Of a stretch of 42,358 nt of DNA, positions 1 to 42,358 are shown one piece after another. Within the stretch, counting starts at the first letter, position 1. Each line of letters starts with the position of its first letter. The notes below the pieces were generated by a model. The model had not been told where the DNA came from. It did no database searches and worked only from the letters and a program-made list of their open reading frames with translations. Source of the stretch: a virus. Position numbers and translations under genes: made by a program. Location of the stretch: IMG/VR virus record IMGVR_UViG_3300037202_000059, positions 1-42,358 of that record; one strand, given 5' to 3'.

Positions 1-116
1 CTGTTTACCCACAGACAATCCGTGGTTGCGGTTCCTCTGAAGTAGCAACTCGAACTGGTGTCATCCGCGCTAACTCCATTGATCTCTACCAGTGAAATGC
101 CAAGCACGGAGTTGGC
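1..116. repeat. Terminal direct repeat, left copy
   Basis: Bases 1-116 are identical to bases 42243-42358. The repeat lies inside one open reading frame that continues in frame from the left end into the right end. The simplest reading is that a circular molecule of 42,242 bp was linearised with an assembly overlap. A true 116-bp terminal redundancy on a linear genome is possible but less likely, because it would cut a gene. Confidence 0.93.
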
Positions 117-1703
117 ACAGGTCTGAAGATTCGGGAATGCGCCTGTAAATGGCTCGGCCACCAGCCACGAGGTCTGCGCACCTAAATTGCTCCCGCTTCC
201 GAGGGTGTGATTCCCTGTTATCAAGCGGACGTGACATCCCCCAGGGTCGTTGTGGGAGTTGTTGGAGTTGTTGTACGTCTTGCAGGCACTCGCAGCGGCC
301 TGGACCGTGGTATAGGCTCCCGCGTGAGTGCCCGAATTGTACGCACTTTCGGCAAGGGCGACAGTTGCCGCCACCGCGCCGGATGTGCCAGACGGGTCAA
401 CCACCGCTCCGGGGGCCGCGCACTTGCCGCTAGTACTTCCGTAACAAGCCAATTCCTGAATTGGGCCGATGCTTTCGTTTCCCGCGACACCACGTAGGAC
501 CGTCGTGTTGACCGTGAATCCTGTGCCGGGAATTCCCGGCTGCACACCACTAGCAGTCGTAGTCGCCGCCGTTGCGGACGAACAGCCATACCCACCATAG
601 GTGATGGCAAACGTCGCAACGGCCGTGGTGCTCAGGGTGAGCACCTTATACATTGGCGCGATTGAGCATCCGTTGATGGCTCCAGTATCGCCAACTGCAT
701 AAAGCGCCCCACCGGCATTTTTAGTGGCCGTCACAATCGGCCCCGTGGTGACGCTGGAGTCGAGGCAGGTGTCTCCCACCCACGGGCACGCCTTGAAGTT
801 GAACGTCTGGGTAGTGCCTGGAGTGTAGCCAGTGAAATCCACGTTAGCGATGTACGCCTGCACGGCACCTTGATCGTTTGCTTGTGACGTGCTCTTGGTA
901 GGATTCAAGACAGTATAAGAAGTAGTTCCGTCGCTGATGATGACGGACGCTACGGGCTTGTATTGCTTAAAAAAGTCGTCTGAACAGACTACCTCAAACG
1001 CAAGCGTCGAGGCTGTCACTTGCTGATACGGAACTGGCCCAGCCCATCGACAGTTCGGAAGTGGGTAGGACGCCGCTGAACAGGCCGCTGGATAGCTGGC
1101 CAAATTCGAACAGGAGTTGATCGAGGTAGAAGCGCTATTTGTCACGCTCAAAATCGACGCGTTGTTTGTCGTACCGCCAACCGTGATTGCGCCTGCTAAG
1201 ATGTTGACGGAAATGGAAGTGTCTGCGGCAAAGACGTTTCCAGGACCGACCACTCCGCTGGTGGGATCAATCCCAGGCCCGAGCGCGATACGTACATCTG
1301 TATAGCCAGCGGGCACAGTGTCTCCAGTGCAAGCGTCTGCGCTTCCGGCTGCTATCGTGTCTGGAGTTGTTTCGGTCGGATACGCTTGCCGAAGATAGTA
1401 GGTACCGATGATCGTCCGGCTCACGTTGGTCGAAGCGCCAGCGGTGGTAAAACCTTGCGAGGTCAAAGAAAGCACGACAGCCGCGTTTGTCGGAGGATTG
1501 TACGGAGGAAGGCTTGGAAAAGTGGTTGCGACCCCCAGCGCAAAGGTCGCTGATCCAGTCGCGTTCATGCGGGCATCGAGCACCCACCCATTCATGCGGG
1601 GATCGCCCGATTCGTGCGCTCCGCACACCCAGGCGGCGGTGATATCTCCTGCGGCGGCCCAGACGGAGCCCGAGAGAATAAGGAACAACGCAAATCGTCG
1701 CAT
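1..1703 (-). CDS. Secreted beta-helix spike-like protein, N-terminal part (continues at 42242-41075)
   Basis: The gene begins at 1703 (start MRRFALFLIL), runs off the left end and continues in frame from 42242 to a stop at 41075, about 956 residues in all. The first 20 or so residues are a classic Sec signal peptide (hydrophobic core, cleavage near VWAAAG). The mature part is Ser/Thr/Gly/Ala rich with many scattered cysteines, as in exported adhesins. The far C-terminus (in the other part) carries a D-I-D-G-x-P-R...G-A-Y pattern known from right-handed beta-helix surface proteins with a choice-of-anchor Q type end. It follows the fibre-like gene at 1705-3330 with a one-base gap, so the two are co-transcribed. 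A receptor-binding or polysaccharide-degrading spike is likely. A secreted host-modifying protein is the alternative. Confidence 0.85.
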   Translation of the reverse strand, partial: MRRFALFLILSGSVWAAAGDITAAWVCGAHESGDPRMNGWVLDARMNATGSATFALGVATTFPSLPPYNPPTNAAVVLSLTSQGFTTAGASTNVSRTIIGTYYLRQAYPTETTPDTIAAGSADACTGDTVPAGYTDVRIALGPGIDPTSGVVGPGNVFAADTSISVNILAGAITVGGTTNNASILSVTNSASTSINSCSNLASYPAACSAASYPLPNCRWAGPVPYQQVTASTLAFEVVCSDDFFKQYKPVASVIISDGTTSYTVLNPTKSTSQANDQGAVQAYIANVDFTGYTPGTTQTFNFKACPWVGDTCLDSSVTTGPIVTATKNAGGALYAVGDTGAINGCSIAPMYKVLTLSTTAVATFAITYGGYGCSSATAATTTASGVQPGIPGTGFTVNTTVLRGVAGNESIGPIQELACYGSTSGKCAAPGAVVDPSGTSGAVAATVALAESAYNSGTHAGAYTTVQAAASACKTYNNSNNSHNDPGGCHVRLITGNHTLGSGSNLGAQTSWLVAEPFTGAFPNLQTCANSVLGISLVEINGVSADDTSSSCYFRGTATTDCLWVN

Positions 1704-1704
1704 T

Positions 1705-3330
1705 TTACTGCGCCTCAATGTGGACAGAGATCCGCTTCGTCGTGCCATCTGCCGCTCCGCCAATGGTCTCTATGGAATCGCCGGCCGTCCATGTCTGGGT
1801 AGCTAGGGTGCCACATGTCACCGATATGCCATCCACGGTAATCGCCGTTCCTGCCGCATTTGCACAAGCTACCGTCCCGGTGATGTTGCTCACCGTTGCC
1901 GGAGTCAAGACTGCCGATGTGTAGGCTGTGGTGGTTGGGGCGCCACCCGTCGAATGCCGGTATGCCAGTTGAATGGTGGAGGCTCCAGCATCCGCTTTAA
2001 CGAGGATAAGACTGACCGCCATCGTTGATGGAGCCACGATTAGGGACCGCTGTGGTTGAATCTGGGTAGTAACAAGTGGTGGCCCATCGTCCGAACCGAA
2101 TCCTAAATCTTTGGTAAAGGTCCCTCCTGTGCTCACGCAGGACCAAGCATGCGTACTCGTGTTGTACAGATTGGCTCCCGCGCATCCGACTGGCATCGCT
2201 ACCGCTGTCGGTACGGCGCTCCCTGCCGTGGCATTCATCACCACGGTATCGGCGGCCTGGGTGGCGAGGCCGGAAAGCGGGATGGCTGGCAGGTCCCCCG
2301 ATGCCAGCGCGCGGAATGCTGGGGCGCCTGCGGTCGCAAACAAGGCATGCGTAACGGTGGAGTCTGCTGCCGTCACGGTGGGTGCCGCGCCTGCGCCGCC
2401 TCCCAATACTACGCCGTTGGCTGTGAGCGCGGCAGACGTTGCCCAAGTTGATGCCGATGAGAAGTAGGGAATGCCGCCTGACGTTCCCGCGACGGTAAAG
2501 GCCGGCGTGGTGGTAGGAGTGGCAACCGAGATAATGCCCCCGGTGAATCCTACTGTAGTCACGGTCCCACTTCCACCCCCGCCTCCATTCAGTAGCAGCC
2601 AACCGGCGGCTGTCACTGAGGTACAGGCGGGTGCCCCCGTTCCAGCGGTTGCGTTGCAGACGTATTCGTTGTGCGCCGTTGTGTCCGTGAACAGATCGCC
2701 GGGGAGGTTGGTCGCCACGCTACCAGGGGCGGACGTCCCGAAGAATTTCTGCGCTACTTTGGTGGTGTCGAGTCCAATAGTTCCGCTGCCCGTAATTGGT
2801 CCACCTGTGATCGGAGAGGTGGTGGCCACGTTGGTTACCGTGCCGCTTCCTCCTGATCCACTTGAGGGTAACGCTGCTGCTGAGGCTCCTTTGACTCCGT
2901 ATCCTCGGACTGTGCCGTGGCCTGTGCCTGAAGATCCGCTGATGACTACTCGGACGTACGCTCCGTAGGACGCGGCGTAGAGCATTCCTTGCGTTCCGAC
3001 AATCGGGTTAGCACCTTGCAAAACACATGGGGGCTGGACGGATGGCGAGCATATGGTACTCGGCACGGCTGTCCAGGTGGATTTGTCGGGTGAGGTCTGA
3101 AACGTGACGGTGGAACTGAGGGTTCCGCCTGCGGCTGCATCGGTCGATAGTGTAATTGCCCAATTTCGGCAAGGGATAGCGCCGGAAAGGTTTGATACTG
3201 CGGTCTGTGTGCCGTCTCCCGTGAATGTGTAGGTGAAGGAGCAGTCTTGAGTCTGTGCGGATAGCGGAAGGCATACCAAAAGGGCCGCACAGAAGAGTAG
3301 AAGGGGCATGGCCTTTCGAAAGGTGGTCAT
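1705..3330 (-). CDS. Signal-peptide-bearing fibre-like protein with GSGTVT repeats
   Basis: This is a 541-residue protein. I place the start at 3330 (MTTFRKAMPLLLF) because a typical signal peptide follows at once (hydrophobic core about residues 8-20, cleavage near LSAQ). The open frame extends upstream to 3516, but that part overlaps the previous gene and does not look like protein. Residues about 25-160 form a Ser/Thr-rich domain with paired cysteines. Residues about 165-400 are low-complexity Gly/Ser/Thr with repeated GSGTVT-type units, T-D-T-T-x-x-x-E-Y and ASGDLP-like motifs seen in phage tail fibres. The C-terminal 120 residues look like a small beta-rich tip. An export signal on a virion fibre is odd for a tailed phage and suggests assembly or display via the cell envelope. 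Confidence 0.72.
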   Translation of the reverse strand: MTTFRKAMPLLLFCAALLVCLPLSAQTQDCSFTYTFTGDGTQTAVSNLSGAIPCRNWAITLSTDAAAGGTLSSTVTFQTSPDKSTWTAVPSTICSPSVQPPCVLQGANPIVGTQGMLYAASYGAYVRVVISGSSGTGHGTVRGYGVKGASAAALPSSGSGGSGTVTNVATTSPITGGPITGSGTIGLDTTKVAQKFFGTSAPGSVATNLPGDLFTDTTAHNEYVCNATAGTGAPACTSVTAAGWLLLNGGGGGSGTVTTVGFTGGIISVATPTTTPAFTVAGTSGGIPYFSSASTWATSAALTANGVVLGGGAGAAPTVTAADSTVTHALFATAGAPAFRALASGDLPAIPLSGLATQAADTVVMNATAGSAVPTAVAMPVGCAGANLYNTSTHAWSCVSTGGTFTKDLGFGSDDGPPLVTTQIQPQRSLIVAPSTMAVSLILVKADAGASTIQLAYRHSTGGAPTTTAYTSAVLTPATVSNITGTVACANAAGTAITVDGISVTCGTLATQTWTAGDSIETIGGAADGTTKRISVHIEAQ

Positions 3331-3349
3331 GCCCCATATTCTACGCCTG

Positions 3350-3616
3350 CTAAGGCTTGGAGGGGAAGGGGATTGACTCTGGGGGTACGTCGGCGCATTT
3401 CTTGACGGGCCATGCTTCCATCTTGTCGGCGTGCGCCATTGCCAACGAGTAGGCCGTATCCGATCCACCGTTGAGACGGTGCATATAGGCCCATCCTCGT
3501 ACTGCGAGGTGTCCAACTTTGTCTTGGGCGCGTATCAGAAACACCGGCTCATCCGCTGGTATTTCGTTCGCCGCGTCCTGAATCCGTGCATTGTAATCGT
3601 CGCGTGCGTGCTTCAT
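3350..3616 (-). CDS. Small phage protein of unknown function
   Basis: This 88-residue protein starts at MKHARDD, which overlaps the stop of the preceding gene by 4 bases (ATGA coupling). It is soluble and mixed alpha/beta, with the segment P-V-F-L-I-R-A-Q-D and a W-A-Y-M-H-R region, and it has no cysteine cluster. The style is that of conserved small phage proteins found in early operons, but I cannot name a function. It is the last small gene of the early operon before the fibre gene 20 bases downstream. Confidence 0.75.
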   Translation of the reverse strand: MKHARDDYNARIQDAANEIPADEPVFLIRAQDKVGHLAVRGWAYMHRLNGGSDTAYSLAMAHADKMEAWPVKKCADVPPESIPFPSKP

Positions 3617-3879
3617 ACGTAAAGTGCCTCGATAGCTTCCGGTCGGTTGGCTGACTGGTAAAGGTGAGCGCATACCCAACAGAGATTACGTGGGATGCGC
3701 GGGCTTTTGGCGTGCGGTTCGGTATCGGAATACGCGGCGTGACAGATGGCGCATTCGTGAAACGTGGAAGCTGCGGAGTCAATGATCTTGCGGGCGAGTT
3801 CTACCGCGCAGGGGCCACAGAGTAGGGAGTCTCCGTCTGTGGCCTCATGGCAACGGGCGCATTGAGCGGGTCCGGTCAT
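3613..3879 (-). CDS. Small zinc-ribbon protein
   Basis: This 88-residue protein has three cysteine-pair knuckles: C-A-R-C near residue 7, C-G-P-C near 21, C-A-I-C near 43, and a later C-W-V-C near 67. The spacing suggests two zinc-binding modules. It overlaps the upstream acidic protein gene by 4 bases and the downstream gene by 4 bases. The role is unknown; nucleic-acid or protein binding is the usual use of such folds. Confidence 0.75.
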   Translation of the reverse strand: MTGPAQCARCHEATDGDSLLCGPCAVELARKIIDSAASTFHECAICHAAYSDTEPHAKSPRIPRNLCWVCAHLYQSANRPEAIEALYV

Positions 3880-4160
3880 TCGTCCCCGGTACCGTCGTCC
3901 GTTTCGTCCGGATCGTCTTCTTCGTCGTCTTCCAAGTTTCCAAGGTCGTCGACAAGCGGCGTGTCGTCTTCGTCCTCATCGTCCTCCTCATCGGCGGGCA
4001 CGAGGTCGTCAAAGTCTTTGTCGTAGACGTATTCGGTTTCCGTTTGGCAATCCGCGCACGTCACGAGGTGGCCGGTCTCGGTGTCCGCGAGGTCGGCATC
4101 TTCAATTTCTACGTCTAGGTCGCAGTCGCATTCGGGGCACGTTACGGTAAAGGTTCTCAT
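3876..4160 (-). CDS. Zinc-knuckle protein with long acidic tail
   Basis: This 94-residue protein has an N-terminal zinc knuckle (C-P-E-C-D-C, then C-A-D-C about 25 residues later). It ends in a tail of about 40 residues made almost entirely of Asp and Glu. Acidic tails of this kind can mimic DNA or block a DNA-binding site, so an anti-host or DNA-mimic role is possible but not shown. It is coupled by 4-base overlaps to both neighbours. Confidence 0.75.
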   Translation of the reverse strand: MRTFTVTCPECDCDLDVEIEDADLADTETGHLVTCADCQTETEYVYDKDFDDLVPADEEDDEDEDDTPLVDDLGNLEDDEEDDPDETDDGTGDE

Positions 4161-4486
4161 TTCGGTGGCTCCGTTTCGATTGTAGTCTTCTCGCGCAGTC
4201 GGCGCTGGCGTACTTCAGCGTGAGCCATTTCAATCAGTTCGGCCTCCTGCTGTCCGTTGATCCGGGCGGTTCTCTGGCGCTCCTGTCGCTCTCGCATCCA
4301 CGCTTCTTTCTGCGCCTGACTGCCGTGCGGGTCGGGAATGATCCCTTGGCGCGCAACGGCAACGGATGCGCGGCGCAAAGCATCGGCGGTCTGCCGTCGT
4401 TCGTACGCGCTCAATCCGCGATTCTTCGCACGTCTCGAGGGCTGGTACATGGCGTGTGAGGTATCCAACTGGCCGAAGGGTTTCAT
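4157..4486 (-). CDS. Basic, charged helical small protein
   Basis: This 109-residue protein is chosen from MKPFGQLD because that start overlaps the stop of the MerR-like gene by 4 bases. The frame continues far upstream but only as a shadow. The sequence is rich in Arg, Gln and Glu with long predicted helices (R-E-R-Q-E-R-Q-R...) and no cysteines. I do not recognise a family. Its fixed position directly after a MerR-type regulator may mean a partner role. Confidence 0.7.
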   Translation of the reverse strand: MKPFGQLDTSHAMYQPSRRAKNRGLSAYERRQTADALRRASVAVARQGIIPDPHGSQAQKEAWMRERQERQRTARINGQQEAELIEMAHAEVRQRRLREKTTIETEPPK

Positions 4487-4812
4487 TTTGGAACCACCAG
4501 CGTACCCTTGATGATGGTCGGCACGGTGATCCGTATGGCAACATCGAAGCGCCATCCAAGGTATTTGCGCACGTGCCGCAGTCCTATTCCCGCTTTCCGC
4601 AAGGCTGCGATGCGGCGGACCTTCTCCACTTCGGCATCGGTATACATGCGCTTGCCATCGATGATAGCCGGTGAGACTGCGCCTTGTTCGTCCCACCATT
4701 GAAGCTGCCGAAGGCTCACGCCAATGGCTTGCGAAACGGCTAGCGATGTGTGCGTAGGAGCGTCGGCCACGGATGGCGGTTGGGTGTTTGGCTTCTGCGG
4801 TTTCTTGGTCAT
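4483..4812 (-). CDS. MerR-type helix-turn-helix regulator
   Basis: This 109-residue protein starts at MTKKPQKP, overlapping the upstream stop by 4 bases. Residues about 27-95 match the MerR N-terminal DNA-binding domain: S-Q-A-I-G-V-S-L-R-Q-L-Q-W-W-D-E-Q-G-A-V, then a wing with K-R-M-Y-T-D-A-E-V, then R-R-I-A-A-L-R-K-A-G-I. The usual effector-binding C-terminal domain is missing; only about 15 residues follow. It is therefore a compact DNA-binding protein, probably a phage transcription regulator or an excisionase-like architectural protein. Confidence 0.85.
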   Translation of the reverse strand: MTKKPQKPNTQPPSVADAPTHTSLAVSQAIGVSLRQLQWWDEQGAVSPAIIDGKRMYTDAEVEKVRRIAALRKAGIGLRHVRKYLGWRFDVAIRITVPTIIKGTLVVPK

Positions 4813-5363
4813 TTGCCCTTGTACTCCCTTTCCCAAACTTTCTTGCATCCTTTGCAAGAGGGTTCGATATTCGCTTTCGTGCTGATAAAGCACTTCGCAT
4901 TGACTGAAGCGCCACATGCGGCCGGTGGGATCTTCGCACCTGGCGGGATTGTTGGCGCGTGGATGATGTGGGTCCGGTCTTCATCCTGTATCCACCCGAA
5001 TTTACCCTCTCCCAAGTCGGCCACTTCGTACGGGGTCAACATCTGCTCGTGTCCTCCGAATTGGCAGTTCCCGCGCATCTCGATAGGCGGGGTGCCCCAT
5101 ACTTGCCAGTCTTGCACCTGCTGTTGAAATGCTGCGATGACTTCCGATTTGGCGTGCTCCAGGGAGGCAAACCTACCAAGGCGGTTGAACACGCTTGGCA
5201 CGGCGCTTGGGCCGGGGCCATTCGGGATTGTGCGTGCCTGCCATCGTTCGCCGGTCCCGAATATCTCCACCGGGATTAAGCCGGGCATCTTCATACCCAT
5301 CGGATTCAGTTTACCGATGGGCTGTTCGAAGACGGCGTGGAAGGTTACCTTGATGGCGCGCAT
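4809..5363 (-). CDS. Unknown protein with C-terminal zinc-binding cysteines
   Basis: This 184-residue protein starts at MRAIKV behind a strong AGGAGG ribosome site. The N-terminal half looks like a beta-rich domain (M-R-A-I-K-V-T-F-H-A-V-F). A central helix carries E-V-I-A-A-F-Q-Q-Q. The C-terminal part has a basic C-K-G-C-K-K cluster with two further cysteines about 15-30 residues before it. No family is recognised. It is part of the early minus operon and overlaps its downstream neighbour by 4 bases. Confidence 0.72.
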   Translation of the reverse strand: MRAIKVTFHAVFEQPIGKLNPMGMKMPGLIPVEIFGTGERWQARTIPNGPGPSAVPSVFNRLGRFASLEHAKSEVIAAFQQQVQDWQVWGTPPIEMRGNCQFGGHEQMLTPYEVADLGEGKFGWIQDEDRTHIIHAPTIPPGAKIPPAACGASVNAKCFISTKANIEPSCKGCKKVWEREYKGK

Positions 5364-5506
5364 TTGTCCCTCCTGTGTTCCCGGTTCCACCGCTTACGTG
5401 CTCTCCATGCCGGGTTGCGGCGCAAACGCCCCCAGGGCTTAAAACTGAAGCAACGCGCCGGGTAGATTTTCCTTAAGTTTGTTGTGGACTTGCGTTCGGC
5501 TCTCAC
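5345..5506 (-). CDS. Very basic 53-residue protein
   Basis: A GTG start overlaps the stop of the preceding gene (GTGA), and the gene overlaps the next start by 19 bases. The product is rich in Arg, Lys and Trp (for example R-R-N-P-A-W-R-A-R-K-R-W) and carries one R-N-P motif of the type repeated in the morphogenesis block. A small nucleic-acid-binding protein is plausible. The coupled start is the main evidence that it is real. Confidence 0.55.
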   Translation of the reverse strand: MRAERKSTTNLRKIYPARCFSFKPWGRLRRNPAWRARKRWNREHRRDKCAPSR

Positions 5507-5694
5507 CCTTGGGCCTCCGTCTTGGCAAGGTCTTCGGCTACGGCACGCATTTTAGAAGCGGCGCTCCGCAGGTGGTAGATAATCACGTTGCGAATCTCGA
5601 AGTGCCGGCCGGTCGCATCCGGCTTCATCTGGTCCGCCAGCAGTCCTATGTTGGCGGCTGCACTGGCGAATTCTTTAGCGGTCTCAAATGGCAT
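5503..5694 (-). CDS. Small helical protein downstream of methyltransferase
   Basis: This 63-residue, largely alpha-helical, Ala-rich protein starts at MPFETAKEF, 11 bases inside the end of the methyltransferase gene. It has no cysteines and no membrane segment. The function is unknown; tight overlap on both sides shows it belongs to the operon. Confidence 0.68.
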   Translation of the reverse strand: MPFETAKEFASAAANIGLLADQMKPDATGRHFEIRNVIIYHLRSAASKMRAVAEDLAKTEAQG

Positions 5695-6718
5695 CTGGCG
5701 TGTCCTCCGTGGGTTTGTGGCTAAACTCCATGCTGGTCTGTTCGTCGTCCTCCACGTCCGGTTGGCACGCGGCGACGTTCTTTACCGATTGGCGATAGTA
5801 GGAGGGCTTCAACTCGATGCTGACGGCCTTCCGGTCGGCGCGCACTGCGGCGAACGCTGTTGAGCCTACCCCGCCGAATGGGTCCATTGCCGTCTCGCCG
5901 GGGTTGCTCCACAATTCCAGGGCGCGTGAGATTACATCCAACTGCAAGGGGTGGACGTGCTTTTCGTCCTCGGCGTCCCGGGCCTCTTTGTATTTCAGAA
6001 CGCCTTCGGCTTTGGTCCCGGTGTTCCCTCGGATGTCGTCCCAAACGCTTGAGGCATACTGGCGCCAGATCCAATGAGAGTAGCGGTTCTCGATCTGGCT
6101 CCCCTTCCACTTCCGGTATCGCAGTAATTCGTGGGGTACCTTGCGCTCTCCGTAATACCGGGTCAATCCGCGCTCGTGGGTCACAGGTACGGCGTTCTTT
6201 CCCTTGCGCCTGAATATCAGTAGGTAATCCGCACCGGCCACGCAGGAGTTGCACGAGTCGTCCACTATGGTCTTATGTGCCAGAGCTTTCGTGAGCGTCC
6301 GGTTGCGCACCGTCAACGGCTCCTTCCATATCGTGATGCGCGGGCTGGCCTGCTTAAATCCGCACTTCTCATGAAGCCGGATGATGTCTCCGGGGAAGTC
6401 CGCGTACGAGTCGCATCCACTGTTTCCGCTCGGCACGTCCATGCAATGAACGCAGGACATCCGGCCCGGTTTGGTTAGCCGGTAGAGTTCTCGCACGAAG
6501 AATTCGTAATGGGTAAAGAACCCCTTGTAGTCCCGGCAGTTCGAAAGGTCCCGGTCGCTGGAACTGTAGTGGTACAGGCATCCGCCTGAGTCCGTGGCGA
6601 ATGGCGGGGAATAAACCGAGAGGTCCACCGAGGCATCAGGTAGGGTGGGTAGAACCTCGAGCGCGTCTCCGTTGTACAGCGCGTATTTCTCTTCGATCTG
6701 TTGGGCGATTATAGCCAT
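5684..6718 (-). CDS. Beta-class DNA methyltransferase (N4-cytosine or N6-adenine)
   Basis: This 344-residue protein starts at MAIIAQQ, overlapping the end of the helicase gene by 10 bases. The catalytic motif IV is S-P-P-F at residues 37-40. The AdoMet-binding motif I is D-P-F-G-G-V-G at 279-285 near the C-terminus. The order IV, then target-recognition region, then I defines the beta class. SPPF is more usual in N4-cytosine enzymes, but N6-adenine activity cannot be excluded. No restriction endonuclease lies nearby, so it is probably an orphan phage enzyme protecting the genome or marking it for replication or regulation. Pairing with an SNF2-like helicase is common in phages. Confidence 0.93.
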   Translation of the reverse strand: MAIIAQQIEEKYALYNGDALEVLPTLPDASVDLSVYSPPFATDSGGCLYHYSSSDRDLSNCRDYKGFFTHYEFFVRELYRLTKPGRMSCVHCMDVPSGNSGCDSYADFPGDIIRLHEKCGFKQASPRITIWKEPLTVRNRTLTKALAHKTIVDDSCNSCVAGADYLLIFRRKGKNAVPVTHERGLTRYYGERKVPHELLRYRKWKGSQIENRYSHWIWRQYASSVWDDIRGNTGTKAEGVLKYKEARDAEDEKHVHPLQLDVISRALELWSNPGETAMDPFGGVGSTAFAAVRADRKAVSIELKPSYYRQSVKNVAACQPDVEDDEQTSMEFSHKPTEDTPDAI

Positions 6719-8106
6719 GACGGGACTTGGACCTCTTCGTTGAATTTGTAGCCGGACTCGATTTTTAGCGACTCGTGCATGTGGGTGACCATCATGGAGA
6801 ACATTCGGTCGGCCGCTTCCGATTTTCGCTGCATGTTGTCTTTCGCGCCTTTCTCGCCTTCGGTCACGATAATGTCGTTGATGACATCCTGGGTTTGGCC
6901 GTACCGCCAGCACCTTCGTACACCCTGGTAATGCTGTTCAAACGAGTGCGAGGCAAACTCCACGACGTGGGCGCAGTGCTGCCAGTTGAGCCCCCATCCT
7001 CCAATTTTCTGCTTGGTGATAATGCCGCGAGACTGGCCGGATACAAAGGCTTCGTACGCGGCTTCCTTGGCCTCGTCGGGGTCGGCTCCCGCGACCTGTA
7101 CCGCATCGGGAATCAGCTTTTCGAGTAGATCACCTTCCGGGTTCAGATGGCACCAAATCACGAAAGGCTTCCCGGTGTCCGCTACCAGTTCGGCGGCTTT
7201 CTCACACCGCTCTTGAATCGTCCTGCGGCGTTCTTCCCGTTCCTCTGCCATATTGGACGCGGGCACCGGGTACAGGTATCCTGGCGCTATGGTGCGGGTC
7301 TCTACGATGTGCTCTCGCTCAATCAGCTTGGGGAGTACAAACCGGGAATCCTCAAATGGCCCGAAGTCGGAAGGTCGGCGGCCACCTCGAGCCCAAGAAC
7401 AGACCCACCGGAAGAAAGGCGTCTCGGCGTGTCCCTTGAATCTCCATCCGGCGTTGGACGGTCCACCTTCGGCGGGACTGTGCCGGTTCAATCGCTTCAT
7501 GTCCGACGTGTTTTGATCGTTCCGAAAGAATCGGTTGAGCATGTCCATCTGCCCCATGACTCCAAGGGCCTCGCTCGATGTTCCCAGTTCGATGTAATCG
7601 TTGGGCGCGGCGGTCGCGGTCGCTAGCAGCCGGTAGGGTTGCGTCCGCATGAACTCGGTGACGGCGGCGCGGCGTTTCCCGTTGAACGATTTAATGGCGC
7701 TCGATTCGTCGCACACCGTAGCGGCGAAGTCGTGGGGGTTGAAATAATGCAGGCGTTCGTAGTTGGTGACGTTGATTCCCACATATACCGCGCCATCGCT
7801 GGATCGGTCGGCCTGGATGCCGAATTTCTCGGACTCCCGGATGGTCTGTTGCGCCACGGCAAGCGGGGTCACGATGAGCACGGGCTTATTGGTCTTGCGA
7901 ACCACGTTCTCTGCCCACACAAGCTCCATCGGCGTTTTGCCCATGCCGCAATCGGCAAAGGTCGCGGACTTCCCTTTTCGCAGGTTCCATTCCACTATGG
8001 AGCGCTGGAAGTCGAACAAAAAGGGCGGCATCCACACGGGATCGAAGCCGGTGAAACTCCCCTCTTGGGCTTTCGATTCTAGGAAGCGTTCGTAAGGAGT
8101 CGTCAT
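6709..8106 (-). CDS. SNF2-like superfamily 2 helicase
   Basis: This 465-residue protein has Walker A G-M-G-K-T at residues 54-58, motif II D-E-S-S at 134-137, motif III region L-L-A-T-A-T-A, and a C-terminal helicase domain with Q-H-Y-Q-G-V-R-R-C-W-R-Y-G-Q-T (motif VI). This is the pattern of compact SNF2-like phage helicases that remodel DNA during replication or recombination. The next gene, overlapping by 10 bases, is the methyltransferase. It is the only clear P-loop NTPase I can find in the window, which matters because no packaging ATPase is visible. Confidence 0.93.
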   Translation of the reverse strand: MTTPYERFLESKAQEGSFTGFDPVWMPPFLFDFQRSIVEWNLRKGKSATFADCGMGKTPMELVWAENVVRKTNKPVLIVTPLAVAQQTIRESEKFGIQADRSSDGAVYVGINVTNYERLHYFNPHDFAATVCDESSAIKSFNGKRRAAVTEFMRTQPYRLLATATAAPNDYIELGTSSEALGVMGQMDMLNRFFRNDQNTSDMKRLNRHSPAEGGPSNAGWRFKGHAETPFFRWVCSWARGGRRPSDFGPFEDSRFVLPKLIEREHIVETRTIAPGYLYPVPASNMAEEREERRRTIQERCEKAAELVADTGKPFVIWCHLNPEGDLLEKLIPDAVQVAGADPDEAKEAAYEAFVSGQSRGIITKQKIGGWGLNWQHCAHVVEFASHSFEQHYQGVRRCWRYGQTQDVINDIIVTEGEKGAKDNMQRKSEAADRMFSMMVTHMHESLKIESGYKFNEEVQVPSWL

Positions 8107-8795
8107 CGTTGCCAGATCCCTATAACGCCTTGTTTGATGAATCCGATGAAAACTGTGGACAGAAGGTCCTGTTTCGCCTGGTCGCCCCAGTTTGCGGTGT
8201 TGGGATCGGCTTGGATGAATTGCAGAATTTCTTTGACGGCCTGGTCTGCCGGTATCTGGCCGGGCCGTTGCTGCCTGCCGATCGCCACGGCGGGCAAGGG
8301 GATAGAGCGGGGTACGTCCTCGGGTTGGATGGCCGGTGCGGGTCCGTGGGTTCCGGTGCCACGGTCAAATAGCCGGGGCTGGACTTCCGGGGCAGGTGCG
8401 CGTTTGGATGGCCGGCGAATCGGCGTAGGATCGCCTAGGCTGCGTCGGCGCTCCCTTTCGTGCTCGATACTGGCTTCCAACTGTTCCGCGAGGTCCTGGG
8501 GCGTCTCTTCGGCCTTGGCGCGCTCATTCTCAGACCGGGCCGATAGTGCTACGGTCCATTCGGACTTGCTCCCCATCTTCCCGTTCCAGTGCCGGGTGAT
8601 GATGATTTCCTCACCGGGTTGCGGGTCCAAGGCGTTCAAGAGCACGACCGCGGGCCGTGGGAGGGTCAACGATTGGCCGGATGTCGTCAGGTAGATTCCC
8701 TGCTCGAAATCGAAGTCATAGGTACCCTGCGGGTCCTGGAGGGCGCACCGTAAGGGCACGTTGGGTTTGATCTGAAGGGGGTTATTTGTCTGCAT
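8103..8795 (-). CDS. Early protein of unknown function with LQIKPNV N-terminus
   Basis: This 230-residue soluble protein starts behind a GGGGAGGT ribosome site. The N-terminal 80 residues appear beta-rich. The middle (about 85-170) is charged, proline-rich linker, and the last 50 residues form a helical domain (A-V-K-E-I-L-Q-F-I-Q-A-D). Its N-terminal L-Q-I-K-P-N-V is shared with the unrelated membrane protein encoded just upstream, which points to a small local duplication. It precedes the helicase with a 4-base overlap. A replication accessory role is possible but unproven. Confidence 0.72.
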   Translation of the reverse strand: MQTNNPLQIKPNVPLRCALQDPQGTYDFDFEQGIYLTTSGQSLTLPRPAVVLLNALDPQPGEEIIITRHWNGKMGSKSEWTVALSARSENERAKAEETPQDLAEQLEASIEHERERRRSLGDPTPIRRPSKRAPAPEVQPRLFDRGTGTHGPAPAIQPEDVPRSIPLPAVAIGRQQRPGQIPADQAVKEILQFIQADPNTANWGDQAKQDLLSTVFIGFIKQGVIGIWQR

Positions 8796-9027
8796 CGGGG
8801 TGACCTCCCCAAACGATGAAACTCCATGCGCTCCAAATGGCTCCTAGTATGAGCACTAAAGGCCACACTACGGCCATCATGAAGATAATTTCGCCGTGTT
8901 CTTTGCGGTTGACTCTACCGCCTTCTGAACACACGGCCCATCGGCCAAATGCGAAAACGCCGATGACGTAGACCGCAACGGCTGCAATCGTCAGCAAGAC
9001 GTTGGGTTTGATCTGCAAGTGGTTCAT
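8782..9027 (-). CDS. Two-helix membrane protein
   Basis: This 81-residue protein is taken from MNHLQIK. It has two predicted transmembrane helices (about residues 11-31 and 50-73) separated by a charged loop. Its first residues (L-Q-I-K-P-N-V) repeat those of the next gene product. An early-operon inner-membrane protein of this size could act in exclusion or as a holin-like factor, but nothing specific is visible. Confidence 0.7.
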   Translation of the reverse strand: MNHLQIKPNVLLTIAAVAVYVIGVFAFGRWAVCSEGGRVNRKEHGEIIFMMAVVWPLVLILGAIWSAWSFIVWGGHPDADK

Positions 9028-9311
9028 TGGGGTTCTCCGCACACGTCCGCAACGAAACGTAGGGCCATTGCCGCGACTTGGATAGCTTCGGCTCGAACAC
9101 GGCGCTTATCGGGGTTGCGCTGTTTGATCTCATCCCAGAGCTCGTCGAGTTCTTCCAGGATGACGGCGTACCCTTCGTGCATCCCGCGCATAGCGCCGTA
9201 AATTCCCATCGCGTGCGATAACTCGGCGCTCGCCTCGTTGACGGCGATAAAAGCGCACAGGGGTAGTTTTACGTTTGCCTCGGCTATCCTGATTGCGTCA
9301 TCTCGTGTCAT
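9024..9311 (-). CDS. MazG-like all-alpha NTP pyrophosphohydrolase-type protein
   Basis: This 95-residue protein carries H-E-G-Y-A-V-I-L-E-E-L-D-E-L-W-D-E-I-K followed about 20 residues later by A-E-A-I-Q-V-A-A-M-A-L-R-F. The E-E-x-x-E helix followed by a second acidic helix is the signature of MazG-like or phage all-alpha nucleotide pyrophosphohydrolases. These hydrolyse dNTPs or (p)ppGpp-type nucleotides. The second metal motif is weak, so activity is uncertain. It overlaps both neighbours by 4 bases. Confidence 0.65.
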   Translation of the reverse strand: MTRDDAIRIAEANVKLPLCAFIAVNEASAELSHAMGIYGAMRGMHEGYAVILEELDELWDEIKQRNPDKRRVRAEAIQVAAMALRFVADVCGEPQ

Positions 9312-9520
9312 TCTACGTTCCTCCCCATCATCACCAGGGCGCGGCGGTCCAACTCGGCATCCGATACTTCCGACATGTCGCGGCGCCTGCGCTTGGCTTC
9401 GGTGTTCTGCGGGATGATCTGGCCCCGGTTGCGCTTGTAATACCTGTCACGGTAGGCGCGGGTCTTGCAGATTCGGCACTCCCCGCAAATGCATATGGGC
9501 GCCGGTCCTGGCCTCAGCAT
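9308..9520 (-). CDS. Small cysteine-rich protein
   Basis: This 70-residue protein has an N-terminal cysteine cluster (C-I-C-G-E-C-R-I-C-K) followed by a basic, tyrosine-rich helix (R-A-Y-R-D-R-Y-Y-K-R-N). A short zinc module plus basic helix is frequent in phage early genes and probably binds DNA or RNA. It overlaps the upstream gene end by 7 bases. Confidence 0.72.
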   Translation of the reverse strand: MLRPGPAPICICGECRICKTRAYRDRYYKRNRGQIIPQNTEAKRRRRDMSEVSDAELDRRALVMMGRNVE

Positions 9521-9732
9521 GGTTTACCTCCTGTCCATGTTCGATTGTCGTTCTTGGGTGCCCGGTGTTTCGTCTTCACCCCTTGGACATTGAGGGCGCG
9601 GTCCATCAGGTCAACCACGGTCAATAAGCCGAAGGGGTACCGGAATTCGCCGTCCCTCTTCGTCCGAAACTTGGCACGGCGGGCGTACATCTTCGCGGAT
9701 TCGCCGTTCACGTACTTCTGCTCATTCGGCAT
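9514..9732 (-). CDS. Small basic protein of unknown function
   Basis: This 72-residue basic protein starts at MPNEQKY. The start sits in a repeated junction module: the ribosome site GGGGAGAAACCC directly before ATG, which in the previous gene's frame encodes G-E-K-P-N. There are no cysteines or membrane segments. The segment F-R-Y-P-F-G-L-L-T-V-V-D-L-M-D suggests a small folded domain. Confidence 0.68.
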   Translation of the reverse strand: MPNEQKYVNGESAKMYARRAKFRTKRDGEFRYPFGLLTVVDLMDRALNVQGVKTKHRAPKNDNRTWTGGKPC

Positions 9733-10150
9733 TGGGTTTCTCCCCTCGGGCCTTTGCCATTGCGTCAAGGGCGCGGCGAGTGCGCTTTCTGAGATCACTG
9801 AAGAATTGCGGGTCTGTCCCGATTGGGCCATCGATACAGACCGTAATGTCCGTCAAATCGTCCAGGGCGGCATACAGGTCTGGGGCTTGGGCGGAAAGTT
9901 GGAGGTTGGCGCGCATCTCGGCTTCACGGCCTGCTGGCACGGCGCCCGCGCATAGGAATATCTGTGACATCTTCTCGATCTCCACGACGTACTGATAGCC
10001 GGGAATCGGCGCGTAGGTCCACGGTCCCGGTGTCCATCCAGGAGCGTCACTGACTCCAGATGACGGCGGGCAGGCTGGTACGGGTGCCGTAAACTCTCTC
10101 GGATGTTCCCATCCAAGGTATCCCGGCACTGGATCGGGCTTATGTGACAT
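9722..10150 (-). CDS. Early protein, unknown; ends R-G-E-K-P-N
   Basis: This 142-residue protein starts at MSHKPDP, behind the repeated GGGGAGAAACCC-AATG junction. The middle W-T-P-G-P-W-T-Y-A-P resembles domains of small phage proteins often seen in early operons. The C-terminal third is helical (A-P-D-L-Y-A-A-L-D-D-L). It has the same GEKPN ending as the preceding gene product and a related W-T-P-G segment, so the two genes may be diverged tandem paralogues. Confidence 0.7.
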   Translation of the reverse strand: MSHKPDPVPGYLGWEHPREFTAPVPACPPSSGVSDAPGWTPGPWTYAPIPGYQYVVEIEKMSQIFLCAGAVPAGREAEMRANLQLSAQAPDLYAALDDLTDITVCIDGPIGTDPQFFSDLRKRTRRALDAMAKARGEKPNAE

Positions 10151-10451
10151 TGGGTTTCTCCCCTCGCAACTTCGCGTCGACGTAGAGCATTTTCTGCCCA
10201 TTCTCGAATCGGACTTCAAGGCCACCTGTTGCGGCTCGGAGAAACTTGTCCGCGCCGATGTCCTGCGACAGCCCTTCGATGGCCGCCAGGATTTGTTCGG
10301 CGGTTGGCACGTAAGTTTTCACGGCTCCTGGTGTCCATGTCCAATGTTCGCGCTGGTAACTCGGCTGGAGCAGGGCCGCGTACCTGGCAATCTCTACCGA
10401 GGTGGGGATAGAGCCGATGAGGACCTTCGCTTTTCCACTTCCACGGGGCAT
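10140..10451 (-). CDS. Early protein, probable paralogue of its downstream neighbour
   Basis: This 103-residue protein contains W-T-W-T-P-G-A-V-K-T-Y-V-P and ends L-R-G-E-K-P-N-V-T, both echoed in the next gene. The last codons double as the ribosome-binding site of that next gene. No catalytic motif is seen. Its start at 10451 overlaps the previous stop by one base. Confidence 0.68.
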   Translation of the reverse strand: MPRGSGKAKVLIGSIPTSVEIARYAALLQPSYQREHWTWTPGAVKTYVPTAEQILAAIEGLSQDIGADKFLRAATGGLEVRFENGQKMLYVDAKLRGEKPNVT

Positions 10452-10795
10452 TAGGCAGCCTCCCTTTCAATCTGTGCCGGTTCCTTGGTCTGTCTCTTTC
10501 GAATCTCAACGGGTCCGCATACCGGACAGCTGGCGCGGTGGAAACGGATGACCTGACAGATTTCGCGGACGGTCACAGCATCACTGAGCAGGGGTACCAG
10601 GATGGGGCAGGTAGGCGCCACGGGTGCGTTGCAACTGCAATCAACGGCGATCCACAGTTGAAACTCGGGGTACCAGACACGCCCTTTGAATGTCGGCTCT
10701 CCGCACGATTCGCAGGGTAATGCTTCTGTGTAGAAGGGGGAGGGGTAGTCTCGGCCTTCGTCGGAGTCGATACAGTCTCGGGGATCTTCGGTCAT
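10451..10795 (-). CDS. Cysteine-rich putative zinc-binding protein
   Basis: This 114-residue protein has C-E-S-C-G near residue 28, a central C-S-C, and C-P-V-C-G near residue 90. These probably form one or two zinc ribbons flanking a helix (V-R-E-I-C-Q-V-I-R-F-H). Function is unknown. It overlaps the upstream stop by 4 bases. Confidence 0.7.
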   Translation of the reverse strand: MTEDPRDCIDSDEGRDYPSPFYTEALPCESCGEPTFKGRVWYPEFQLWIAVDCSCNAPVAPTCPILVPLLSDAVTVREICQVIRFHRASCPVCGPVEIRKRQTKEPAQIEREAA

Positions 10796-10992
10796 TGGGG
10801 TTTCCGTTTGTCACTCTCCGTTTTTACGGCAACGAAGACGCCGGGATCGCACACGTGTACGACTATTTCGCCATCGTGCGGTTTGATGTCGCCGGAACTC
10901 CACTCCATGATGTCTTTCAACCGGAGTTTCGGGTTATTCAGCGCGACCTTGGCCCCTGCCAACACCGCGCGCTCCAACGTAGCCATGCTCAT
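10792..10992 (-). CDS. Small early protein
   Basis: This 66-residue protein is taken from MSMATLE because this start overlaps the upstream stop (ATGA). It begins with a helix (A-T-L-E-R-A-V-L-A-G-A-K) and ends in a beta-rich part (E-I-V-V-H-V-C-D-P-G-V-F-V-A-V-K). No family is recognised. Confidence 0.65.
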   Translation of the reverse strand: MSMATLERAVLAGAKVALNNPKLRLKDIMEWSSGDIKPHDGEIVVHVCDPGVFVAVKTESDKRKPQ

Positions 10993-11312
10993 GCTGCACG
11001 TCCTTTCAACTTGGTTTCGTAAAACGAATTGAACATCTGAATCAGTGCCGGGATGTCCAGGTGGTGACGTTCTGTAAAGCGCCATTGGCACTTGTCAAAC
11101 TCCGGGTGGCATCTCCAGCACAACGGGATGCAATCGAGGTCTGAGGACTTCTGGGATGTCGCGTGCGGGCCGGTGTGGCACGCTTGAATGCCCCACGTTC
11201 GCAGGCACGATAAACAGGGCAGGCGCCGGATGAAACGCTTGTAGGCTTCGTCCCTGACGGGCTTGCTTCCTTTGTACATCTGACCTGGCCGAATCTGCTG
11301 GGACGTGTTCAT
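10989..11312 (-). CDS. HNH-like zinc endonuclease-type protein
   Basis: This 107-residue protein has C-L-S-C, then A-C-H-T-G-P-H, then L-C-W-R-C-H-P-E-F-D. Two cysteine pairs around a central histidine pair, with a D-x-I-P-L-C segment, match the HNH/DUF968-like nucleases of phage recombination regions. The role is likely processing of branched or nicked DNA. Activity depends on the H-T-G-P-H histidines, which are present. Confidence 0.75.
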   Translation of the reverse strand: MNTSQQIRPGQMYKGSKPVRDEAYKRFIRRLPCLSCLRTWGIQACHTGPHATSQKSSDLDCIPLCWRCHPEFDKCQWRFTERHHLDIPALIQMFNSFYETKLKGRAA

Positions 11313-11318
11313 TGGAGG

Positions 11319-11420
11319 TCACCGCTCCTTTTCGTATTGGCGAACAAGCCAATAGACAATTCCGAACATCCCAGCCCAAATGCCCAGGATGCCAACTATC
11401 AACGCTATTCCAGTCGTCAC
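11319..11420 (-). CDS. 33-residue single-TM protein
   Basis: A GTG start overlaps the stop of the previous gene (GTGA). The product is a short N-terminal segment, one hydrophobic helix (I-A-L-I-V-G-I-L-G-I-W-A-G) and a charged tail (Q-Y-E-K-E-R). Coupled translation and a clean membrane helix support it despite its size. Confidence 0.55.
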   Translation of the reverse strand: MTTGIALIVGILGIWAGMFGIVYWLVRQYEKER

Positions 11421-11566
11421 GAGGTCACCTTCCCCATTTGCTCACTCACTCTTCGTTCCGTTCTTTCGGCTTCCTGTCCGATGGCGCGCCAAGCGGCGGT
11501 ACGGGATATGGGCAGGTCGAACAGGTCCCGCAGTAATTCCAAAAGACGGGCGAGGGGTCGGCTCAC
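11417..11566 (-). CDS. Small helical protein
   Basis: This 49-residue protein has a GTG start overlapping the preceding stop. It is amphipathic and Arg/Leu/Glu rich (L-L-E-L-L-R-D-L-F-D-L), with no other motif. Function is unknown. Confidence 0.58.
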   Translation of the reverse strand: MSRPLARLLELLRDLFDLPISRTAAWRAIGQEAERTERRVSEQMGKVTS

Positions 11567-11742
11567 TTGATTTTCTCCTTGGCTTCGTGCAACGCCTGTA
11601 GGAACGTGCCGTGCTTCATTCGTTTGGCGCACGCGATGATAACCTCGTGGTAAAGGCGCCGGGTGTCGGTGTCTTCTGGCAGACGGTCAACCACTTCGTT
11701 CAATCGCACGAGGTTCGCGCCAAACGTGCTGGGGTCGATCAT
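11563..11742 (-). CDS. 59-residue helical early protein
   Basis: An ATG start overlaps the stop of the leader-proximal gene by 4 bases. The product (N-terminus MIDPSTFGAN, then V-D-R-L-P-E-D-T-D-T-R-R-L-Y) is a soluble two- or three-helix protein. Both ends are coupled to neighbours. Confidence 0.65.
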   Translation of the reverse strand: MIDPSTFGANLVRLNEVVDRLPEDTDTRRLYHEVIIACAKRMKHGTFLQALHEAKEKIK

Positions 11743-11900
11743 TCCTGGCCGCCTTCCAACTCGATGTACCGATCAAGGGAACCTCGCATTTGAGCGTTCC
11801 GTGTTGCTCTCCGCTTGTTGTGCCGGTGGCATCGGATGAACCACAAGGTATTGGCGATCAGGAGCAATATGCCGATCTCGGTAAGAGTCAAGGTCTCCAT
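11739..11900 (-). CDS. First gene of the early operon: small membrane protein
   Basis: This 53-residue protein starts at METLTLTE. It has one membrane helix (I-G-I-L-L-L-I-A-N-T-L-W-F-I) and a basic cytoplasmic part (H-R-H-N-K-R-R). The ATG lies 7 nt downstream of a good -10 box, so the mRNA is predicted to start at or next to the start codon. A GTG 21 bases further upstream is in frame, but it would lie within the -10/-35 spacer. Confidence 0.65.
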   Translation of the reverse strand: METLTLTEIGILLLIANTLWFIRCHRHNKRRATRNAQMRGSLDRYIELEGGQE

Positions 11901-11907
11901 GTCTGAA

Positions 11908-11937
11908 AGTATACGTACCACGCCAAGTAATTTGCAA
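11908..11937 (-). promoter_or_regulatory. Early minus-strand promoter
   Basis: Read on the minus strand: -35 TTGCAA (11937-11932), 18-bp spacer, -10 TATACT (11913-11908). The start codon at 11900 is 7 nt past the -10, predicting a leaderless message for the whole early operon. It is divergent from the plus-strand promoter at 11974-12002. Confidence 0.62.
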
Positions 11938-11973
11938 GCAGAATTTTTGTTCTCTTTGGATAGCAGTTCATTC

Positions 11974-12002
11974 TTGACGCGCTACGTATAAGATGGTACG
12001 CT
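11974..12002 (+). promoter_or_regulatory. Plus-strand promoter, probably leaderless
   Basis: -35 TTGACG (11974-11979), 17-bp spacer, -10 TACGCT (11997-12002). The start codon at 12011 lies 8 nt after the -10. The weak -10 may need an activator. Confidence 0.5.
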
Positions 12003-12010
12003 TTTTAGCG

Positions 12011-12196
12011 ATGGGAAAAAAGATTCGGATAGATGTCACGGAGCGCGGGAAAGCGGGCGGGAAAGCTCGGGCGGCGAATATGACACCGGCTGAACGGAGC
12101 ACGGCGGCGCGCAAGGCCGTCAACGCCCGGTGGAATGCGGTACGGGCTTTAGCGGCCAAGCGGAAACCTCGGTCGCGGCGGAAGGCGGCGGCATGA
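12011..12196 (+). CDS. Small basic KGG-type DNA-binding-like protein
   Basis: This 61-residue protein starts at MGKKIRID. It carries a G-K-A-G-G-K-A-R-A-A-N-M-T-P-A-E-R-S segment, then A-A-R-K-A-V-N-A-R-W, then a highly basic tail. The G-G-K-A-R-A...L-T-P-x-x-R...A-x-x-A-x-x-A-R-W pattern is widespread in phage and soil-bacterial small basic proteins and probably binds DNA. A shorter relative is encoded at 12991-13131. It is the first gene of the plus-strand replication block. Confidence 0.72.
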   Translation: MGKKIRIDVTERGKAGGKARAANMTPAERSTAARKAVNARWNAVRALAAKRKPRSRRKAAA

Positions 12197-12522
12197 CACC
12201 AGCCCAACTCCACACCCTACAGCACGCGCTCGGCGTCGATCAGTACGGCCAAGGCAACATGTTTCGCAATCACTACGTGGGAGGTGAGAACGACTGCCGC
12301 CCGCTGGTGGCGCTGGGCATGATGACGGAGCACCCTGCAAGCGAACTGACGGGCGGCGATCCGTGGTTTCGAGTTACGGATACCGGGAAGCATGCTGTAC
12401 GGGATCTCAGCCCAGTTCCCCCGAAATTGACGCGGAGCCAGCAACGATATCGCCGGTTTCTATCGGCGGATTCGGGGATGACGTTCCGGGAATGGCTTTC
12501 AGTCGAAAGGGAATACCGATGA
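12193..12522 (+). CDS. Conserved phage protein of unknown function
   Basis: This 109-residue protein starts at MTPAQLHTLQ, overlapping the preceding stop by 4 bases. It contains N-M-F-R-N-H-Y-V, then C-R-P-L-V-A-L-G-M-M, then W-F-R-V-T-D-T-G-K. That is a pattern I associate with a small family in phages and prophages, possibly a winged-helix fold. No enzymatic motif is seen. Confidence 0.72.
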   Translation: MTPAQLHTLQHALGVDQYGQGNMFRNHYVGGENDCRPLVALGMMTEHPASELTGGDPWFRVTDTGKHAVRDLSPVPPKLTRSQQRYRRFLSADSGMTFREWLSVEREYR

Positions 12523-12809
12523 CACGTCCCACTGAAGCTCAACTCGTGGAGATGGAGCAACGGGCGCGCTGGCTCCTGGACGGCATCGAGATTCAACGGA
12601 TGGAACTGGAACGTCAAGAGATCGCATCCCAGGAGGGGCCACGGTCAAAGCGCGGGCCTACACGTGCCGATTACCAGGCGGTCGATACCAGAGAGGCTAT
12701 AGCTCGGGACGTGCTGGTTTTGGTTTCCCTCGTTCGGCAAAGCGAAGGCGGGGGCGGGGGTGTTTCTCGCGCGGGATTAGTAGAGAAACCCTCCCCCACT
12801 CTTCTCTAA
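12519..12809 (+). CDS. Helical charged protein
   Basis: This 96-residue protein starts at MTRPTEAQ with a 4-base overlap to the upstream gene. It is predicted helical and charged (E-A-Q-L-V-E-M-E-Q-R-A-R-W-L-L). A glycine run near residue 80 precedes a poorly conserved end. Function is unknown. Confidence 0.62.
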   Translation: MTRPTEAQLVEMEQRARWLLDGIEIQRMELERQEIASQEGPRSKRGPTRADYQAVDTREAIARDVLVLVSLVRQSEGGGGGVSRAGLVEKPSPTLL

Positions 12810-12848
12810 AATAAGAGTCTCTAAGACAATAATGATACCGGCCCTTCC

Positions 12849-12886
12849 GCGCGACGTGGGTGTCACGAAGGCGCGACGTGGGTGTC
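12849..12886 (+). repeat. 16-bp direct repeats, 22-bp period (operator candidate)
   Basis: GCGCGACGTGGGTGTC occurs at 12849-12864 and again at 12871-12886, exactly 22 bp apart start to start, about two turns of the helix. It lies in a 180-bp gap just upstream of the promoter for the small basic protein at 12991. Cooperative binding of a regulator, perhaps that protein itself, is plausible. Confidence 0.7.
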
Positions 12887-12952
12887 GCCTATCCACTGTG
12901 CCGTGGTGGGTAAAGTGGTTCGCCTTTTCTTTAAGAATCTCAAATGCGGGTA

Positions 12953-12981
12953 TTGTGGGATATCGCGCGTGGTGGTATAAC
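12953..12981 (+). promoter_or_regulatory. Extended -10 promoter
   Basis: -35 TTGTGG (12953-12958), 17-bp spacer, -10 TATAAC (12976-12981) preceded by TGG (extended -10). The start codon at 12991 is 9 nt downstream, so the message has almost no leader. Confidence 0.62.
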
Positions 12982-12990
12982 AGGTCCGGT

Positions 12991-13131
12991 ATGCCTTTTA
13001 CGAATCCTGAGACTCATGCGATGGGCGGCCGCGCAAGCGCCGCGAAACTGACACCACGTCAACGCCGGCTGAAAGCACTGAAGGCGGTGCGGGCTCGGAT
13101 TGCAAAACAGGCACTAAAGAAAGCAGCGTAA
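12991..13131 (+). CDS. 46-residue basic protein related to the 12011 gene product
   Basis: It starts at MPFTNPETHA, fixed by the promoter 9 nt upstream; longer versions of the frame would overlap the promoter and repeats. The product has M-G-G-R-A-S-A-A-K-L-T-P-R-Q-R-R and a basic Ala/Lys/Arg helix. It resembles the first gene of this block and is probably a second small DNA-binding protein. It has its own promoter and is followed directly by a terminator-like hairpin, so it is an isolated transcription unit. Confidence 0.68.
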   Translation: MPFTNPETHAMGGRASAAKLTPRQRRLKALKAVRARIAKQALKKAA

Positions 13132-13137
13132 ACGAAA

Positions 13138-13170
13138 GAAGGCCCAGGGATGCCATTTCCCTGGGCCTTC
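13138..13170 (+). terminator. 13-bp perfect hairpin after the small basic gene
   Basis: GAAGGCCCAGGGA and TCCCTGGGCCTTC pair perfectly around a 7-base loop. No clear T tract follows, so termination may be factor-assisted. It separates the regulatory gene at 12991 from the replication gene. Confidence 0.65.
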
Positions 13171-13287
13171 GGTTGCCCTTATGCCAAACGCCCCCTTGAA
13201 AAGCGCTTGCAGGTTTCGAACGCTTCCAGTGTATCGTAACGCGCATAGTCCGATCAAGGGAATTTATCAAATCAGGAGAATCTTTGA

Positions 13288-14493
13288 ATGGGCGCATTAC
13301 GTCAACCCCGGCTGTCTGAAGACGCCGGATCACTTCGCAAGCCACCTCAGGCTGAAACTCGAAAGCAACTCACTCCACTTGAAAAACTACGGGCGCGCAC
13401 GGATTACGACAAAGGGGAAGGTTGGTCCGCGCTGCCCCATGCGGCGTTTGTCGATCTTCTGAAACTGTCCAGTGGGGAAGTCTGCCTCAAGTTTATTTGG
13501 GCCGTGAATATCGCGCTATCCTCCGGCTCGGCGCGGACTCCGCGGGAAGCATGGGATGCCTTTACGGATTTTCGATCCAGCCAAGAGTGGGCGGATTCCT
13601 GCGCGGCGAACGTCCGGGACATTCAACGGCAACTCTCCGACCTGGCAGACCGGGGCATGATCGCCGTAAAACAGATCAAGGTCGACGGCGGGGTGAAGTA
13701 CGCGGTTTCCTTGCTTTATCGAAAATGGGGCGCGCTTGATTCGTTCGCGGTGTGGAAGCGCCGGCAGGTGGTTGCCATTGATGAAGCGCTGGGCACGGAT
13801 GAACCAGGCGACGAAGAGTTGACGGCGATATCGAAAGATGCGGTACACCTGACCAAAAAGCCGCAGACAGTGAAACCTGGGCGGGCCTCGCGCGCTGTTA
13901 AGGTGTCGGTCGGCGTGCGGGAAATGTGCGTTGAGAATACCTCAGAAACGGTTGACGTGGTGTTTCAGAGCGTGGTAACGTCGGGGCGCCTTGTAGTTTC
14001 AATAGCCTCTCCAAAAGGCGAAAATAAAGCGAAAGGCGAAGTAAAAGAGAAGGTGGCGCGACATACATGTCGCGCGGTACCCGCAAATGAGGGTAGTAAC
14101 GATACCCCCACAAGTGAGGGTACAGCGATACCCGCAAAAAAGATTGTCGATCATCCGCGTGCGGCGGAACTCGCCAAGCTGTTTGACCCGATCCTTTCTC
14201 GATGCAGGGCTGGTATTCTCTCAGTTGAACCAATCGCATGGCAGGCGGCGTGTCTCGCGGTTGCCGATTGCGACCATGATTTCCTTGTCCACTTCGCCGT
14301 CCAGCGGGCGGAACGTCCGGTAAAGTCTCCACTCCACGTCAAAACGATTTGTGCTGAAGCTCTGGCAAGCTGGCGCGCGTCCAAAGTACTCGACGGGGCC
14401 GGGTTGCCCGCTGTGTCCGCGAAAAAGAAGGGCTTTGCGGATGGCGTGATGGCGGTTTTCGAAAAACGGCTAAAGAGGGATGGCAAGGTATGA
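13288..14493 (+). CDS. Replication initiator, lambda O-like architecture
   Basis: This 401-residue protein has a start (MGALRQPR) preceded by AGGAGA at suitable spacing. Residues about 28-160 look like a winged-helix DNA-binding domain (G-W-S-A-L-P-H-A-A-F-V-D-L-L, then V-R-D-I-Q-R-Q-L-S-D-L-A-D-R-G-M-I-A-V). Residues about 180-285 are a poorly conserved linker. The C-terminal 110 residues form a helical domain, possibly contacting helicase machinery. The linker DNA holds several inverted repeats (14056-14135), as the lambda origin lies inside gene O. The next gene overlaps by 4 bases and could be the helicase loader. I infer initiation of genome replication. Confidence 0.68.
   Translation: MGALRQPRLSEDAGSLRKPPQAETRKQLTPLEKLRARTDYDKGEGWSALPHAAFVDLLKLSSGEVCLKFIWAVNIALSSGSARTPREAWDAFTDFRSSQEWADSCAANVRDIQRQLSDLADRGMIAVKQIKVDGGVKYAVSLLYRKWGALDSFAVWKRRQVVAIDEALGTDEPGDEELTAISKDAVHLTKKPQTVKPGRASRAVKVSVGVREMCVENTSETVDVVFQSVVTSGRLVVSIASPKGENKAKGEVKEKVARHTCRAVPANEGSNDTPTSEGTAIPAKKIVDHPRAAELAKLFDPILSRCRAGILSVEPIAWQAACLAVADCDHDFLVHFAVQRAERPVKSPLHVKTICAEALASWRASKVLDGAGLPAVSAKKKGFADGVMAVFEKRLKRDGKV
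14056..14135 (+). other. Candidate replication origin: inverted repeats and iterons inside the initiator gene
   Basis: A perfect 9-bp inverted repeat GCGCGACAT/ATGTCGCGC with 2-bp centre lies at 14056-14075. Three iteron-like units follow: TACCC-N8-GGGTA (14078-14095), TACCC-N10-GGGTA (14103-14122) and a half unit TACCCGC (14129-14135), separated by 7 and 6 bp. The encoded stretch is low-complexity linker, so the DNA rather than the protein may be constrained. Confidence 0.55.
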
Positions 14494-14987
14494 ACCCCAA
14501 GGTAGTAGCTGAACTCTGCGCGGAATTAACCCTGCTTCGATTCTTTCCGTCTGATGAGAACGCACGGGCCGCACTCGTGCTCCTGATCGGCCGTATGTGC
14601 TCGACTGAGGATCAGGTCCGCTGGCTCGTGCAACGGACCTTGAACACGTGCAACGAATGGCCGGGGCCGTTGGTGCTTCGGCAGATTCTATGTTCCAAAT
14701 TCAAACCTGCCGATGGGATTGAAACGGGCGGCACTTCCGCATTCCCCGACGGCGCACCATCCGAGAAACGGATCGAGGCTCCCACGATGCCTGCGCTTCC
14801 GCCTGGGCACGTGGTAAGCGCGGATCGGCAACTCGATGACGCGGTGAAATCGCTGGCGGCATCGAAAGGGTTCAAGCGGCTTGCGCTTCCGGTCGCTCCT
14901 ACTCCGCGTATTCTGAAAGATCCATTGACCGCAGAGCAACGGGCCACAATTCAGGCACAGATTGACCGCGTGATGGGCAAGGTATGA
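14490..14987 (+). CDS. Possible helicase loader or primosomal partner
   Basis: This 165-residue protein starts 4 bases inside the end of the initiator gene. The N-terminal 75 residues are helical with L-V-Q-R-T-L-N-T-C-N-E-W-P-G-P-L-V-L-R-Q-I-L-C. This is the sort of domain found at the start of phage and bacterial helicase-loader-like proteins. It lacks an AAA+ module. The C-terminal half is Pro/Ala-rich with one final helix. Position after an O-like initiator is the main functional clue. Confidence 0.5.
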   Translation: MNPKVVAELCAELTLLRFFPSDENARAALVLLIGRMCSTEDQVRWLVQRTLNTCNEWPGPLVLRQILCSKFKPADGIETGGTSAFPDGAPSEKRIEAPTMPALPPGHVVSADRQLDDAVKSLAASKGFKRLALPVAPTPRILKDPLTAEQRATIQAQIDRVMGKV

Positions 14988-15175
14988 CGGAACCTCTTCA
15001 CCCAACAGAGCAGTACATCGAAGGCCGGATCTCCTTCCATCAATCGGGAGCGGAATACTATGCACGCCAAGGGCAGGATCGGCTTGCAACGTGGTCCCGT
15101 GCGGAAGTAACGCGGTGGTCTGAGAAACTGGACGCGATGAAGAGGGTAGGGCGTGAAACAGGGGACGGCGAATGA
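14984..15175 (+). CDS. Small helical protein
   Basis: This 63-residue charged helical protein (MTEPLHPTEQ) overlaps the previous stop by 4 bases. No motif is recognised. The overlaps place it in the replication operon. Confidence 0.6.
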   Translation: MTEPLHPTEQYIEGRISFHQSGAEYYARQGQDRLATWSRAEVTRWSEKLDAMKRVGRETGDGE

Positions 15176-15515
15176 CTTGGACTTGGTTGAATCGAATCTT
15201 CCCACCACACGCTACCTGGGCGTGCTCACGATTGACCTACAGGTTTCGCCTATGGATTGCTGGCAAGGCGTACGGAGCGATAGATTGACTTGGGAGCGTG
15301 AATTCTTCCACCTTGCCGGATGCGTCCTTGCAACGAAAGAAGCGGCGCTCGACTTCCATCTACACGGCGGTTTGCTACCTGACGGCGGGCGCTACGATCT
15401 CATTGCAATATTCGTGGGGGAGTTGACGTACGCGGCTGAAATGCACTTGGTATTGAAAGAGGCGGGGATGTTGCCGGCGCAACGCTTGGCACGCTGCGCC
15501 GGTTGGTTACTTTAA
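15153..15515 (+). CDS. Unknown protein at the end of the replication operon
   Basis: This 120-residue protein has a GTG start behind AGGGTAGGG, overlapping the previous gene by 23 bases. It has mixed alpha/beta segments and no cysteine cluster. It ends by overlapping the stop of the convergent minus-strand gene by 9 bases. Confidence 0.55.
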   Translation: MKQGTANDLDLVESNLPTTRYLGVLTIDLQVSPMDCWQGVRSDRLTWEREFFHLAGCVLATKEAALDFHLHGGLLPDGGRYDLIAIFVGELTYAAEMHLVLKEAGMLPAQRLARCAGWLL

Positions 15516-15890
15516 CGTGGACCCGTGGTACGTGATCGCGTGCGTGTGTAGTTCGCCCGCGAGGCAGACTTCCAACAGATCGACGTGAGCCAATTCGCGG
15601 CCTACGATATCGGACACCGCATCGTCAAGCATTGGCTCGACCAACTTGCGCACCTGCTCTGCAAGTTCCGCGATTTCGGCGCGTACCATCTTGCGCACGT
15701 CCTTCATCAATTGTTCCTTCATCTTGTCGAAGGGCAACCCGCCGTATCGCCAGAATGCCTTGCGGTGGTTGGGACAACAGAATTTCGCGTCCTTGTCTTG
15801 TGCGCGTTCGGGCACGAAGCTACCCCGGCAGTATTTGCAACGGCGGGGCTTCAGGAGCGTTGGTTTCTTGGAACGGGGGGTAACGGGCAT
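15507..15890 (-). CDS. Zinc-finger protein with long helix
   Basis: This 127-residue protein is taken from MPVTPRSK; an in-frame ATG at 15965 would add 25 residues. The zinc module is C-K-Y-C-R-G-S-F-V-P, then F-C-C-P-N-H-R-K-A-F-W. A long helical region follows (M-K-E-Q-L-M-K-D-V-R-K-M-V-R-A). A DNA-binding, possibly dimeric regulator is likely. It is the last gene of the 18.2-15.5 kb minus-strand island. Confidence 0.68.
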   Translation of the reverse strand: MPVTPRSKKPTLLKPRRCKYCRGSFVPERAQDKDAKFCCPNHRKAFWRYGGLPFDKMKEQLMKDVRKMVRAEIAELAEQVRKLVEPMLDDAVSDIVGRELAHVDLLEVCLAGELHTHAITYHGSTLK

Positions 15891-15906
15891 GGATACCAGT
15901 TTGAGG

Positions 15907-15939
15907 CATCTACGCCTGAATGTCCAGCCATCTACGCCT
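15907..15939. repeat. 11-bp direct repeats, 22-bp period
   Basis: CATCTACGCCT occurs at 15907-15917 and 15929-15939, again 22 bp start to start. It lies directly before the zinc-finger gene at 15890, or within its first codons if the longer start is used. The core TCTACGCCT also occurs near 3340, upstream of the fibre gene. It is a candidate operator. Confidence 0.5.
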
Positions 15940-15993
15940 AACATGGGGGATAAGGCCGGTGGCATTCCGGCCCGTAGCAGGTTTTGGCAGGTT

Positions 15994-16464
15994 TCAGGCG
16001 GTGACTAGCGGGGAGTTGGCGGGGGTTCCATTCAGTGGTGCGTACCTTCCTTGCTCGGTCAACAGGTCGCGCATATCCAGGAGCAGGGTGCCTACGCCTT
16101 CTTCGTCGTCGGGATCGAGTTCCAATCGTGCGACTCGATCCTTGATGTCCGCGTCCGGGATCAGGAAGCGCCGCGACATCTTCGCCATCAGAGCGCGTAC
16201 GCTCTCGCGCATCTCCAGGAGCTTCGGGTCCTCAATCTCAAATTGCGAGATTACGATGAACCCGAGAAACTGCTGTGAGATTTGGGCAACGACGTTCATC
16301 TCCTGCGGGTGCTTCTTCTGCATGTGGTCCATCAACGCGGTTACGAACTTGACCACCTTTGCATCCGGCTGGCCGATGATCGGGATATCCAAGGCGGACG
16401 ATACGAACGTCTTGGTACAGCCGGGGACTCGGCAACGGGTGGTGTAATCCAAGGTGGGGTTCAT
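15994..16464 (-). CDS. C2H2-like zinc-finger protein of unknown role
   Basis: This 156-residue protein starts at MNPTLDYT, overlapping the upstream stop by 4 bases. It opens with C-R-V-P-G-C, and about 35 residues later has H-M-Q-K-K-H, resembling a widened C2H2 finger. The remainder is helical (L-E-M-R-E-S-V-R-A-L-M-A-K-M). Its position directly behind the 573-residue gene suggests a partner. Confidence 0.6.
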   Translation of the reverse strand: MNPTLDYTTRCRVPGCTKTFVSSALDIPIIGQPDAKVVKFVTALMDHMQKKHPQEMNVVAQISQQFLGFIVISQFEIEDPKLLEMRESVRALMAKMSRRFLIPDADIKDRVARLELDPDDEEGVGTLLLDMRDLLTEQGRYAPLNGTPANSPLVTA

Positions 16465-18182
16465 ATTCTCTCCGGTGTTTCTTCGCCATCCGGTTCAACG
16501 GGGATAGCGTCAATCGGTTCCTGTTGTTCCTCTTCCGGTTTCCATGCACAGAACTCATTGACGAACTGTGCAAACGATGTCTCTCCTTCCCGTTGTGCGA
16601 TGAGGGGCTTGTAGGTATCCGGGTAGAGATTCTGATACGCCGCGATGATGACGGGCGCTCCCTTCTGCCCTGGCATCCGCTGGTGCGTCAGAGTTTGAAG
16701 CTGCTTCAGTCGGTCGGGGAAGGCGTCAAACATCCATCCTGCGAAGTCGTCACCTCCGAATCCTCTGGAGTACTGGCGTAGCAAGGTCGGGTTGACCACT
16801 TCTCGCACGAACGCATCGAAGGCGGCGGCTTCATCGCGCTGCTGTACCTGGGGCTGTCCATTTGGCGCCGGGTTCGGTTGCATCGGCCCTCCGGCGTTGC
16901 GCATGGCAATCGATCCAAGGTACTGGCCTACTCCGGTTGCAAGATCGGATTCAAAAAACTTGCTTCCGAGGTCGCGGGCCACGTCCAGCCATCCGGTACG
17001 GCCGGCGCGCACGGTCTCGGCTACAGCTCCGTTGCCGCCAAGCCCGAATAGGGCCTTGAGTGGTGAAAGTTTTTCGACGGCGCCCGCGAGTTCTACTGCC
17101 TGGTCTACTAGGCTCTTGGACTGCGTGGACGGCGAGGTGGCTTGTGCGAGAGCGGCGGCGCGCATTTCCTTCATTTCTTCGCGTGCGGCCTTTAATTCAT
17201 CCCGGTACATGTCGATTGCCGGGTTGTCGGCCTTGGTCTGATTCATGATCGTGAATAAGGCCGTGGCGAGTTCTAGCGGGTCCTTGGCGACGGCGGCCGG
17301 CTGGCCGGTGGGCGTCATCATTTCCTTGACGGCGCGTATCGTGTCCAGCGTCTCGCCTGCGCGCGATTGGCCACCGTTCATTTTCTCCGCGATTCGTTCA
17401 ACAAGGCGGTCTGTCTCGTGTACGCCTACCCGGTCGGAGAGATCGGAGATTTTGTCTACCAGGGTTGTCACTACGCTTTCTGCCACGCTGTCACCTGCCT
17501 TTTCATCGGGCGGGAATATCCCGCGCGTTCGAAGCTCTGCCACATAGCTTTGGTTTTCGGGGTGGGTCCAATCGAGCACGCCTAGCCCTTTATCCGGGCG
17601 GCTCGGGTCCAGGATGGGCGGGTGGTCAGAGTCGTAGACCTTGACCATGAATTTGCAAAGGTTCCGGGACTGGAGGTCTGGAGCCTTTGCGCCTTTGATA
17701 CCAACGTCGTTCACGAACACCTTGTATTTGCCTGACCCGTAGCGATTTAGGAATTCCCCGGCTGTGTCCTCACTGAACGGCTCGGGCGGAAGGTCAATGT
17801 ACTTGATGGGGTAGCGTTTCTTGTGCTGCCGCATCAGTTCAATGTCTTCTGGCGTAACTTCCACCATCCGATTCAGTACCGGGTGCTCCCGGTTGATGTA
17901 GACGGTGAGTCGGTCCCTGAATTCCTCGGGAATCCCGCGCCAGTAGGCCATGCCTACGGCCTCTTCGCAGTATCCTCCCTTCAAGCTGGGCTTCGGGGGG
18001 ATTGGGAACGGCTTCGGGTTGGTACTGCCGCTTGAAACCGGGGGCCGGGCCTCAACGGGGGGCGAATCGTCGGTCTCGGGCGGTGTTTGTGGGCTGTCGA
18101 ATGGGGTCTGCGGCTCCATTTGAAGGACTTTTGTGCCGCGTTTCGCGGGCTTTTTCGGTGGATTTGCCGTGCTCATGGCCAT
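16461..18182 (-). CDS. 573-residue protein of unknown function (possible internal virion or scaffold protein)
   Basis: The start is 18182 or the ATG at 18176. Residues 1-75 are proline-rich and disordered. Residues about 75-210 form a mixed domain (K-G-G-Y-C-E-E-A-V-G-M-A-Y-W). The middle, about 220-360, has long helices with coiled-coil character (M-Y-R-D-E-L-K-A-A-R-E-E-M-K-E-M). The last 160 residues form a helical domain with F-A-G-W-M-F-D-A-F-P-D-R. There is no P-loop, so it is not a packaging ATPase. A strong promoter lies just upstream, and it is the second largest protein encoded in the genome. Confidence 0.6.
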   Translation of the reverse strand: MAMSTANPPKKPAKRGTKVLQMEPQTPFDSPQTPPETDDSPPVEARPPVSSGSTNPKPFPIPPKPSLKGGYCEEAVGMAYWRGIPEEFRDRLTVYINREHPVLNRMVEVTPEDIELMRQHKKRYPIKYIDLPPEPFSEDTAGEFLNRYGSGKYKVFVNDVGIKGAKAPDLQSRNLCKFMVKVYDSDHPPILDPSRPDKGLGVLDWTHPENQSYVAELRTRGIFPPDEKAGDSVAESVVTTLVDKISDLSDRVGVHETDRLVERIAEKMNGGQSRAGETLDTIRAVKEMMTPTGQPAAVAKDPLELATALFTIMNQTKADNPAIDMYRDELKAAREEMKEMRAAALAQATSPSTQSKSLVDQAVELAGAVEKLSPLKALFGLGGNGAVAETVRAGRTGWLDVARDLGSKFFESDLATGVGQYLGSIAMRNAGGPMQPNPAPNGQPQVQQRDEAAAFDAFVREVVNPTLLRQYSRGFGGDDFAGWMFDAFPDRLKQLQTLTHQRMPGQKGAPVIIAAYQNLYPDTYKPLIAQREGETSFAQFVNEFCAWKPEEEQQEPIDAIPVEPDGEETPERI

Positions 18183-18205
18183 AGTCTGTCTCAGAACGTA
18201 AATCT

Positions 18206-18235
18206 ATTACATATTACATTACATGTTGATGCCAA
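18206..18235 (-). promoter_or_regulatory. Promoter of the minus-strand island, with ATTACAT repeats
   Basis: Read on the minus strand: -35 TTGGCA (18235-18230), 18-bp spacer, -10 TGTAAT (18211-18206). The plus strand shows ATTACAT at 18206-18212 and 18213-18219 and TTACAT at 18219-18224, a cluster of short direct repeats across the -10 and spacer that could bind a regulator. Confidence 0.6.
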
Positions 18236-18255
18236 AGGGGAAAACGTGGTAACTG
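18226..18255 (+). promoter_or_regulatory. Divergent promoter for the morphogenesis block
   Basis: -35 TTGATG (18226-18231), 18-bp spacer, -10 TAACTG (18250-18255) preceded by TGG. The GTG start at 18262 is 6 nt past the -10. The -35 overlaps that of the minus-strand promoter, so one regulator could switch between the two directions. Confidence 0.45.
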
Positions 18256-18261
18256 TAGGCC

Positions 18262-19458
18262 GTGCATCCTCACTCTGTCGATTCACTCTCAGGGCTGTCT
18301 GTAGACTCCCCGCAGTTCCGGCAACGGGCTCCTCACATTGAATTGAGCGACGATCCGGACACGGCCACGCAACAGACAGTCCATGAAATGTGCGTGCAGA
18401 TTCACCAGGCGGCAAATGATCCCGTGGTGCAATCAGCCGCGCGTGATGCACAGAGATTCCAGGGCGGGCCGGATCACTTCTCGCCGGCAGAGGCATGCTG
18501 GTGGTGGGCGAAACACTATTTGCGGTTCCGTCACCACGGCGAACAGTTTGAAGTCTGGCGCGGCGACCTGGGCGACCCTCGGAACAAGCTGCAACTCCTG
18601 ATCGCGCCCGACGTGCTGGTCCGCATGTCGAGGATGGAGGGCGACTGCGCCATCTATACAATGATGCTCTGCGCCATGCTCGAAGCTCTGGACATTCAGT
18701 GGGAGATCGTTACGGCCGCCGTGGACGCGCGCCAGCCGGAGATATTCGGGCACGTGTGGCCGCGTGCCGTACTCCCCGGTGGCAATCGGGAACCTCTCGA
18801 TGCGTCCCACGGCAAGTATCCGGGGTGGCAAGTCCCGGCGTACGATCTCCACCGGGTGTGGGTGTTCAACTCGGACGGGCAGCGGATCGGCGAACAGCGG
18901 GCCGGGTTCACGGGGCTCCACGCGTACCGTAGGCGGCGCGGGTTCGGGCGGCACGGTCTCGGCACAATGGTTTGCGATGATACCGGAGAGAACTGTTACG
19001 ACGACGGCACAACGTACGGCGCCACGAGCGGCGGGCAATGCCCTGGGAGTCCGGGGTGTCCCGGCTACGTGGACCCGAATGCCAGCACCACCAATTTCGC
19101 ATCGTTGGGGGTTAATGTTGCGACCCTCGACCCGTCTCTCATTCCTTATTCCGGGGCGCTTACCGATTCTTCCGGCACACCGTATACGGGCTCTGCCTAC
19201 TCGGTGCCGTCCCAGTCGTCCGCGCAGTGGGCCGCCTTCGCTACAGCGATGGGCAAGGCCGGAATGACCCTGGCAGAGATCAATGCCATTCAGCCGGGTA
19301 CGGTCGTCAGCGCGAACGGAACGATTCTGAGGCAAGCAACCGGGATCGCCGTACCGGGAACCACATTGAGCACAACGCTGGGCAGTATGTCCTCCAGCAC
19401 GTTGATGATTGTCGGTGTGGTAGTGATTGGCGCTCTGCTGCTCATGGGGCGGAAGTAG
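18262..19458 (+). CDS. Tail-anchored transglutaminase-like cysteine protease/crosslinker
   Basis: This 398-residue protein is taken from GTG 18262; the first ATG would be at residue 42. Residues about 60-190 form a transglutaminase-like core: E-G-D-C at 126-129 (nucleophile Cys129) followed by a helix, then H-V-W with His164, then P-L-D with Asp180. That gives the Cys-His-Asp triad in the order expected. Residues 195-370 are Gly/Ser/Thr-rich. The C-terminus is one membrane helix (I-V-G-V-V-V-I-G-A-L-L-L-M) plus G-R-K. Such a protein could process or crosslink virion proteins or cut peptidoglycan, held on the virion membrane. It heads the long plus-strand block. Confidence 0.72.
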   Translation: MHPHSVDSLSGLSVDSPQFRQRAPHIELSDDPDTATQQTVHEMCVQIHQAANDPVVQSAARDAQRFQGGPDHFSPAEACWWWAKHYLRFRHHGEQFEVWRGDLGDPRNKLQLLIAPDVLVRMSRMEGDCAIYTMMLCAMLEALDIQWEIVTAAVDARQPEIFGHVWPRAVLPGGNREPLDASHGKYPGWQVPAYDLHRVWVFNSDGQRIGEQRAGFTGLHAYRRRRGFGRHGLGTMVCDDTGENCYDDGTTYGATSGGQCPGSPGCPGYVDPNASTTNFASLGVNVATLDPSLIPYSGALTDSSGTPYTGSAYSVPSQSSAQWAAFATAMGKAGMTLAEINAIQPGTVVSANGTILRQATGIAVPGTTLSTTLGSMSSSTLMIVGVVVIGALLLMGRK

Positions 19459-19459
19459 C

Positions 19460-20200
19460 ATGTACGTCGTCACACGCACGGGCTTAGGGTACTCGGGGCC
19501 GCAGTGGCGTCCGGGGTTTGGGGATGTATCGACGGGACAGGTCACCGGGAGTGCGCAAAACGCGGCCTCGGCGGTCTCGGACTTCACGTCTTCCGGTGGC
19601 GGGGCGAAGTACTTGAAGGGGTCGGGCGCGGCATTGCTCGCCGCGGCGCCGTTCGCCGGGCCAGCTGCTCCGTTCCTGGCAATCGCGGGTACGGCGCTTG
19701 AGCTGCTGGGGCAGATGGGCGTCGGCTCGGGGTGTGGTCAAAAGTGCGTGCTTTCGACAACGTACGCCAATAAGGCCGAGGCGATCTTCCAGCAAAACTG
19801 CAATACGTATTTCGCCCTGCCAGCGCCTCGGACTGTCTCTCAGCAGCAGGCGGCACTGACGATCTTCGATTCGATTTGGCTTGACCTGACGCAGCAGTGC
19901 GGCGTGGCTTCCTTGGGCGATCCCGGTAAGCGTTGTATCAGCGATCGGCAATCGGGCGCATGCACGTGGAAACAGACGGGACAGTCTCCGTGGCCTGGCG
20001 GGCCAGCTCTGGGCGCGTGCTGGAACTGGTTCAATGCCTACAGAGACCCGATAGCCAATGACCCGGTAGTGCCGGATACGGTCGCGTCATCGGTGTCGGG
20101 CGCCGCGACTACCTTGGAGTCGGCCTTGGGCGTGTCTTCATCCTCTTTAATGCCCTTGCTTCTGATCGGCGGTTTGATTGTTCTGGCGGTGAGCCTATGA
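19460..20200 (+). CDS. Membrane-anchored virion-type protein
   Basis: This 246-residue protein starts at MYVVTRTGLG, two bases after the previous stop. The N-terminus has the G-L-G...G-F-G-D motif seen in several neighbours. One hydrophobic stretch lies near residues 60-85 (A-A-L-L-A-A-A-P-F-A-G-P-A-A-P-F), and a C-terminal membrane helix ends the protein (L-M-P-L-L-L-I-G-G-L-I-V-L-A-V). Several cysteines lie between, suggesting an oxidised exterior domain. A minor membrane protein of the virion is inferred. Confidence 0.62.
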   Translation: MYVVTRTGLGYSGPQWRPGFGDVSTGQVTGSAQNAASAVSDFTSSGGGAKYLKGSGAALLAAAPFAGPAAPFLAIAGTALELLGQMGVGSGCGQKCVLSTTYANKAEAIFQQNCNTYFALPAPRTVSQQQAALTIFDSIWLDLTQQCGVASLGDPGKRCISDRQSGACTWKQTGQSPWPGGPALGACWNWFNAYRDPIANDPVVPDTVASSVSGAATTLESALGVSSSSLMPLLLIGGLIVLAVSL

Positions 20201-20781
20201 GCTACCGACCAAAGCGTGGGATGGGATGGACAGTGGATTCCACGGGGTACGGTGTCCTGGCTCCCACGTACGAGAATTGCATCGGGTCGTCCGGTGTACC
20301 GGAGACGGCGTGTACTCAGCGCAACCAGGTTCTTAACGATGCGTGGGGCGCGGCGAATCTTGCGCAGTCGAACGCGAAGCATCTGTCCGATTGCCTCCAG
20401 AGCTATCCGGCCGCAACGTGCCATGCGCAGTTTGATCCGGGTGGGGCGGCTGCTGCGGTGGCGAACGCGGGGCAACCGGTGCAGGGGTATGTCGCGGCGC
20501 CGGTCGTCATTCCTCAGGTGGCCGTAGCGCAACCGGTCGCCATGCCGGTCCTTTACCCCGGCGGCTCTCCCAGCGGGCCTCCTACGGCGGGGCCGGTCGT
20601 CATCAATTCGAGCGGCGCCGCTGCCGTACCTGCGAATACGCCGGTATCGAATCCCACCGATAGCACGGGGCAGCCCATTTCTACTGCGTCCACGGGGTTC
20701 GATCTGTCTTCGATTCCGTGGTGGGGGTGGGTGGGCGCGGCGGCGGTTGCGCTGTTCGCATTCAGTAAAGGAGGTCGGTAG
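20197..20781 (+). CDS. Tail-anchored Pro/Ala-rich membrane protein
   Basis: This 194-residue protein starts at MSYRPKRGMGW, overlapping the previous stop by 4 bases. The first 80 residues carry four cysteines. Residues 85-165 are Pro/Ala/Val-rich and extended. The C-terminus is a membrane helix (W-W-G-W-V-G-A-A-A-V-A-L-F-A-F) with tail S-K-G-G-R. The layout of N-terminal motif, spacer, C-terminal helix and basic tail is shared with at least six other gene products here. Confidence 0.65.
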   Translation: MSYRPKRGMGWTVDSTGYGVLAPTYENCIGSSGVPETACTQRNQVLNDAWGAANLAQSNAKHLSDCLQSYPAATCHAQFDPGGAAAAVANAGQPVQGYVAAPVVIPQVAVAQPVAMPVLYPGGSPSGPPTAGPVVINSSGAAAVPANTPVSNPTDSTGQPISTASTGFDLSSIPWWGWVGAAAVALFAFSKGGR

Positions 20782-20782
20782 G

Positions 20783-21340
20783 ATGGCCGATAACAGCGGC
20801 TTGATTAAGATTGCGGCAATTGGTGCGGCGATGTGGTTGGCCTACACCGAAGGCTGGCTTTCATTTCTTGGGATCGGCGCGGCTTCGTCCTCCGCGACCG
20901 CGGCGACAACCGGGACGCCTGCGGCCAGTGCCGTTGCCAGCCCTCCGGCTGCAAGCGTCCCGGCGATTACTTCGGCTCCTCCCGCCCCGAATCCGAAAGC
21001 GAATGTTTTGGATGGCATTTACACGGCGATGGTGAAAGCGGCTAACGCTCCCTCGGCAGGCCTCGGAGTCGACGCCTGGGGGTACTACCTGAACAACCAA
21101 CTCGCGCCACTTGGATTGCAGGCTCCGGATCCGCAACCGCTGTTTTCGGACTACATCACGGCAATCAATGCGCTGGCACTTCCGGGAGCGCCCGTGCTTC
21201 CTGCGTTTGATCGGTCTACCTTTCTAGTGACGGCACCTATCTATTGGGGCGTCATGGCGCCTGCGCTTCGGACTCAGCTTGGTCTTTCCGGTCTCGGCAT
21301 CTACGGCGGACTTGGGGCGCTCGTGCGGAGGTACGCATAA
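20783..21340 (+). CDS. Membrane protein with N-terminal anchor
   Basis: This 185-residue protein starts at MADNSGLIK behind GGAGG. An N-terminal hydrophobic segment spans about residues 6-32. An Ala/Pro/Ser-rich linker follows, then a helical globular domain (V-D-A-W-G-Y-Y-L-N-N-Q-L-A-P-L-G). It ends S-G-L-G-I-Y-G-G-L-G-A-L-V-R-R-Y-A. A virion membrane protein is inferred from context. Confidence 0.62.
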   Translation: MADNSGLIKIAAIGAAMWLAYTEGWLSFLGIGAASSSATAATTGTPAASAVASPPAASVPAITSAPPAPNPKANVLDGIYTAMVKAANAPSAGLGVDAWGYYLNNQLAPLGLQAPDPQPLFSDYITAINALALPGAPVLPAFDRSTFLVTAPIYWGVMAPALRTQLGLSGLGIYGGLGALVRRYA

Positions 21341-21341
21341 C

Positions 21342-21620
21342 ATGTACGTGCAATCTGGACTTGGACGCAGGGGATTGGGGGACGCGGCTTCGGATGCGGC
21401 GACTTACGCGGCGCTGTTGGCGGCGGGGAATCCCACGTGTACGTGCTACATGGGCTCCTGCTTAGAGAGCGGCAATTCGTGCTCATCGCCAGCCGTTACG
21501 CCCACGCCAACGTCTCTGACGGCATCGTCCCTGACGGCATGGCTGAACAGCAACAGCACGTACCTTTGCATTGGTGTGGTGGCTGCGCTTGGATTACTGA
21601 TGCTTGGGAAGGCACGATGA
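21342..21620 (+). CDS. Small tail-anchored protein
   Basis: This 92-residue protein starts at MYVQSGLGRRGLGD. A cysteine-rich middle (C-T-C-Y-M-G-S-C) is followed by a Thr/Ser linker, one C-terminal membrane helix (L-C-I-G-V-V-A-A-L-G-L-L-M-L) and the basic tail G-K-A-R. It is a typical member of the family repeated through this block. Confidence 0.65.
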   Translation: MYVQSGLGRRGLGDAASDAATYAALLAAGNPTCTCYMGSCLESGNSCSSPAVTPTPTSLTASSLTAWLNSNSTYLCIGVVAALGLLMLGKAR

Positions 21621-21886
21621 CACCAGCCACTCAAGGTCCGATCCATTTCAAACCGATGCACGGGTGTCTCTCGGTCGGTCAAAAGCTGTTCGATGCTTTT
21701 GGCCTCGGCGCATGGTGGGCCGGGGAAGACAACTTCGAAGGCGTCATCCGGGACAAGCTGAGGCAGTTGGGCGTGCCGGATCGGCCTATCGCCTTGAGTG
21801 GTCCGCAGTCCATGACACCTCGGCAGATGGCCGAAGAATCGGGATTCCTGAAGAAGGCGCGGCCCCACCGGAGGCTTAAAACGTAG
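21617..21886 (+). CDS. Small soluble protein
   Basis: This 89-residue protein starts at MTPATQGP, overlapping the preceding stop by 4 bases. It has no membrane helix, a central F-D-A-F-G-L-G-A-W-W segment and a basic C-terminus. It is one of the few soluble products in this stretch. Function is unknown. Confidence 0.6.
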   Translation: MTPATQGPIHFKPMHGCLSVGQKLFDAFGLGAWWAGEDNFEGVIRDKLRQLGVPDRPIALSGPQSMTPRQMAEESGFLKKARPHRRLKT

Positions 21887-21887
21887 C

Positions 21888-22325
21888 ATGGCGATTCGGT
21901 TCAAACGCGGGCTGGGTGTGACGACATACGAGTGTCAAGCTGTCCAGGATAGCTCCGACCCGATGAGCGCCAAGATTTCTTTGCCGTGCATGTGGGCGGC
22001 GATCTTCGGCTACAGCAATTCCGAGATTGGGGTTCCACCGGCTCCCACGGGGGCGGCGTTGACGGTTCCGCCGGTGTCGGGTACGGATGCGGCGGCGTTG
22101 GCGCAATCGCTCTCCGATCAGCAGGTAGTGGCACAGCAAGCGGTGAACGCGGCGGGTGTGCAAACCAACATTGTCGATCAGGCGGCAAGCGGGATCGTGG
22201 ATACAACGAACTCGTTAACGGATAGCTTGACTTCGTTGCTTCCGTGGATCTTGGGCGCGGCGGGTTTGCTCGTGTTCGGCATGGTCACAATGGGTAGTGG
22301 ATCGGCACGGAGGTATGGACGATGA
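21888..22325 (+). CDS. Tail-anchored protein with N-terminal RGLG motif
   Basis: This 145-residue protein starts at MAIRFKRGLGV. Two cysteines lie in the first 40 residues. A helical Ala/Val/Gln-rich region follows, then a C-terminal membrane helix (L-L-P-W-I-L-G-A-A-G-L-L-V-F-G-M) with tail A-R-R-Y-G-R. It has the same architecture as its neighbours. Confidence 0.64.
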   Translation: MAIRFKRGLGVTTYECQAVQDSSDPMSAKISLPCMWAAIFGYSNSEIGVPPAPTGAALTVPPVSGTDAAALAQSLSDQQVVAQQAVNAAGVQTNIVDQAASGIVDTTNSLTDSLTSLLPWILGAAGLLVFGMVTMGSGSARRYGR

Positions 22326-22450
22326 GGTCCTGGATTAAGCGCATGGCTTTCTTGCACTGTTCGGATGATCTCCGGCAGTACACGCGGAGCATTGGTTCCA
22401 GGGCGCGGAAGAGATTGAATGCACTTGCCGAAGGGTGGGACTACCGATGA
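22322..22450 (+). CDS. 42-residue basic protein
   Basis: It starts at MRSWIKRMAF with 4-base overlaps at both ends (ATGA). It is basic and amphipathic (R-S-I-G-S-R-A-R-K-R-L-N-A-L). Coupling to both neighbours is the main support. Confidence 0.55.
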   Translation: MRSWIKRMAFLHCSDDLRQYTRSIGSRARKRLNALAEGWDYR

Positions 22451-22587
22451 TGCAACTCTGCGGGCAATGTGCTCAACAGGTTGTCCAGGCGGCTCCTTCG
22501 CTGGCTCCGCTTCTGTGGCTGGCGCTCGCCGCAGTGACCACGGCTGTCGTCAGTGGTGCTGGCAAGAAAAAGGGAAAGGGGAAATAG
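22447..22587 (+). CDS. 46-residue tail-anchored membrane protein
   Basis: It starts MMQLCGQCAQ with a C-x-x-C pair near the N-terminus, one membrane helix (L-A-P-L-L-W-L-A-L-A-A-V-T-T-A-V-V) and a strongly basic tail (G-K-K-K-G-K-G-K). It is the minimal version of the architecture seen across this block and is coupled to the preceding gene. Confidence 0.62.
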   Translation: MMQLCGQCAQQVVQAAPSLAPLLWLALAAVTTAVVSGAGKKKGKGK

Positions 22588-22589
22588 GA

Positions 22590-22931
22590 ATGGCTTACCG
22601 TACAGCATCACAGATTGGACCTCCGGTGAGCATGACTACCGGGCTCAGTGGTTGCGGCAAGGGGATGGGCTGCGGGTGCGCGGGCATGGGCTGCGCCGGC
22701 CTCGGTCTGTTCGATTCAGGCATGGACTTCACGACATGGGGCGCTCCAGAGTGGGGCATCGTCATCACCGGGATTTACACACTTTTCTCAATCTTCGGCG
22801 ATACAAAGCGCGGGGCGCAGCGCGTCAAGGGAACTGTGACCGGAGCGTACCGGGGCGCGAGAAGCTCAGGGCGGGATTCAGGCGGGAGCAAACGGAAGCG
22901 CAATCCAGGCCGGCGAAGGGCGAGACGGTAA
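22590..22931 (+). CDS. Membrane protein with GMGCG repeats and basic NP tail
   Basis: This 113-residue protein starts at MAYRTASQIG. Residues 20-42 are Gly/Cys repeats (G-K-G-M-G-C-G-C-A-G-M-G-C-A-G). One membrane helix follows (G-I-V-I-T-G-I-Y-T-L-F-S-I-F), then a long basic tail with K-R-K-R-N-P-G-R-R-R. The basic tail may contact genome DNA inside the membrane. Confidence 0.62.
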   Translation: MAYRTASQIGPPVSMTTGLSGCGKGMGCGCAGMGCAGLGLFDSGMDFTTWGAPEWGIVITGIYTLFSIFGDTKRGAQRVKGTVTGAYRGARSSGRDSGGSKRKRNPGRRRARR

Positions 22932-22937
22932 CCGTTC

Positions 22938-23180
22938 ATGATGCTCCTCCAAGCAGATCCGATTCAGGTAGGACAGTGGGCCGTTTCCTTGACCACGCTC
23001 GGGCTGGTTCTGAAGTTGACATTCAGCGCGGGTAAGCTGGTGGAAAAGGTGGACGGGCATTCCTGGCGGATCACGGCGCACGATGCGCGCCTGGATCATT
23101 TGGAAGCGTCGAAGTGTCCGCATCCGCAGTGTCCGTTACTGCGGGGCCCGTTGGCTCCGGAGCATGAGCGCGAAGGGTAA
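22938..23180 (+). CDS. Small membrane-associated protein with cysteine/histidine end
   Basis: This 80-residue protein starts at ATG 22938 or 22941. A hydrophobic segment (V-S-L-T-T-L-G-L-V-L-K-L-T-F) is followed by a helical charged part, then C-P-H-P-Q-C-P, a possible metal site. The layout resembles small holin-like or stalk-like proteins, but no assignment is safe. Confidence 0.55.
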   Translation: MMLLQADPIQVGQWAVSLTTLGLVLKLTFSAGKLVEKVDGHSWRITAHDARLDHLEASKCPHPQCPLLRGPLAPEHEREG

Positions 23181-23182
23181 GT

Positions 23183-23407
23183 ATGGCAGCGCATCAGGTC
23201 AACATTACGGATAGGGCGAAACGGTACCGGGGTCATGCGGTGAGAATCAATCGCCGTGGCTGGACCGTGGATCTGTTGGGGTTGAAGCGCGACATTGCAG
23301 AGGGCACGCTGAAGGCAGAGGATCGGGACTTTATCGAGAAGGTCCTGCCGAGGTTTTGCGACTTTGCGGCGGGCACAATTGATAGTTGGCCGGTGAAAGC
23401 ATCATGA
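23183..23407 (+). CDS. Small protein with NITDRAxRYR N-terminus
   Basis: This 74-residue protein begins M-A-A-H-Q-V-N-I-T-D-R-A-K-R-Y-R. The HNH protein two genes downstream begins with nearly the same sequence, so the two share a duplicated N-terminal module. The rest is a helical domain (F-I-E-K-V-L-P-R-F-C-D-F). Function is unknown. Confidence 0.6.
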   Translation: MAAHQVNITDRAKRYRGHAVRINRRGWTVDLLGLKRDIAEGTLKAEDRDFIEKVLPRFCDFAAGTIDSWPVKAS

Positions 23408-23697
23408 GTTACAGATTGCGCGGATTCGGCGATGCGGCGGCAACGGCTATTGCAACGCCGCTTGTCATCACGCCAACAGCCCCGATGTCCGCTACTCAGA
23501 GTACACTGGTGAGCCTTTATAGTTGGCCATTGACTCAACTATGCAAAGTGATGCCACAGCCTACCGCCGCGAACCCACAGCCAGCCTTTTCAAGCATCTG
23601 TGAAGGCGGTTTCGGTTTTAACCCAGTGGCGATTGTGCTTCCTGGATTGATATGGGGGGCGGTCGCCTATGTGCTGTTTTTCAGGGGGCGACGGTGA
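23404..23697 (+). CDS. Tail-anchored protein with YRLRGFG motif
   Basis: This 97-residue protein starts at MSYRLRGFGDA, overlapping the previous stop by 4 bases. It has a mid region with two cysteines, a C-terminal membrane helix (A-I-V-L-P-G-L-I-W-G-A-V-A-Y-V-L) and tail R-G-R-R. The N-terminal motif is nearly identical to those of the genes at 36029 and 36232, more than 12 kb away. Confidence 0.65.
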   Translation: MSYRLRGFGDAAATAIATPLVITPTAPMSATQSTLVSLYSWPLTQLCKVMPQPTAANPQPAFSSICEGGFGFNPVAIVLPGLIWGAVAYVLFFRGRR

Positions 23698-25241
23698 TGG
23701 CAGCACGCGCGGTCAACATCACGGATAGGGCACACCGATATCGAGCGAATAAACTCGCGCCGGTCGCGGGGAAGAAGTGCCTGCTCTGTGGCTCGACCAA
23801 GAACCTCGTGCCTGACCATTGGGACGGGCATCCCGACCATACGAACCCGGCGAATCTCGAAGTGCTGTGCAAGTCCTGCAACACGGCCAAGGGTGCGGCC
23901 TTTGCCAAGGCGGGCCGGGGCCGGTTGACGAATCAATACAACCCGACGGTCGCGGGTTCCTGGGAAGTCGCCTTGAAAGACACGCGCACGGGCAGGTTGT
24001 TCTATGTCACGGTGGATGCTCTAAACCGTGAGGCAGCGATCCGGAAGGCCAAGGCTGGGTTACCTGCAACGTCAGTACATGGCGTGCCTCGCCGCATTGA
24101 TGAACGCCAGTACAATCCGACGAAGGGCGGCGGGGCGGCCAACGTGGGCGAGTGGATGAACGCGGTAGGCGCCATCACGCCGCACGTGGACCGTGGCGAC
24201 CGTGGGCTCTCTACCACCATGAGCACGCGGGATGCGGTGGACATGATCCGCGCGACTCCGCAGAGCAAGCGGCGCGACTTCGCCGCGAAACTGGGGCGGC
24301 GCAACCCGGCGATTCGTGAAAACCTTTTCGGCTTCGGGGCGAAGCCCGCGCCGGTCACGCGCAAGCGGCGCGGTGGCCTGACGTTGAGTGAGGCGGCCTC
24401 GGCAGCAACGAAGGCGGGCCGGAAGTCGCGCGACATGTCCGACTTTGACGACTGGTTGGAATCGAAACGGCTGGGCGATCGCTCGGATGGTTTCGTCTCG
24501 CGAGTGCGCGATTCCTACAAGCGCGGAGTAGACGCGGCGGAAGCGGACGAAAAGAACACGGAGTACTTGCAGTCCCTGCCCAAGTTGCGCGCATCGAAGT
24601 CCGCCACGTTTAAGGGCCGCGCCATCAAGCCGACCGAGGGCGGCTCCTGGGTGGTTCCGTCCATCGACAAAGAGAGCGAGTTCGATACCTTGCAGGATGC
24701 GAAAGCATTCATCACGTCGTGGAAGCGGAACCCGGCCAAGGGCGCGGCGGAAGTCTACGAAGAGTTCCACGGCTTCAAACCTTCGGAAGTGGTGACAGTC
24801 ACCAAGAAGATTCACTACCATGCGCAACTGGCGGCGGCTGGTCTCCTGACGCACTTGGACGTGTGGGGCATCGACCGCAAGGGCCATCGGATCGAGGGCT
24901 TTAAAGGAGCCTTCCTTGCGTTCAATGAAACGAAGAATCAGCTTTTTGTGGAAGGTGGCGATCAGTCTGTTAACCTTGAGGATTTTGGGATTGATCCTCC
25001 ACACGAACTGGAAACCCTGGGACGGTTGACCGACATCGGGTACAAAACGAATAAGACGCACCTGGGAGATGAAGGCGGCGAGGCGGTGTACGTCCACAAG
25101 TTCCGGACCACGAACGATAACGGAAAGCACGTCACGGTGAGAATCGCACGGTACCCGGATCTGATTTACGACGTGCGGAACGCACAGCTTTTGTTCTCGG
25201 GTGGGAGTTATGAAATTCTGCGGGAGGGCATTAACAAATGA
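23697..25241 (+). CDS. HNH-domain protein fused to a large unknown domain
   Basis: This 514-residue protein has its ATG overlapping the previous stop by one base. Residues 28-62 form an HNH zinc module: C-L-L-C at 28-31, D-H at 40-41, then C-K-S-C-N at 58-62. Several N-P motifs follow (Y-N-P-T, R-R-N-P, K-R-N-P-A-K). The last 155 residues form a separate, apparently folded domain (V-Y-E-E-F-H-G-F, F-L-A-F-N-E-T-K-N-Q-L-F-V-E-G-G-D). I recall similar C-terminal domains in uncharacterised phage proteins but cannot name one. A nuclease gene within a structural block may mean a role in packaging or a homing origin. Confidence 0.7.
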   Translation: MAARAVNITDRAHRYRANKLAPVAGKKCLLCGSTKNLVPDHWDGHPDHTNPANLEVLCKSCNTAKGAAFAKAGRGRLTNQYNPTVAGSWEVALKDTRTGRLFYVTVDALNREAAIRKAKAGLPATSVHGVPRRIDERQYNPTKGGGAANVGEWMNAVGAITPHVDRGDRGLSTTMSTRDAVDMIRATPQSKRRDFAAKLGRRNPAIRENLFGFGAKPAPVTRKRRGGLTLSEAASAATKAGRKSRDMSDFDDWLESKRLGDRSDGFVSRVRDSYKRGVDAAEADEKNTEYLQSLPKLRASKSATFKGRAIKPTEGGSWVVPSIDKESEFDTLQDAKAFITSWKRNPAKGAAEVYEEFHGFKPSEVVTVTKKIHYHAQLAAAGLLTHLDVWGIDRKGHRIEGFKGAFLAFNETKNQLFVEGGDQSVNLEDFGIDPPHELETLGRLTDIGYKTNKTHLGDEGGEAVYVHKFRTTNDNGKHVTVRIARYPDLIYDVRNAQLLFSGGSYEILREGINK

Positions 25242-25570
25242 GGTCGATTCGTGAAATTAGGAGAACAGGTGCCCGTACGCCTGCTGAACTGAAACGGTTC
25301 TGGAAAGATCGCGACAAAGCGATGCGCGAGGGTGACAAACGCGGCACTAAAGCCTACATGGACCGAATGGCCGCGCCTACGCCGCGCAAGAACCCTACCA
25401 AAGCTCAGAAGCGTGAGAAGGCGAAGAGGAAAGCGACGGAGCGCCGTCTTGCGGAAGCTCTCAAGAACTTCGTGCGCAAGGCGAACCCTGCAGCAAAGGG
25501 TGTGGTGAGGGCGACCAAGGTCAAGGGCGGATGGAATGTTCGGGTAGTGGATGTGCGGAGGTCCAAGTAG
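25238..25570 (+). CDS. Very basic NP-motif protein
   Basis: This 110-residue protein starts at MRSIREIRRT, overlapping the HNH gene stop by 4 bases. It is rich in Arg/Lys with R-K-N-P-T-K and K-A-N-P-A-A-K repeats and long basic helices. A nucleoid-like role, binding the viral genome, is plausible. Confidence 0.62.
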   Translation: MRSIREIRRTGARTPAELKRFWKDRDKAMREGDKRGTKAYMDRMAAPTPRKNPTKAQKREKAKRKATERRLAEALKNFVRKANPAAKGVVRATKVKGGWNVRVVDVRRSK

Positions 25571-25851
25571 TGGCAGGACGTCCCACCATCGTACATAGTT
25601 GGCTCCCGGACGGCACGGAGAGCGAGCGAGTGACTTCAAGTTTCAAGGGGGAAATAGAAATGGATGTGAAAAAGGTTCTCGACACAATGGCACCGCAGCA
25701 CTCGGAGTTGGTATCCGTGCTGCGTGATTTGGACGCCAGGCTGACGGCGCAGGCGAAACCCGCGCCGGTTGTACCGGATGCGGCATTGACGGCGCGCGTT
25801 GCGGCGCTGGAAGCGAAGGCGAAAGCCGTTGCGGCGGTAGACGCCAAGTAG
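25570..25851 (+). CDS. Small coiled-coil protein
   Basis: A GTG start at 25570 follows GGAGG with 7-9 nt spacing and shares a base with the previous stop, giving 93 residues. An internal ATG at 25660 after AAGGGGGAAA would give 63 residues, and either start may be used. The C-terminal half is an Ala-rich coiled coil (A-R-V-A-A-L-E-A-K-A-K-A-V-A-A-V). It is followed by a terminator-like hairpin. Confidence 0.55.
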   Translation: MAGRPTIVHSWLPDGTESERVTSSFKGEIEMDVKKVLDTMAPQHSELVSVLRDLDARLTAQAKPAPVVPDAALTARVAALEAKAKAVAAVDAK

Positions 25852-25927
25852 CACGAGTTTGTAAGGCTTCCTTCCGGGTTCCGGCCGGTTCCAGGGGGGT
25901 TGAGTAAACCAGAATCGCGGCTTTCTA

Positions 25928-25971
25928 GAAAGGGCCGCTTGGGTGGAGAGATCCATCTGAGCGGCCCTTTC
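25928..25971 (+). terminator. 12-bp hairpin between transcription segments
   Basis: GAAAGGGCCGCT and AGCGGCCCTTTC pair around a 20-base loop, followed by CGCGTTTCT. It marks a probable partial terminator between the tail-anchored set (18.3-25.9 kb) and the next genes. The gap 25852-26036 also contains CCCC-GAAC-GGGG directly before the ribosome site of the next gene. Confidence 0.6.
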
Positions 25972-26036
25972 CGCGTTTCTGGGGGAGCAAAAAGTTTGAG
26001 TAGAAGTACCCCGAACGGGGAGAAGGAGTAAGAAGA

Positions 26037-26375
26037 ATGCCAGCAGGAACAGTTTCATACGTTACCCCCGTATCGGGGGCCACGGGTCCCACCGTCGCGC
26101 AGTCCTCGCAGGTCAACGAAGTAATTGCGGACATTGCATTCGCGGATGGGAACACGGTCGCAAACATCGTTCACAATTTGGGACTGAGCGCGGCCGGCGC
26201 CGATGGCCGGCCTCGGATCTCGGCCTACACCAAGGTGAGCGGGGCGGCGCTCAACAATGTCGCAATCGCGGTAGTGGATGCCAACACGGTATCCGTCACC
26301 CCCACCTTGACCTCAGTGGGTACCGGGCTGACGGTGCGCGTCAGTTGTCAACGGCCGCACTCGATCACGCGATAG
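26037..26375 (+). CDS. Small beta-rich protein, possible capsid component
   Basis: This 112-residue protein is preceded by a strong AGAAGGAG site. It has alternating hydrophobic/polar strands (T-V-A-N-I-V-H-N-L-G-L, then V-A-I-A-V-V-D-A-N-T-V-S-V-T-P), typical of a compact beta-sandwich, and no membrane helix. The strong ribosome site suggests high expression. It could be a small capsid or decoration protein. Confidence 0.55.
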   Translation: MPAGTVSYVTPVSGATGPTVAQSSQVNEVIADIAFADGNTVANIVHNLGLSAAGADGRPRISAYTKVSGAALNNVAIAVVDANTVSVTPTLTSVGTGLTVRVSCQRPHSITR

Positions 26376-26387
26376 AGGAGGTCCGTC

Positions 26388-27341
26388 ATGGCCTACTCGG
26401 TCGTCGATACGCATATTCAGAATCCGGCCAGAGCCGGGAAGGGGAAGAAACGCATGGCAAAGACTCGCCGCAAAATGAGCGCGAAACAGATCAAGCATTT
26501 TGGGACCAAGCGCCAGAAAGCGGCGCTAAAGGCCAGACGTCACGCACCCGCGAGAAAGCGCAATCCGCCGAAGGGCGGGGGCCGCGTCATCAGCGGGTAC
26601 GGCTCGACCGTGATGAATCCGCGTCGGCGCAAGCGCAATCCTGGCGGTTCTCACAAGATCGTCATCAACGGCGCCCGCAAGCGCAAAAACAGTTCGCATC
26701 GTCGCAGGACGAAGCGGAACCCGGAGCTCGTGAGTTTCTTGCTCGGGAATCCAGCAAAAAGGAGCAGTAAAGGCATGGCACGAAGCAGACGAAAGACGAA
26801 GCGCGCCGCCTCCCATCGCAGCAACGCTGGGACCCGGCGCAGGAGAGTAATTAAACACGTGGCGCATCGCCGCCGGAGTGTTCGCAATCCGGGTGGGATG
26901 CCGCTCAAGGACTTCATGTGGGGCGGCATCGGCGGCCTGGCCGGGTTCGTTGGCTCGGCGGCGATTCCGCAGCTGCTCATGAGCTCGAGCAACACCGGGG
27001 TAACCGGGTACGCCATGACGGCGGCGGCCACCATCGGACTCACGATCCTGGCTCACATGTTCGTCAAAAACAAGGCCGTGACGTTCGGCGTGGGCATCGG
27101 CGGCGCCATGAACCTGTTGCGGCGCGTCATCACCGATCAGACGCCCTTCGGGTCGTACCTGTCCTCCAGCGGCATGGGCGACTACATGGTAGCCAACTGG
27201 GGACCACCCAGGATGCAGAACGGTCTGCATTCGGCAATGGCGGAATCTCCCGGTACTCCGTGGAGCGGAGCGGCGATCGGGACTTCCTCGGGCATCGGAC
27301 TTCAGGACATGTCCGATATCCGGTCGGGCCGTCCCTGCTAA
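26388..27341 (+). CDS. Highly basic NP-repeat protein with C-terminal membrane region
   Basis: This 317-residue protein follows GGAGG. Residues 1-168 are extremely Lys/Arg-rich with six N-P motifs (K-R-N-P-P-K, M-N-P-R-R-R, K-R-N-P-G-G, K-R-N-P-E, G-N-P-A-K, V-R-N-P-G-G). Residues about 173-250 contain two or three hydrophobic helices (G-G-I-G-G-L-A-G-F-V-G-S-A-A-I-P, M-T-A-A-A-T-I-G-L-T-I-L-A). The last 70 residues are Gly/Ser-rich. The layout suggests a protein tethering condensed genome DNA to an internal membrane. It is directly upstream of the candidate capsid gene. Confidence 0.62.
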   Translation: MAYSVVDTHIQNPARAGKGKKRMAKTRRKMSAKQIKHFGTKRQKAALKARRHAPARKRNPPKGGGRVISGYGSTVMNPRRRKRNPGGSHKIVINGARKRKNSSHRRRTKRNPELVSFLLGNPAKRSSKGMARSRRKTKRAASHRSNAGTRRRRVIKHVAHRRRSVRNPGGMPLKDFMWGGIGGLAGFVGSAAIPQLLMSSSNTGVTGYAMTAAATIGLTILAHMFVKNKAVTFGVGIGGAMNLLRRVITDQTPFGSYLSSSGMGDYMVANWGPPRMQNGLHSAMAESPGTPWSGAAIGTSSGIGLQDMSDIRSGRPC

Positions 27342-27359
27342 ACGCATCGTGTGATTTCG

Positions 27360-27388
27360 GGGCGCGTGTGAAATAGGGTCGCGCGCCC
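27360..27388 (+). terminator. GC-rich hairpin before the candidate capsid gene
   Basis: GGGCGCG at 27360-27366 pairs with CGCGCCC at 27382-27388. It is followed by TTCACC, not a clear T tract. It could be a weak terminator or an mRNA-stabilising end for the capsid transcript. Confidence 0.4.
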
Positions 27389-27453
27389 TTCACCAAAACC
27401 TTTAACAAACGTCCTATTTCCCTCGCGTAAGGGGTGGACGGGGAGTAAATGAA

Positions 27454-28200
27454 ATGGCAGCTTTGACGACGAAGAATGGCGCGCCGGTGGCCGCGGGCGC
27501 CTCGGTCAATCCCGGTGGAGCCGACATCAACGCCCTTCTGGGCGGCATCGTGGACCGCAAGAAGTGGTACTGGTACGACACCCTGAAGTTCGCACCGGGT
27601 GTCACCGTGCAAGCGCAGGAATACAACTTCTTTGCGACGGCACAAGGGCAACCCGACCCGTACAACAACAATCAACCGAAATCGTACCTGGATACCAACA
27701 TCACGCCTCCTGGCGGACAGTTCTCCAGTCCGTACGACTGCGTGCTGACCAACCTGGGGTTCAAGTACTCCTCGGACATGGTGTTGTACGACATCATCCA
27801 AATCGAGAAGTACGGATTTTTCAAATTCAACATTTTGGAGAAAATATTCTTCAAGGGACACGTGTGGCGGCATCCTCCGGGGGCCGGCATTTCGGGCGCC
27901 ACGTCGAACACGTCTCAGGCTGTCTGGAACAACGGCGTACCCGATCCGGGCGCAATCTACTACTTCGGCCAATGGTCGAAGTACATTCCGCCACTGACCA
28001 CCTTCGGCCTCACGCTTCAGTGGTTCCAGACGGTCGGACAAGCGACTCAGGGCAACACTGGCGCAACGCTGGGCGCCACCGCTCAGGCGTTCGCTCAGTC
28101 GGCGGCCGCGCTGCCCACGTTCGCCACGGTCGCCCAGGGCGGCAATGGAGTATGGCTCCAGGCAATCATGAACGGTCTTTCGGACGGTCCTGTCCAGTAG
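27454..28200 (+). CDS. Candidate major capsid protein (jelly-roll-like)
   Basis: This 248-residue protein is preceded by GGACGGGGAG, one of the best ribosome sites in the block. It lacks membrane helices. Its strand-rich pattern (Q-F-S-S-P-Y-D-C-V-L-T-N-L-G-F, I-I-Q-I-E-K-Y-G-F-F-K-F-N-I-L, Y-I-P-P-L-T-T-F-G-L-T-L-Q-W) with an intervening H-P-P-G-A-G loop resembles single jelly-roll capsid proteins. The C-terminal 60 residues are an Ala/Thr/Gln-rich arm. It has its own 110-bp leader region. No HK97-type capsid exists elsewhere in the genome. The capsid call is inference. Confidence 0.5.
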   Translation: MAALTTKNGAPVAAGASVNPGGADINALLGGIVDRKKWYWYDTLKFAPGVTVQAQEYNFFATAQGQPDPYNNNQPKSYLDTNITPPGGQFSSPYDCVLTNLGFKYSSDMVLYDIIQIEKYGFFKFNILEKIFFKGHVWRHPPGAGISGATSNTSQAVWNNGVPDPGAIYYFGQWSKYIPPLTTFGLTLQWFQTVGQATQGNTGATLGATAQAFAQSAAALPTFATVAQGGNGVWLQAIMNGLSDGPVQ

Positions 28201-28314
28201 AGGTGGTAAGGTAGTAATCGTGCTGGGGAGCGTACTCCGTTATTCCGGCCAAAGCGATGCGGCTTGGATTTCCGCTCAGGCGCTCCCCGGCGTGATCCAT
28301 AGAGGATTTCAGCC

Positions 28315-29190
28315 ATGTACGTACGCGACACAGATCCGTTACCGTGCATTCTGCAACAACCGACGCAGGCGCAAGCGGCCTACGATGCGCAGGTTGTGCA
28401 GAACATGGAAAATTCCGTCAATAACGCGTACGCGGCATCGCAGATGATCGCCGGGCCGGAATCCTTCGCTGACTTTGGCCCTATCGTCCAACTGGACGTG
28501 GCGCTACAGCAGGCCAACATGGGGGCGGCCAATAGTACGGCGGCCTCCATCGTTTCCGGTTCAATCCCTTCCCCTTCCGCTCCCGCTCCGCGTGGTCCCC
28601 GCGTGTTCGCGCTGAATGTTGACCAAGCCGAATACGCGGGGTGCTCTCGCGGTGGGGCAAGCTACCTGCCGGCGAGGGTGCAACCGCCTCAGCCGGTCAC
28701 CATGCCGGCGCGCGTGGCGGGTGACGTCGGGCTTGTGGTGCCAGCGTCACCGGGTACGGCGCCGAAGTACTCCAACCTCTGCTGGGCCTTGCACAATGGA
28801 GAAATCACGCAGGATCAATTTGACCTGGTGACGTACGGCAAACTGTACCGGACGTGCGCGGCACTGGGATATACGCAAGGATGCTCGCCACCTACGGCTG
28901 TAGCGGCGTGGATCATGCAACAAAGGGCGGCGGGCACGCTACCACACATCAACGTCTCGGATGCGGAGCTCGCGGCGATTCCCCACGCTCCCGACATGAC
29001 CAATATGGGATGCTCGCAAGCGTTGATAGCCGGAGGCGGCATGGGCACGTGGGGAGATGCGGGGGGCGATCCGTCCACGTACGGCTGGCCGCGCCGCAGA
29101 TCTCAGATGAACTGGTCGGCCCTTTTGTTTTTGGGGGCTGTGGGTGTAGGCTTGTACGTGATGGCAGAGAAGAAAAGTGGACGCCGGTAG
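28315..29190 (+). CDS. Large tail-anchored membrane protein
   Basis: This 291-residue protein has its start (MYVRDTDPLP) preceded by AGAGGA. A helical N-terminal part leads to a Pro/Ser linker, then a domain with six or more cysteines (C-S-R-G-G, N-L-C-W-A, R-T-C-A-A-L-G-Y-T-Q-G-C-S). The C-terminal membrane helix (A-L-L-F-L-G-A-V-G-V-G-L-Y-V-M) ends in E-K-K-S-G-R-R. The final codons G-V-G-L-Y-V-M-A recur 550 bp downstream in a partial duplication. Confidence 0.62.
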   Translation: MYVRDTDPLPCILQQPTQAQAAYDAQVVQNMENSVNNAYAASQMIAGPESFADFGPIVQLDVALQQANMGAANSTAASIVSGSIPSPSAPAPRGPRVFALNVDQAEYAGCSRGGASYLPARVQPPQPVTMPARVAGDVGLVVPASPGTAPKYSNLCWALHNGEITQDQFDLVTYGKLYRTCAALGYTQGCSPPTAVAAWIMQQRAAGTLPHINVSDAELAAIPHAPDMTNMGCSQALIAGGGMGTWGDAGGDPSTYGWPRRRSQMNWSALLFLGAVGVGLYVMAEKKSGRR

Positions 29191-29199
29191 GTTCGAACG

Positions 29200-29496
29200 A
29201 TGAGCAGCGTACTCAAGTTATGGGAGGTGTTCTCAGGCAGTCAGTCGATCGCTCTAGTCCGGGCGGATACGAAGACTGAAGCGATCCGCAGAGCGCGTTC
29301 CGAGGTGAGAGGTTCGCCGTATCCAAGCAAGGGATTGACAGTGCGGTTCAAGGGCTATTATGACGGGCCGGATTCACGAACGCCGGGACGAAAAATTGGC
29401 AACCCCGCCAAGACCCAGAAGCGGTTACGCAATTTCACGGGTACGGTTACCCGACTGGCGAACGGCTCGGTTGTAGTGAAGGGGGTACAGCGGTGA
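29200..29496 (+). CDS. Small basic protein with GNPAK motif
   Basis: This 98-residue protein starts at MSSVLKLWEV. The N-terminal half resembles small domains with K-T-E-A-I-R-R-A-R-S-E-V. Then comes G-N-P-A-K-T-Q-K-R, matching the NP motif of other basic proteins here. The end is beta-rich (T-V-T-R-L-A-N-G-S-V-V-V). Function is unknown. Confidence 0.6.
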   Translation: MSSVLKLWEVFSGSQSIALVRADTKTEAIRRARSEVRGSPYPSKGLTVRFKGYYDGPDSRTPGRKIGNPAKTQKRLRNFTGTVTRLANGSVVVKGVQR

Positions 29497-29690
29497 ACAT
29501 GCGGTGGGCGTATTGGCGAGCGCGCGCTTCTATCCGGAATGCTTGCCGCTGGCTTTACCTGTTACCGATGCTGCTTCATGTGATTTCATGGGATGAGTTT
29601 GAGGCATGCTTGTCAACACTGGACAAAGCAGACTACGCTGAAATGGACAACTGGTGCGCAGCGTATCTCGCCGCGAAGGGGTTCAAATAG
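29493..29690 (+). CDS. Small protein with hydrophobic segment
   Basis: This 65-residue protein has a GTG start overlapping the previous stop (GTGA). A basic N-terminus precedes W-L-Y-L-L-P-M-L-L-H-V-I, a short hydrophobic stretch, and then an acidic helical C-terminus. Function is unknown. Confidence 0.5.
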   Translation: MNMRWAYWRARASIRNACRWLYLLPMLLHVISWDEFEACLSTLDKADYAEMDNWCAAYLAAKGFK

Positions 29691-29694
29691 CCAT

Positions 29695-29754
29695 ATGGAC
29701 GCCGGTAAATTCCAACCTGGTGTAGGCTTGTACGTGATGGCAGGCAAGAAATGA
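29695..29754 (+). pseudogene. 19-codon chimeric fragment made of two duplicated gene ends
   Basis: This open frame reads MDAGKFQ joined to G-V-G-L-Y-V-M-A-G-K-K. Its first part copies the start of the gene at 29884 (TGGACGCCGGTA at 29696-29707 and 29885-29896). Its second part copies 25 identical bases (29719-29743 and 29143-29167) from the end of the tail-anchored gene at 28315. TGGACGCCGGTA also occurs at 29178. It looks like a recombination scar, yet its stop overlaps the next start by 4 bases, so it could still be translated. Confidence 0.6.
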
Positions 29755-29897
29755 ACAACAGCGGATGGCTTATGTTGCTGCTGGTTGCTGGCGTCGGGTA
29801 CTGGTGGATCTCGACGCGCCCCGGTGATCCGTTGAGCGTCGGCGTACCGCCTGGATCGCTGAGCGGTTGGAGGATCGATATCGATGGACGCCGGTAA
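29751..29897 (+). CDS. 48-residue N-terminally anchored membrane protein
   Basis: It starts at MNNSGWLMLL with one membrane helix (L-M-L-L-L-V-A-G-V-G-Y-W-W-I) followed by a short soluble tail ending D-G-R-R. It overlaps the fragment upstream by 4 bases and the next gene by 14 bases. The last codons are part of the repeated TGGACGCCGGTA element. Confidence 0.6.
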   Translation: MNNSGWLMLLLVAGVGYWWISTRPGDPLSVGVPPGSLSGWRIDIDGRR

Positions 29898-30843
29898 ATT
29901 CCAACTCGTCACCGAAGCCGATGTTGTCCTGTCGAACTGTGGCCGGTTCGTCCCTCCCGTGGGGTCGGTGGTCTACATCCCGCACGCGTTCTTACTTCAG
30001 GCCGTCTTGGGTGTCGGGGCGAACAACGTCTTCTACATAGAGGTCACCGGGGATACCACGTGGTGCTGGCGCTCAATCTCGATAGCCCTGTCGGGGAATG
30101 CTCCAGCGGTCTACGCTCAGGTGCTCAAGCCGGATGGGCACTTCCTGTTCAACGGGCTGATGGATCTCACACAGGTGGCCGGGTTCGGCTCGAATCGGTT
30201 CCTGTTGACTCGGGAACTCGAAGTTCCTCCGGGGTCCAAGATCCAACTGACGCTTGACGATCACTACCCCGCTGCTGCTGCGGTACAGCCGGTTTCTTTC
30301 CTTGCCGAAGGCGCGTACGCCTACTACCTGAAGAACGGCCGGCGGTCGTCCGTTCAACAGGAAGCCTCGCAAATGGAGCGCATCACCGGGACGGTGAACC
30401 AGAACCTCATGGCTCCGTGCTGGATGTCGGGGAACGGACCTAAGACTCCTCACGGTTTCAGGGATGAACAGTTCACTTATGGCAACGGTGTTTCCAACGT
30501 GGCCACGGTGACACTGGGCGGCAACCTGGCGGCCAAGTGCTCCATCCAAATCGACAACAGCGAAGACTTTGAAGTACGGCGCTTTTTGTTCGATGTGACG
30601 AAGGACGCCGGGGTCACCGGGGGCACGTTTACCGGGCGGATTAGGAATGGCTCAGGCTACGCGTTCACGGATGATTACATCGACCTTCCGCGTTATCTGG
30701 GGTCTTCGTACTGGGCGAAAGACTGGCACCTGAAGCGCGGCGATCAGATTCTCTTTGACCTTGTACTTGTGGACGGGGCCGGGGCGGGGAATATGTCGAT
30801 TGAGGTTTTTGCCGAAGGCGTGAAGCGTCGGAGGGCCGCATGA
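29884..30843 (+). CDS. Beta-sandwich virion protein, possible double jelly roll
   Basis: This 319-residue protein starts at MDAGKFQLV. The sequence has two similar strand-rich halves of about 150 residues. Each starts with a strand ending near an acidic/aromatic pair (I-E-V-T-G-D-T-T-W and I-Q-I-D-N-S-E-D-F), has a mid L-x-x-G-S/G-x-x segment, and ends in F-L-A-E-G-A-Y or V-F-A-E-G-V-K-R-R-R. There is no membrane helix and little helix. Two tandem jelly rolls are suggested, as in capsid, penton or spike proteins of tailless phages. It is coupled to a small zinc protein gene. Confidence 0.5.
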   Translation: MDAGKFQLVTEADVVLSNCGRFVPPVGSVVYIPHAFLLQAVLGVGANNVFYIEVTGDTTWCWRSISIALSGNAPAVYAQVLKPDGHFLFNGLMDLTQVAGFGSNRFLLTRELEVPPGSKIQLTLDDHYPAAAAVQPVSFLAEGAYAYYLKNGRRSSVQQEASQMERITGTVNQNLMAPCWMSGNGPKTPHGFRDEQFTYGNGVSNVATVTLGGNLAAKCSIQIDNSEDFEVRRFLFDVTKDAGVTGGTFTGRIRNGSGYAFTDDYIDLPRYLGSSYWAKDWHLKRGDQILFDLVLVDGAGAGNMSIEVFAEGVKRRRAA

Positions 30844-30962
30844 AACGGCGCGTCTATTACTTTATCTGCCGCCTGTGCGCGCGCCGTCTGCCCGAGGTGA
30901 CGTGGTGGAACGTCTGTAAGCGATTGTGCGACGACTGCTATCACCCCGAGGTGCAAGCGTGA
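30840..30962 (+). CDS. 40-residue zinc-ribbon protein
   Basis: It starts at ATG overlapping the previous stop by 4 bases. It has two cysteine pairs, C-R-L-C near residue 10 and C-D-D-C near 30 (plus one extra Cys), in a basic aromatic background. It ends overlapping the GTG of the next gene. It is a minimal zinc ribbon within the structural block; its role is unknown. Confidence 0.6.
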   Translation: MKRRVYYFICRLCARRLPEVTWWNVCKRLCDDCYHPEVQA

Positions 30963-31537
30963 GTTACGTACTTCCGGACTTCCGGATCAAGTTACGGGAC
31001 TGCTACGATAACGATCTGATGGATTCGATGGTGGCGGCCGTCGAATGCGGCTTCCCGCAGAACCCCCTGAACTTCCTGGGGCAATTGTTGACGGGGCCTC
31101 CAGTGCCTCTCGATGGGCCGGATGAAGGGATCTACTGTCCGCGTGGGGGAATCATTCAGGCATTCATTAAGGGTGGCGCATCGTTGCCTGGGCCTAACGG
31201 GTGTCCACCAATCGGCGGTAATTTACTGAGCATTTCGCTGTACGGAGTGAAGCGGTACGCGGAATGTGAACAGGGGTTTGCGGGCCACTTTCAATCGAGC
31301 CAAGGGGCGGGGAAAATCGTGGGCTACCGCCCGCAGTTCGCCTACCCTACGTCTCGTGGGTGCCGGGATGAGGACTTCGTGTACTACTTTGACGGGTCCA
31401 ACGTCCCATTGCTGGCTAACGGGCTCGCGGCTGGGGTCGAGATCGACTACATCCCTCTGCCGTTGGATCAGGATGCGCCGTTCTACTGGCGCGGGTGGAA
31501 AGTCGGATTGTTTATTACTTCGAGGCCCGTACAATGA
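30959..31537 (+). CDS. Beta-rich structural-type protein
   Basis: This 192-residue protein has a GTG start coupled to the previous stop. It is strand-rich with no membrane helix and several cysteines (A-V-E-C-G-F, I-Y-C-P-R-G-G, G-C-P-P-I-G-G, R-G-C-R-D-E-D). It ends G-W-K-V-G-L-F-I-T-S. Its size and pattern resemble the single-domain products at 33170 and 33694. A minor capsid or spike component is inferred from position. Confidence 0.48.
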   Translation: MSYVLPDFRIKLRDCYDNDLMDSMVAAVECGFPQNPLNFLGQLLTGPPVPLDGPDEGIYCPRGGIIQAFIKGGASLPGPNGCPPIGGNLLSISLYGVKRYAECEQGFAGHFQSSQGAGKIVGYRPQFAYPTSRGCRDEDFVYYFDGSNVPLLANGLAAGVEIDYIPLPLDQDAPFYWRGWKVGLFITSRPVQ

Positions 31538-32229
31538 GCCTACCTCTGGTCAGTTGCATCATGCCCACGAAGAACAGGCGCGAATTTGTGCCGAAGGCGA
31601 TTGAGTACTTCTTGCGGCAGACGTACCCGAACAAAGAGTTAGTGATTGGCGCGGAGGTTTTTGACCCGTCTCCCTGGATTCGGCTTAACGGTGTGCGAGC
31701 ATTTGTGTGCCGTGACGGGCTGACGCTCGGGGCCAAGCGCAACTGGTGCGTGGAGCATTCGCAGGGCGATCTGATCGCACATTGGGATGATGACGACCGG
31801 TACGGGCCGACCCGGCTTGCGCACCAAGTTGAATTGATGCAGACTTGTCATGCTGAGGTGTGCGGCGTTGGCGCGCCTTTGTTTTACGACCTTGCTGCGG
31901 GGAAGGCGTTCCGGTACACATACCCCGGACCGGGAGCGTACATCTACAGCGCAACGCTGATGTACACGCGCGATTACTGGGCAAGATCTCCGTTTCCGGA
32001 TGTCCAGGTGGGCGCGTCTACTCCGTTCGTGTGCGGGCCGGGACGGTTGGATAAATCGGCGGGTGATTTTGGGGATTGGTACGTGGGTATCGCGCATTCC
32101 TCCAATAATTCACCCAAGCGGTTTGAGGCGAGCGAATTCACTCAATGGCATGGCGACATCGAAGGGCGCCTCGGTGCCGACTGGCCTTTCTACCAGGGCT
32201 TGCGTGAGCGCATGGGGGTAGCGGCGTGA
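31534..32229 (+). CDS. Family 2 glycosyltransferase
   Basis: This 231-residue protein overlaps the previous gene by 4 bases and starts MSLPLVSCIMPTKNR, the standard GT2 opening strand. The nucleotide-sugar/metal site is W-D-D-D-D-R-Y at residues 84-90. G-A-K-R-N at 66-70 precedes it, as in other GT-A enzymes. No membrane helix follows, so it is soluble. Lying inside an overlapping run of virion-type genes, it may glycosylate a capsid or spike protein, or alter host surface sugars. Confidence 0.85.
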   Translation: MSLPLVSCIMPTKNRREFVPKAIEYFLRQTYPNKELVIGAEVFDPSPWIRLNGVRAFVCRDGLTLGAKRNWCVEHSQGDLIAHWDDDDRYGPTRLAHQVELMQTCHAEVCGVGAPLFYDLAAGKAFRYTYPGPGAYIYSATLMYTRDYWARSPFPDVQVGASTPFVCGPGRLDKSAGDFGDWYVGIAHSSNNSPKRFEASEFTQWHGDIEGRLGADWPFYQGLRERMGVAA

Positions 32230-33173
32230 ACGGTCTGATTGAGCGTCATCACGATTACGTCCTCGGGCCGAACCAGGACCCTCGGCTTGCCTCGGTCGCC
32301 GCCGGGGCGGCGTTCTCGCTCTCCTTGTACATCGATACCGATGCCCCCTTCGCTCTGAGATCAAGGGCCATGCGGGTGAGTTATACCACCGTCCCATCTC
32401 CCCGCGTGCAGGCGTATTTGAATTCCCTTCTGCTTCGTTGGGCCGGGCCGGATCGCAATTTCTTCTCTCAAAATCTCGTGAGGCAATCGCTGTTGGCTCC
32501 GTACTTTGGCCAACTGGGGAACCCGATACCCGTTTATCCCCAGGTGGTCTACCCGAGAGGTGCGGAGATCCGGGTCGACATCCTGAACGATGGGACGAAC
32601 CCCCTTACCAATTTGACTCTGTATTTCCGGGGGGTCAAACTGTTCGCGCCTGGCGCGGTGAAGTCGTACATGTACCCGGACAATGTGGGCCTGTTGCCCT
32701 TCATCTACCCCCAAGGGCGGCGGAACGATGCGGACGGCAGTGTTTTGGTACGGGACGTACAGGTGATCCAGGGGCCACTACGCCAAACGTTCCAGTGCAA
32801 GCCCGATGCGGACTTTGTATTAAGGGCAGGGCAGGCGGGGTTGCCGTTCTCCACCACGCCGGTAAACGAGGTCTTCATTCGGCTATTGGATGAAGACGAG
32901 AAGCCGTACTCGAACGATGCGGTTCACATGGACGTGCTCTTCGGCAACTCGGCCATGCCTGCCATGTTCTACCCGTACGGGGCGGCGGGTTTCACCAACG
33001 TGCAACCAATCGGCGCGGGGCCGAACTCTCCGGGCTTGGTTTACCCTGAGATTTACGTCCCCAAAAATCACCTGATGTACATGGACGTGTCGCGCGATGA
33101 TTCGGCGTATGGGGGCGCGGTGCCGATCAACTTGCCTGTTCAATTCATCGGAATGAAGGTGTTCCAGAAATGA
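32226..33173 (+). CDS. Probable double jelly-roll virion protein
   Basis: This 315-residue protein has a GTG start coupled by a 4-base overlap. The two halves line up. The first has D-A-P-F-A-L-R..., V-V-Y-P-R-G-A-E-I-R-V-D-I-L-N-D and ends L-Y-F-R-G-V-K-L-F. The second has D-A-D-F-V-L-R..., E-I-Y-V-P-K-N-H-L-M-Y-M-D-V-S-R and ends V-Q-F-I-G-M-K-V-F. This internal duplication of a strand-rich domain ending in G-x-K-x-F is what a tandem jelly roll would show. There are no membrane helices. A vertex, spike or capsid protein is likely. Confidence 0.55.
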   Translation: MNGLIERHHDYVLGPNQDPRLASVAAGAAFSLSLYIDTDAPFALRSRAMRVSYTTVPSPRVQAYLNSLLLRWAGPDRNFFSQNLVRQSLLAPYFGQLGNPIPVYPQVVYPRGAEIRVDILNDGTNPLTNLTLYFRGVKLFAPGAVKSYMYPDNVGLLPFIYPQGRRNDADGSVLVRDVQVIQGPLRQTFQCKPDADFVLRAGQAGLPFSTTPVNEVFIRLLDEDEKPYSNDAVHMDVLFGNSAMPAMFYPYGAAGFTNVQPIGAGPNSPGLVYPEIYVPKNHLMYMDVSRDDSAYGGAVPINLPVQFIGMKVFQK

Positions 33174-33697
33174 TCCGACTTCCCATTTCGCCTCTTTCGT
33201 TGGACTGCCTGACGCGTGATTACTGGGGCGCATTCGACCCTTGCGCGATCGCGCAGCTTGCGCCGCTGGCTGAGAACACCTGCTATCAGCCGAAATTCTA
33301 CAAGGCTCCCGAGACATCGGATGAAGTCTTGGCGGCCAACGGGTACGCGTCCTACGGCCTGAAGATTACGCCGGGGTCGATCATCTACGCAATCTATCTG
33401 CCTCCGGCACCTCTGGCCTCCCCTTTGCCTCCGCAGTTCAATGTCCAGATCACGGACCAAAGTCTCAAGATGCCGTGGTATGACCAGCCGGTACCCAGCT
33501 ACTTCATAGGGAATTGCAAACCCACGTACCTGTCCAGCTCGCAGGACATCATAGGCTCGGCGCCGACTTTCCTGGTCGCGCCGTACCCCGTGGTGGGCAA
33601 CGGGCTTTTCCTTGTCGAGATTTGGGAAACCTCGGGCGCAGAGCAGCGCATCGAGCTCGTGTTTGGGGTGTTGGAACCTGTGGAGGGCTGCTCATGA
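33170..33697 (+). CDS. Single-domain beta-rich structural-type protein
   Basis: This 175-residue protein has an ATG overlapping the previous stop by 4 bases. It is strand-rich with Pro-rich loops (L-P-P-A-P-L-A-S-P-L-P-P-Q-F-N-V-Q-I-T-D) and ends Q-R-I-E-L-V-F-G-V-L-E. No helix or membrane segment is seen. It is likely a partner of the 315-residue protein. Confidence 0.5.
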   Translation: MIRLPISPLSLDCLTRDYWGAFDPCAIAQLAPLAENTCYQPKFYKAPETSDEVLAANGYASYGLKITPGSIIYAIYLPPAPLASPLPPQFNVQITDQSLKMPWYDQPVPSYFIGNCKPTYLSSSQDIIGSAPTFLVAPYPVVGNGLFLVEIWETSGAEQRIELVFGVLEPVEGCS

Positions 33698-34245
33698 TGA
33701 AGACTCGCGTCAACGGCGGGCCGGTGCTCCAAGGTCCCGCGGCGATCCACGCGGCGCAAGCTCTGCGGGAACAGATCGCGGCGGATACTCAGTGGCCCTA
33801 CCCCTGGTCGTATCCGCCTCCTGGCGCTACTCGGGTTACGGCCGGGGCCGATGCTTCCGGCTCGCTTCTGGTCCCGGCGGCCGCTACTCCCACCGAAGGG
33901 TTGTTCTACAAGGTCTCCGACGGCTTCCAATTCGCCTTGACAGAGTTGGTAGTCGAATACCTGAACGATGGCGCGGCCGGCAACTGGAAGCCGGGGGCCG
34001 CTACGTGGTCACTCACCCGCAATCAGCCGGTGGGCGTCTTCACGTTCCAGGGATCTCCCGTGCAGGGATTGACGAATGTGGATGTGGGCCTCGGCACACT
34101 TCAGATTCCGTGGCCGCTTGAATGCGCCGAACTCTTCCAGCCGAACGATGAACTGCGGGTGGTCTTCACCAACGACTCAATCGGCGTGGGTGATCCGAAC
34201 TACTTCAAGGCCATCCTGTTGGGCTGGAAGTGGCCGGTAGCGTAG
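33694..34245 (+). CDS. Single-domain beta-rich structural-type protein
   Basis: This 183-residue protein starts at MMKTRVNGG with a 4-base overlap. The first 55 residues are Pro/Ala-rich. The rest is a strand-rich domain (L-T-E-L-V-V-E-Y-L-N-D-G, E-L-R-V-V-F-T-N-D-S) that ends I-L-L-G-W-K-W, similar to the G-x-K-x endings of the beta-sandwich neighbours. It is the last gene of the coupled structural run; a new promoter follows 36 bp later. Confidence 0.5.
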   Translation: MMKTRVNGGPVLQGPAAIHAAQALREQIAADTQWPYPWSYPPPGATRVTAGADASGSLLVPAAATPTEGLFYKVSDGFQFALTELVVEYLNDGAAGNWKPGAATWSLTRNQPVGVFTFQGSPVQGLTNVDVGLGTLQIPWPLECAELFQPNDELRVVFTNDSIGVGDPNYFKAILLGWKWPVA

Positions 34246-34278
34246 TACCTCTGTGACTTTTCTCTCCCTCTGAAGTGG

Positions 34279-34287
34279 TGGTATGCT
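34279..34287 (+). promoter_or_regulatory. Extended -10 promoter with start codon 6 nt downstream
   Basis: TGG followed by TATGCT (34282-34287), then CTTGGC, then ATG at 34294. There is no good -35. It is one of several compact promoters in this genome with a start codon 6-7 nt beyond the -10. Confidence 0.5.
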
Positions 34288-34293
34288 CTTGGC

Positions 34294-34554
34294 ATGTCAC
34301 CCGAAGATCACCCTGCCATTCTCGAAATGCCCTACCACAAGTTTAAGCCGTCCGAATTCCCCGGTGGAGAAGGACGGTGCGACTTCTGCGGTGGGGGAGA
34401 AGGGGCAGAGGTCCATCAGAAGCCGGTAGACCAGATGGCACGGATTGCCGATGCGCTGGAAGGGATACTTGAGGTCCTGACGCAACGGAACGATTGGGAA
34501 GCGGACGACCGCCTTGTTATCGCCATCAATGAGCGCGTGAGGGACGGGCAATGA
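34294..34554 (+). CDS. Small zinc-knuckle/helical protein
   Basis: This 86-residue protein, MSPEDHPAIL, is predicted to be read from a leaderless message. C-D-F-C near residue 29 with a following histidine could bind zinc. The C-terminal half is helical (M-A-R-I-A-D-A-L-E-G-I-L-E-V-L). Function is unknown. Confidence 0.62.
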   Translation: MSPEDHPAILEMPYHKFKPSEFPGGEGRCDFCGGGEGAEVHQKPVDQMARIADALEGILEVLTQRNDWEADDRLVIAINERVRDGQ

Positions 34555-35021
34555 CGCAGAACGATTACGCCACCTTCATCTACTACTTCGGCGCACGGGA
34601 GAAGTCGAAAGCGGAAGTAGCAGAGTTGATCTCGGACACGCTCCGGACGTTGCGTGACGCGGAGTGGGCCTGGCCGGAAGGGGCGCGGTTGCCTATTGCT
34701 GGTGCCGTCCTCGCTTTCGAGACGATGTATCCCGACCGTGCGGCCGGTTGGCGGCGGGAATTCCCATCGCTCTACGCTCGCGTCATGCCAGCGATGGAGA
34801 ACAACCCGGACGATCCGCAATGGATCGAATTTCACATTGCACAGTGGTACCTGTTGCGGCGGGAGTCTTCGTTGGATTCCATCTTGGACCTGATTGCGGA
34901 CTTCACGCATTCTTTTGCGATGCGTCAGAAGATCGAGACGGCCATTGGGCAATCGATCCCTTTGCGTAAAGCTTTCCAGGCGGCCAAGCGGGCGCGGGAA
35001 GCCTCGATGCTCATTCAGTAG
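34551..35021 (+). CDS. Helical protein of unknown function
   Basis: This 156-residue protein overlaps the previous gene by 4 bases. It is all-alpha and rich in aromatic residues (F-I-Y-Y-F-G-A-R-E-K-S, W-I-E-F-H-I-A-Q-W-Y-L-L-R-R). No known motif is seen. The clean codon structure and coupling make it a confident gene. Confidence 0.68.
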   Translation: MTQNDYATFIYYFGAREKSKAEVAELISDTLRTLRDAEWAWPEGARLPIAGAVLAFETMYPDRAAGWRREFPSLYARVMPAMENNPDDPQWIEFHIAQWYLLRRESSLDSILDLIADFTHSFAMRQKIETAIGQSIPLRKAFQAAKRAREASMLIQ

Positions 35022-35031
35022 GAGGTTTCAA

Positions 35032-35259
35032 ATGGAAGGTATAGACATCGATTCTATCGTCCGCAAAGCGGTTGCGGAGTATCGGCGGCAAGAGCGGGAG
35101 CACGTTGAAGCGACGGCCGCTCAATCCATCAACGAGAAACAGCGGGAACTCGAATGCCGCTTTGGCGAGTTGGCATGCCGCCTTGGCGAGGTGGCGCGGC
35201 GGGTCTTTGCGATTGAAGACGTCATGCAACACCACGGGAGATCGAATGCCGAACGCTGA
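35032..35259 (+). CDS. Coiled-coil protein
   Basis: This 75-residue protein starts behind AGGAGG. It is almost entirely one charged helix with heptad-like spacing (I-D-S-I-V-R-K-A-V-A-E-Y, L-E-C-R-F-G-E-L-A-C-R-L-G-E-V). It probably oligomerises. It overlaps the next gene by 14 bases. Confidence 0.62.
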   Translation: MEGIDIDSIVRKAVAEYRRQEREHVEATAAQSINEKQRELECRFGELACRLGEVARRVFAIEDVMQHHGRSNAER

Positions 35260-35377
35260 CGACGTGCTGTACTCGGCTGGCAACCCTCACGTGCCCTATG
35301 CCGCGATACCACCAAGTCCGTTCTTTGGAAGACGAACAACGGAGAGCAGACCGGGGCCTATCCAAAGACAGTCTTGA
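35246..35377 (+). CDS. Truncated tandem copy of the next gene
   Basis: This 43-residue product, MPNADDVLYSAGNPHVPYAA..., matches the first 22 or so residues of the gene at 35443 (MANAEKVLYTAGNPHVPYAA). It then diverges into a basic tail lacking the helix and membrane segment. It looks like a partial tandem duplication that may still be translated. Confidence 0.55.
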   Translation: MPNADDVLYSAGNPHVPYAAIPPSPFFGRRTTESRPGPIQRQS

Positions 35378-35442
35378 AGCTGGGGACATCGTCAGGCATC
35401 ATTTCAACCATGAGAACGATTAAAGACAATTCGGGAGATCAA

Positions 35443-35703
35443 ATGGCGAACGCTGAGAAGGTTCTGTACACGGCTGGCAATCCGCACGTGCCGTACGCCG
35501 CGATACCGGCGGAATCGGTCTACATGGAGTTGGACCGGGAAAACTCTCGGCTGATCTACGCCAGAGCGGAACTGCAGGGCGAGTTGAACGAAGCGCGGGA
35601 AGCGTTGAAGGCGGCAAGGTTCCGTGTGCTCTGTCTCGGCGTGGTAGTTGGACTCTACACGGCCGGCGGGCTCATCACGATTGCGGTCCTGCTTTTGCGT
35701 TGA
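35443..35703 (+). CDS. Tail-anchored coiled-coil membrane protein
   Basis: This 86-residue protein has its ATG preceded by CGGGAG. The N-terminal 22 residues are shared with the truncated copy just upstream. A coiled coil (L-D-R-E-N-S-R-L-I-Y-A-R-A-E-L-Q) is followed by one C-terminal membrane helix (V-V-V-G-L-Y-T-A-G-G-L-I-T-I-A-V-L-L-L). Orientation and function are unknown; a spanin-like or virion membrane role is possible. Confidence 0.62.
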   Translation: MANAEKVLYTAGNPHVPYAAIPAESVYMELDRENSRLIYARAELQGELNEAREALKAARFRVLCLGVVVGLYTAGGLITIAVLLLR

Positions 35704-35936
35704 AATCGTGCCACCTTCCCGCCGTGTATCGCGCGTTTCCGACGTGCTCTGAAGCCTCACATTAAAAGTAGACATAACGTCCGCTATCGGCAACAGACCC
35801 TCTTTTGTGGGGTATTCCGGCACTTTGGCGGGCCTCTGGAATCCGCCACGCAACGCGGTGGTACCGGGGCCTCTCAGGAGCGTCCACGAAACCCTGAAGC
35901 GCGGGCGAATCGGCCTGTACGGTTTCCCAGGTATGG
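35704..35936. other. Intergenic stretch without a convincing gene
   Basis: This 233-bp gap separates the coiled-coil gene from the small membrane protein at 35937. A plus-strand frame from 35807 (N-terminus V-G-Y-S-G-T-L-A-G-L) stays open to 36016 but loses plausible protein character where it overlaps the next gene. A TACAAT -10-like box at 35940-35945 lies just beyond the end of the gap. Confidence 0.4.
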
Positions 35937-36029
35937 GTGTACAATTCGGGTGTGGTCATCATTGCAACCGTGCTCATCGGACTCATTGGCGCACTGATTC
36001 TGTTGCTGCTGTTTGAAGGGTGGGAGTGA
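35937..36029 (+). CDS. 25-30 residue single-TM protein
   Basis: The product is one hydrophobic helix (V-V-I-I-A-T-V-L-I-G-L-I-G-A-L-I-L-L-L-L) with an acidic end F-E-G-W-E. The start is GTG 35937 or GTG 35952. The latter sits 6 nt after a TACAAT box, matching the compact-promoter pattern. The stop overlaps the next ATG by one base. Confidence 0.55.
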   Translation: MYNSGVVIIATVLIGLIGALILLLLFEGWE

Positions 36030-36232
36030 TGTACCGTCTCCGTGGCATGAATCCTCAGGTGCCCATTGCTACGGGCCGGGTGCCTTGTCCGAATCCTCCC
36101 CGTGGTGGCTGGAGAGTCGGCCCGTACCGGCGTGGCACGGGTTGGGCTATGCGATGGGCCGATCTCACCACGAGCACGCGTACCTATCGCACGAGAGCGG
36201 GCTGTCTGCGCGTCTGCCGGGGGAAGCACTGA
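36029..36232 (+). CDS. Arg-rich protein sharing the MYRLRGM start
   Basis: This 67-residue protein begins M-Y-R-L-R-G-M, encoded by almost the same 20 bases as the gene at 36232. The remainder is Arg/Pro/Gly-rich (C-P-N-P-P-R-G-G-W-R-V) with no membrane helix. It may be a decayed copy that lost its C-terminal helix, or a short basic virion protein. It is coupled on both sides. Confidence 0.45.
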   Translation: MYRLRGMNPQVPIATGRVPCPNPPRGGWRVGPYRRGTGWAMRWADLTTSTRTYRTRAGCLRVCRGKH

Positions 36233-36786
36233 TGTACCGTCTTCGTGGCATGGGTTCCACCTCTCTGGCGCAAGCGATCTTCCGCCAAGAGGGCACCATC
36301 GACAGCTCGGGGAACTGGGTAGCGTCTTCCTTGGGGTACCGGCTGAACAACCCCGGCAATCTGAACTATGCGGGCCAGCCGGGGGCTTCACCATCAGGGC
36401 AGGGGAACGGGTCGGAAGCGCAATTTGCCACGATGGATCAGGGGATCGCGGCGACGAATGCGCAGCTTGCAAAGGATGCGGGCCGGGGCCTGACAATCTC
36501 TCAGGAGTTTACGAAATGGGCGACGGGGAACAATGCGGCCTACATCGCGGATGTCTCGGCATGGACGGGGTACGACCCTTCGACGCCAATCTCCACGGTA
36601 CTGGCCGGGGGCGATCCGACCGTTTCCCCGGCTCCAGTGGATGATTCCGGCTCAATCCCGCTCGATACGGGCACTGTGAGCGATTCTTGGGACCTGTCTG
36701 ATACTTCCGGGTCAGGATTGAGTACAGGGGTCCTGGTGGCCTTGGGATTAGCAGCAGTGGTGGGATTATGGGCGATTGCGTCATGA
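36232..36786 (+). CDS. Tail-anchored peptidoglycan hydrolase (lysozyme/transglycosylase-like)
   Basis: This 184-residue protein starts at MYRLRGMGS. Residues about 12-125 match virion-associated muralytic domains: I-F-R-Q-E-G with Glu20 as likely catalytic acid, then L-N-N-P-G-N-L at 38-44, then a G-x-A-x-F/Q-F-A-T-M-D-Q-G-I-A-A segment and L-T-I-S-Q-E-F-T-K-W-A. An acidic Ser/Asp linker leads to a C-terminal membrane helix (V-L-V-A-L-G-L-A-A-V-V-G-L-W-A-I-A). A membrane-tethered hydrolase is unusual for tailed phages but suits an entry enzyme on a virion membrane. Its 3' end is duplicated about 595 bp downstream. Confidence 0.75.
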   Translation: MYRLRGMGSTSLAQAIFRQEGTIDSSGNWVASSLGYRLNNPGNLNYAGQPGASPSGQGNGSEAQFATMDQGIAATNAQLAKDAGRGLTISQEFTKWATGNNAAYIADVSAWTGYDPSTPISTVLAGGDPTVSPAPVDDSGSIPLDTGTVSDSWDLSDTSGSGLSTGVLVALGLAAVVGLWAIAS

Positions 36787-37064
36787 TGGCTTCGATTTTC
36801 GTTGTGGTCACCATCGCTTGCTCTTTTGCCTTCTACTTCCTGGGCCGGTCGCATTCCGAGGAAACAAGCTATCAGCGGGGCTTTGATGACGGTTTCGCTG
36901 TGAAATATCCGGATCTCAGTCGGCCATGCGGTGACAGACTAAACCCGCATCAGTTCGGCAAGTGGCGCGAGTGGGGTTCCGTCGGCTGGGACTTGATTAT
37001 GGTCAAGAATTGCACGCGGTGCGGTGACATATGCAAGAAGACAGAAACTCTCAAATATCATTGA
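36783..37064 (+). CDS. N-anchored membrane protein with cysteine cluster
   Basis: This 93-residue protein starts MMASIFVVV, coupled to the hydrolase stop. One membrane helix (I-F-V-V-V-T-I-A-C-S-F-A-F-Y-F-L) is followed by a charged tail. The end has C-T-R-C-G-D-I-C-K-K, a likely zinc knuckle. The protein is topologically simple; its role could be a lysis partner or a virion membrane protein. Confidence 0.6.
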   Translation: MMASIFVVVTIACSFAFYFLGRSHSEETSYQRGFDDGFAVKYPDLSRPCGDRLNPHQFGKWREWGSVGWDLIMVKNCTRCGDICKKTETLKYH

Positions 37065-37220
37065 GTTTGCCCATAAAATGCCAAATCCCAGGCGAGGTTC
37101 CAGGGTCAAGCGCGGTTGACACCCCCTCAGCACTTTTAGGCTTACCTCTGACATTTTGGGAATTCTTGGGGAACTTGGACCCTGTGATCGTGCGGTTGCG
37201 GCAGGGATGGAGGCTGAAAC
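37065..37220. other. Gap before the broken gene copy
   Basis: A frame from 37031 to 37231 is open (C-terminus V-I-V-R-L-R-Q-G-W-R-L-K-R-E-L) but overlaps the previous gene by 34 bases and lacks a ribosome site. I do not call it. No hairpin or promoter stands out. Confidence 0.35.
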
Positions 37221-37381
37221 GTGAGCTATAGACCATTGGTTTCCAGTGTGCTGCCCTGGATACGGGCGCTGTGAGCGATTCTTGGGATTTGTCTGATGGT
37301 TCTGGCTCATCTTTGAGTACAGGGGTCCTGGTGGCCTTGGGATTAGCAGCAGTGGTGGGATTATGGGCGATTGCCAGTTGA
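37221..37381 (+). pseudogene. Broken tail-anchored protein gene: MSYRP head, frame break, duplicated helix tail
   Basis: A GTG start at 37221 behind GGAGG encodes M-S-Y-R-P-L-V-S-S-V-L-P-W, the N-terminal style of the tail-anchored family, then stops at 37274. A second frame opens at GTG 37271 and encodes 36 residues ending V-L-V-A-L-G-L-A-A-V-V-G-L-W-A-I-A-S. This copies the tail of the hydrolase gene: 62 identical bases at 37313-37374 and 36718-36779, with a diverged flank from 37259. The overlap GTGA could still allow coupled translation of the helix. Confidence 0.65.
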
Positions 37382-37394
37382 GATCTTTCCGGTA

Positions 37395-37400
37395 TACAAT
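37395..37400 (+). promoter_or_regulatory. -10 box with GTG start 6 nt downstream
   Basis: TACAAT at 37395-37400 (part of TATACAAT), then CTGGAC, then GTG at 37407. It follows directly after the broken gene copy and has no clear -35. Confidence 0.45.
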
Positions 37401-37406
37401 CTGGAC

Positions 37407-37589
37407 GTGAGCATTTCACTTAAGCTGGCGGACATCGGCAGGATGCTGGTAGCTCGCTGTTCATCCCGTTTCGGGTTGGGAATCTTCCGCCTTCGGTATT
37501 TGCTTGGCGTCTACGGGCCACGGCTGGGTATGGCGTGGTGGTTGCGTCAGTCGCGCATGATCTGCCGTCACTACTGGGGGCTTGGCTAA
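37407..37589 (+). CDS. Small basic amphipathic protein
   Basis: This 60-residue protein starts at GTG (M-S-I-S-L-K-L-A-D-I). It is rich in Arg, Leu, Trp and Gly (F-G-L-G-I-F-R-L-R-Y-L-L-G-V-Y-G). It may be membrane-associated. The stop overlaps the next ATG by one base. Confidence 0.5.
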   Translation: MSISLKLADIGRMLVARCSSRFGLGIFRLRYLLGVYGPRLGMAWWLRQSRMICRHYWGLG

Positions 37590-37903
37590 TGGCGTGGCCC
37601 TGGCACAATCCCGTGATTCGATGCGCAGAATTGAACGCCATGTCGGAGGCGATGTGGCGGCGGCGTTCACTCTCACTGTTCGACAAGATCACCGTCCGGT
37701 TCACGGACGGGCAATACGTCTGCGTTCGCCACGGTCACCCGGAAGAGTACAAGTTTGAGAAGTACCGCGCTGCCGAAAACTGGCTGGCAAAATTCTATGA
37801 CGGCCTGCTCTATGGCTCCGGCGCGCCGGATGACATCTTCATGGACGCGCTGAAGGGTGTGAGCGCGGGACATCGCAAAGCGCCTGTAAATCGGAGGATC
37901 TGA
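37589..37903 (+). CDS. Soluble protein of unknown function
   Basis: This 104-residue protein starts at MAWPWHNPV, coupled to the previous stop. It has an alpha/beta pattern with F-T-D-G-Q-Y-V-C-V-R-H-G-H-P-E-E-Y-K and a helical A-A-E-N-W-L-A-K-F-Y-D-G-L. No family is recognised. Confidence 0.62.
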   Translation: MAWPWHNPVIRCAELNAMSEAMWRRRSLSLFDKITVRFTDGQYVCVRHGHPEEYKFEKYRAAENWLAKFYDGLLYGSGAPDDIFMDALKGVSAGHRKAPVNRRI

Positions 37904-37998
37904 CGAGGCTGTGTGGGCGGTTGCGTCCTAGTTCTGAAGTCCTGGTATCCCTTTTCACATCTGGTACCCCTTCCTTGCAATCCGTACACTTTAGACCA

Positions 37999-38026
37999 TT
38001 GGTTTCGTGTGTGCTCCCTCTATTAT
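37999..38026 (+). promoter_or_regulatory. Promoter within a duplicated 15-bp element
   Basis: -35 TTGGTT (37999-38004), 16-bp spacer, -10 TATTAT (38021-38026). The -35 lies in TAGACCATTGGTTTC (37992-38006), which also occurs at 37229-37243. The downstream gene at 38047 has a normal ribosome site, AAGAGG. Confidence 0.45.
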
Positions 38027-38046
38027 CGAAAGGTAAGAGGTGCTCC

Positions 38047-38124
38047 ATGCTCATTCTCGTGTTTTCGGCTCTTACGGCCCTGGCCGCTGGCGCTCTGGCC
38101 TACCGGCTGCGGCGGGTGAGGTAA
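38047..38124 (+). CDS. 25-residue single-TM protein with basic tail
   Basis: The product MLILVFSALTALAAG... is one hydrophobic helix followed by Y-R-L-R-R-V-R. AAGAGG lies 8 nt upstream of the ATG. It is another minimal tail-anchored product. Confidence 0.6.
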   Translation: MLILVFSALTALAAGALAYRLRRVR

Positions 38125-38128
38125 CCAA

Positions 38129-38305
38129 ATGATCATTTTGATTCTGCTTTTGCTCGTCCTGTTCGGTTTCGGCGGCGGATACTGGGGCGGCAACCGATAC
38201 CCCGGCTACGGCCCGCATTTCGGCCTGGGTACGGTCCTGGTGATCTGCCTGATAATTTGGCTCCTAGGCGGATTTGGCGGGTTCCACACGCCACTGTTGC
38301 GGTAA
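38129..38305 (+). CDS. 58-residue two-helix membrane protein (DUF3309-like)
   Basis: The product has an N-terminal hydrophobic helix (M-I-I-L-I-L-L-L-L-V-L-F-G-F-G), a Gly/Tyr-rich loop (G-Y-W-G-G-N-R-Y-P-G-Y-G) and a second helix (L-V-I-C-L-I-I-W-L-L-G-G-F-G). This arrangement is that of small bacterial membrane proteins of the DUF3309 type, which suggests recruitment from a bacterial genome. Function is unknown. Confidence 0.65.
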   Translation: MIILILLLLVLFGFGGGYWGGNRYPGYGPHFGLGTVLVICLIIWLLGGFGGFHTPLLR

Positions 38306-38310
38306 GGTGG

Positions 38311-38316
38311 TATTCT
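38311..38316 (+). promoter_or_regulatory. Extended -10 box upstream of the Ig-like gene
   Basis: TGG followed by TATTCT (38311-38316). An in-frame ATG lies at 38327. The preferred start of the Ig-like protein, at 38477, has its own ribosome site, so this promoter would give a leader of about 150 nt or an N-terminal extension. Confidence 0.4.
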
Positions 38317-38476
38317 CAAAGTCGAAATGAGAATTGAACCCCAAGAGCTTTTTGAGCTTCTGGATTGCTTTTACGAACGCATCACCGGACCGTGCTGTTG
38401 CGGCCACAGACACCAGAGAGCGCGTCACCTGGCGTTTGAGATCAGCGGGCGCGAATTCAAAATCAAAGGACAAAAC

Positions 38477-38869
38477 ATGACTTTCACGATGGCGCCCCTG
38501 AATGCAGCGGGCGCCCCCTCAACCGTTACCGTGATCGGCTCGCCGATTACAGGCCAAACCAACCCGGACGGTACCCCCGTTCCCAGCAAGGCCACGTTGT
38601 CGAATGTGACCTACACGTCTTCCGATCCGACTGTCGGCACGGTCGCGGTCGATCCGGCCACTCCGAACGGCGCGATTATCACGGCGGTTGCGAATCCGCC
38701 GGCGGGAACCACCGCGTCCTTCACCTTGACCGAAACCGCGACGGCGACCGAACTGGACGGGACCACCACCGAGGTAATAACCGGAGTCGCCACCATCATC
38801 CTGTCGGCGTCCGTGGTCCCTCCCGCGCCGGCCGCCGCGCTCACGTTCACCTTCGGCGTCCCGGCTTAA
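38477..38869 (+). CDS. Bacterial Ig-like (Big-type) domain protein
   Basis: This 130-residue protein is taken from MTFTMAPLN because AAAGGA lies 7 nt upstream. An ATG at 38327 would add 50 residues rich in Cys/His/Arg that do not look like part of the fold. The sequence is a strand-rich Thr/Val/Ala domain with a V-T-Y-T-S-S-D-P-T-V-G-T-V-A-V segment and G-A-I-I-T-A-V-A-N-P, typical of group 2-like Ig domains on phage capsids and adhesins. It is probably a decoration protein binding surface sugars. Confidence 0.68.
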   Translation: MTFTMAPLNAAGAPSTVTVIGSPITGQTNPDGTPVPSKATLSNVTYTSSDPTVGTVAVDPATPNGAIITAVANPPAGTTASFTLTETATATELDGTTTEVITGVATIILSASVVPPAPAAALTFTFGVPA

Positions 38870-38874
38870 CGCGC

Positions 38875-38889
38875 TATACTGAGGGCATG
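38875..38889 (+). promoter_or_regulatory. Compact promoter/start module without a long gene
   Basis: TATACT (38875-38880), GAGGGC, ATG (38887). The frame encodes only six residues before TAA, and a terminator hairpin begins 40 bp further on. Transcription here would give an RNA of about 80 nt. Confidence 0.4.
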
Positions 38890-38927
38890 GTAGGTTCCCT
38901 CATCTAAAGCTGACAATTGGAAACAGA

Positions 38928-38963
38928 AACGGCCCGCTCTCGGATCTCCGAAAGCGGGCCGTT
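38928..38963. terminator. Bidirectional terminator between convergent genes
   Basis: AACGGCCCGCT and AGCGGGCCGTT form an 11-bp stem with an inner CGG/CCG pairing. On the minus strand it is followed by TTTCTGTTTCC. It ends the minus-strand gene at 38991 and probably also the plus-strand Ig-like transcript. Confidence 0.75.
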
Positions 38964-38990
38964 CTGCGTCTGCGGGGCTGAATCGCGGGG

Positions 38991-39509
38991 TTACTTCTTG
39001 TGGTGGCCGTGCTTCTCAACGGCGGGCTGGGCGATCTTGTTGTCAGCCGGGTTGTTTGGCGGCGCAATCTTGGTGTACGCCGGGACTTCACACGCTGCGA
39101 TGTACGGGCCGGTGCTGTAGTCGGGGCCGTACGTTGAGTTTTCGGGCAGGCTGTCCGGAAGCGGCGTGAACGGGATCGTCAATATCGTTCCGCTCGGAAG
39201 GCTCTGGAAGTCGGGGCCTCCGTTCTCCGCGGGCGCCACTAGAACGATAAACGCGGCGGGCGGCTTCGGCGGCGCGAGGTCGGGGTCGGGCTGGAACCGA
39301 TAGGTCTGATTCAGCCATGAGGGGAAGCTAAAATTCAGGTAGGTGGCTTTCAGCTGGGCGGTCTGCTGAAACGCCTTGTCTTGCAGGAAGGCTTGCAGCC
39401 ACTCGTAAAAGATGTCTGCTTGCGTGGTGGGTCCTGGGTTGGGAATTGTGGGGTCTACGTTCTCACGGGCGGGGAGGACGGTCCCGATGGGGGGAATTGA
39501 GTAACTCAT
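38991..39509 (-). CDS. Proline-rich protein of unknown function
   Basis: This 172-residue protein is taken from MSYSIPPIG; a GTG at 39554 would add 15 residues. The first 45 residues are Pro/Thr-rich. A helical segment (I-F-Y-E-W-L-Q-A-F-L-Q-D-K-A-F-Q-Q) is followed by a Pro-rich stretch with F-I-V-L-V-A-P, ending in a His/Lys tail (K-H-G-H-H-K-K). It is the only minus-strand gene inside the 34-41 kb region and stands alone between a regulatory region and a terminator. Confidence 0.6.
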   Translation of the reverse strand: MSYSIPPIGTVLPARENVDPTIPNPGPTTQADIFYEWLQAFLQDKAFQQTAQLKATYLNFSFPSWLNQTYRFQPDPDLAPPKPPAAFIVLVAPAENGGPDFQSLPSGTILTIPFTPLPDSLPENSTYGPDYSTGPYIAACEVPAYTKIAPPNNPADNKIAQPAVEKHGHHKK

Positions 39510-39541
39510 AGAGGGCGTGGTTTCCTTTCGACTCTCAGCAT

Positions 39542-39577
39542 ACACCCTTGACACACCTATCGGTGAGGGTGTAAAGT
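39542..39577 (+). promoter_or_regulatory. Promoter with overlapping inverted repeats
   Basis: -35 TTGACA (39548-39553), 18-bp spacer, -10 TAAAGT (39572-39577). An inverted repeat ACACCCT (39542-39548) / AGGGTGT (39566-39572) and an inner CACC-TATC-GGTG lie across the -35 and spacer, a classic operator layout. A GTG at 39585, 7 nt past the -10, opens a 27-codon frame of doubtful value. Confidence 0.58.
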
Positions 39578-39812
39578 CCTCCTTGTGATCGCCTCCCCAG
39601 TTTCCGCGTCATGGGTGTCGGGCGGTCTGAGAGCGGGATTGGCGCAACTGCTGAATAGATCACGGTGAATTGACACCTGAGGGGGAATGCGGCGGAGCTA
39701 CAGTTTCTCCGGTTCCCCGTATGGGGGCGACGGCCTCCCCAACGTTCCAGTTGATTCGGAACGGCAGGCGTCCAAACGTTAGGACGTAGCATCAATCCCG
39801 GCAAATTAGGCG

Positions 39813-39828
39813 TACAATCGGGGGCATG
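39813..39828 (+). promoter_or_regulatory. -10 box upstream of the structured RNA candidate
   Basis: TACAAT (39813-39818), a 7-nt spacer rich in G, then ATG at 39826 opening a 14-codon frame (M-T-P-F-G-S-T-R-R). Predicted transcription start is close to 39825. Confidence 0.42.
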
Positions 39829-39984
39829 ACACCCTTCGGAAGCACACGCCGATTGAGGCAACGTGCATAGGGGCAGTCGTTTTACGCTAACTGCCAACCT
39901 GCCACCGGGGGACCTGGTGGAGACGGTACCCCTGAAAGGTACGGCGTAGGGCGAGGGTCGAAAGGCTCTCGCCCTTCGTGTTTT
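39826..39984 (+). ncRNA. Candidate structured RNA with five consecutive hairpins
   Basis: After the -10 at 39813 I can draw: an imperfect stem GCAC...GCC-GATTGA-GGC...GTGC (39842-39866); GGCAGT-CGT-TTT-ACG-CTA-ACTGCC (39872-39895); CCACC-N9-GGTGG (39902-39920); GTACC-CCTGAAA-GGTAC (39926-39942); and GGGCGAG-N12-CTCGCCC (39949-39974) followed by TTCGTGTTTT. The last is a plausible intrinsic terminator. Only a 14-codon frame exists at the 5' end. It lies in a 490-bp region without convincing protein genes. It does not fold as a tRNA. Possible roles include a regulatory RNA or a packaging-type RNA. Confidence 0.48.
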
Positions 39985-39989
39985 GGGCG

Positions 39990-39995
39990 TACACT
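39990..39995 (+). promoter_or_regulatory. -10 box of the lipoprotein operon
   Basis: TACACT (39990-39995), CAAGGC, ATG (40002), directly downstream of the terminator of the RNA candidate. Again 6 nt separate the -10 and the start codon. Confidence 0.5.
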
Positions 39996-40001
39996 CAAGG
40001 C

Positions 40002-40454
40002 ATGACACGTATACGTTTCTTGCCTCTCATTCTCCTGATGGCCTGCCTAGTCTTGACGGGCTGTCCTGCCTCCACTCCTTCAACCTCCACTCCTGCGGCG
40101 CCTACGCCACCACAGATCACCGTTGCCAACTCGGTGAACGCCTTGGCCCAGGCGGTAGATGGCGCGGTGACGTCAGCGATCGCGGCGCGCGATGCGGGCA
40201 AAGTCGATCAGGCCGACGTGGTGGCTATCGAATCGTTCTGCAAAGTGATAGCCACCACGGGTAAGGCGGTGGACGCGGAGCTTCGGTCTGCCGATACCTG
40301 GGAAGCCCAACGGGTGAAGATTCTGACGATGGTTTCTCAATCCGGCGTGGGCACGCTGAAGGCACATATCTCGCCGGCTGCTCAAGTGACGGTCTCGGCC
40401 GTCGTCATCATCGTCAACGAGATTCTGAGTGCTGTAGGAGGTCCCACAATATGA
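40002..40454 (+). CDS. Lipoprotein
   Basis: This 150-residue protein has a start fixed by the lipoprotein signal: M-T-R-I-R-F, a hydrophobic core L-P-L-I-L-L-M-A-C-L-V, and lipobox L-T-G-C with Cys at about residue 20. A Ser/Thr/Pro linker follows, then an all-helical Ala-rich domain. It is an outer-membrane-directed protein, perhaps for lysis (spanin-like), superinfection exclusion or virion membrane decoration. The next gene overlaps by 4 bases. Confidence 0.78.
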   Translation: MTRIRFLPLILLMACLVLTGCPASTPSTSTPAAPTPPQITVANSVNALAQAVDGAVTSAIAARDAGKVDQADVVAIESFCKVIATTGKAVDAELRSADTWEAQRVKILTMVSQSGVGTLKAHISPAAQVTVSAVVIIVNEILSAVGGPTI

Positions 40455-40690
40455 CGCCATCTCCCAATTCGACAAGCGCGGTGCAAGCGTGGATCGGCAT
40501 AGCGGCCACGGCGGCGCCCGAGGTCATCGCCTTTGTCAAGGCGCTGGTCACCCTGAAAAAGAAGTACCCGGCGATGTCCACGGCGGACCTGCAGGCGGCA
40601 GTCGCTTCAATCACCGTGGAAGCGGACACGGCCTTTGATGACACGCTGGCCAAGATCACGGCGGACGAACTGGCGCACCCTTCCGCGTAG
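40451..40690 (+). CDS. Small helical protein
   Basis: This 79-residue protein has its ATG behind AGGAGG and overlapping the lipoprotein stop. It has a moderately hydrophobic helix (W-I-G-I-A-A-T-A-A-P-E-V-I-A-F-V) and a soluble C-terminal helix. It is part of the lipoprotein operon; its role is unknown. Confidence 0.62.
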   Translation: MTPSPNSTSAVQAWIGIAATAAPEVIAFVKALVTLKKKYPAMSTADLQAAVASITVEADTAFDDTLAKITADELAHPSA

Positions 40691-40698
40691 AGGTCGGT

Positions 40699-40953
40699 AT
40701 GAACTGGCGCGAAGATAAAGAGCTTTTCGTCCTCGGGTTTTTCACCTGCGTTTTTTCGCTAATTACCCTCTTGATCGTTTGGTTAAGGCCGAACGATGGG
40801 CAGACGTACCAGACCTTCGTTTCCTTGCTGTCGGGGTTCGTCGGGGCGCTTCTACTCCGATTGAACCCTCAGAAGGTCGCGCCTGCGGGGAGTACGACGG
40901 TAACGGACACGCACACGGCAAACACAGTGCCGCCCGTCCCCGTGGTCAAATAG
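40699..40953 (+). CDS. Two-TM holin-like protein
   Basis: This 84-residue protein starts behind AGAGGT. It has two membrane helices (F-V-L-G-F-F-T-C-V-F-S-L-I-T-L-L-I and F-V-S-L-L-S-G-F-V-G-A-L-L-L) with a short loop, and a polar Thr/Pro tail. Size and topology fit class II holins, and the neighbouring lipoprotein would suit a lysis cassette. The nearest muralytic enzyme is 4 kb away, so the call is tentative. Confidence 0.55.
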   Translation: MNWREDKELFVLGFFTCVFSLITLLIVWLRPNDGQTYQTFVSLLSGFVGALLLRLNPQKVAPAGSTTVTDTHTANTVPPVPVVK

Positions 40954-41023
40954 GGCCTTGCATTCTGAATTGAAGGGGAGTAGGATCGAAGACGTTATTT
41001 GATCGTTCCTCCGAAACACCTTG

Positions 41024-41063
41024 GCCGGATGCGTTCGCTGCGCATCCGGCTTTTTATTTTCTT
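41024..41063 (+). terminator. Strong intrinsic terminator
   Basis: GCCGGATGCG and CGCATCCGGC pair around TTCGCTG, followed by TTTTTATTTTCTT. It ends the plus-strand transcription of the 34-41 kb region and faces the stop of the spike gene 12 bp away. In the minus direction the T tract is missing. Confidence 0.9.
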
Positions 41064-41074
41064 AGTGCCCTTTG

Positions 41075-42358
41075 TTACCGATTTCCCCGTCTTGTTTTGG
41101 CTGGATACTGATAAGCCCCCGCCGAGCAACGGCCAACTCGCGGGACGCCGTCGATGTCGTAAGGGAGCGGTTGATACGAGCAGGGGTAAAGCCCAAACGC
41201 GCTGCTCGTGTTGTAGATTCTGTAGTTCCCATTCCCCAGCCCAGTCCCCATTGCTTGGCCGGCGTCTAGGAGAAATGCGGGTGGTTGGTACACATACCCA
41301 ACCGTCCATAGAGTATTCGAATCGCTGAGGGCGCTTCCAACTTGCACCCAGTCTACATTCCAGCAGGCTGGGGCGCCCGTACAGGTGATCGGTTTGTTCC
41401 CGGCGGTTGATGCCGTGTGAGTTGCGATAGCCACGTACGACAGAGAATCGGTTCCGGTCACCTGTGCCGGATTATAGTTGGCATACAACCCGATCCATGG
41501 GCCGAACCAAGAGTTGGCATTTGACGGATAACCGGCTCCACCTAGCCAGTCGTTTCCGATCCCTCCGGTCCAATACGTGCAGGACCAGTTGCCCGTTCGG
41601 GCGCCGTTGGGATGTGCCGAGAACGTGTCGGTCTTCGTGTAACTCGAATCGGCAAGGTTACCCACGTCGGACCATTGAGACATGGTGAACCGATTGACGT
41701 ATGTCGAATCTCCGGTATCGGTTCCATCGTTGTAGCAATGGTTAGTTCTTGCTCCCATTATCGATTGGTCCCACAGTTGCAGATTCCGTGCAGCGGAAAT
41801 CGTGCCGTCGTTGAAAAAACTTGCCACCGCATTCGTCAGCGGCGATACTCCTTCCCACACGTTCAAAAGGAATCCCGCGCCGTACTGTACGATAGTCGGC
41901 CCATTAATCCCACGCCAGCCAGGAAATCCCGTATTCACCGAAAATGTCTTGTTGAAGGCGAACAATCCACCATCTGAAATATCTTGGGAATTCTGGTCTA
42001 CAGCGCCAGCGGTAACGATACTCTGATCGTGAGCGAGGGGCACGCACTCCCGATTTCCGAATACGGCGTACAAAGGGCATCCAGTGTTTGCGGGTAGCAC
42101 GTTCGCTCGAATAAGCGCCCAAGCGGTATGGTCAGTGCTCAATCCGCTCAGGACTTTTGTAGACGTAAGTGTTGAGCCCGTAAGATAGCCAGCCAGCCAC
42201 GAGTAAACATTCCCGATGGTAACGAATTTAGAAGACGGTACGCTGTTTACCCACAGACAATCCGTGGTTGCGGTTCCTCTGAAGTAGCAACTCGAACTGG
42301 TGTCATCCGCGCTAACTCCATTGATCTCTACCAGTGAAATGCCAAGCACGGAGTTGGC
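41075..42358 (-). CDS. Secreted beta-helix spike-like protein, C-terminal part (continues from 1703-1)
   Basis: This is the 3' part of the gene that starts at 1703. The frame is open right through the repeated junction. This part carries the repeated-strand body, with paired cysteines, and many Asn/Gly/Ser-rich turns. It ends with a motif typical of beta-helix surface proteins: Y-D-I-D-G-V-P-R-V-G...A-G-A-Y-Q-Y. The last residues are basic (K-T-R-R-G-N-R). Bases 42243-42358 duplicate 1-116. The family link is to parallel beta-helix exported proteins; carbohydrate binding or cleavage is inferred. Confidence 0.85.
   Translation of the reverse strand, partial: ANSVLGISLVEINGVSADDTSSSCYFRGTATTDCLWVNSVPSSKFVTIGNVYSWLAGYLTGSTLTSTKVLSGLSTDHTAWALIRANVLPANTGCPLYAVFGNRECVPLAHDQSIVTAGAVDQNSQDISDGGLFAFNKTFSVNTGFPGWRGINGPTIVQYGAGFLLNVWEGVSPLTNAVASFFNDGTISAARNLQLWDQSIMGARTNHCYNDGTDTGDSTYVNRFTMSQWSDVGNLADSSYTKTDTFSAHPNGARTGNWSCTYWTGGIGNDWLGGAGYPSNANSWFGPWIGLYANYNPAQVTGTDSLSYVAIATHTASTAGNKPITCTGAPACWNVDWVQVGSALSDSNTLWTVGYVYQPPAFLLDAGQAMGTGLGNGNYRIYNTSSAFGLYPCSYQPLPYDIDGVPRVGRCSAGAYQYPAKTRRGNR
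42243..42358. repeat. Terminal direct repeat, right copy
   Basis: Identical to bases 1-116; see the left copy. Removing one copy joins the two halves of the spike gene in frame (957 codons including the stop). Confidence 0.93.

Follow-up and report, generated by a model that had tools for sequence, protein, structure and literature searches.

Genome and general features

The window analysed here, 42,358 bases of DNA, is the whole of IMG/VR record IMGVR_UViG_3300037202_000059, and it is taken as a complete circular assembly since 116 bp are repeated at both ends of the record. Profile-library scans of some 30 window proteins, a set that leaves aside some of the small genes, recognized a helicase, a DNA methylase, HNH endonucleases, a family 2 glycosyltransferase and a transglycosylase-like protein. 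Among the same proteins there was no profile match to a terminase, a portal, an HK97-type capsid or a tail protein, the sole tail-category matches in the window being those to the transglycosylase segment of the 36232-36786 product. A P-loop search of the window, which a degenerate P-loop would escape, revealed a Walker A-like motif in the helicase only, and no A32/FtsK-type packaging ATPase. Because no terminase, portal or HK97-type capsid was matched, and the Walker A-like motif is confined to the helicase, this is probably an uncultured, tailless, membrane-containing bacterial virus. Four window proteins compared by TBLASTN with 50,697 phage records gave no match, Pfam and PHROG scans of the head-bearing and virion proteins were mostly without result, and an incomplete survey of the literature yielded no account of this virus group or of a maturation protease with the transglutaminase fold. 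The genomes of the group, a family of bacterial viruses from soil, are GC-rich, and their proteins are small and rich in glycine and alanine.

The features of the structural region are given in Table 1. The start codon of the first gene is uncertain, being either the GTG at 18262 or an in-frame start up to 18388.

Table 1. Anchored proteins, motif copies and related features of the window
Position	Strand	Feature	Evidence
18262..19458	+	Transglutaminase-like protein: C-H-D triad, disordered linker, C-terminal helix, GRK tail	Triad, Pfam, predicted fold, Foldseek
18940..18963	+	Internal motif copies GFG and GLG (RRRRGFGRHGLGT) in the interval between catalytic domain and anchor	Same placement in 15 of 16 fused relatives
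19460..20200	+	Tail-anchored protein with two heads (TRTGLGYS, RPGFGD); N-terminus MYVVTRTGLG..RPGFGD	Alignment, ~40 orthologues
20197..20781	+	Tail-anchored protein, head MSYRPKRGMG, tail SKGGR	
20783..21340	+	N-terminal hydrophobic segment; motif SGLGIYGGLG near C-terminus	6 orthologues with C-terminal SGLGxYxGxG
21342..21620	+	Tail-anchored protein, head MYVQSGLGRRGLGD, tail GKAR	
21888..22325	+	Tail-anchored protein, head MAIRFKRGLG, tail SARRYGR	
22590..22931	+	Cys-rich protein with KGMGCGCAGMGCAGLG, basic C-terminus	Repeated GxGC kept in orthologues
23404..23697	+	Tail-anchored protein, head MSYRLRGFGD, tail FRGRR	
26388..27341	+	Basic NP-rich membrane protein; GMGD past hydrophobic segments, GIG near C-terminus	12 orthologues
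27454..28200	+	Conserved virion-protein candidate, possible major capsid protein, without head	14 relatives
28315..29190	+	C-terminal helix and basic tail, without head	
36232..36786	+	Tail-anchored muramidase-like protein, head MYRLRGMG	PHROG matches; heads kept in orthologues

The possible major capsid protein (27454-28200) gave a beta-rich predicted model of low confidence (pLDDT 39) and had no PDB, PHROG or phage-record match. A search with its single sequence found no relatives, and HHalign comparison with the single sequences of PM2 P2, PRD1 P3 and P23-77 VP16 and VP17 showed no similarity. The 36232-36786 product matches PHROG transglycosylase, endolysin and tape-measure families (best 1.2e-10).

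The shared head motif

A first-pass annotation had proposed a family of proteins in which an N-terminal head, YRxRG-hydrophobic-G, and in most a C-terminal membrane helix with a basic tail flank unrelated middles. The shared motif is real, but its core proved to be G[LMFIV]G[DQA], with R favoured directly before it and the upstream Y and R optional. Typically it reads G[L/M]G, usually with R before and D, Q or A after, and lies some 2-60 residues from the N-terminus. In the relatives described below, R at position -1 is enriched 7.9-fold, the central residue is L or M in 126 of 158 motifs, and D, Q or A follows in 107 of 158. Directly after GxG there is a 5-fold enrichment of Q, at a position where D occurs no less often and A is frequent; many heads are devoid of both Q and K. 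The first G stands at residue 2-4 in about 12% of the motif-bearing C-anchored proteins (MGLGQ, MRGLGD, MMTGMGD). Since the codons of the heads differ from gene to gene, conservation resides at the protein level, and conservation of the DNA itself was ruled out. Orthologues retain the motif while its flanks diverge; in the 19460-20200 family, the most widespread of those bearing a head, GxG (or SxG) is the sole conserved element in a free N-terminal stretch of 5-85 residues.

Not every occurrence is N-terminal. A few proteins that have no helix bear the head as well, and in two otherwise-anchored families (20783-21340 and 26388-27341) the motif lies near the C-terminus instead; members of the latter have G[VLM]GDY in 12/12 orthologues and, in most, a last GxG near the C-terminus. 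As a general rule for N-anchored proteins, a C-terminal motif failed (4/77), and it holds for these two families only. Several of the originally proposed members need amendment. The protease-like product of 18262-19458 does contain the motif (RRRRGFGRHGLG), but internally rather than at its N-terminus, and the Cys-rich 22590-22931 product has repeated GMG/GLG, although its hydrophobic stretch is not C-terminal. MYRLRGMN (36029-36232) is a doubtful member, lacking a helix, GxG and any relative, and its DNA resembles the 36232 head; no supported member was found at 37921-38124.

In the window, six of the seven products with a C-terminal helix (those starting at 19460, 20197, 21342, 21888, 23404 and 36232; the exception is 28315-29190) carry G[LMFIV]G within their first 22 residues, where shuffling of the ectodomains leads one to expect 0.24 on average (P<5e-5), in a post hoc test on proteins partly picked with heads in view. 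The unbiased test is that on gene-called relatives. Approximately 40 related uncultured virus genomes, mostly of 35-65 kb, were fetched from IMG/VR by profile searches, one with the transglutaminase-like protein and others with three further window proteins, which in addition gave two contigs from soil MAGs bearing the labels Phycisphaerales and Bryobacterales. Genes were called with a home-made program that combines a codon score with ribosome-binding sites. The motif occurs in the first 30 residues of 136 of 305 C-anchored proteins versus 103 of 1133 proteins that lack terminal helices (p 8e-42), and an earlier, smaller set agrees (45/109 versus 38/595, p 4e-19), both p-values being inflated by kinship among the relatives. 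Composition-preserving shuffles of the C-anchored proteins gave 24 expected and a maximum of 43. On account of this kinship the motif-bearing proteins were also grouped by their middles alone, and 134 of them fell into 72 groups without detectable mutual similarity. The proposal of a shared head and membrane-anchored tail around unrelated middles is thus borne out across ~40 genomes: the recommended search of related metagenomic contigs recovered the combination in the 136 proteins just mentioned, and both null outcomes that had been envisaged, a motif no more frequent than chance and relatives devoid of the C-terminal helix, are contradicted.

The tails of the motif-bearing C-anchored proteins have a median of 4 residues and are net positive in 79%. 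As 71% of the tails of C-anchored proteins without the motif are likewise net positive, the basic tail is unspecific to head-bearing proteins. The suggestion that the head places cargo on the membrane fares poorly, for the C-terminal helix and basic tail suffice and the head also occurs internally or without a helix. Of the sorting or docking system envisaged, membrane targeting fits the tail and not the head, while docking to another virion component is a live rival, weighed below.

The transglutaminase-like enzyme

The gene at 18262-19458 sits at the start of the structural gene block. Pfam Transglut_core (PF01841) was matched by 10 of 11 aligned members (best 2.6e-9), the window's own sequence alone falling below the cut-off (E 0.13), while the Peptidase_C93 (BTLCP) profile matched 1/11 members only, and weakly (E 0.02). 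The C-H-D triad is invariant in 39/39 relatives. AlphaFold2 modelled residues 1-180 mostly at pLDDT 70-97, followed by a disordered linker and the terminal helix, and Foldseek comparison of this model with the PDB returned mouse PNGase, putative bacterial cysteine proteases (3isr, 3kd4), LapG (E 0.01-0.15) and transglutaminases. The fold is clearly transglutaminase-like; the list of matches appears compatible with a protease, a transglutaminase or a peptide amidase alike.

In every relative whose contig reaches there, the gene lies just upstream of the 19460-family gene, the sole exceptions being contigs that begin at the latter. Two relatives found with an unrelated bait, the 29884 protein, also encode the enzyme. 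In 15 of 16 fused enzymes the motif is located 31-54 residues past PGW, the last conserved element of the domain, and before the anchor. Relatives L007, L013 and L011 encode the enzyme separately from a tail-anchored protein, whose gene lies downstream and has its motif 10 to ~56 residues after the start. The enzymes of L007, L013 and L058 have a motif of their own; those of two relatives (L010/L073 and L011/L071) are without an internal one. A fission argument based on the 23652-25241 family was abandoned, its domains being shuffled.

Comparison with known systems

In adenovirus, precursors unrelated to one another are cleaved by adenain at sites of the form (M/I/L)xGG|x or (M/I/L)xGx|G, among them IVGL|G and QRGF|G (PMC4246237). 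The LRGFG and LRGMG heads of the present virus fit this pattern, and both systems would have one viral cysteine protease and one short glycine-based site, N- or C-terminal, across unrelated virion precursors, cleavage being predicted in ours. The differences are that our enzyme has a transglutaminase-like fold with C-H-D order, whereas adenain/C48 has an Ulp1-like fold with His-Asp/Glu-Cys order, and that here the enzyme is tail-anchored, P4 extends beyond M/I/L, D/Q/A follow the motif and the virus is bacterial. LapG, a C-H-D protease, cleaves its substrate at Ala-Ala close to the N-terminus (PMC3032545), an example of the transglutaminase-like fold cutting an envelope protein site-specifically in its N-terminal part. 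It shares with our enzyme the fold and triad, and with the proposed substrates a small-residue site near the N-terminus of an envelope-associated protein, but acts on one adhesin, whereas many substrates are proposed here.

Phages PRD1 (Tectiviridae), PM2 (Corticoviridae) and P23-77 (Matshushitaviridae) resemble this virus in having many small membrane proteins and a muramidase or transglycosylase in the structural block. They may differ from it in their capsid proteins, to whose single sequences the candidate above gave no HHalign match, and in having a packaging ATPase, of which the P-loop search of the window found none. Their annotated C-anchored proteins carry the head in 0/3 (PRD1), 0/4 (PM2) and 2/7 (P23-77) cases; one of the two GxG matches, P23-77 ORF18 (MAFSIGNTLNSSQGLGSSG), may merit a look. 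The LPXTG, PEP-CTERM and GlyGly-CTERM sorting signals, in which the motif precedes the helix, likewise feature a C-terminal helix and a short basic tail, the difference being that the motif shared here stands at the opposite end.

Function of the head

From the motif with its enrichment and neighbours, the fold and triad of the enzyme, and its strict linkage to the adjacent gene, we infer a proteolytic activity of the enzyme, directed at the motif and exerted during assembly. The head would then be where the virus-encoded cysteine protease with the transglutaminase fold (18262-19458) recognizes, and probably cuts, its substrates, a reading to which we assign a probability of about 0.47. A processing site is favoured because the transglutaminase-like enzyme is present in all relatives with sufficient sequence and the motif lies between its domain and its anchor, and cleavage because only GxG is conserved in the N-terminal stretch of the 19460 family, as expected behind a disposable pro-region. 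The adenain-like form of the LRGFG and LRGMG heads speaks for it too, as do the cysteine proteases and LapG among the fold matches, although PNGase and true transglutaminases stand beside them. It is also the simplest account that gives the enzyme a role. The C-terminal helices would insert the protease and its substrates side by side in the same patch of membrane, bringing the two together, and upon closure of the shell the protease would cut at GxG. Such a cut would free the catalytic domain from its own anchor, and those in the other proteins would trim their membrane-distal ends, so that the particle would mature as a unit. The proposal is weakened by the motifs whose first G is at residue 2-4, which leave almost nothing to remove or to grip, and by the two relatives with enzymes lacking the internal motif.

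The main rival, which we rank below the protease and consider rather unlikely, is an uncleaved docking tag at the membrane-distal ends that plugs into one repeated site, for example on the inner face of the capsid shell, and so ties the membrane proteins to the shell. Such a tag could stand at the very N-terminus and accounts better than a protease for those same residue 2-4 motifs; its core would be short and tolerant, like that of a peptide-binding motif, and the two families with the motif near the C-terminus suit it. Against this, the motif of the transglutaminase-like protein lies between domain and anchor and not at a distal end, C-terminal motifs are not general in N-anchored proteins, and the invariant enzyme is left without a role. 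Alternatively, the enzyme might be a true cross-linker and the head its acyl-donor or docking site, stitching membrane proteins together or to the shell. True transglutaminases do have the same fold and triad, and Q after GxG is enriched; but D occupies that position no less often than Q, A is frequent and many heads have no Q or K, which makes cross-linking improbable.

Type IV prepilin (class III) leaders consist of positive charges, then G, then a hydrophobic residue, an order that the head resembles, and a host enzyme might accordingly cut it between the G and the hydrophobic residue. However, no hydrophobic segment continues past the motif, which has a second G and polar D/Q/A/T/S residues instead; some motifs are C-terminal or internal, and the C-terminal helix already provides an anchor, so a host-processed leader is less probable still. 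Least credible of all is an accident of composition, be it that of small glycine-rich proteins or that of a mobile DNA element. GC-rich genomes with small Gly/Ala-rich proteins could favour an accident, but the shuffles fall far short of the 136 proteins observed, head codons differ, and orthologues keep the motif while the flanks diverge.

Whole-virion maturation of the adenovirus type might, we suggest tentatively, have evolved independently in this large uncultured family, with a tail-anchored transglutaminase-fold protease cutting dozens of unrelated membrane proteins and itself at a universal R-G-(L/M)-G-(D/Q/A) site, and new cargo being recruited by the mere gain of a head and a tail. 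A cleavage-site function would mean that bacterial viruses, seemingly tailless and with a membrane, mature by transglutaminase-fold proteolysis in convergence with adenovirus; a docking function would make the head a universal plug that joins membrane cargo to the virus shell. On either reading the motif flags virion proteins in a family without phage-record matches (four proteins tested) and offers a testable peptide substrate for an orphan enzyme.

Genome ends and packaging

The window carries a direct terminal repeat of 116 bp, at nucleotides 1–116 and 42243–42358, and the record is therefore a complete circular assembly of approximately 42.2 kb. In this complete genome no P-loop of a packaging ATPase was found, nor any terminase or portal among the roughly 30 proteins scanned. 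A protein with a GAGKS P-loop is encoded by a more distant relative, G008 (locus L029, 13154–14617).

Head-bearing and membrane proteins

The DNA specifying MYRLRGMN (36029–36232) and MYRLRGMG (36232–36300) is almost the same, which suggests a small duplication at this place. Thermus phage P23-77 ORF18 (L099, 9407–9757) resembles the heads of this virus family in its N-terminus, MAFSIGNTLNSSQGLGSSG, and also possesses a C-terminal helix.

Additional gene products of the window
Position	Product	Remarks
23652–25241	HNH/endonuclease VII-like protein	internal NLFGFGAK
26388–27341	very basic membrane protein	repeated (K/R)NP motifs; kept in 12 relatives
31534–32229	family 2 glycosyltransferase	within structural gene block

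The basic membrane protein is a candidate for a genome-condensing membrane protein. NP repeats are also present in the nuclease-like protein, the domain order of which differs in relative G004 (locus L021, 15177–17165).

Relatives in metagenome-assembled genomes

Two relatives (L013 and L014) were found within soil MAG contigs of 39–41 kb labelled Phycisphaerales and Bryobacterales, hinting either that these taxa are the hosts or that the contigs were mis-binned.
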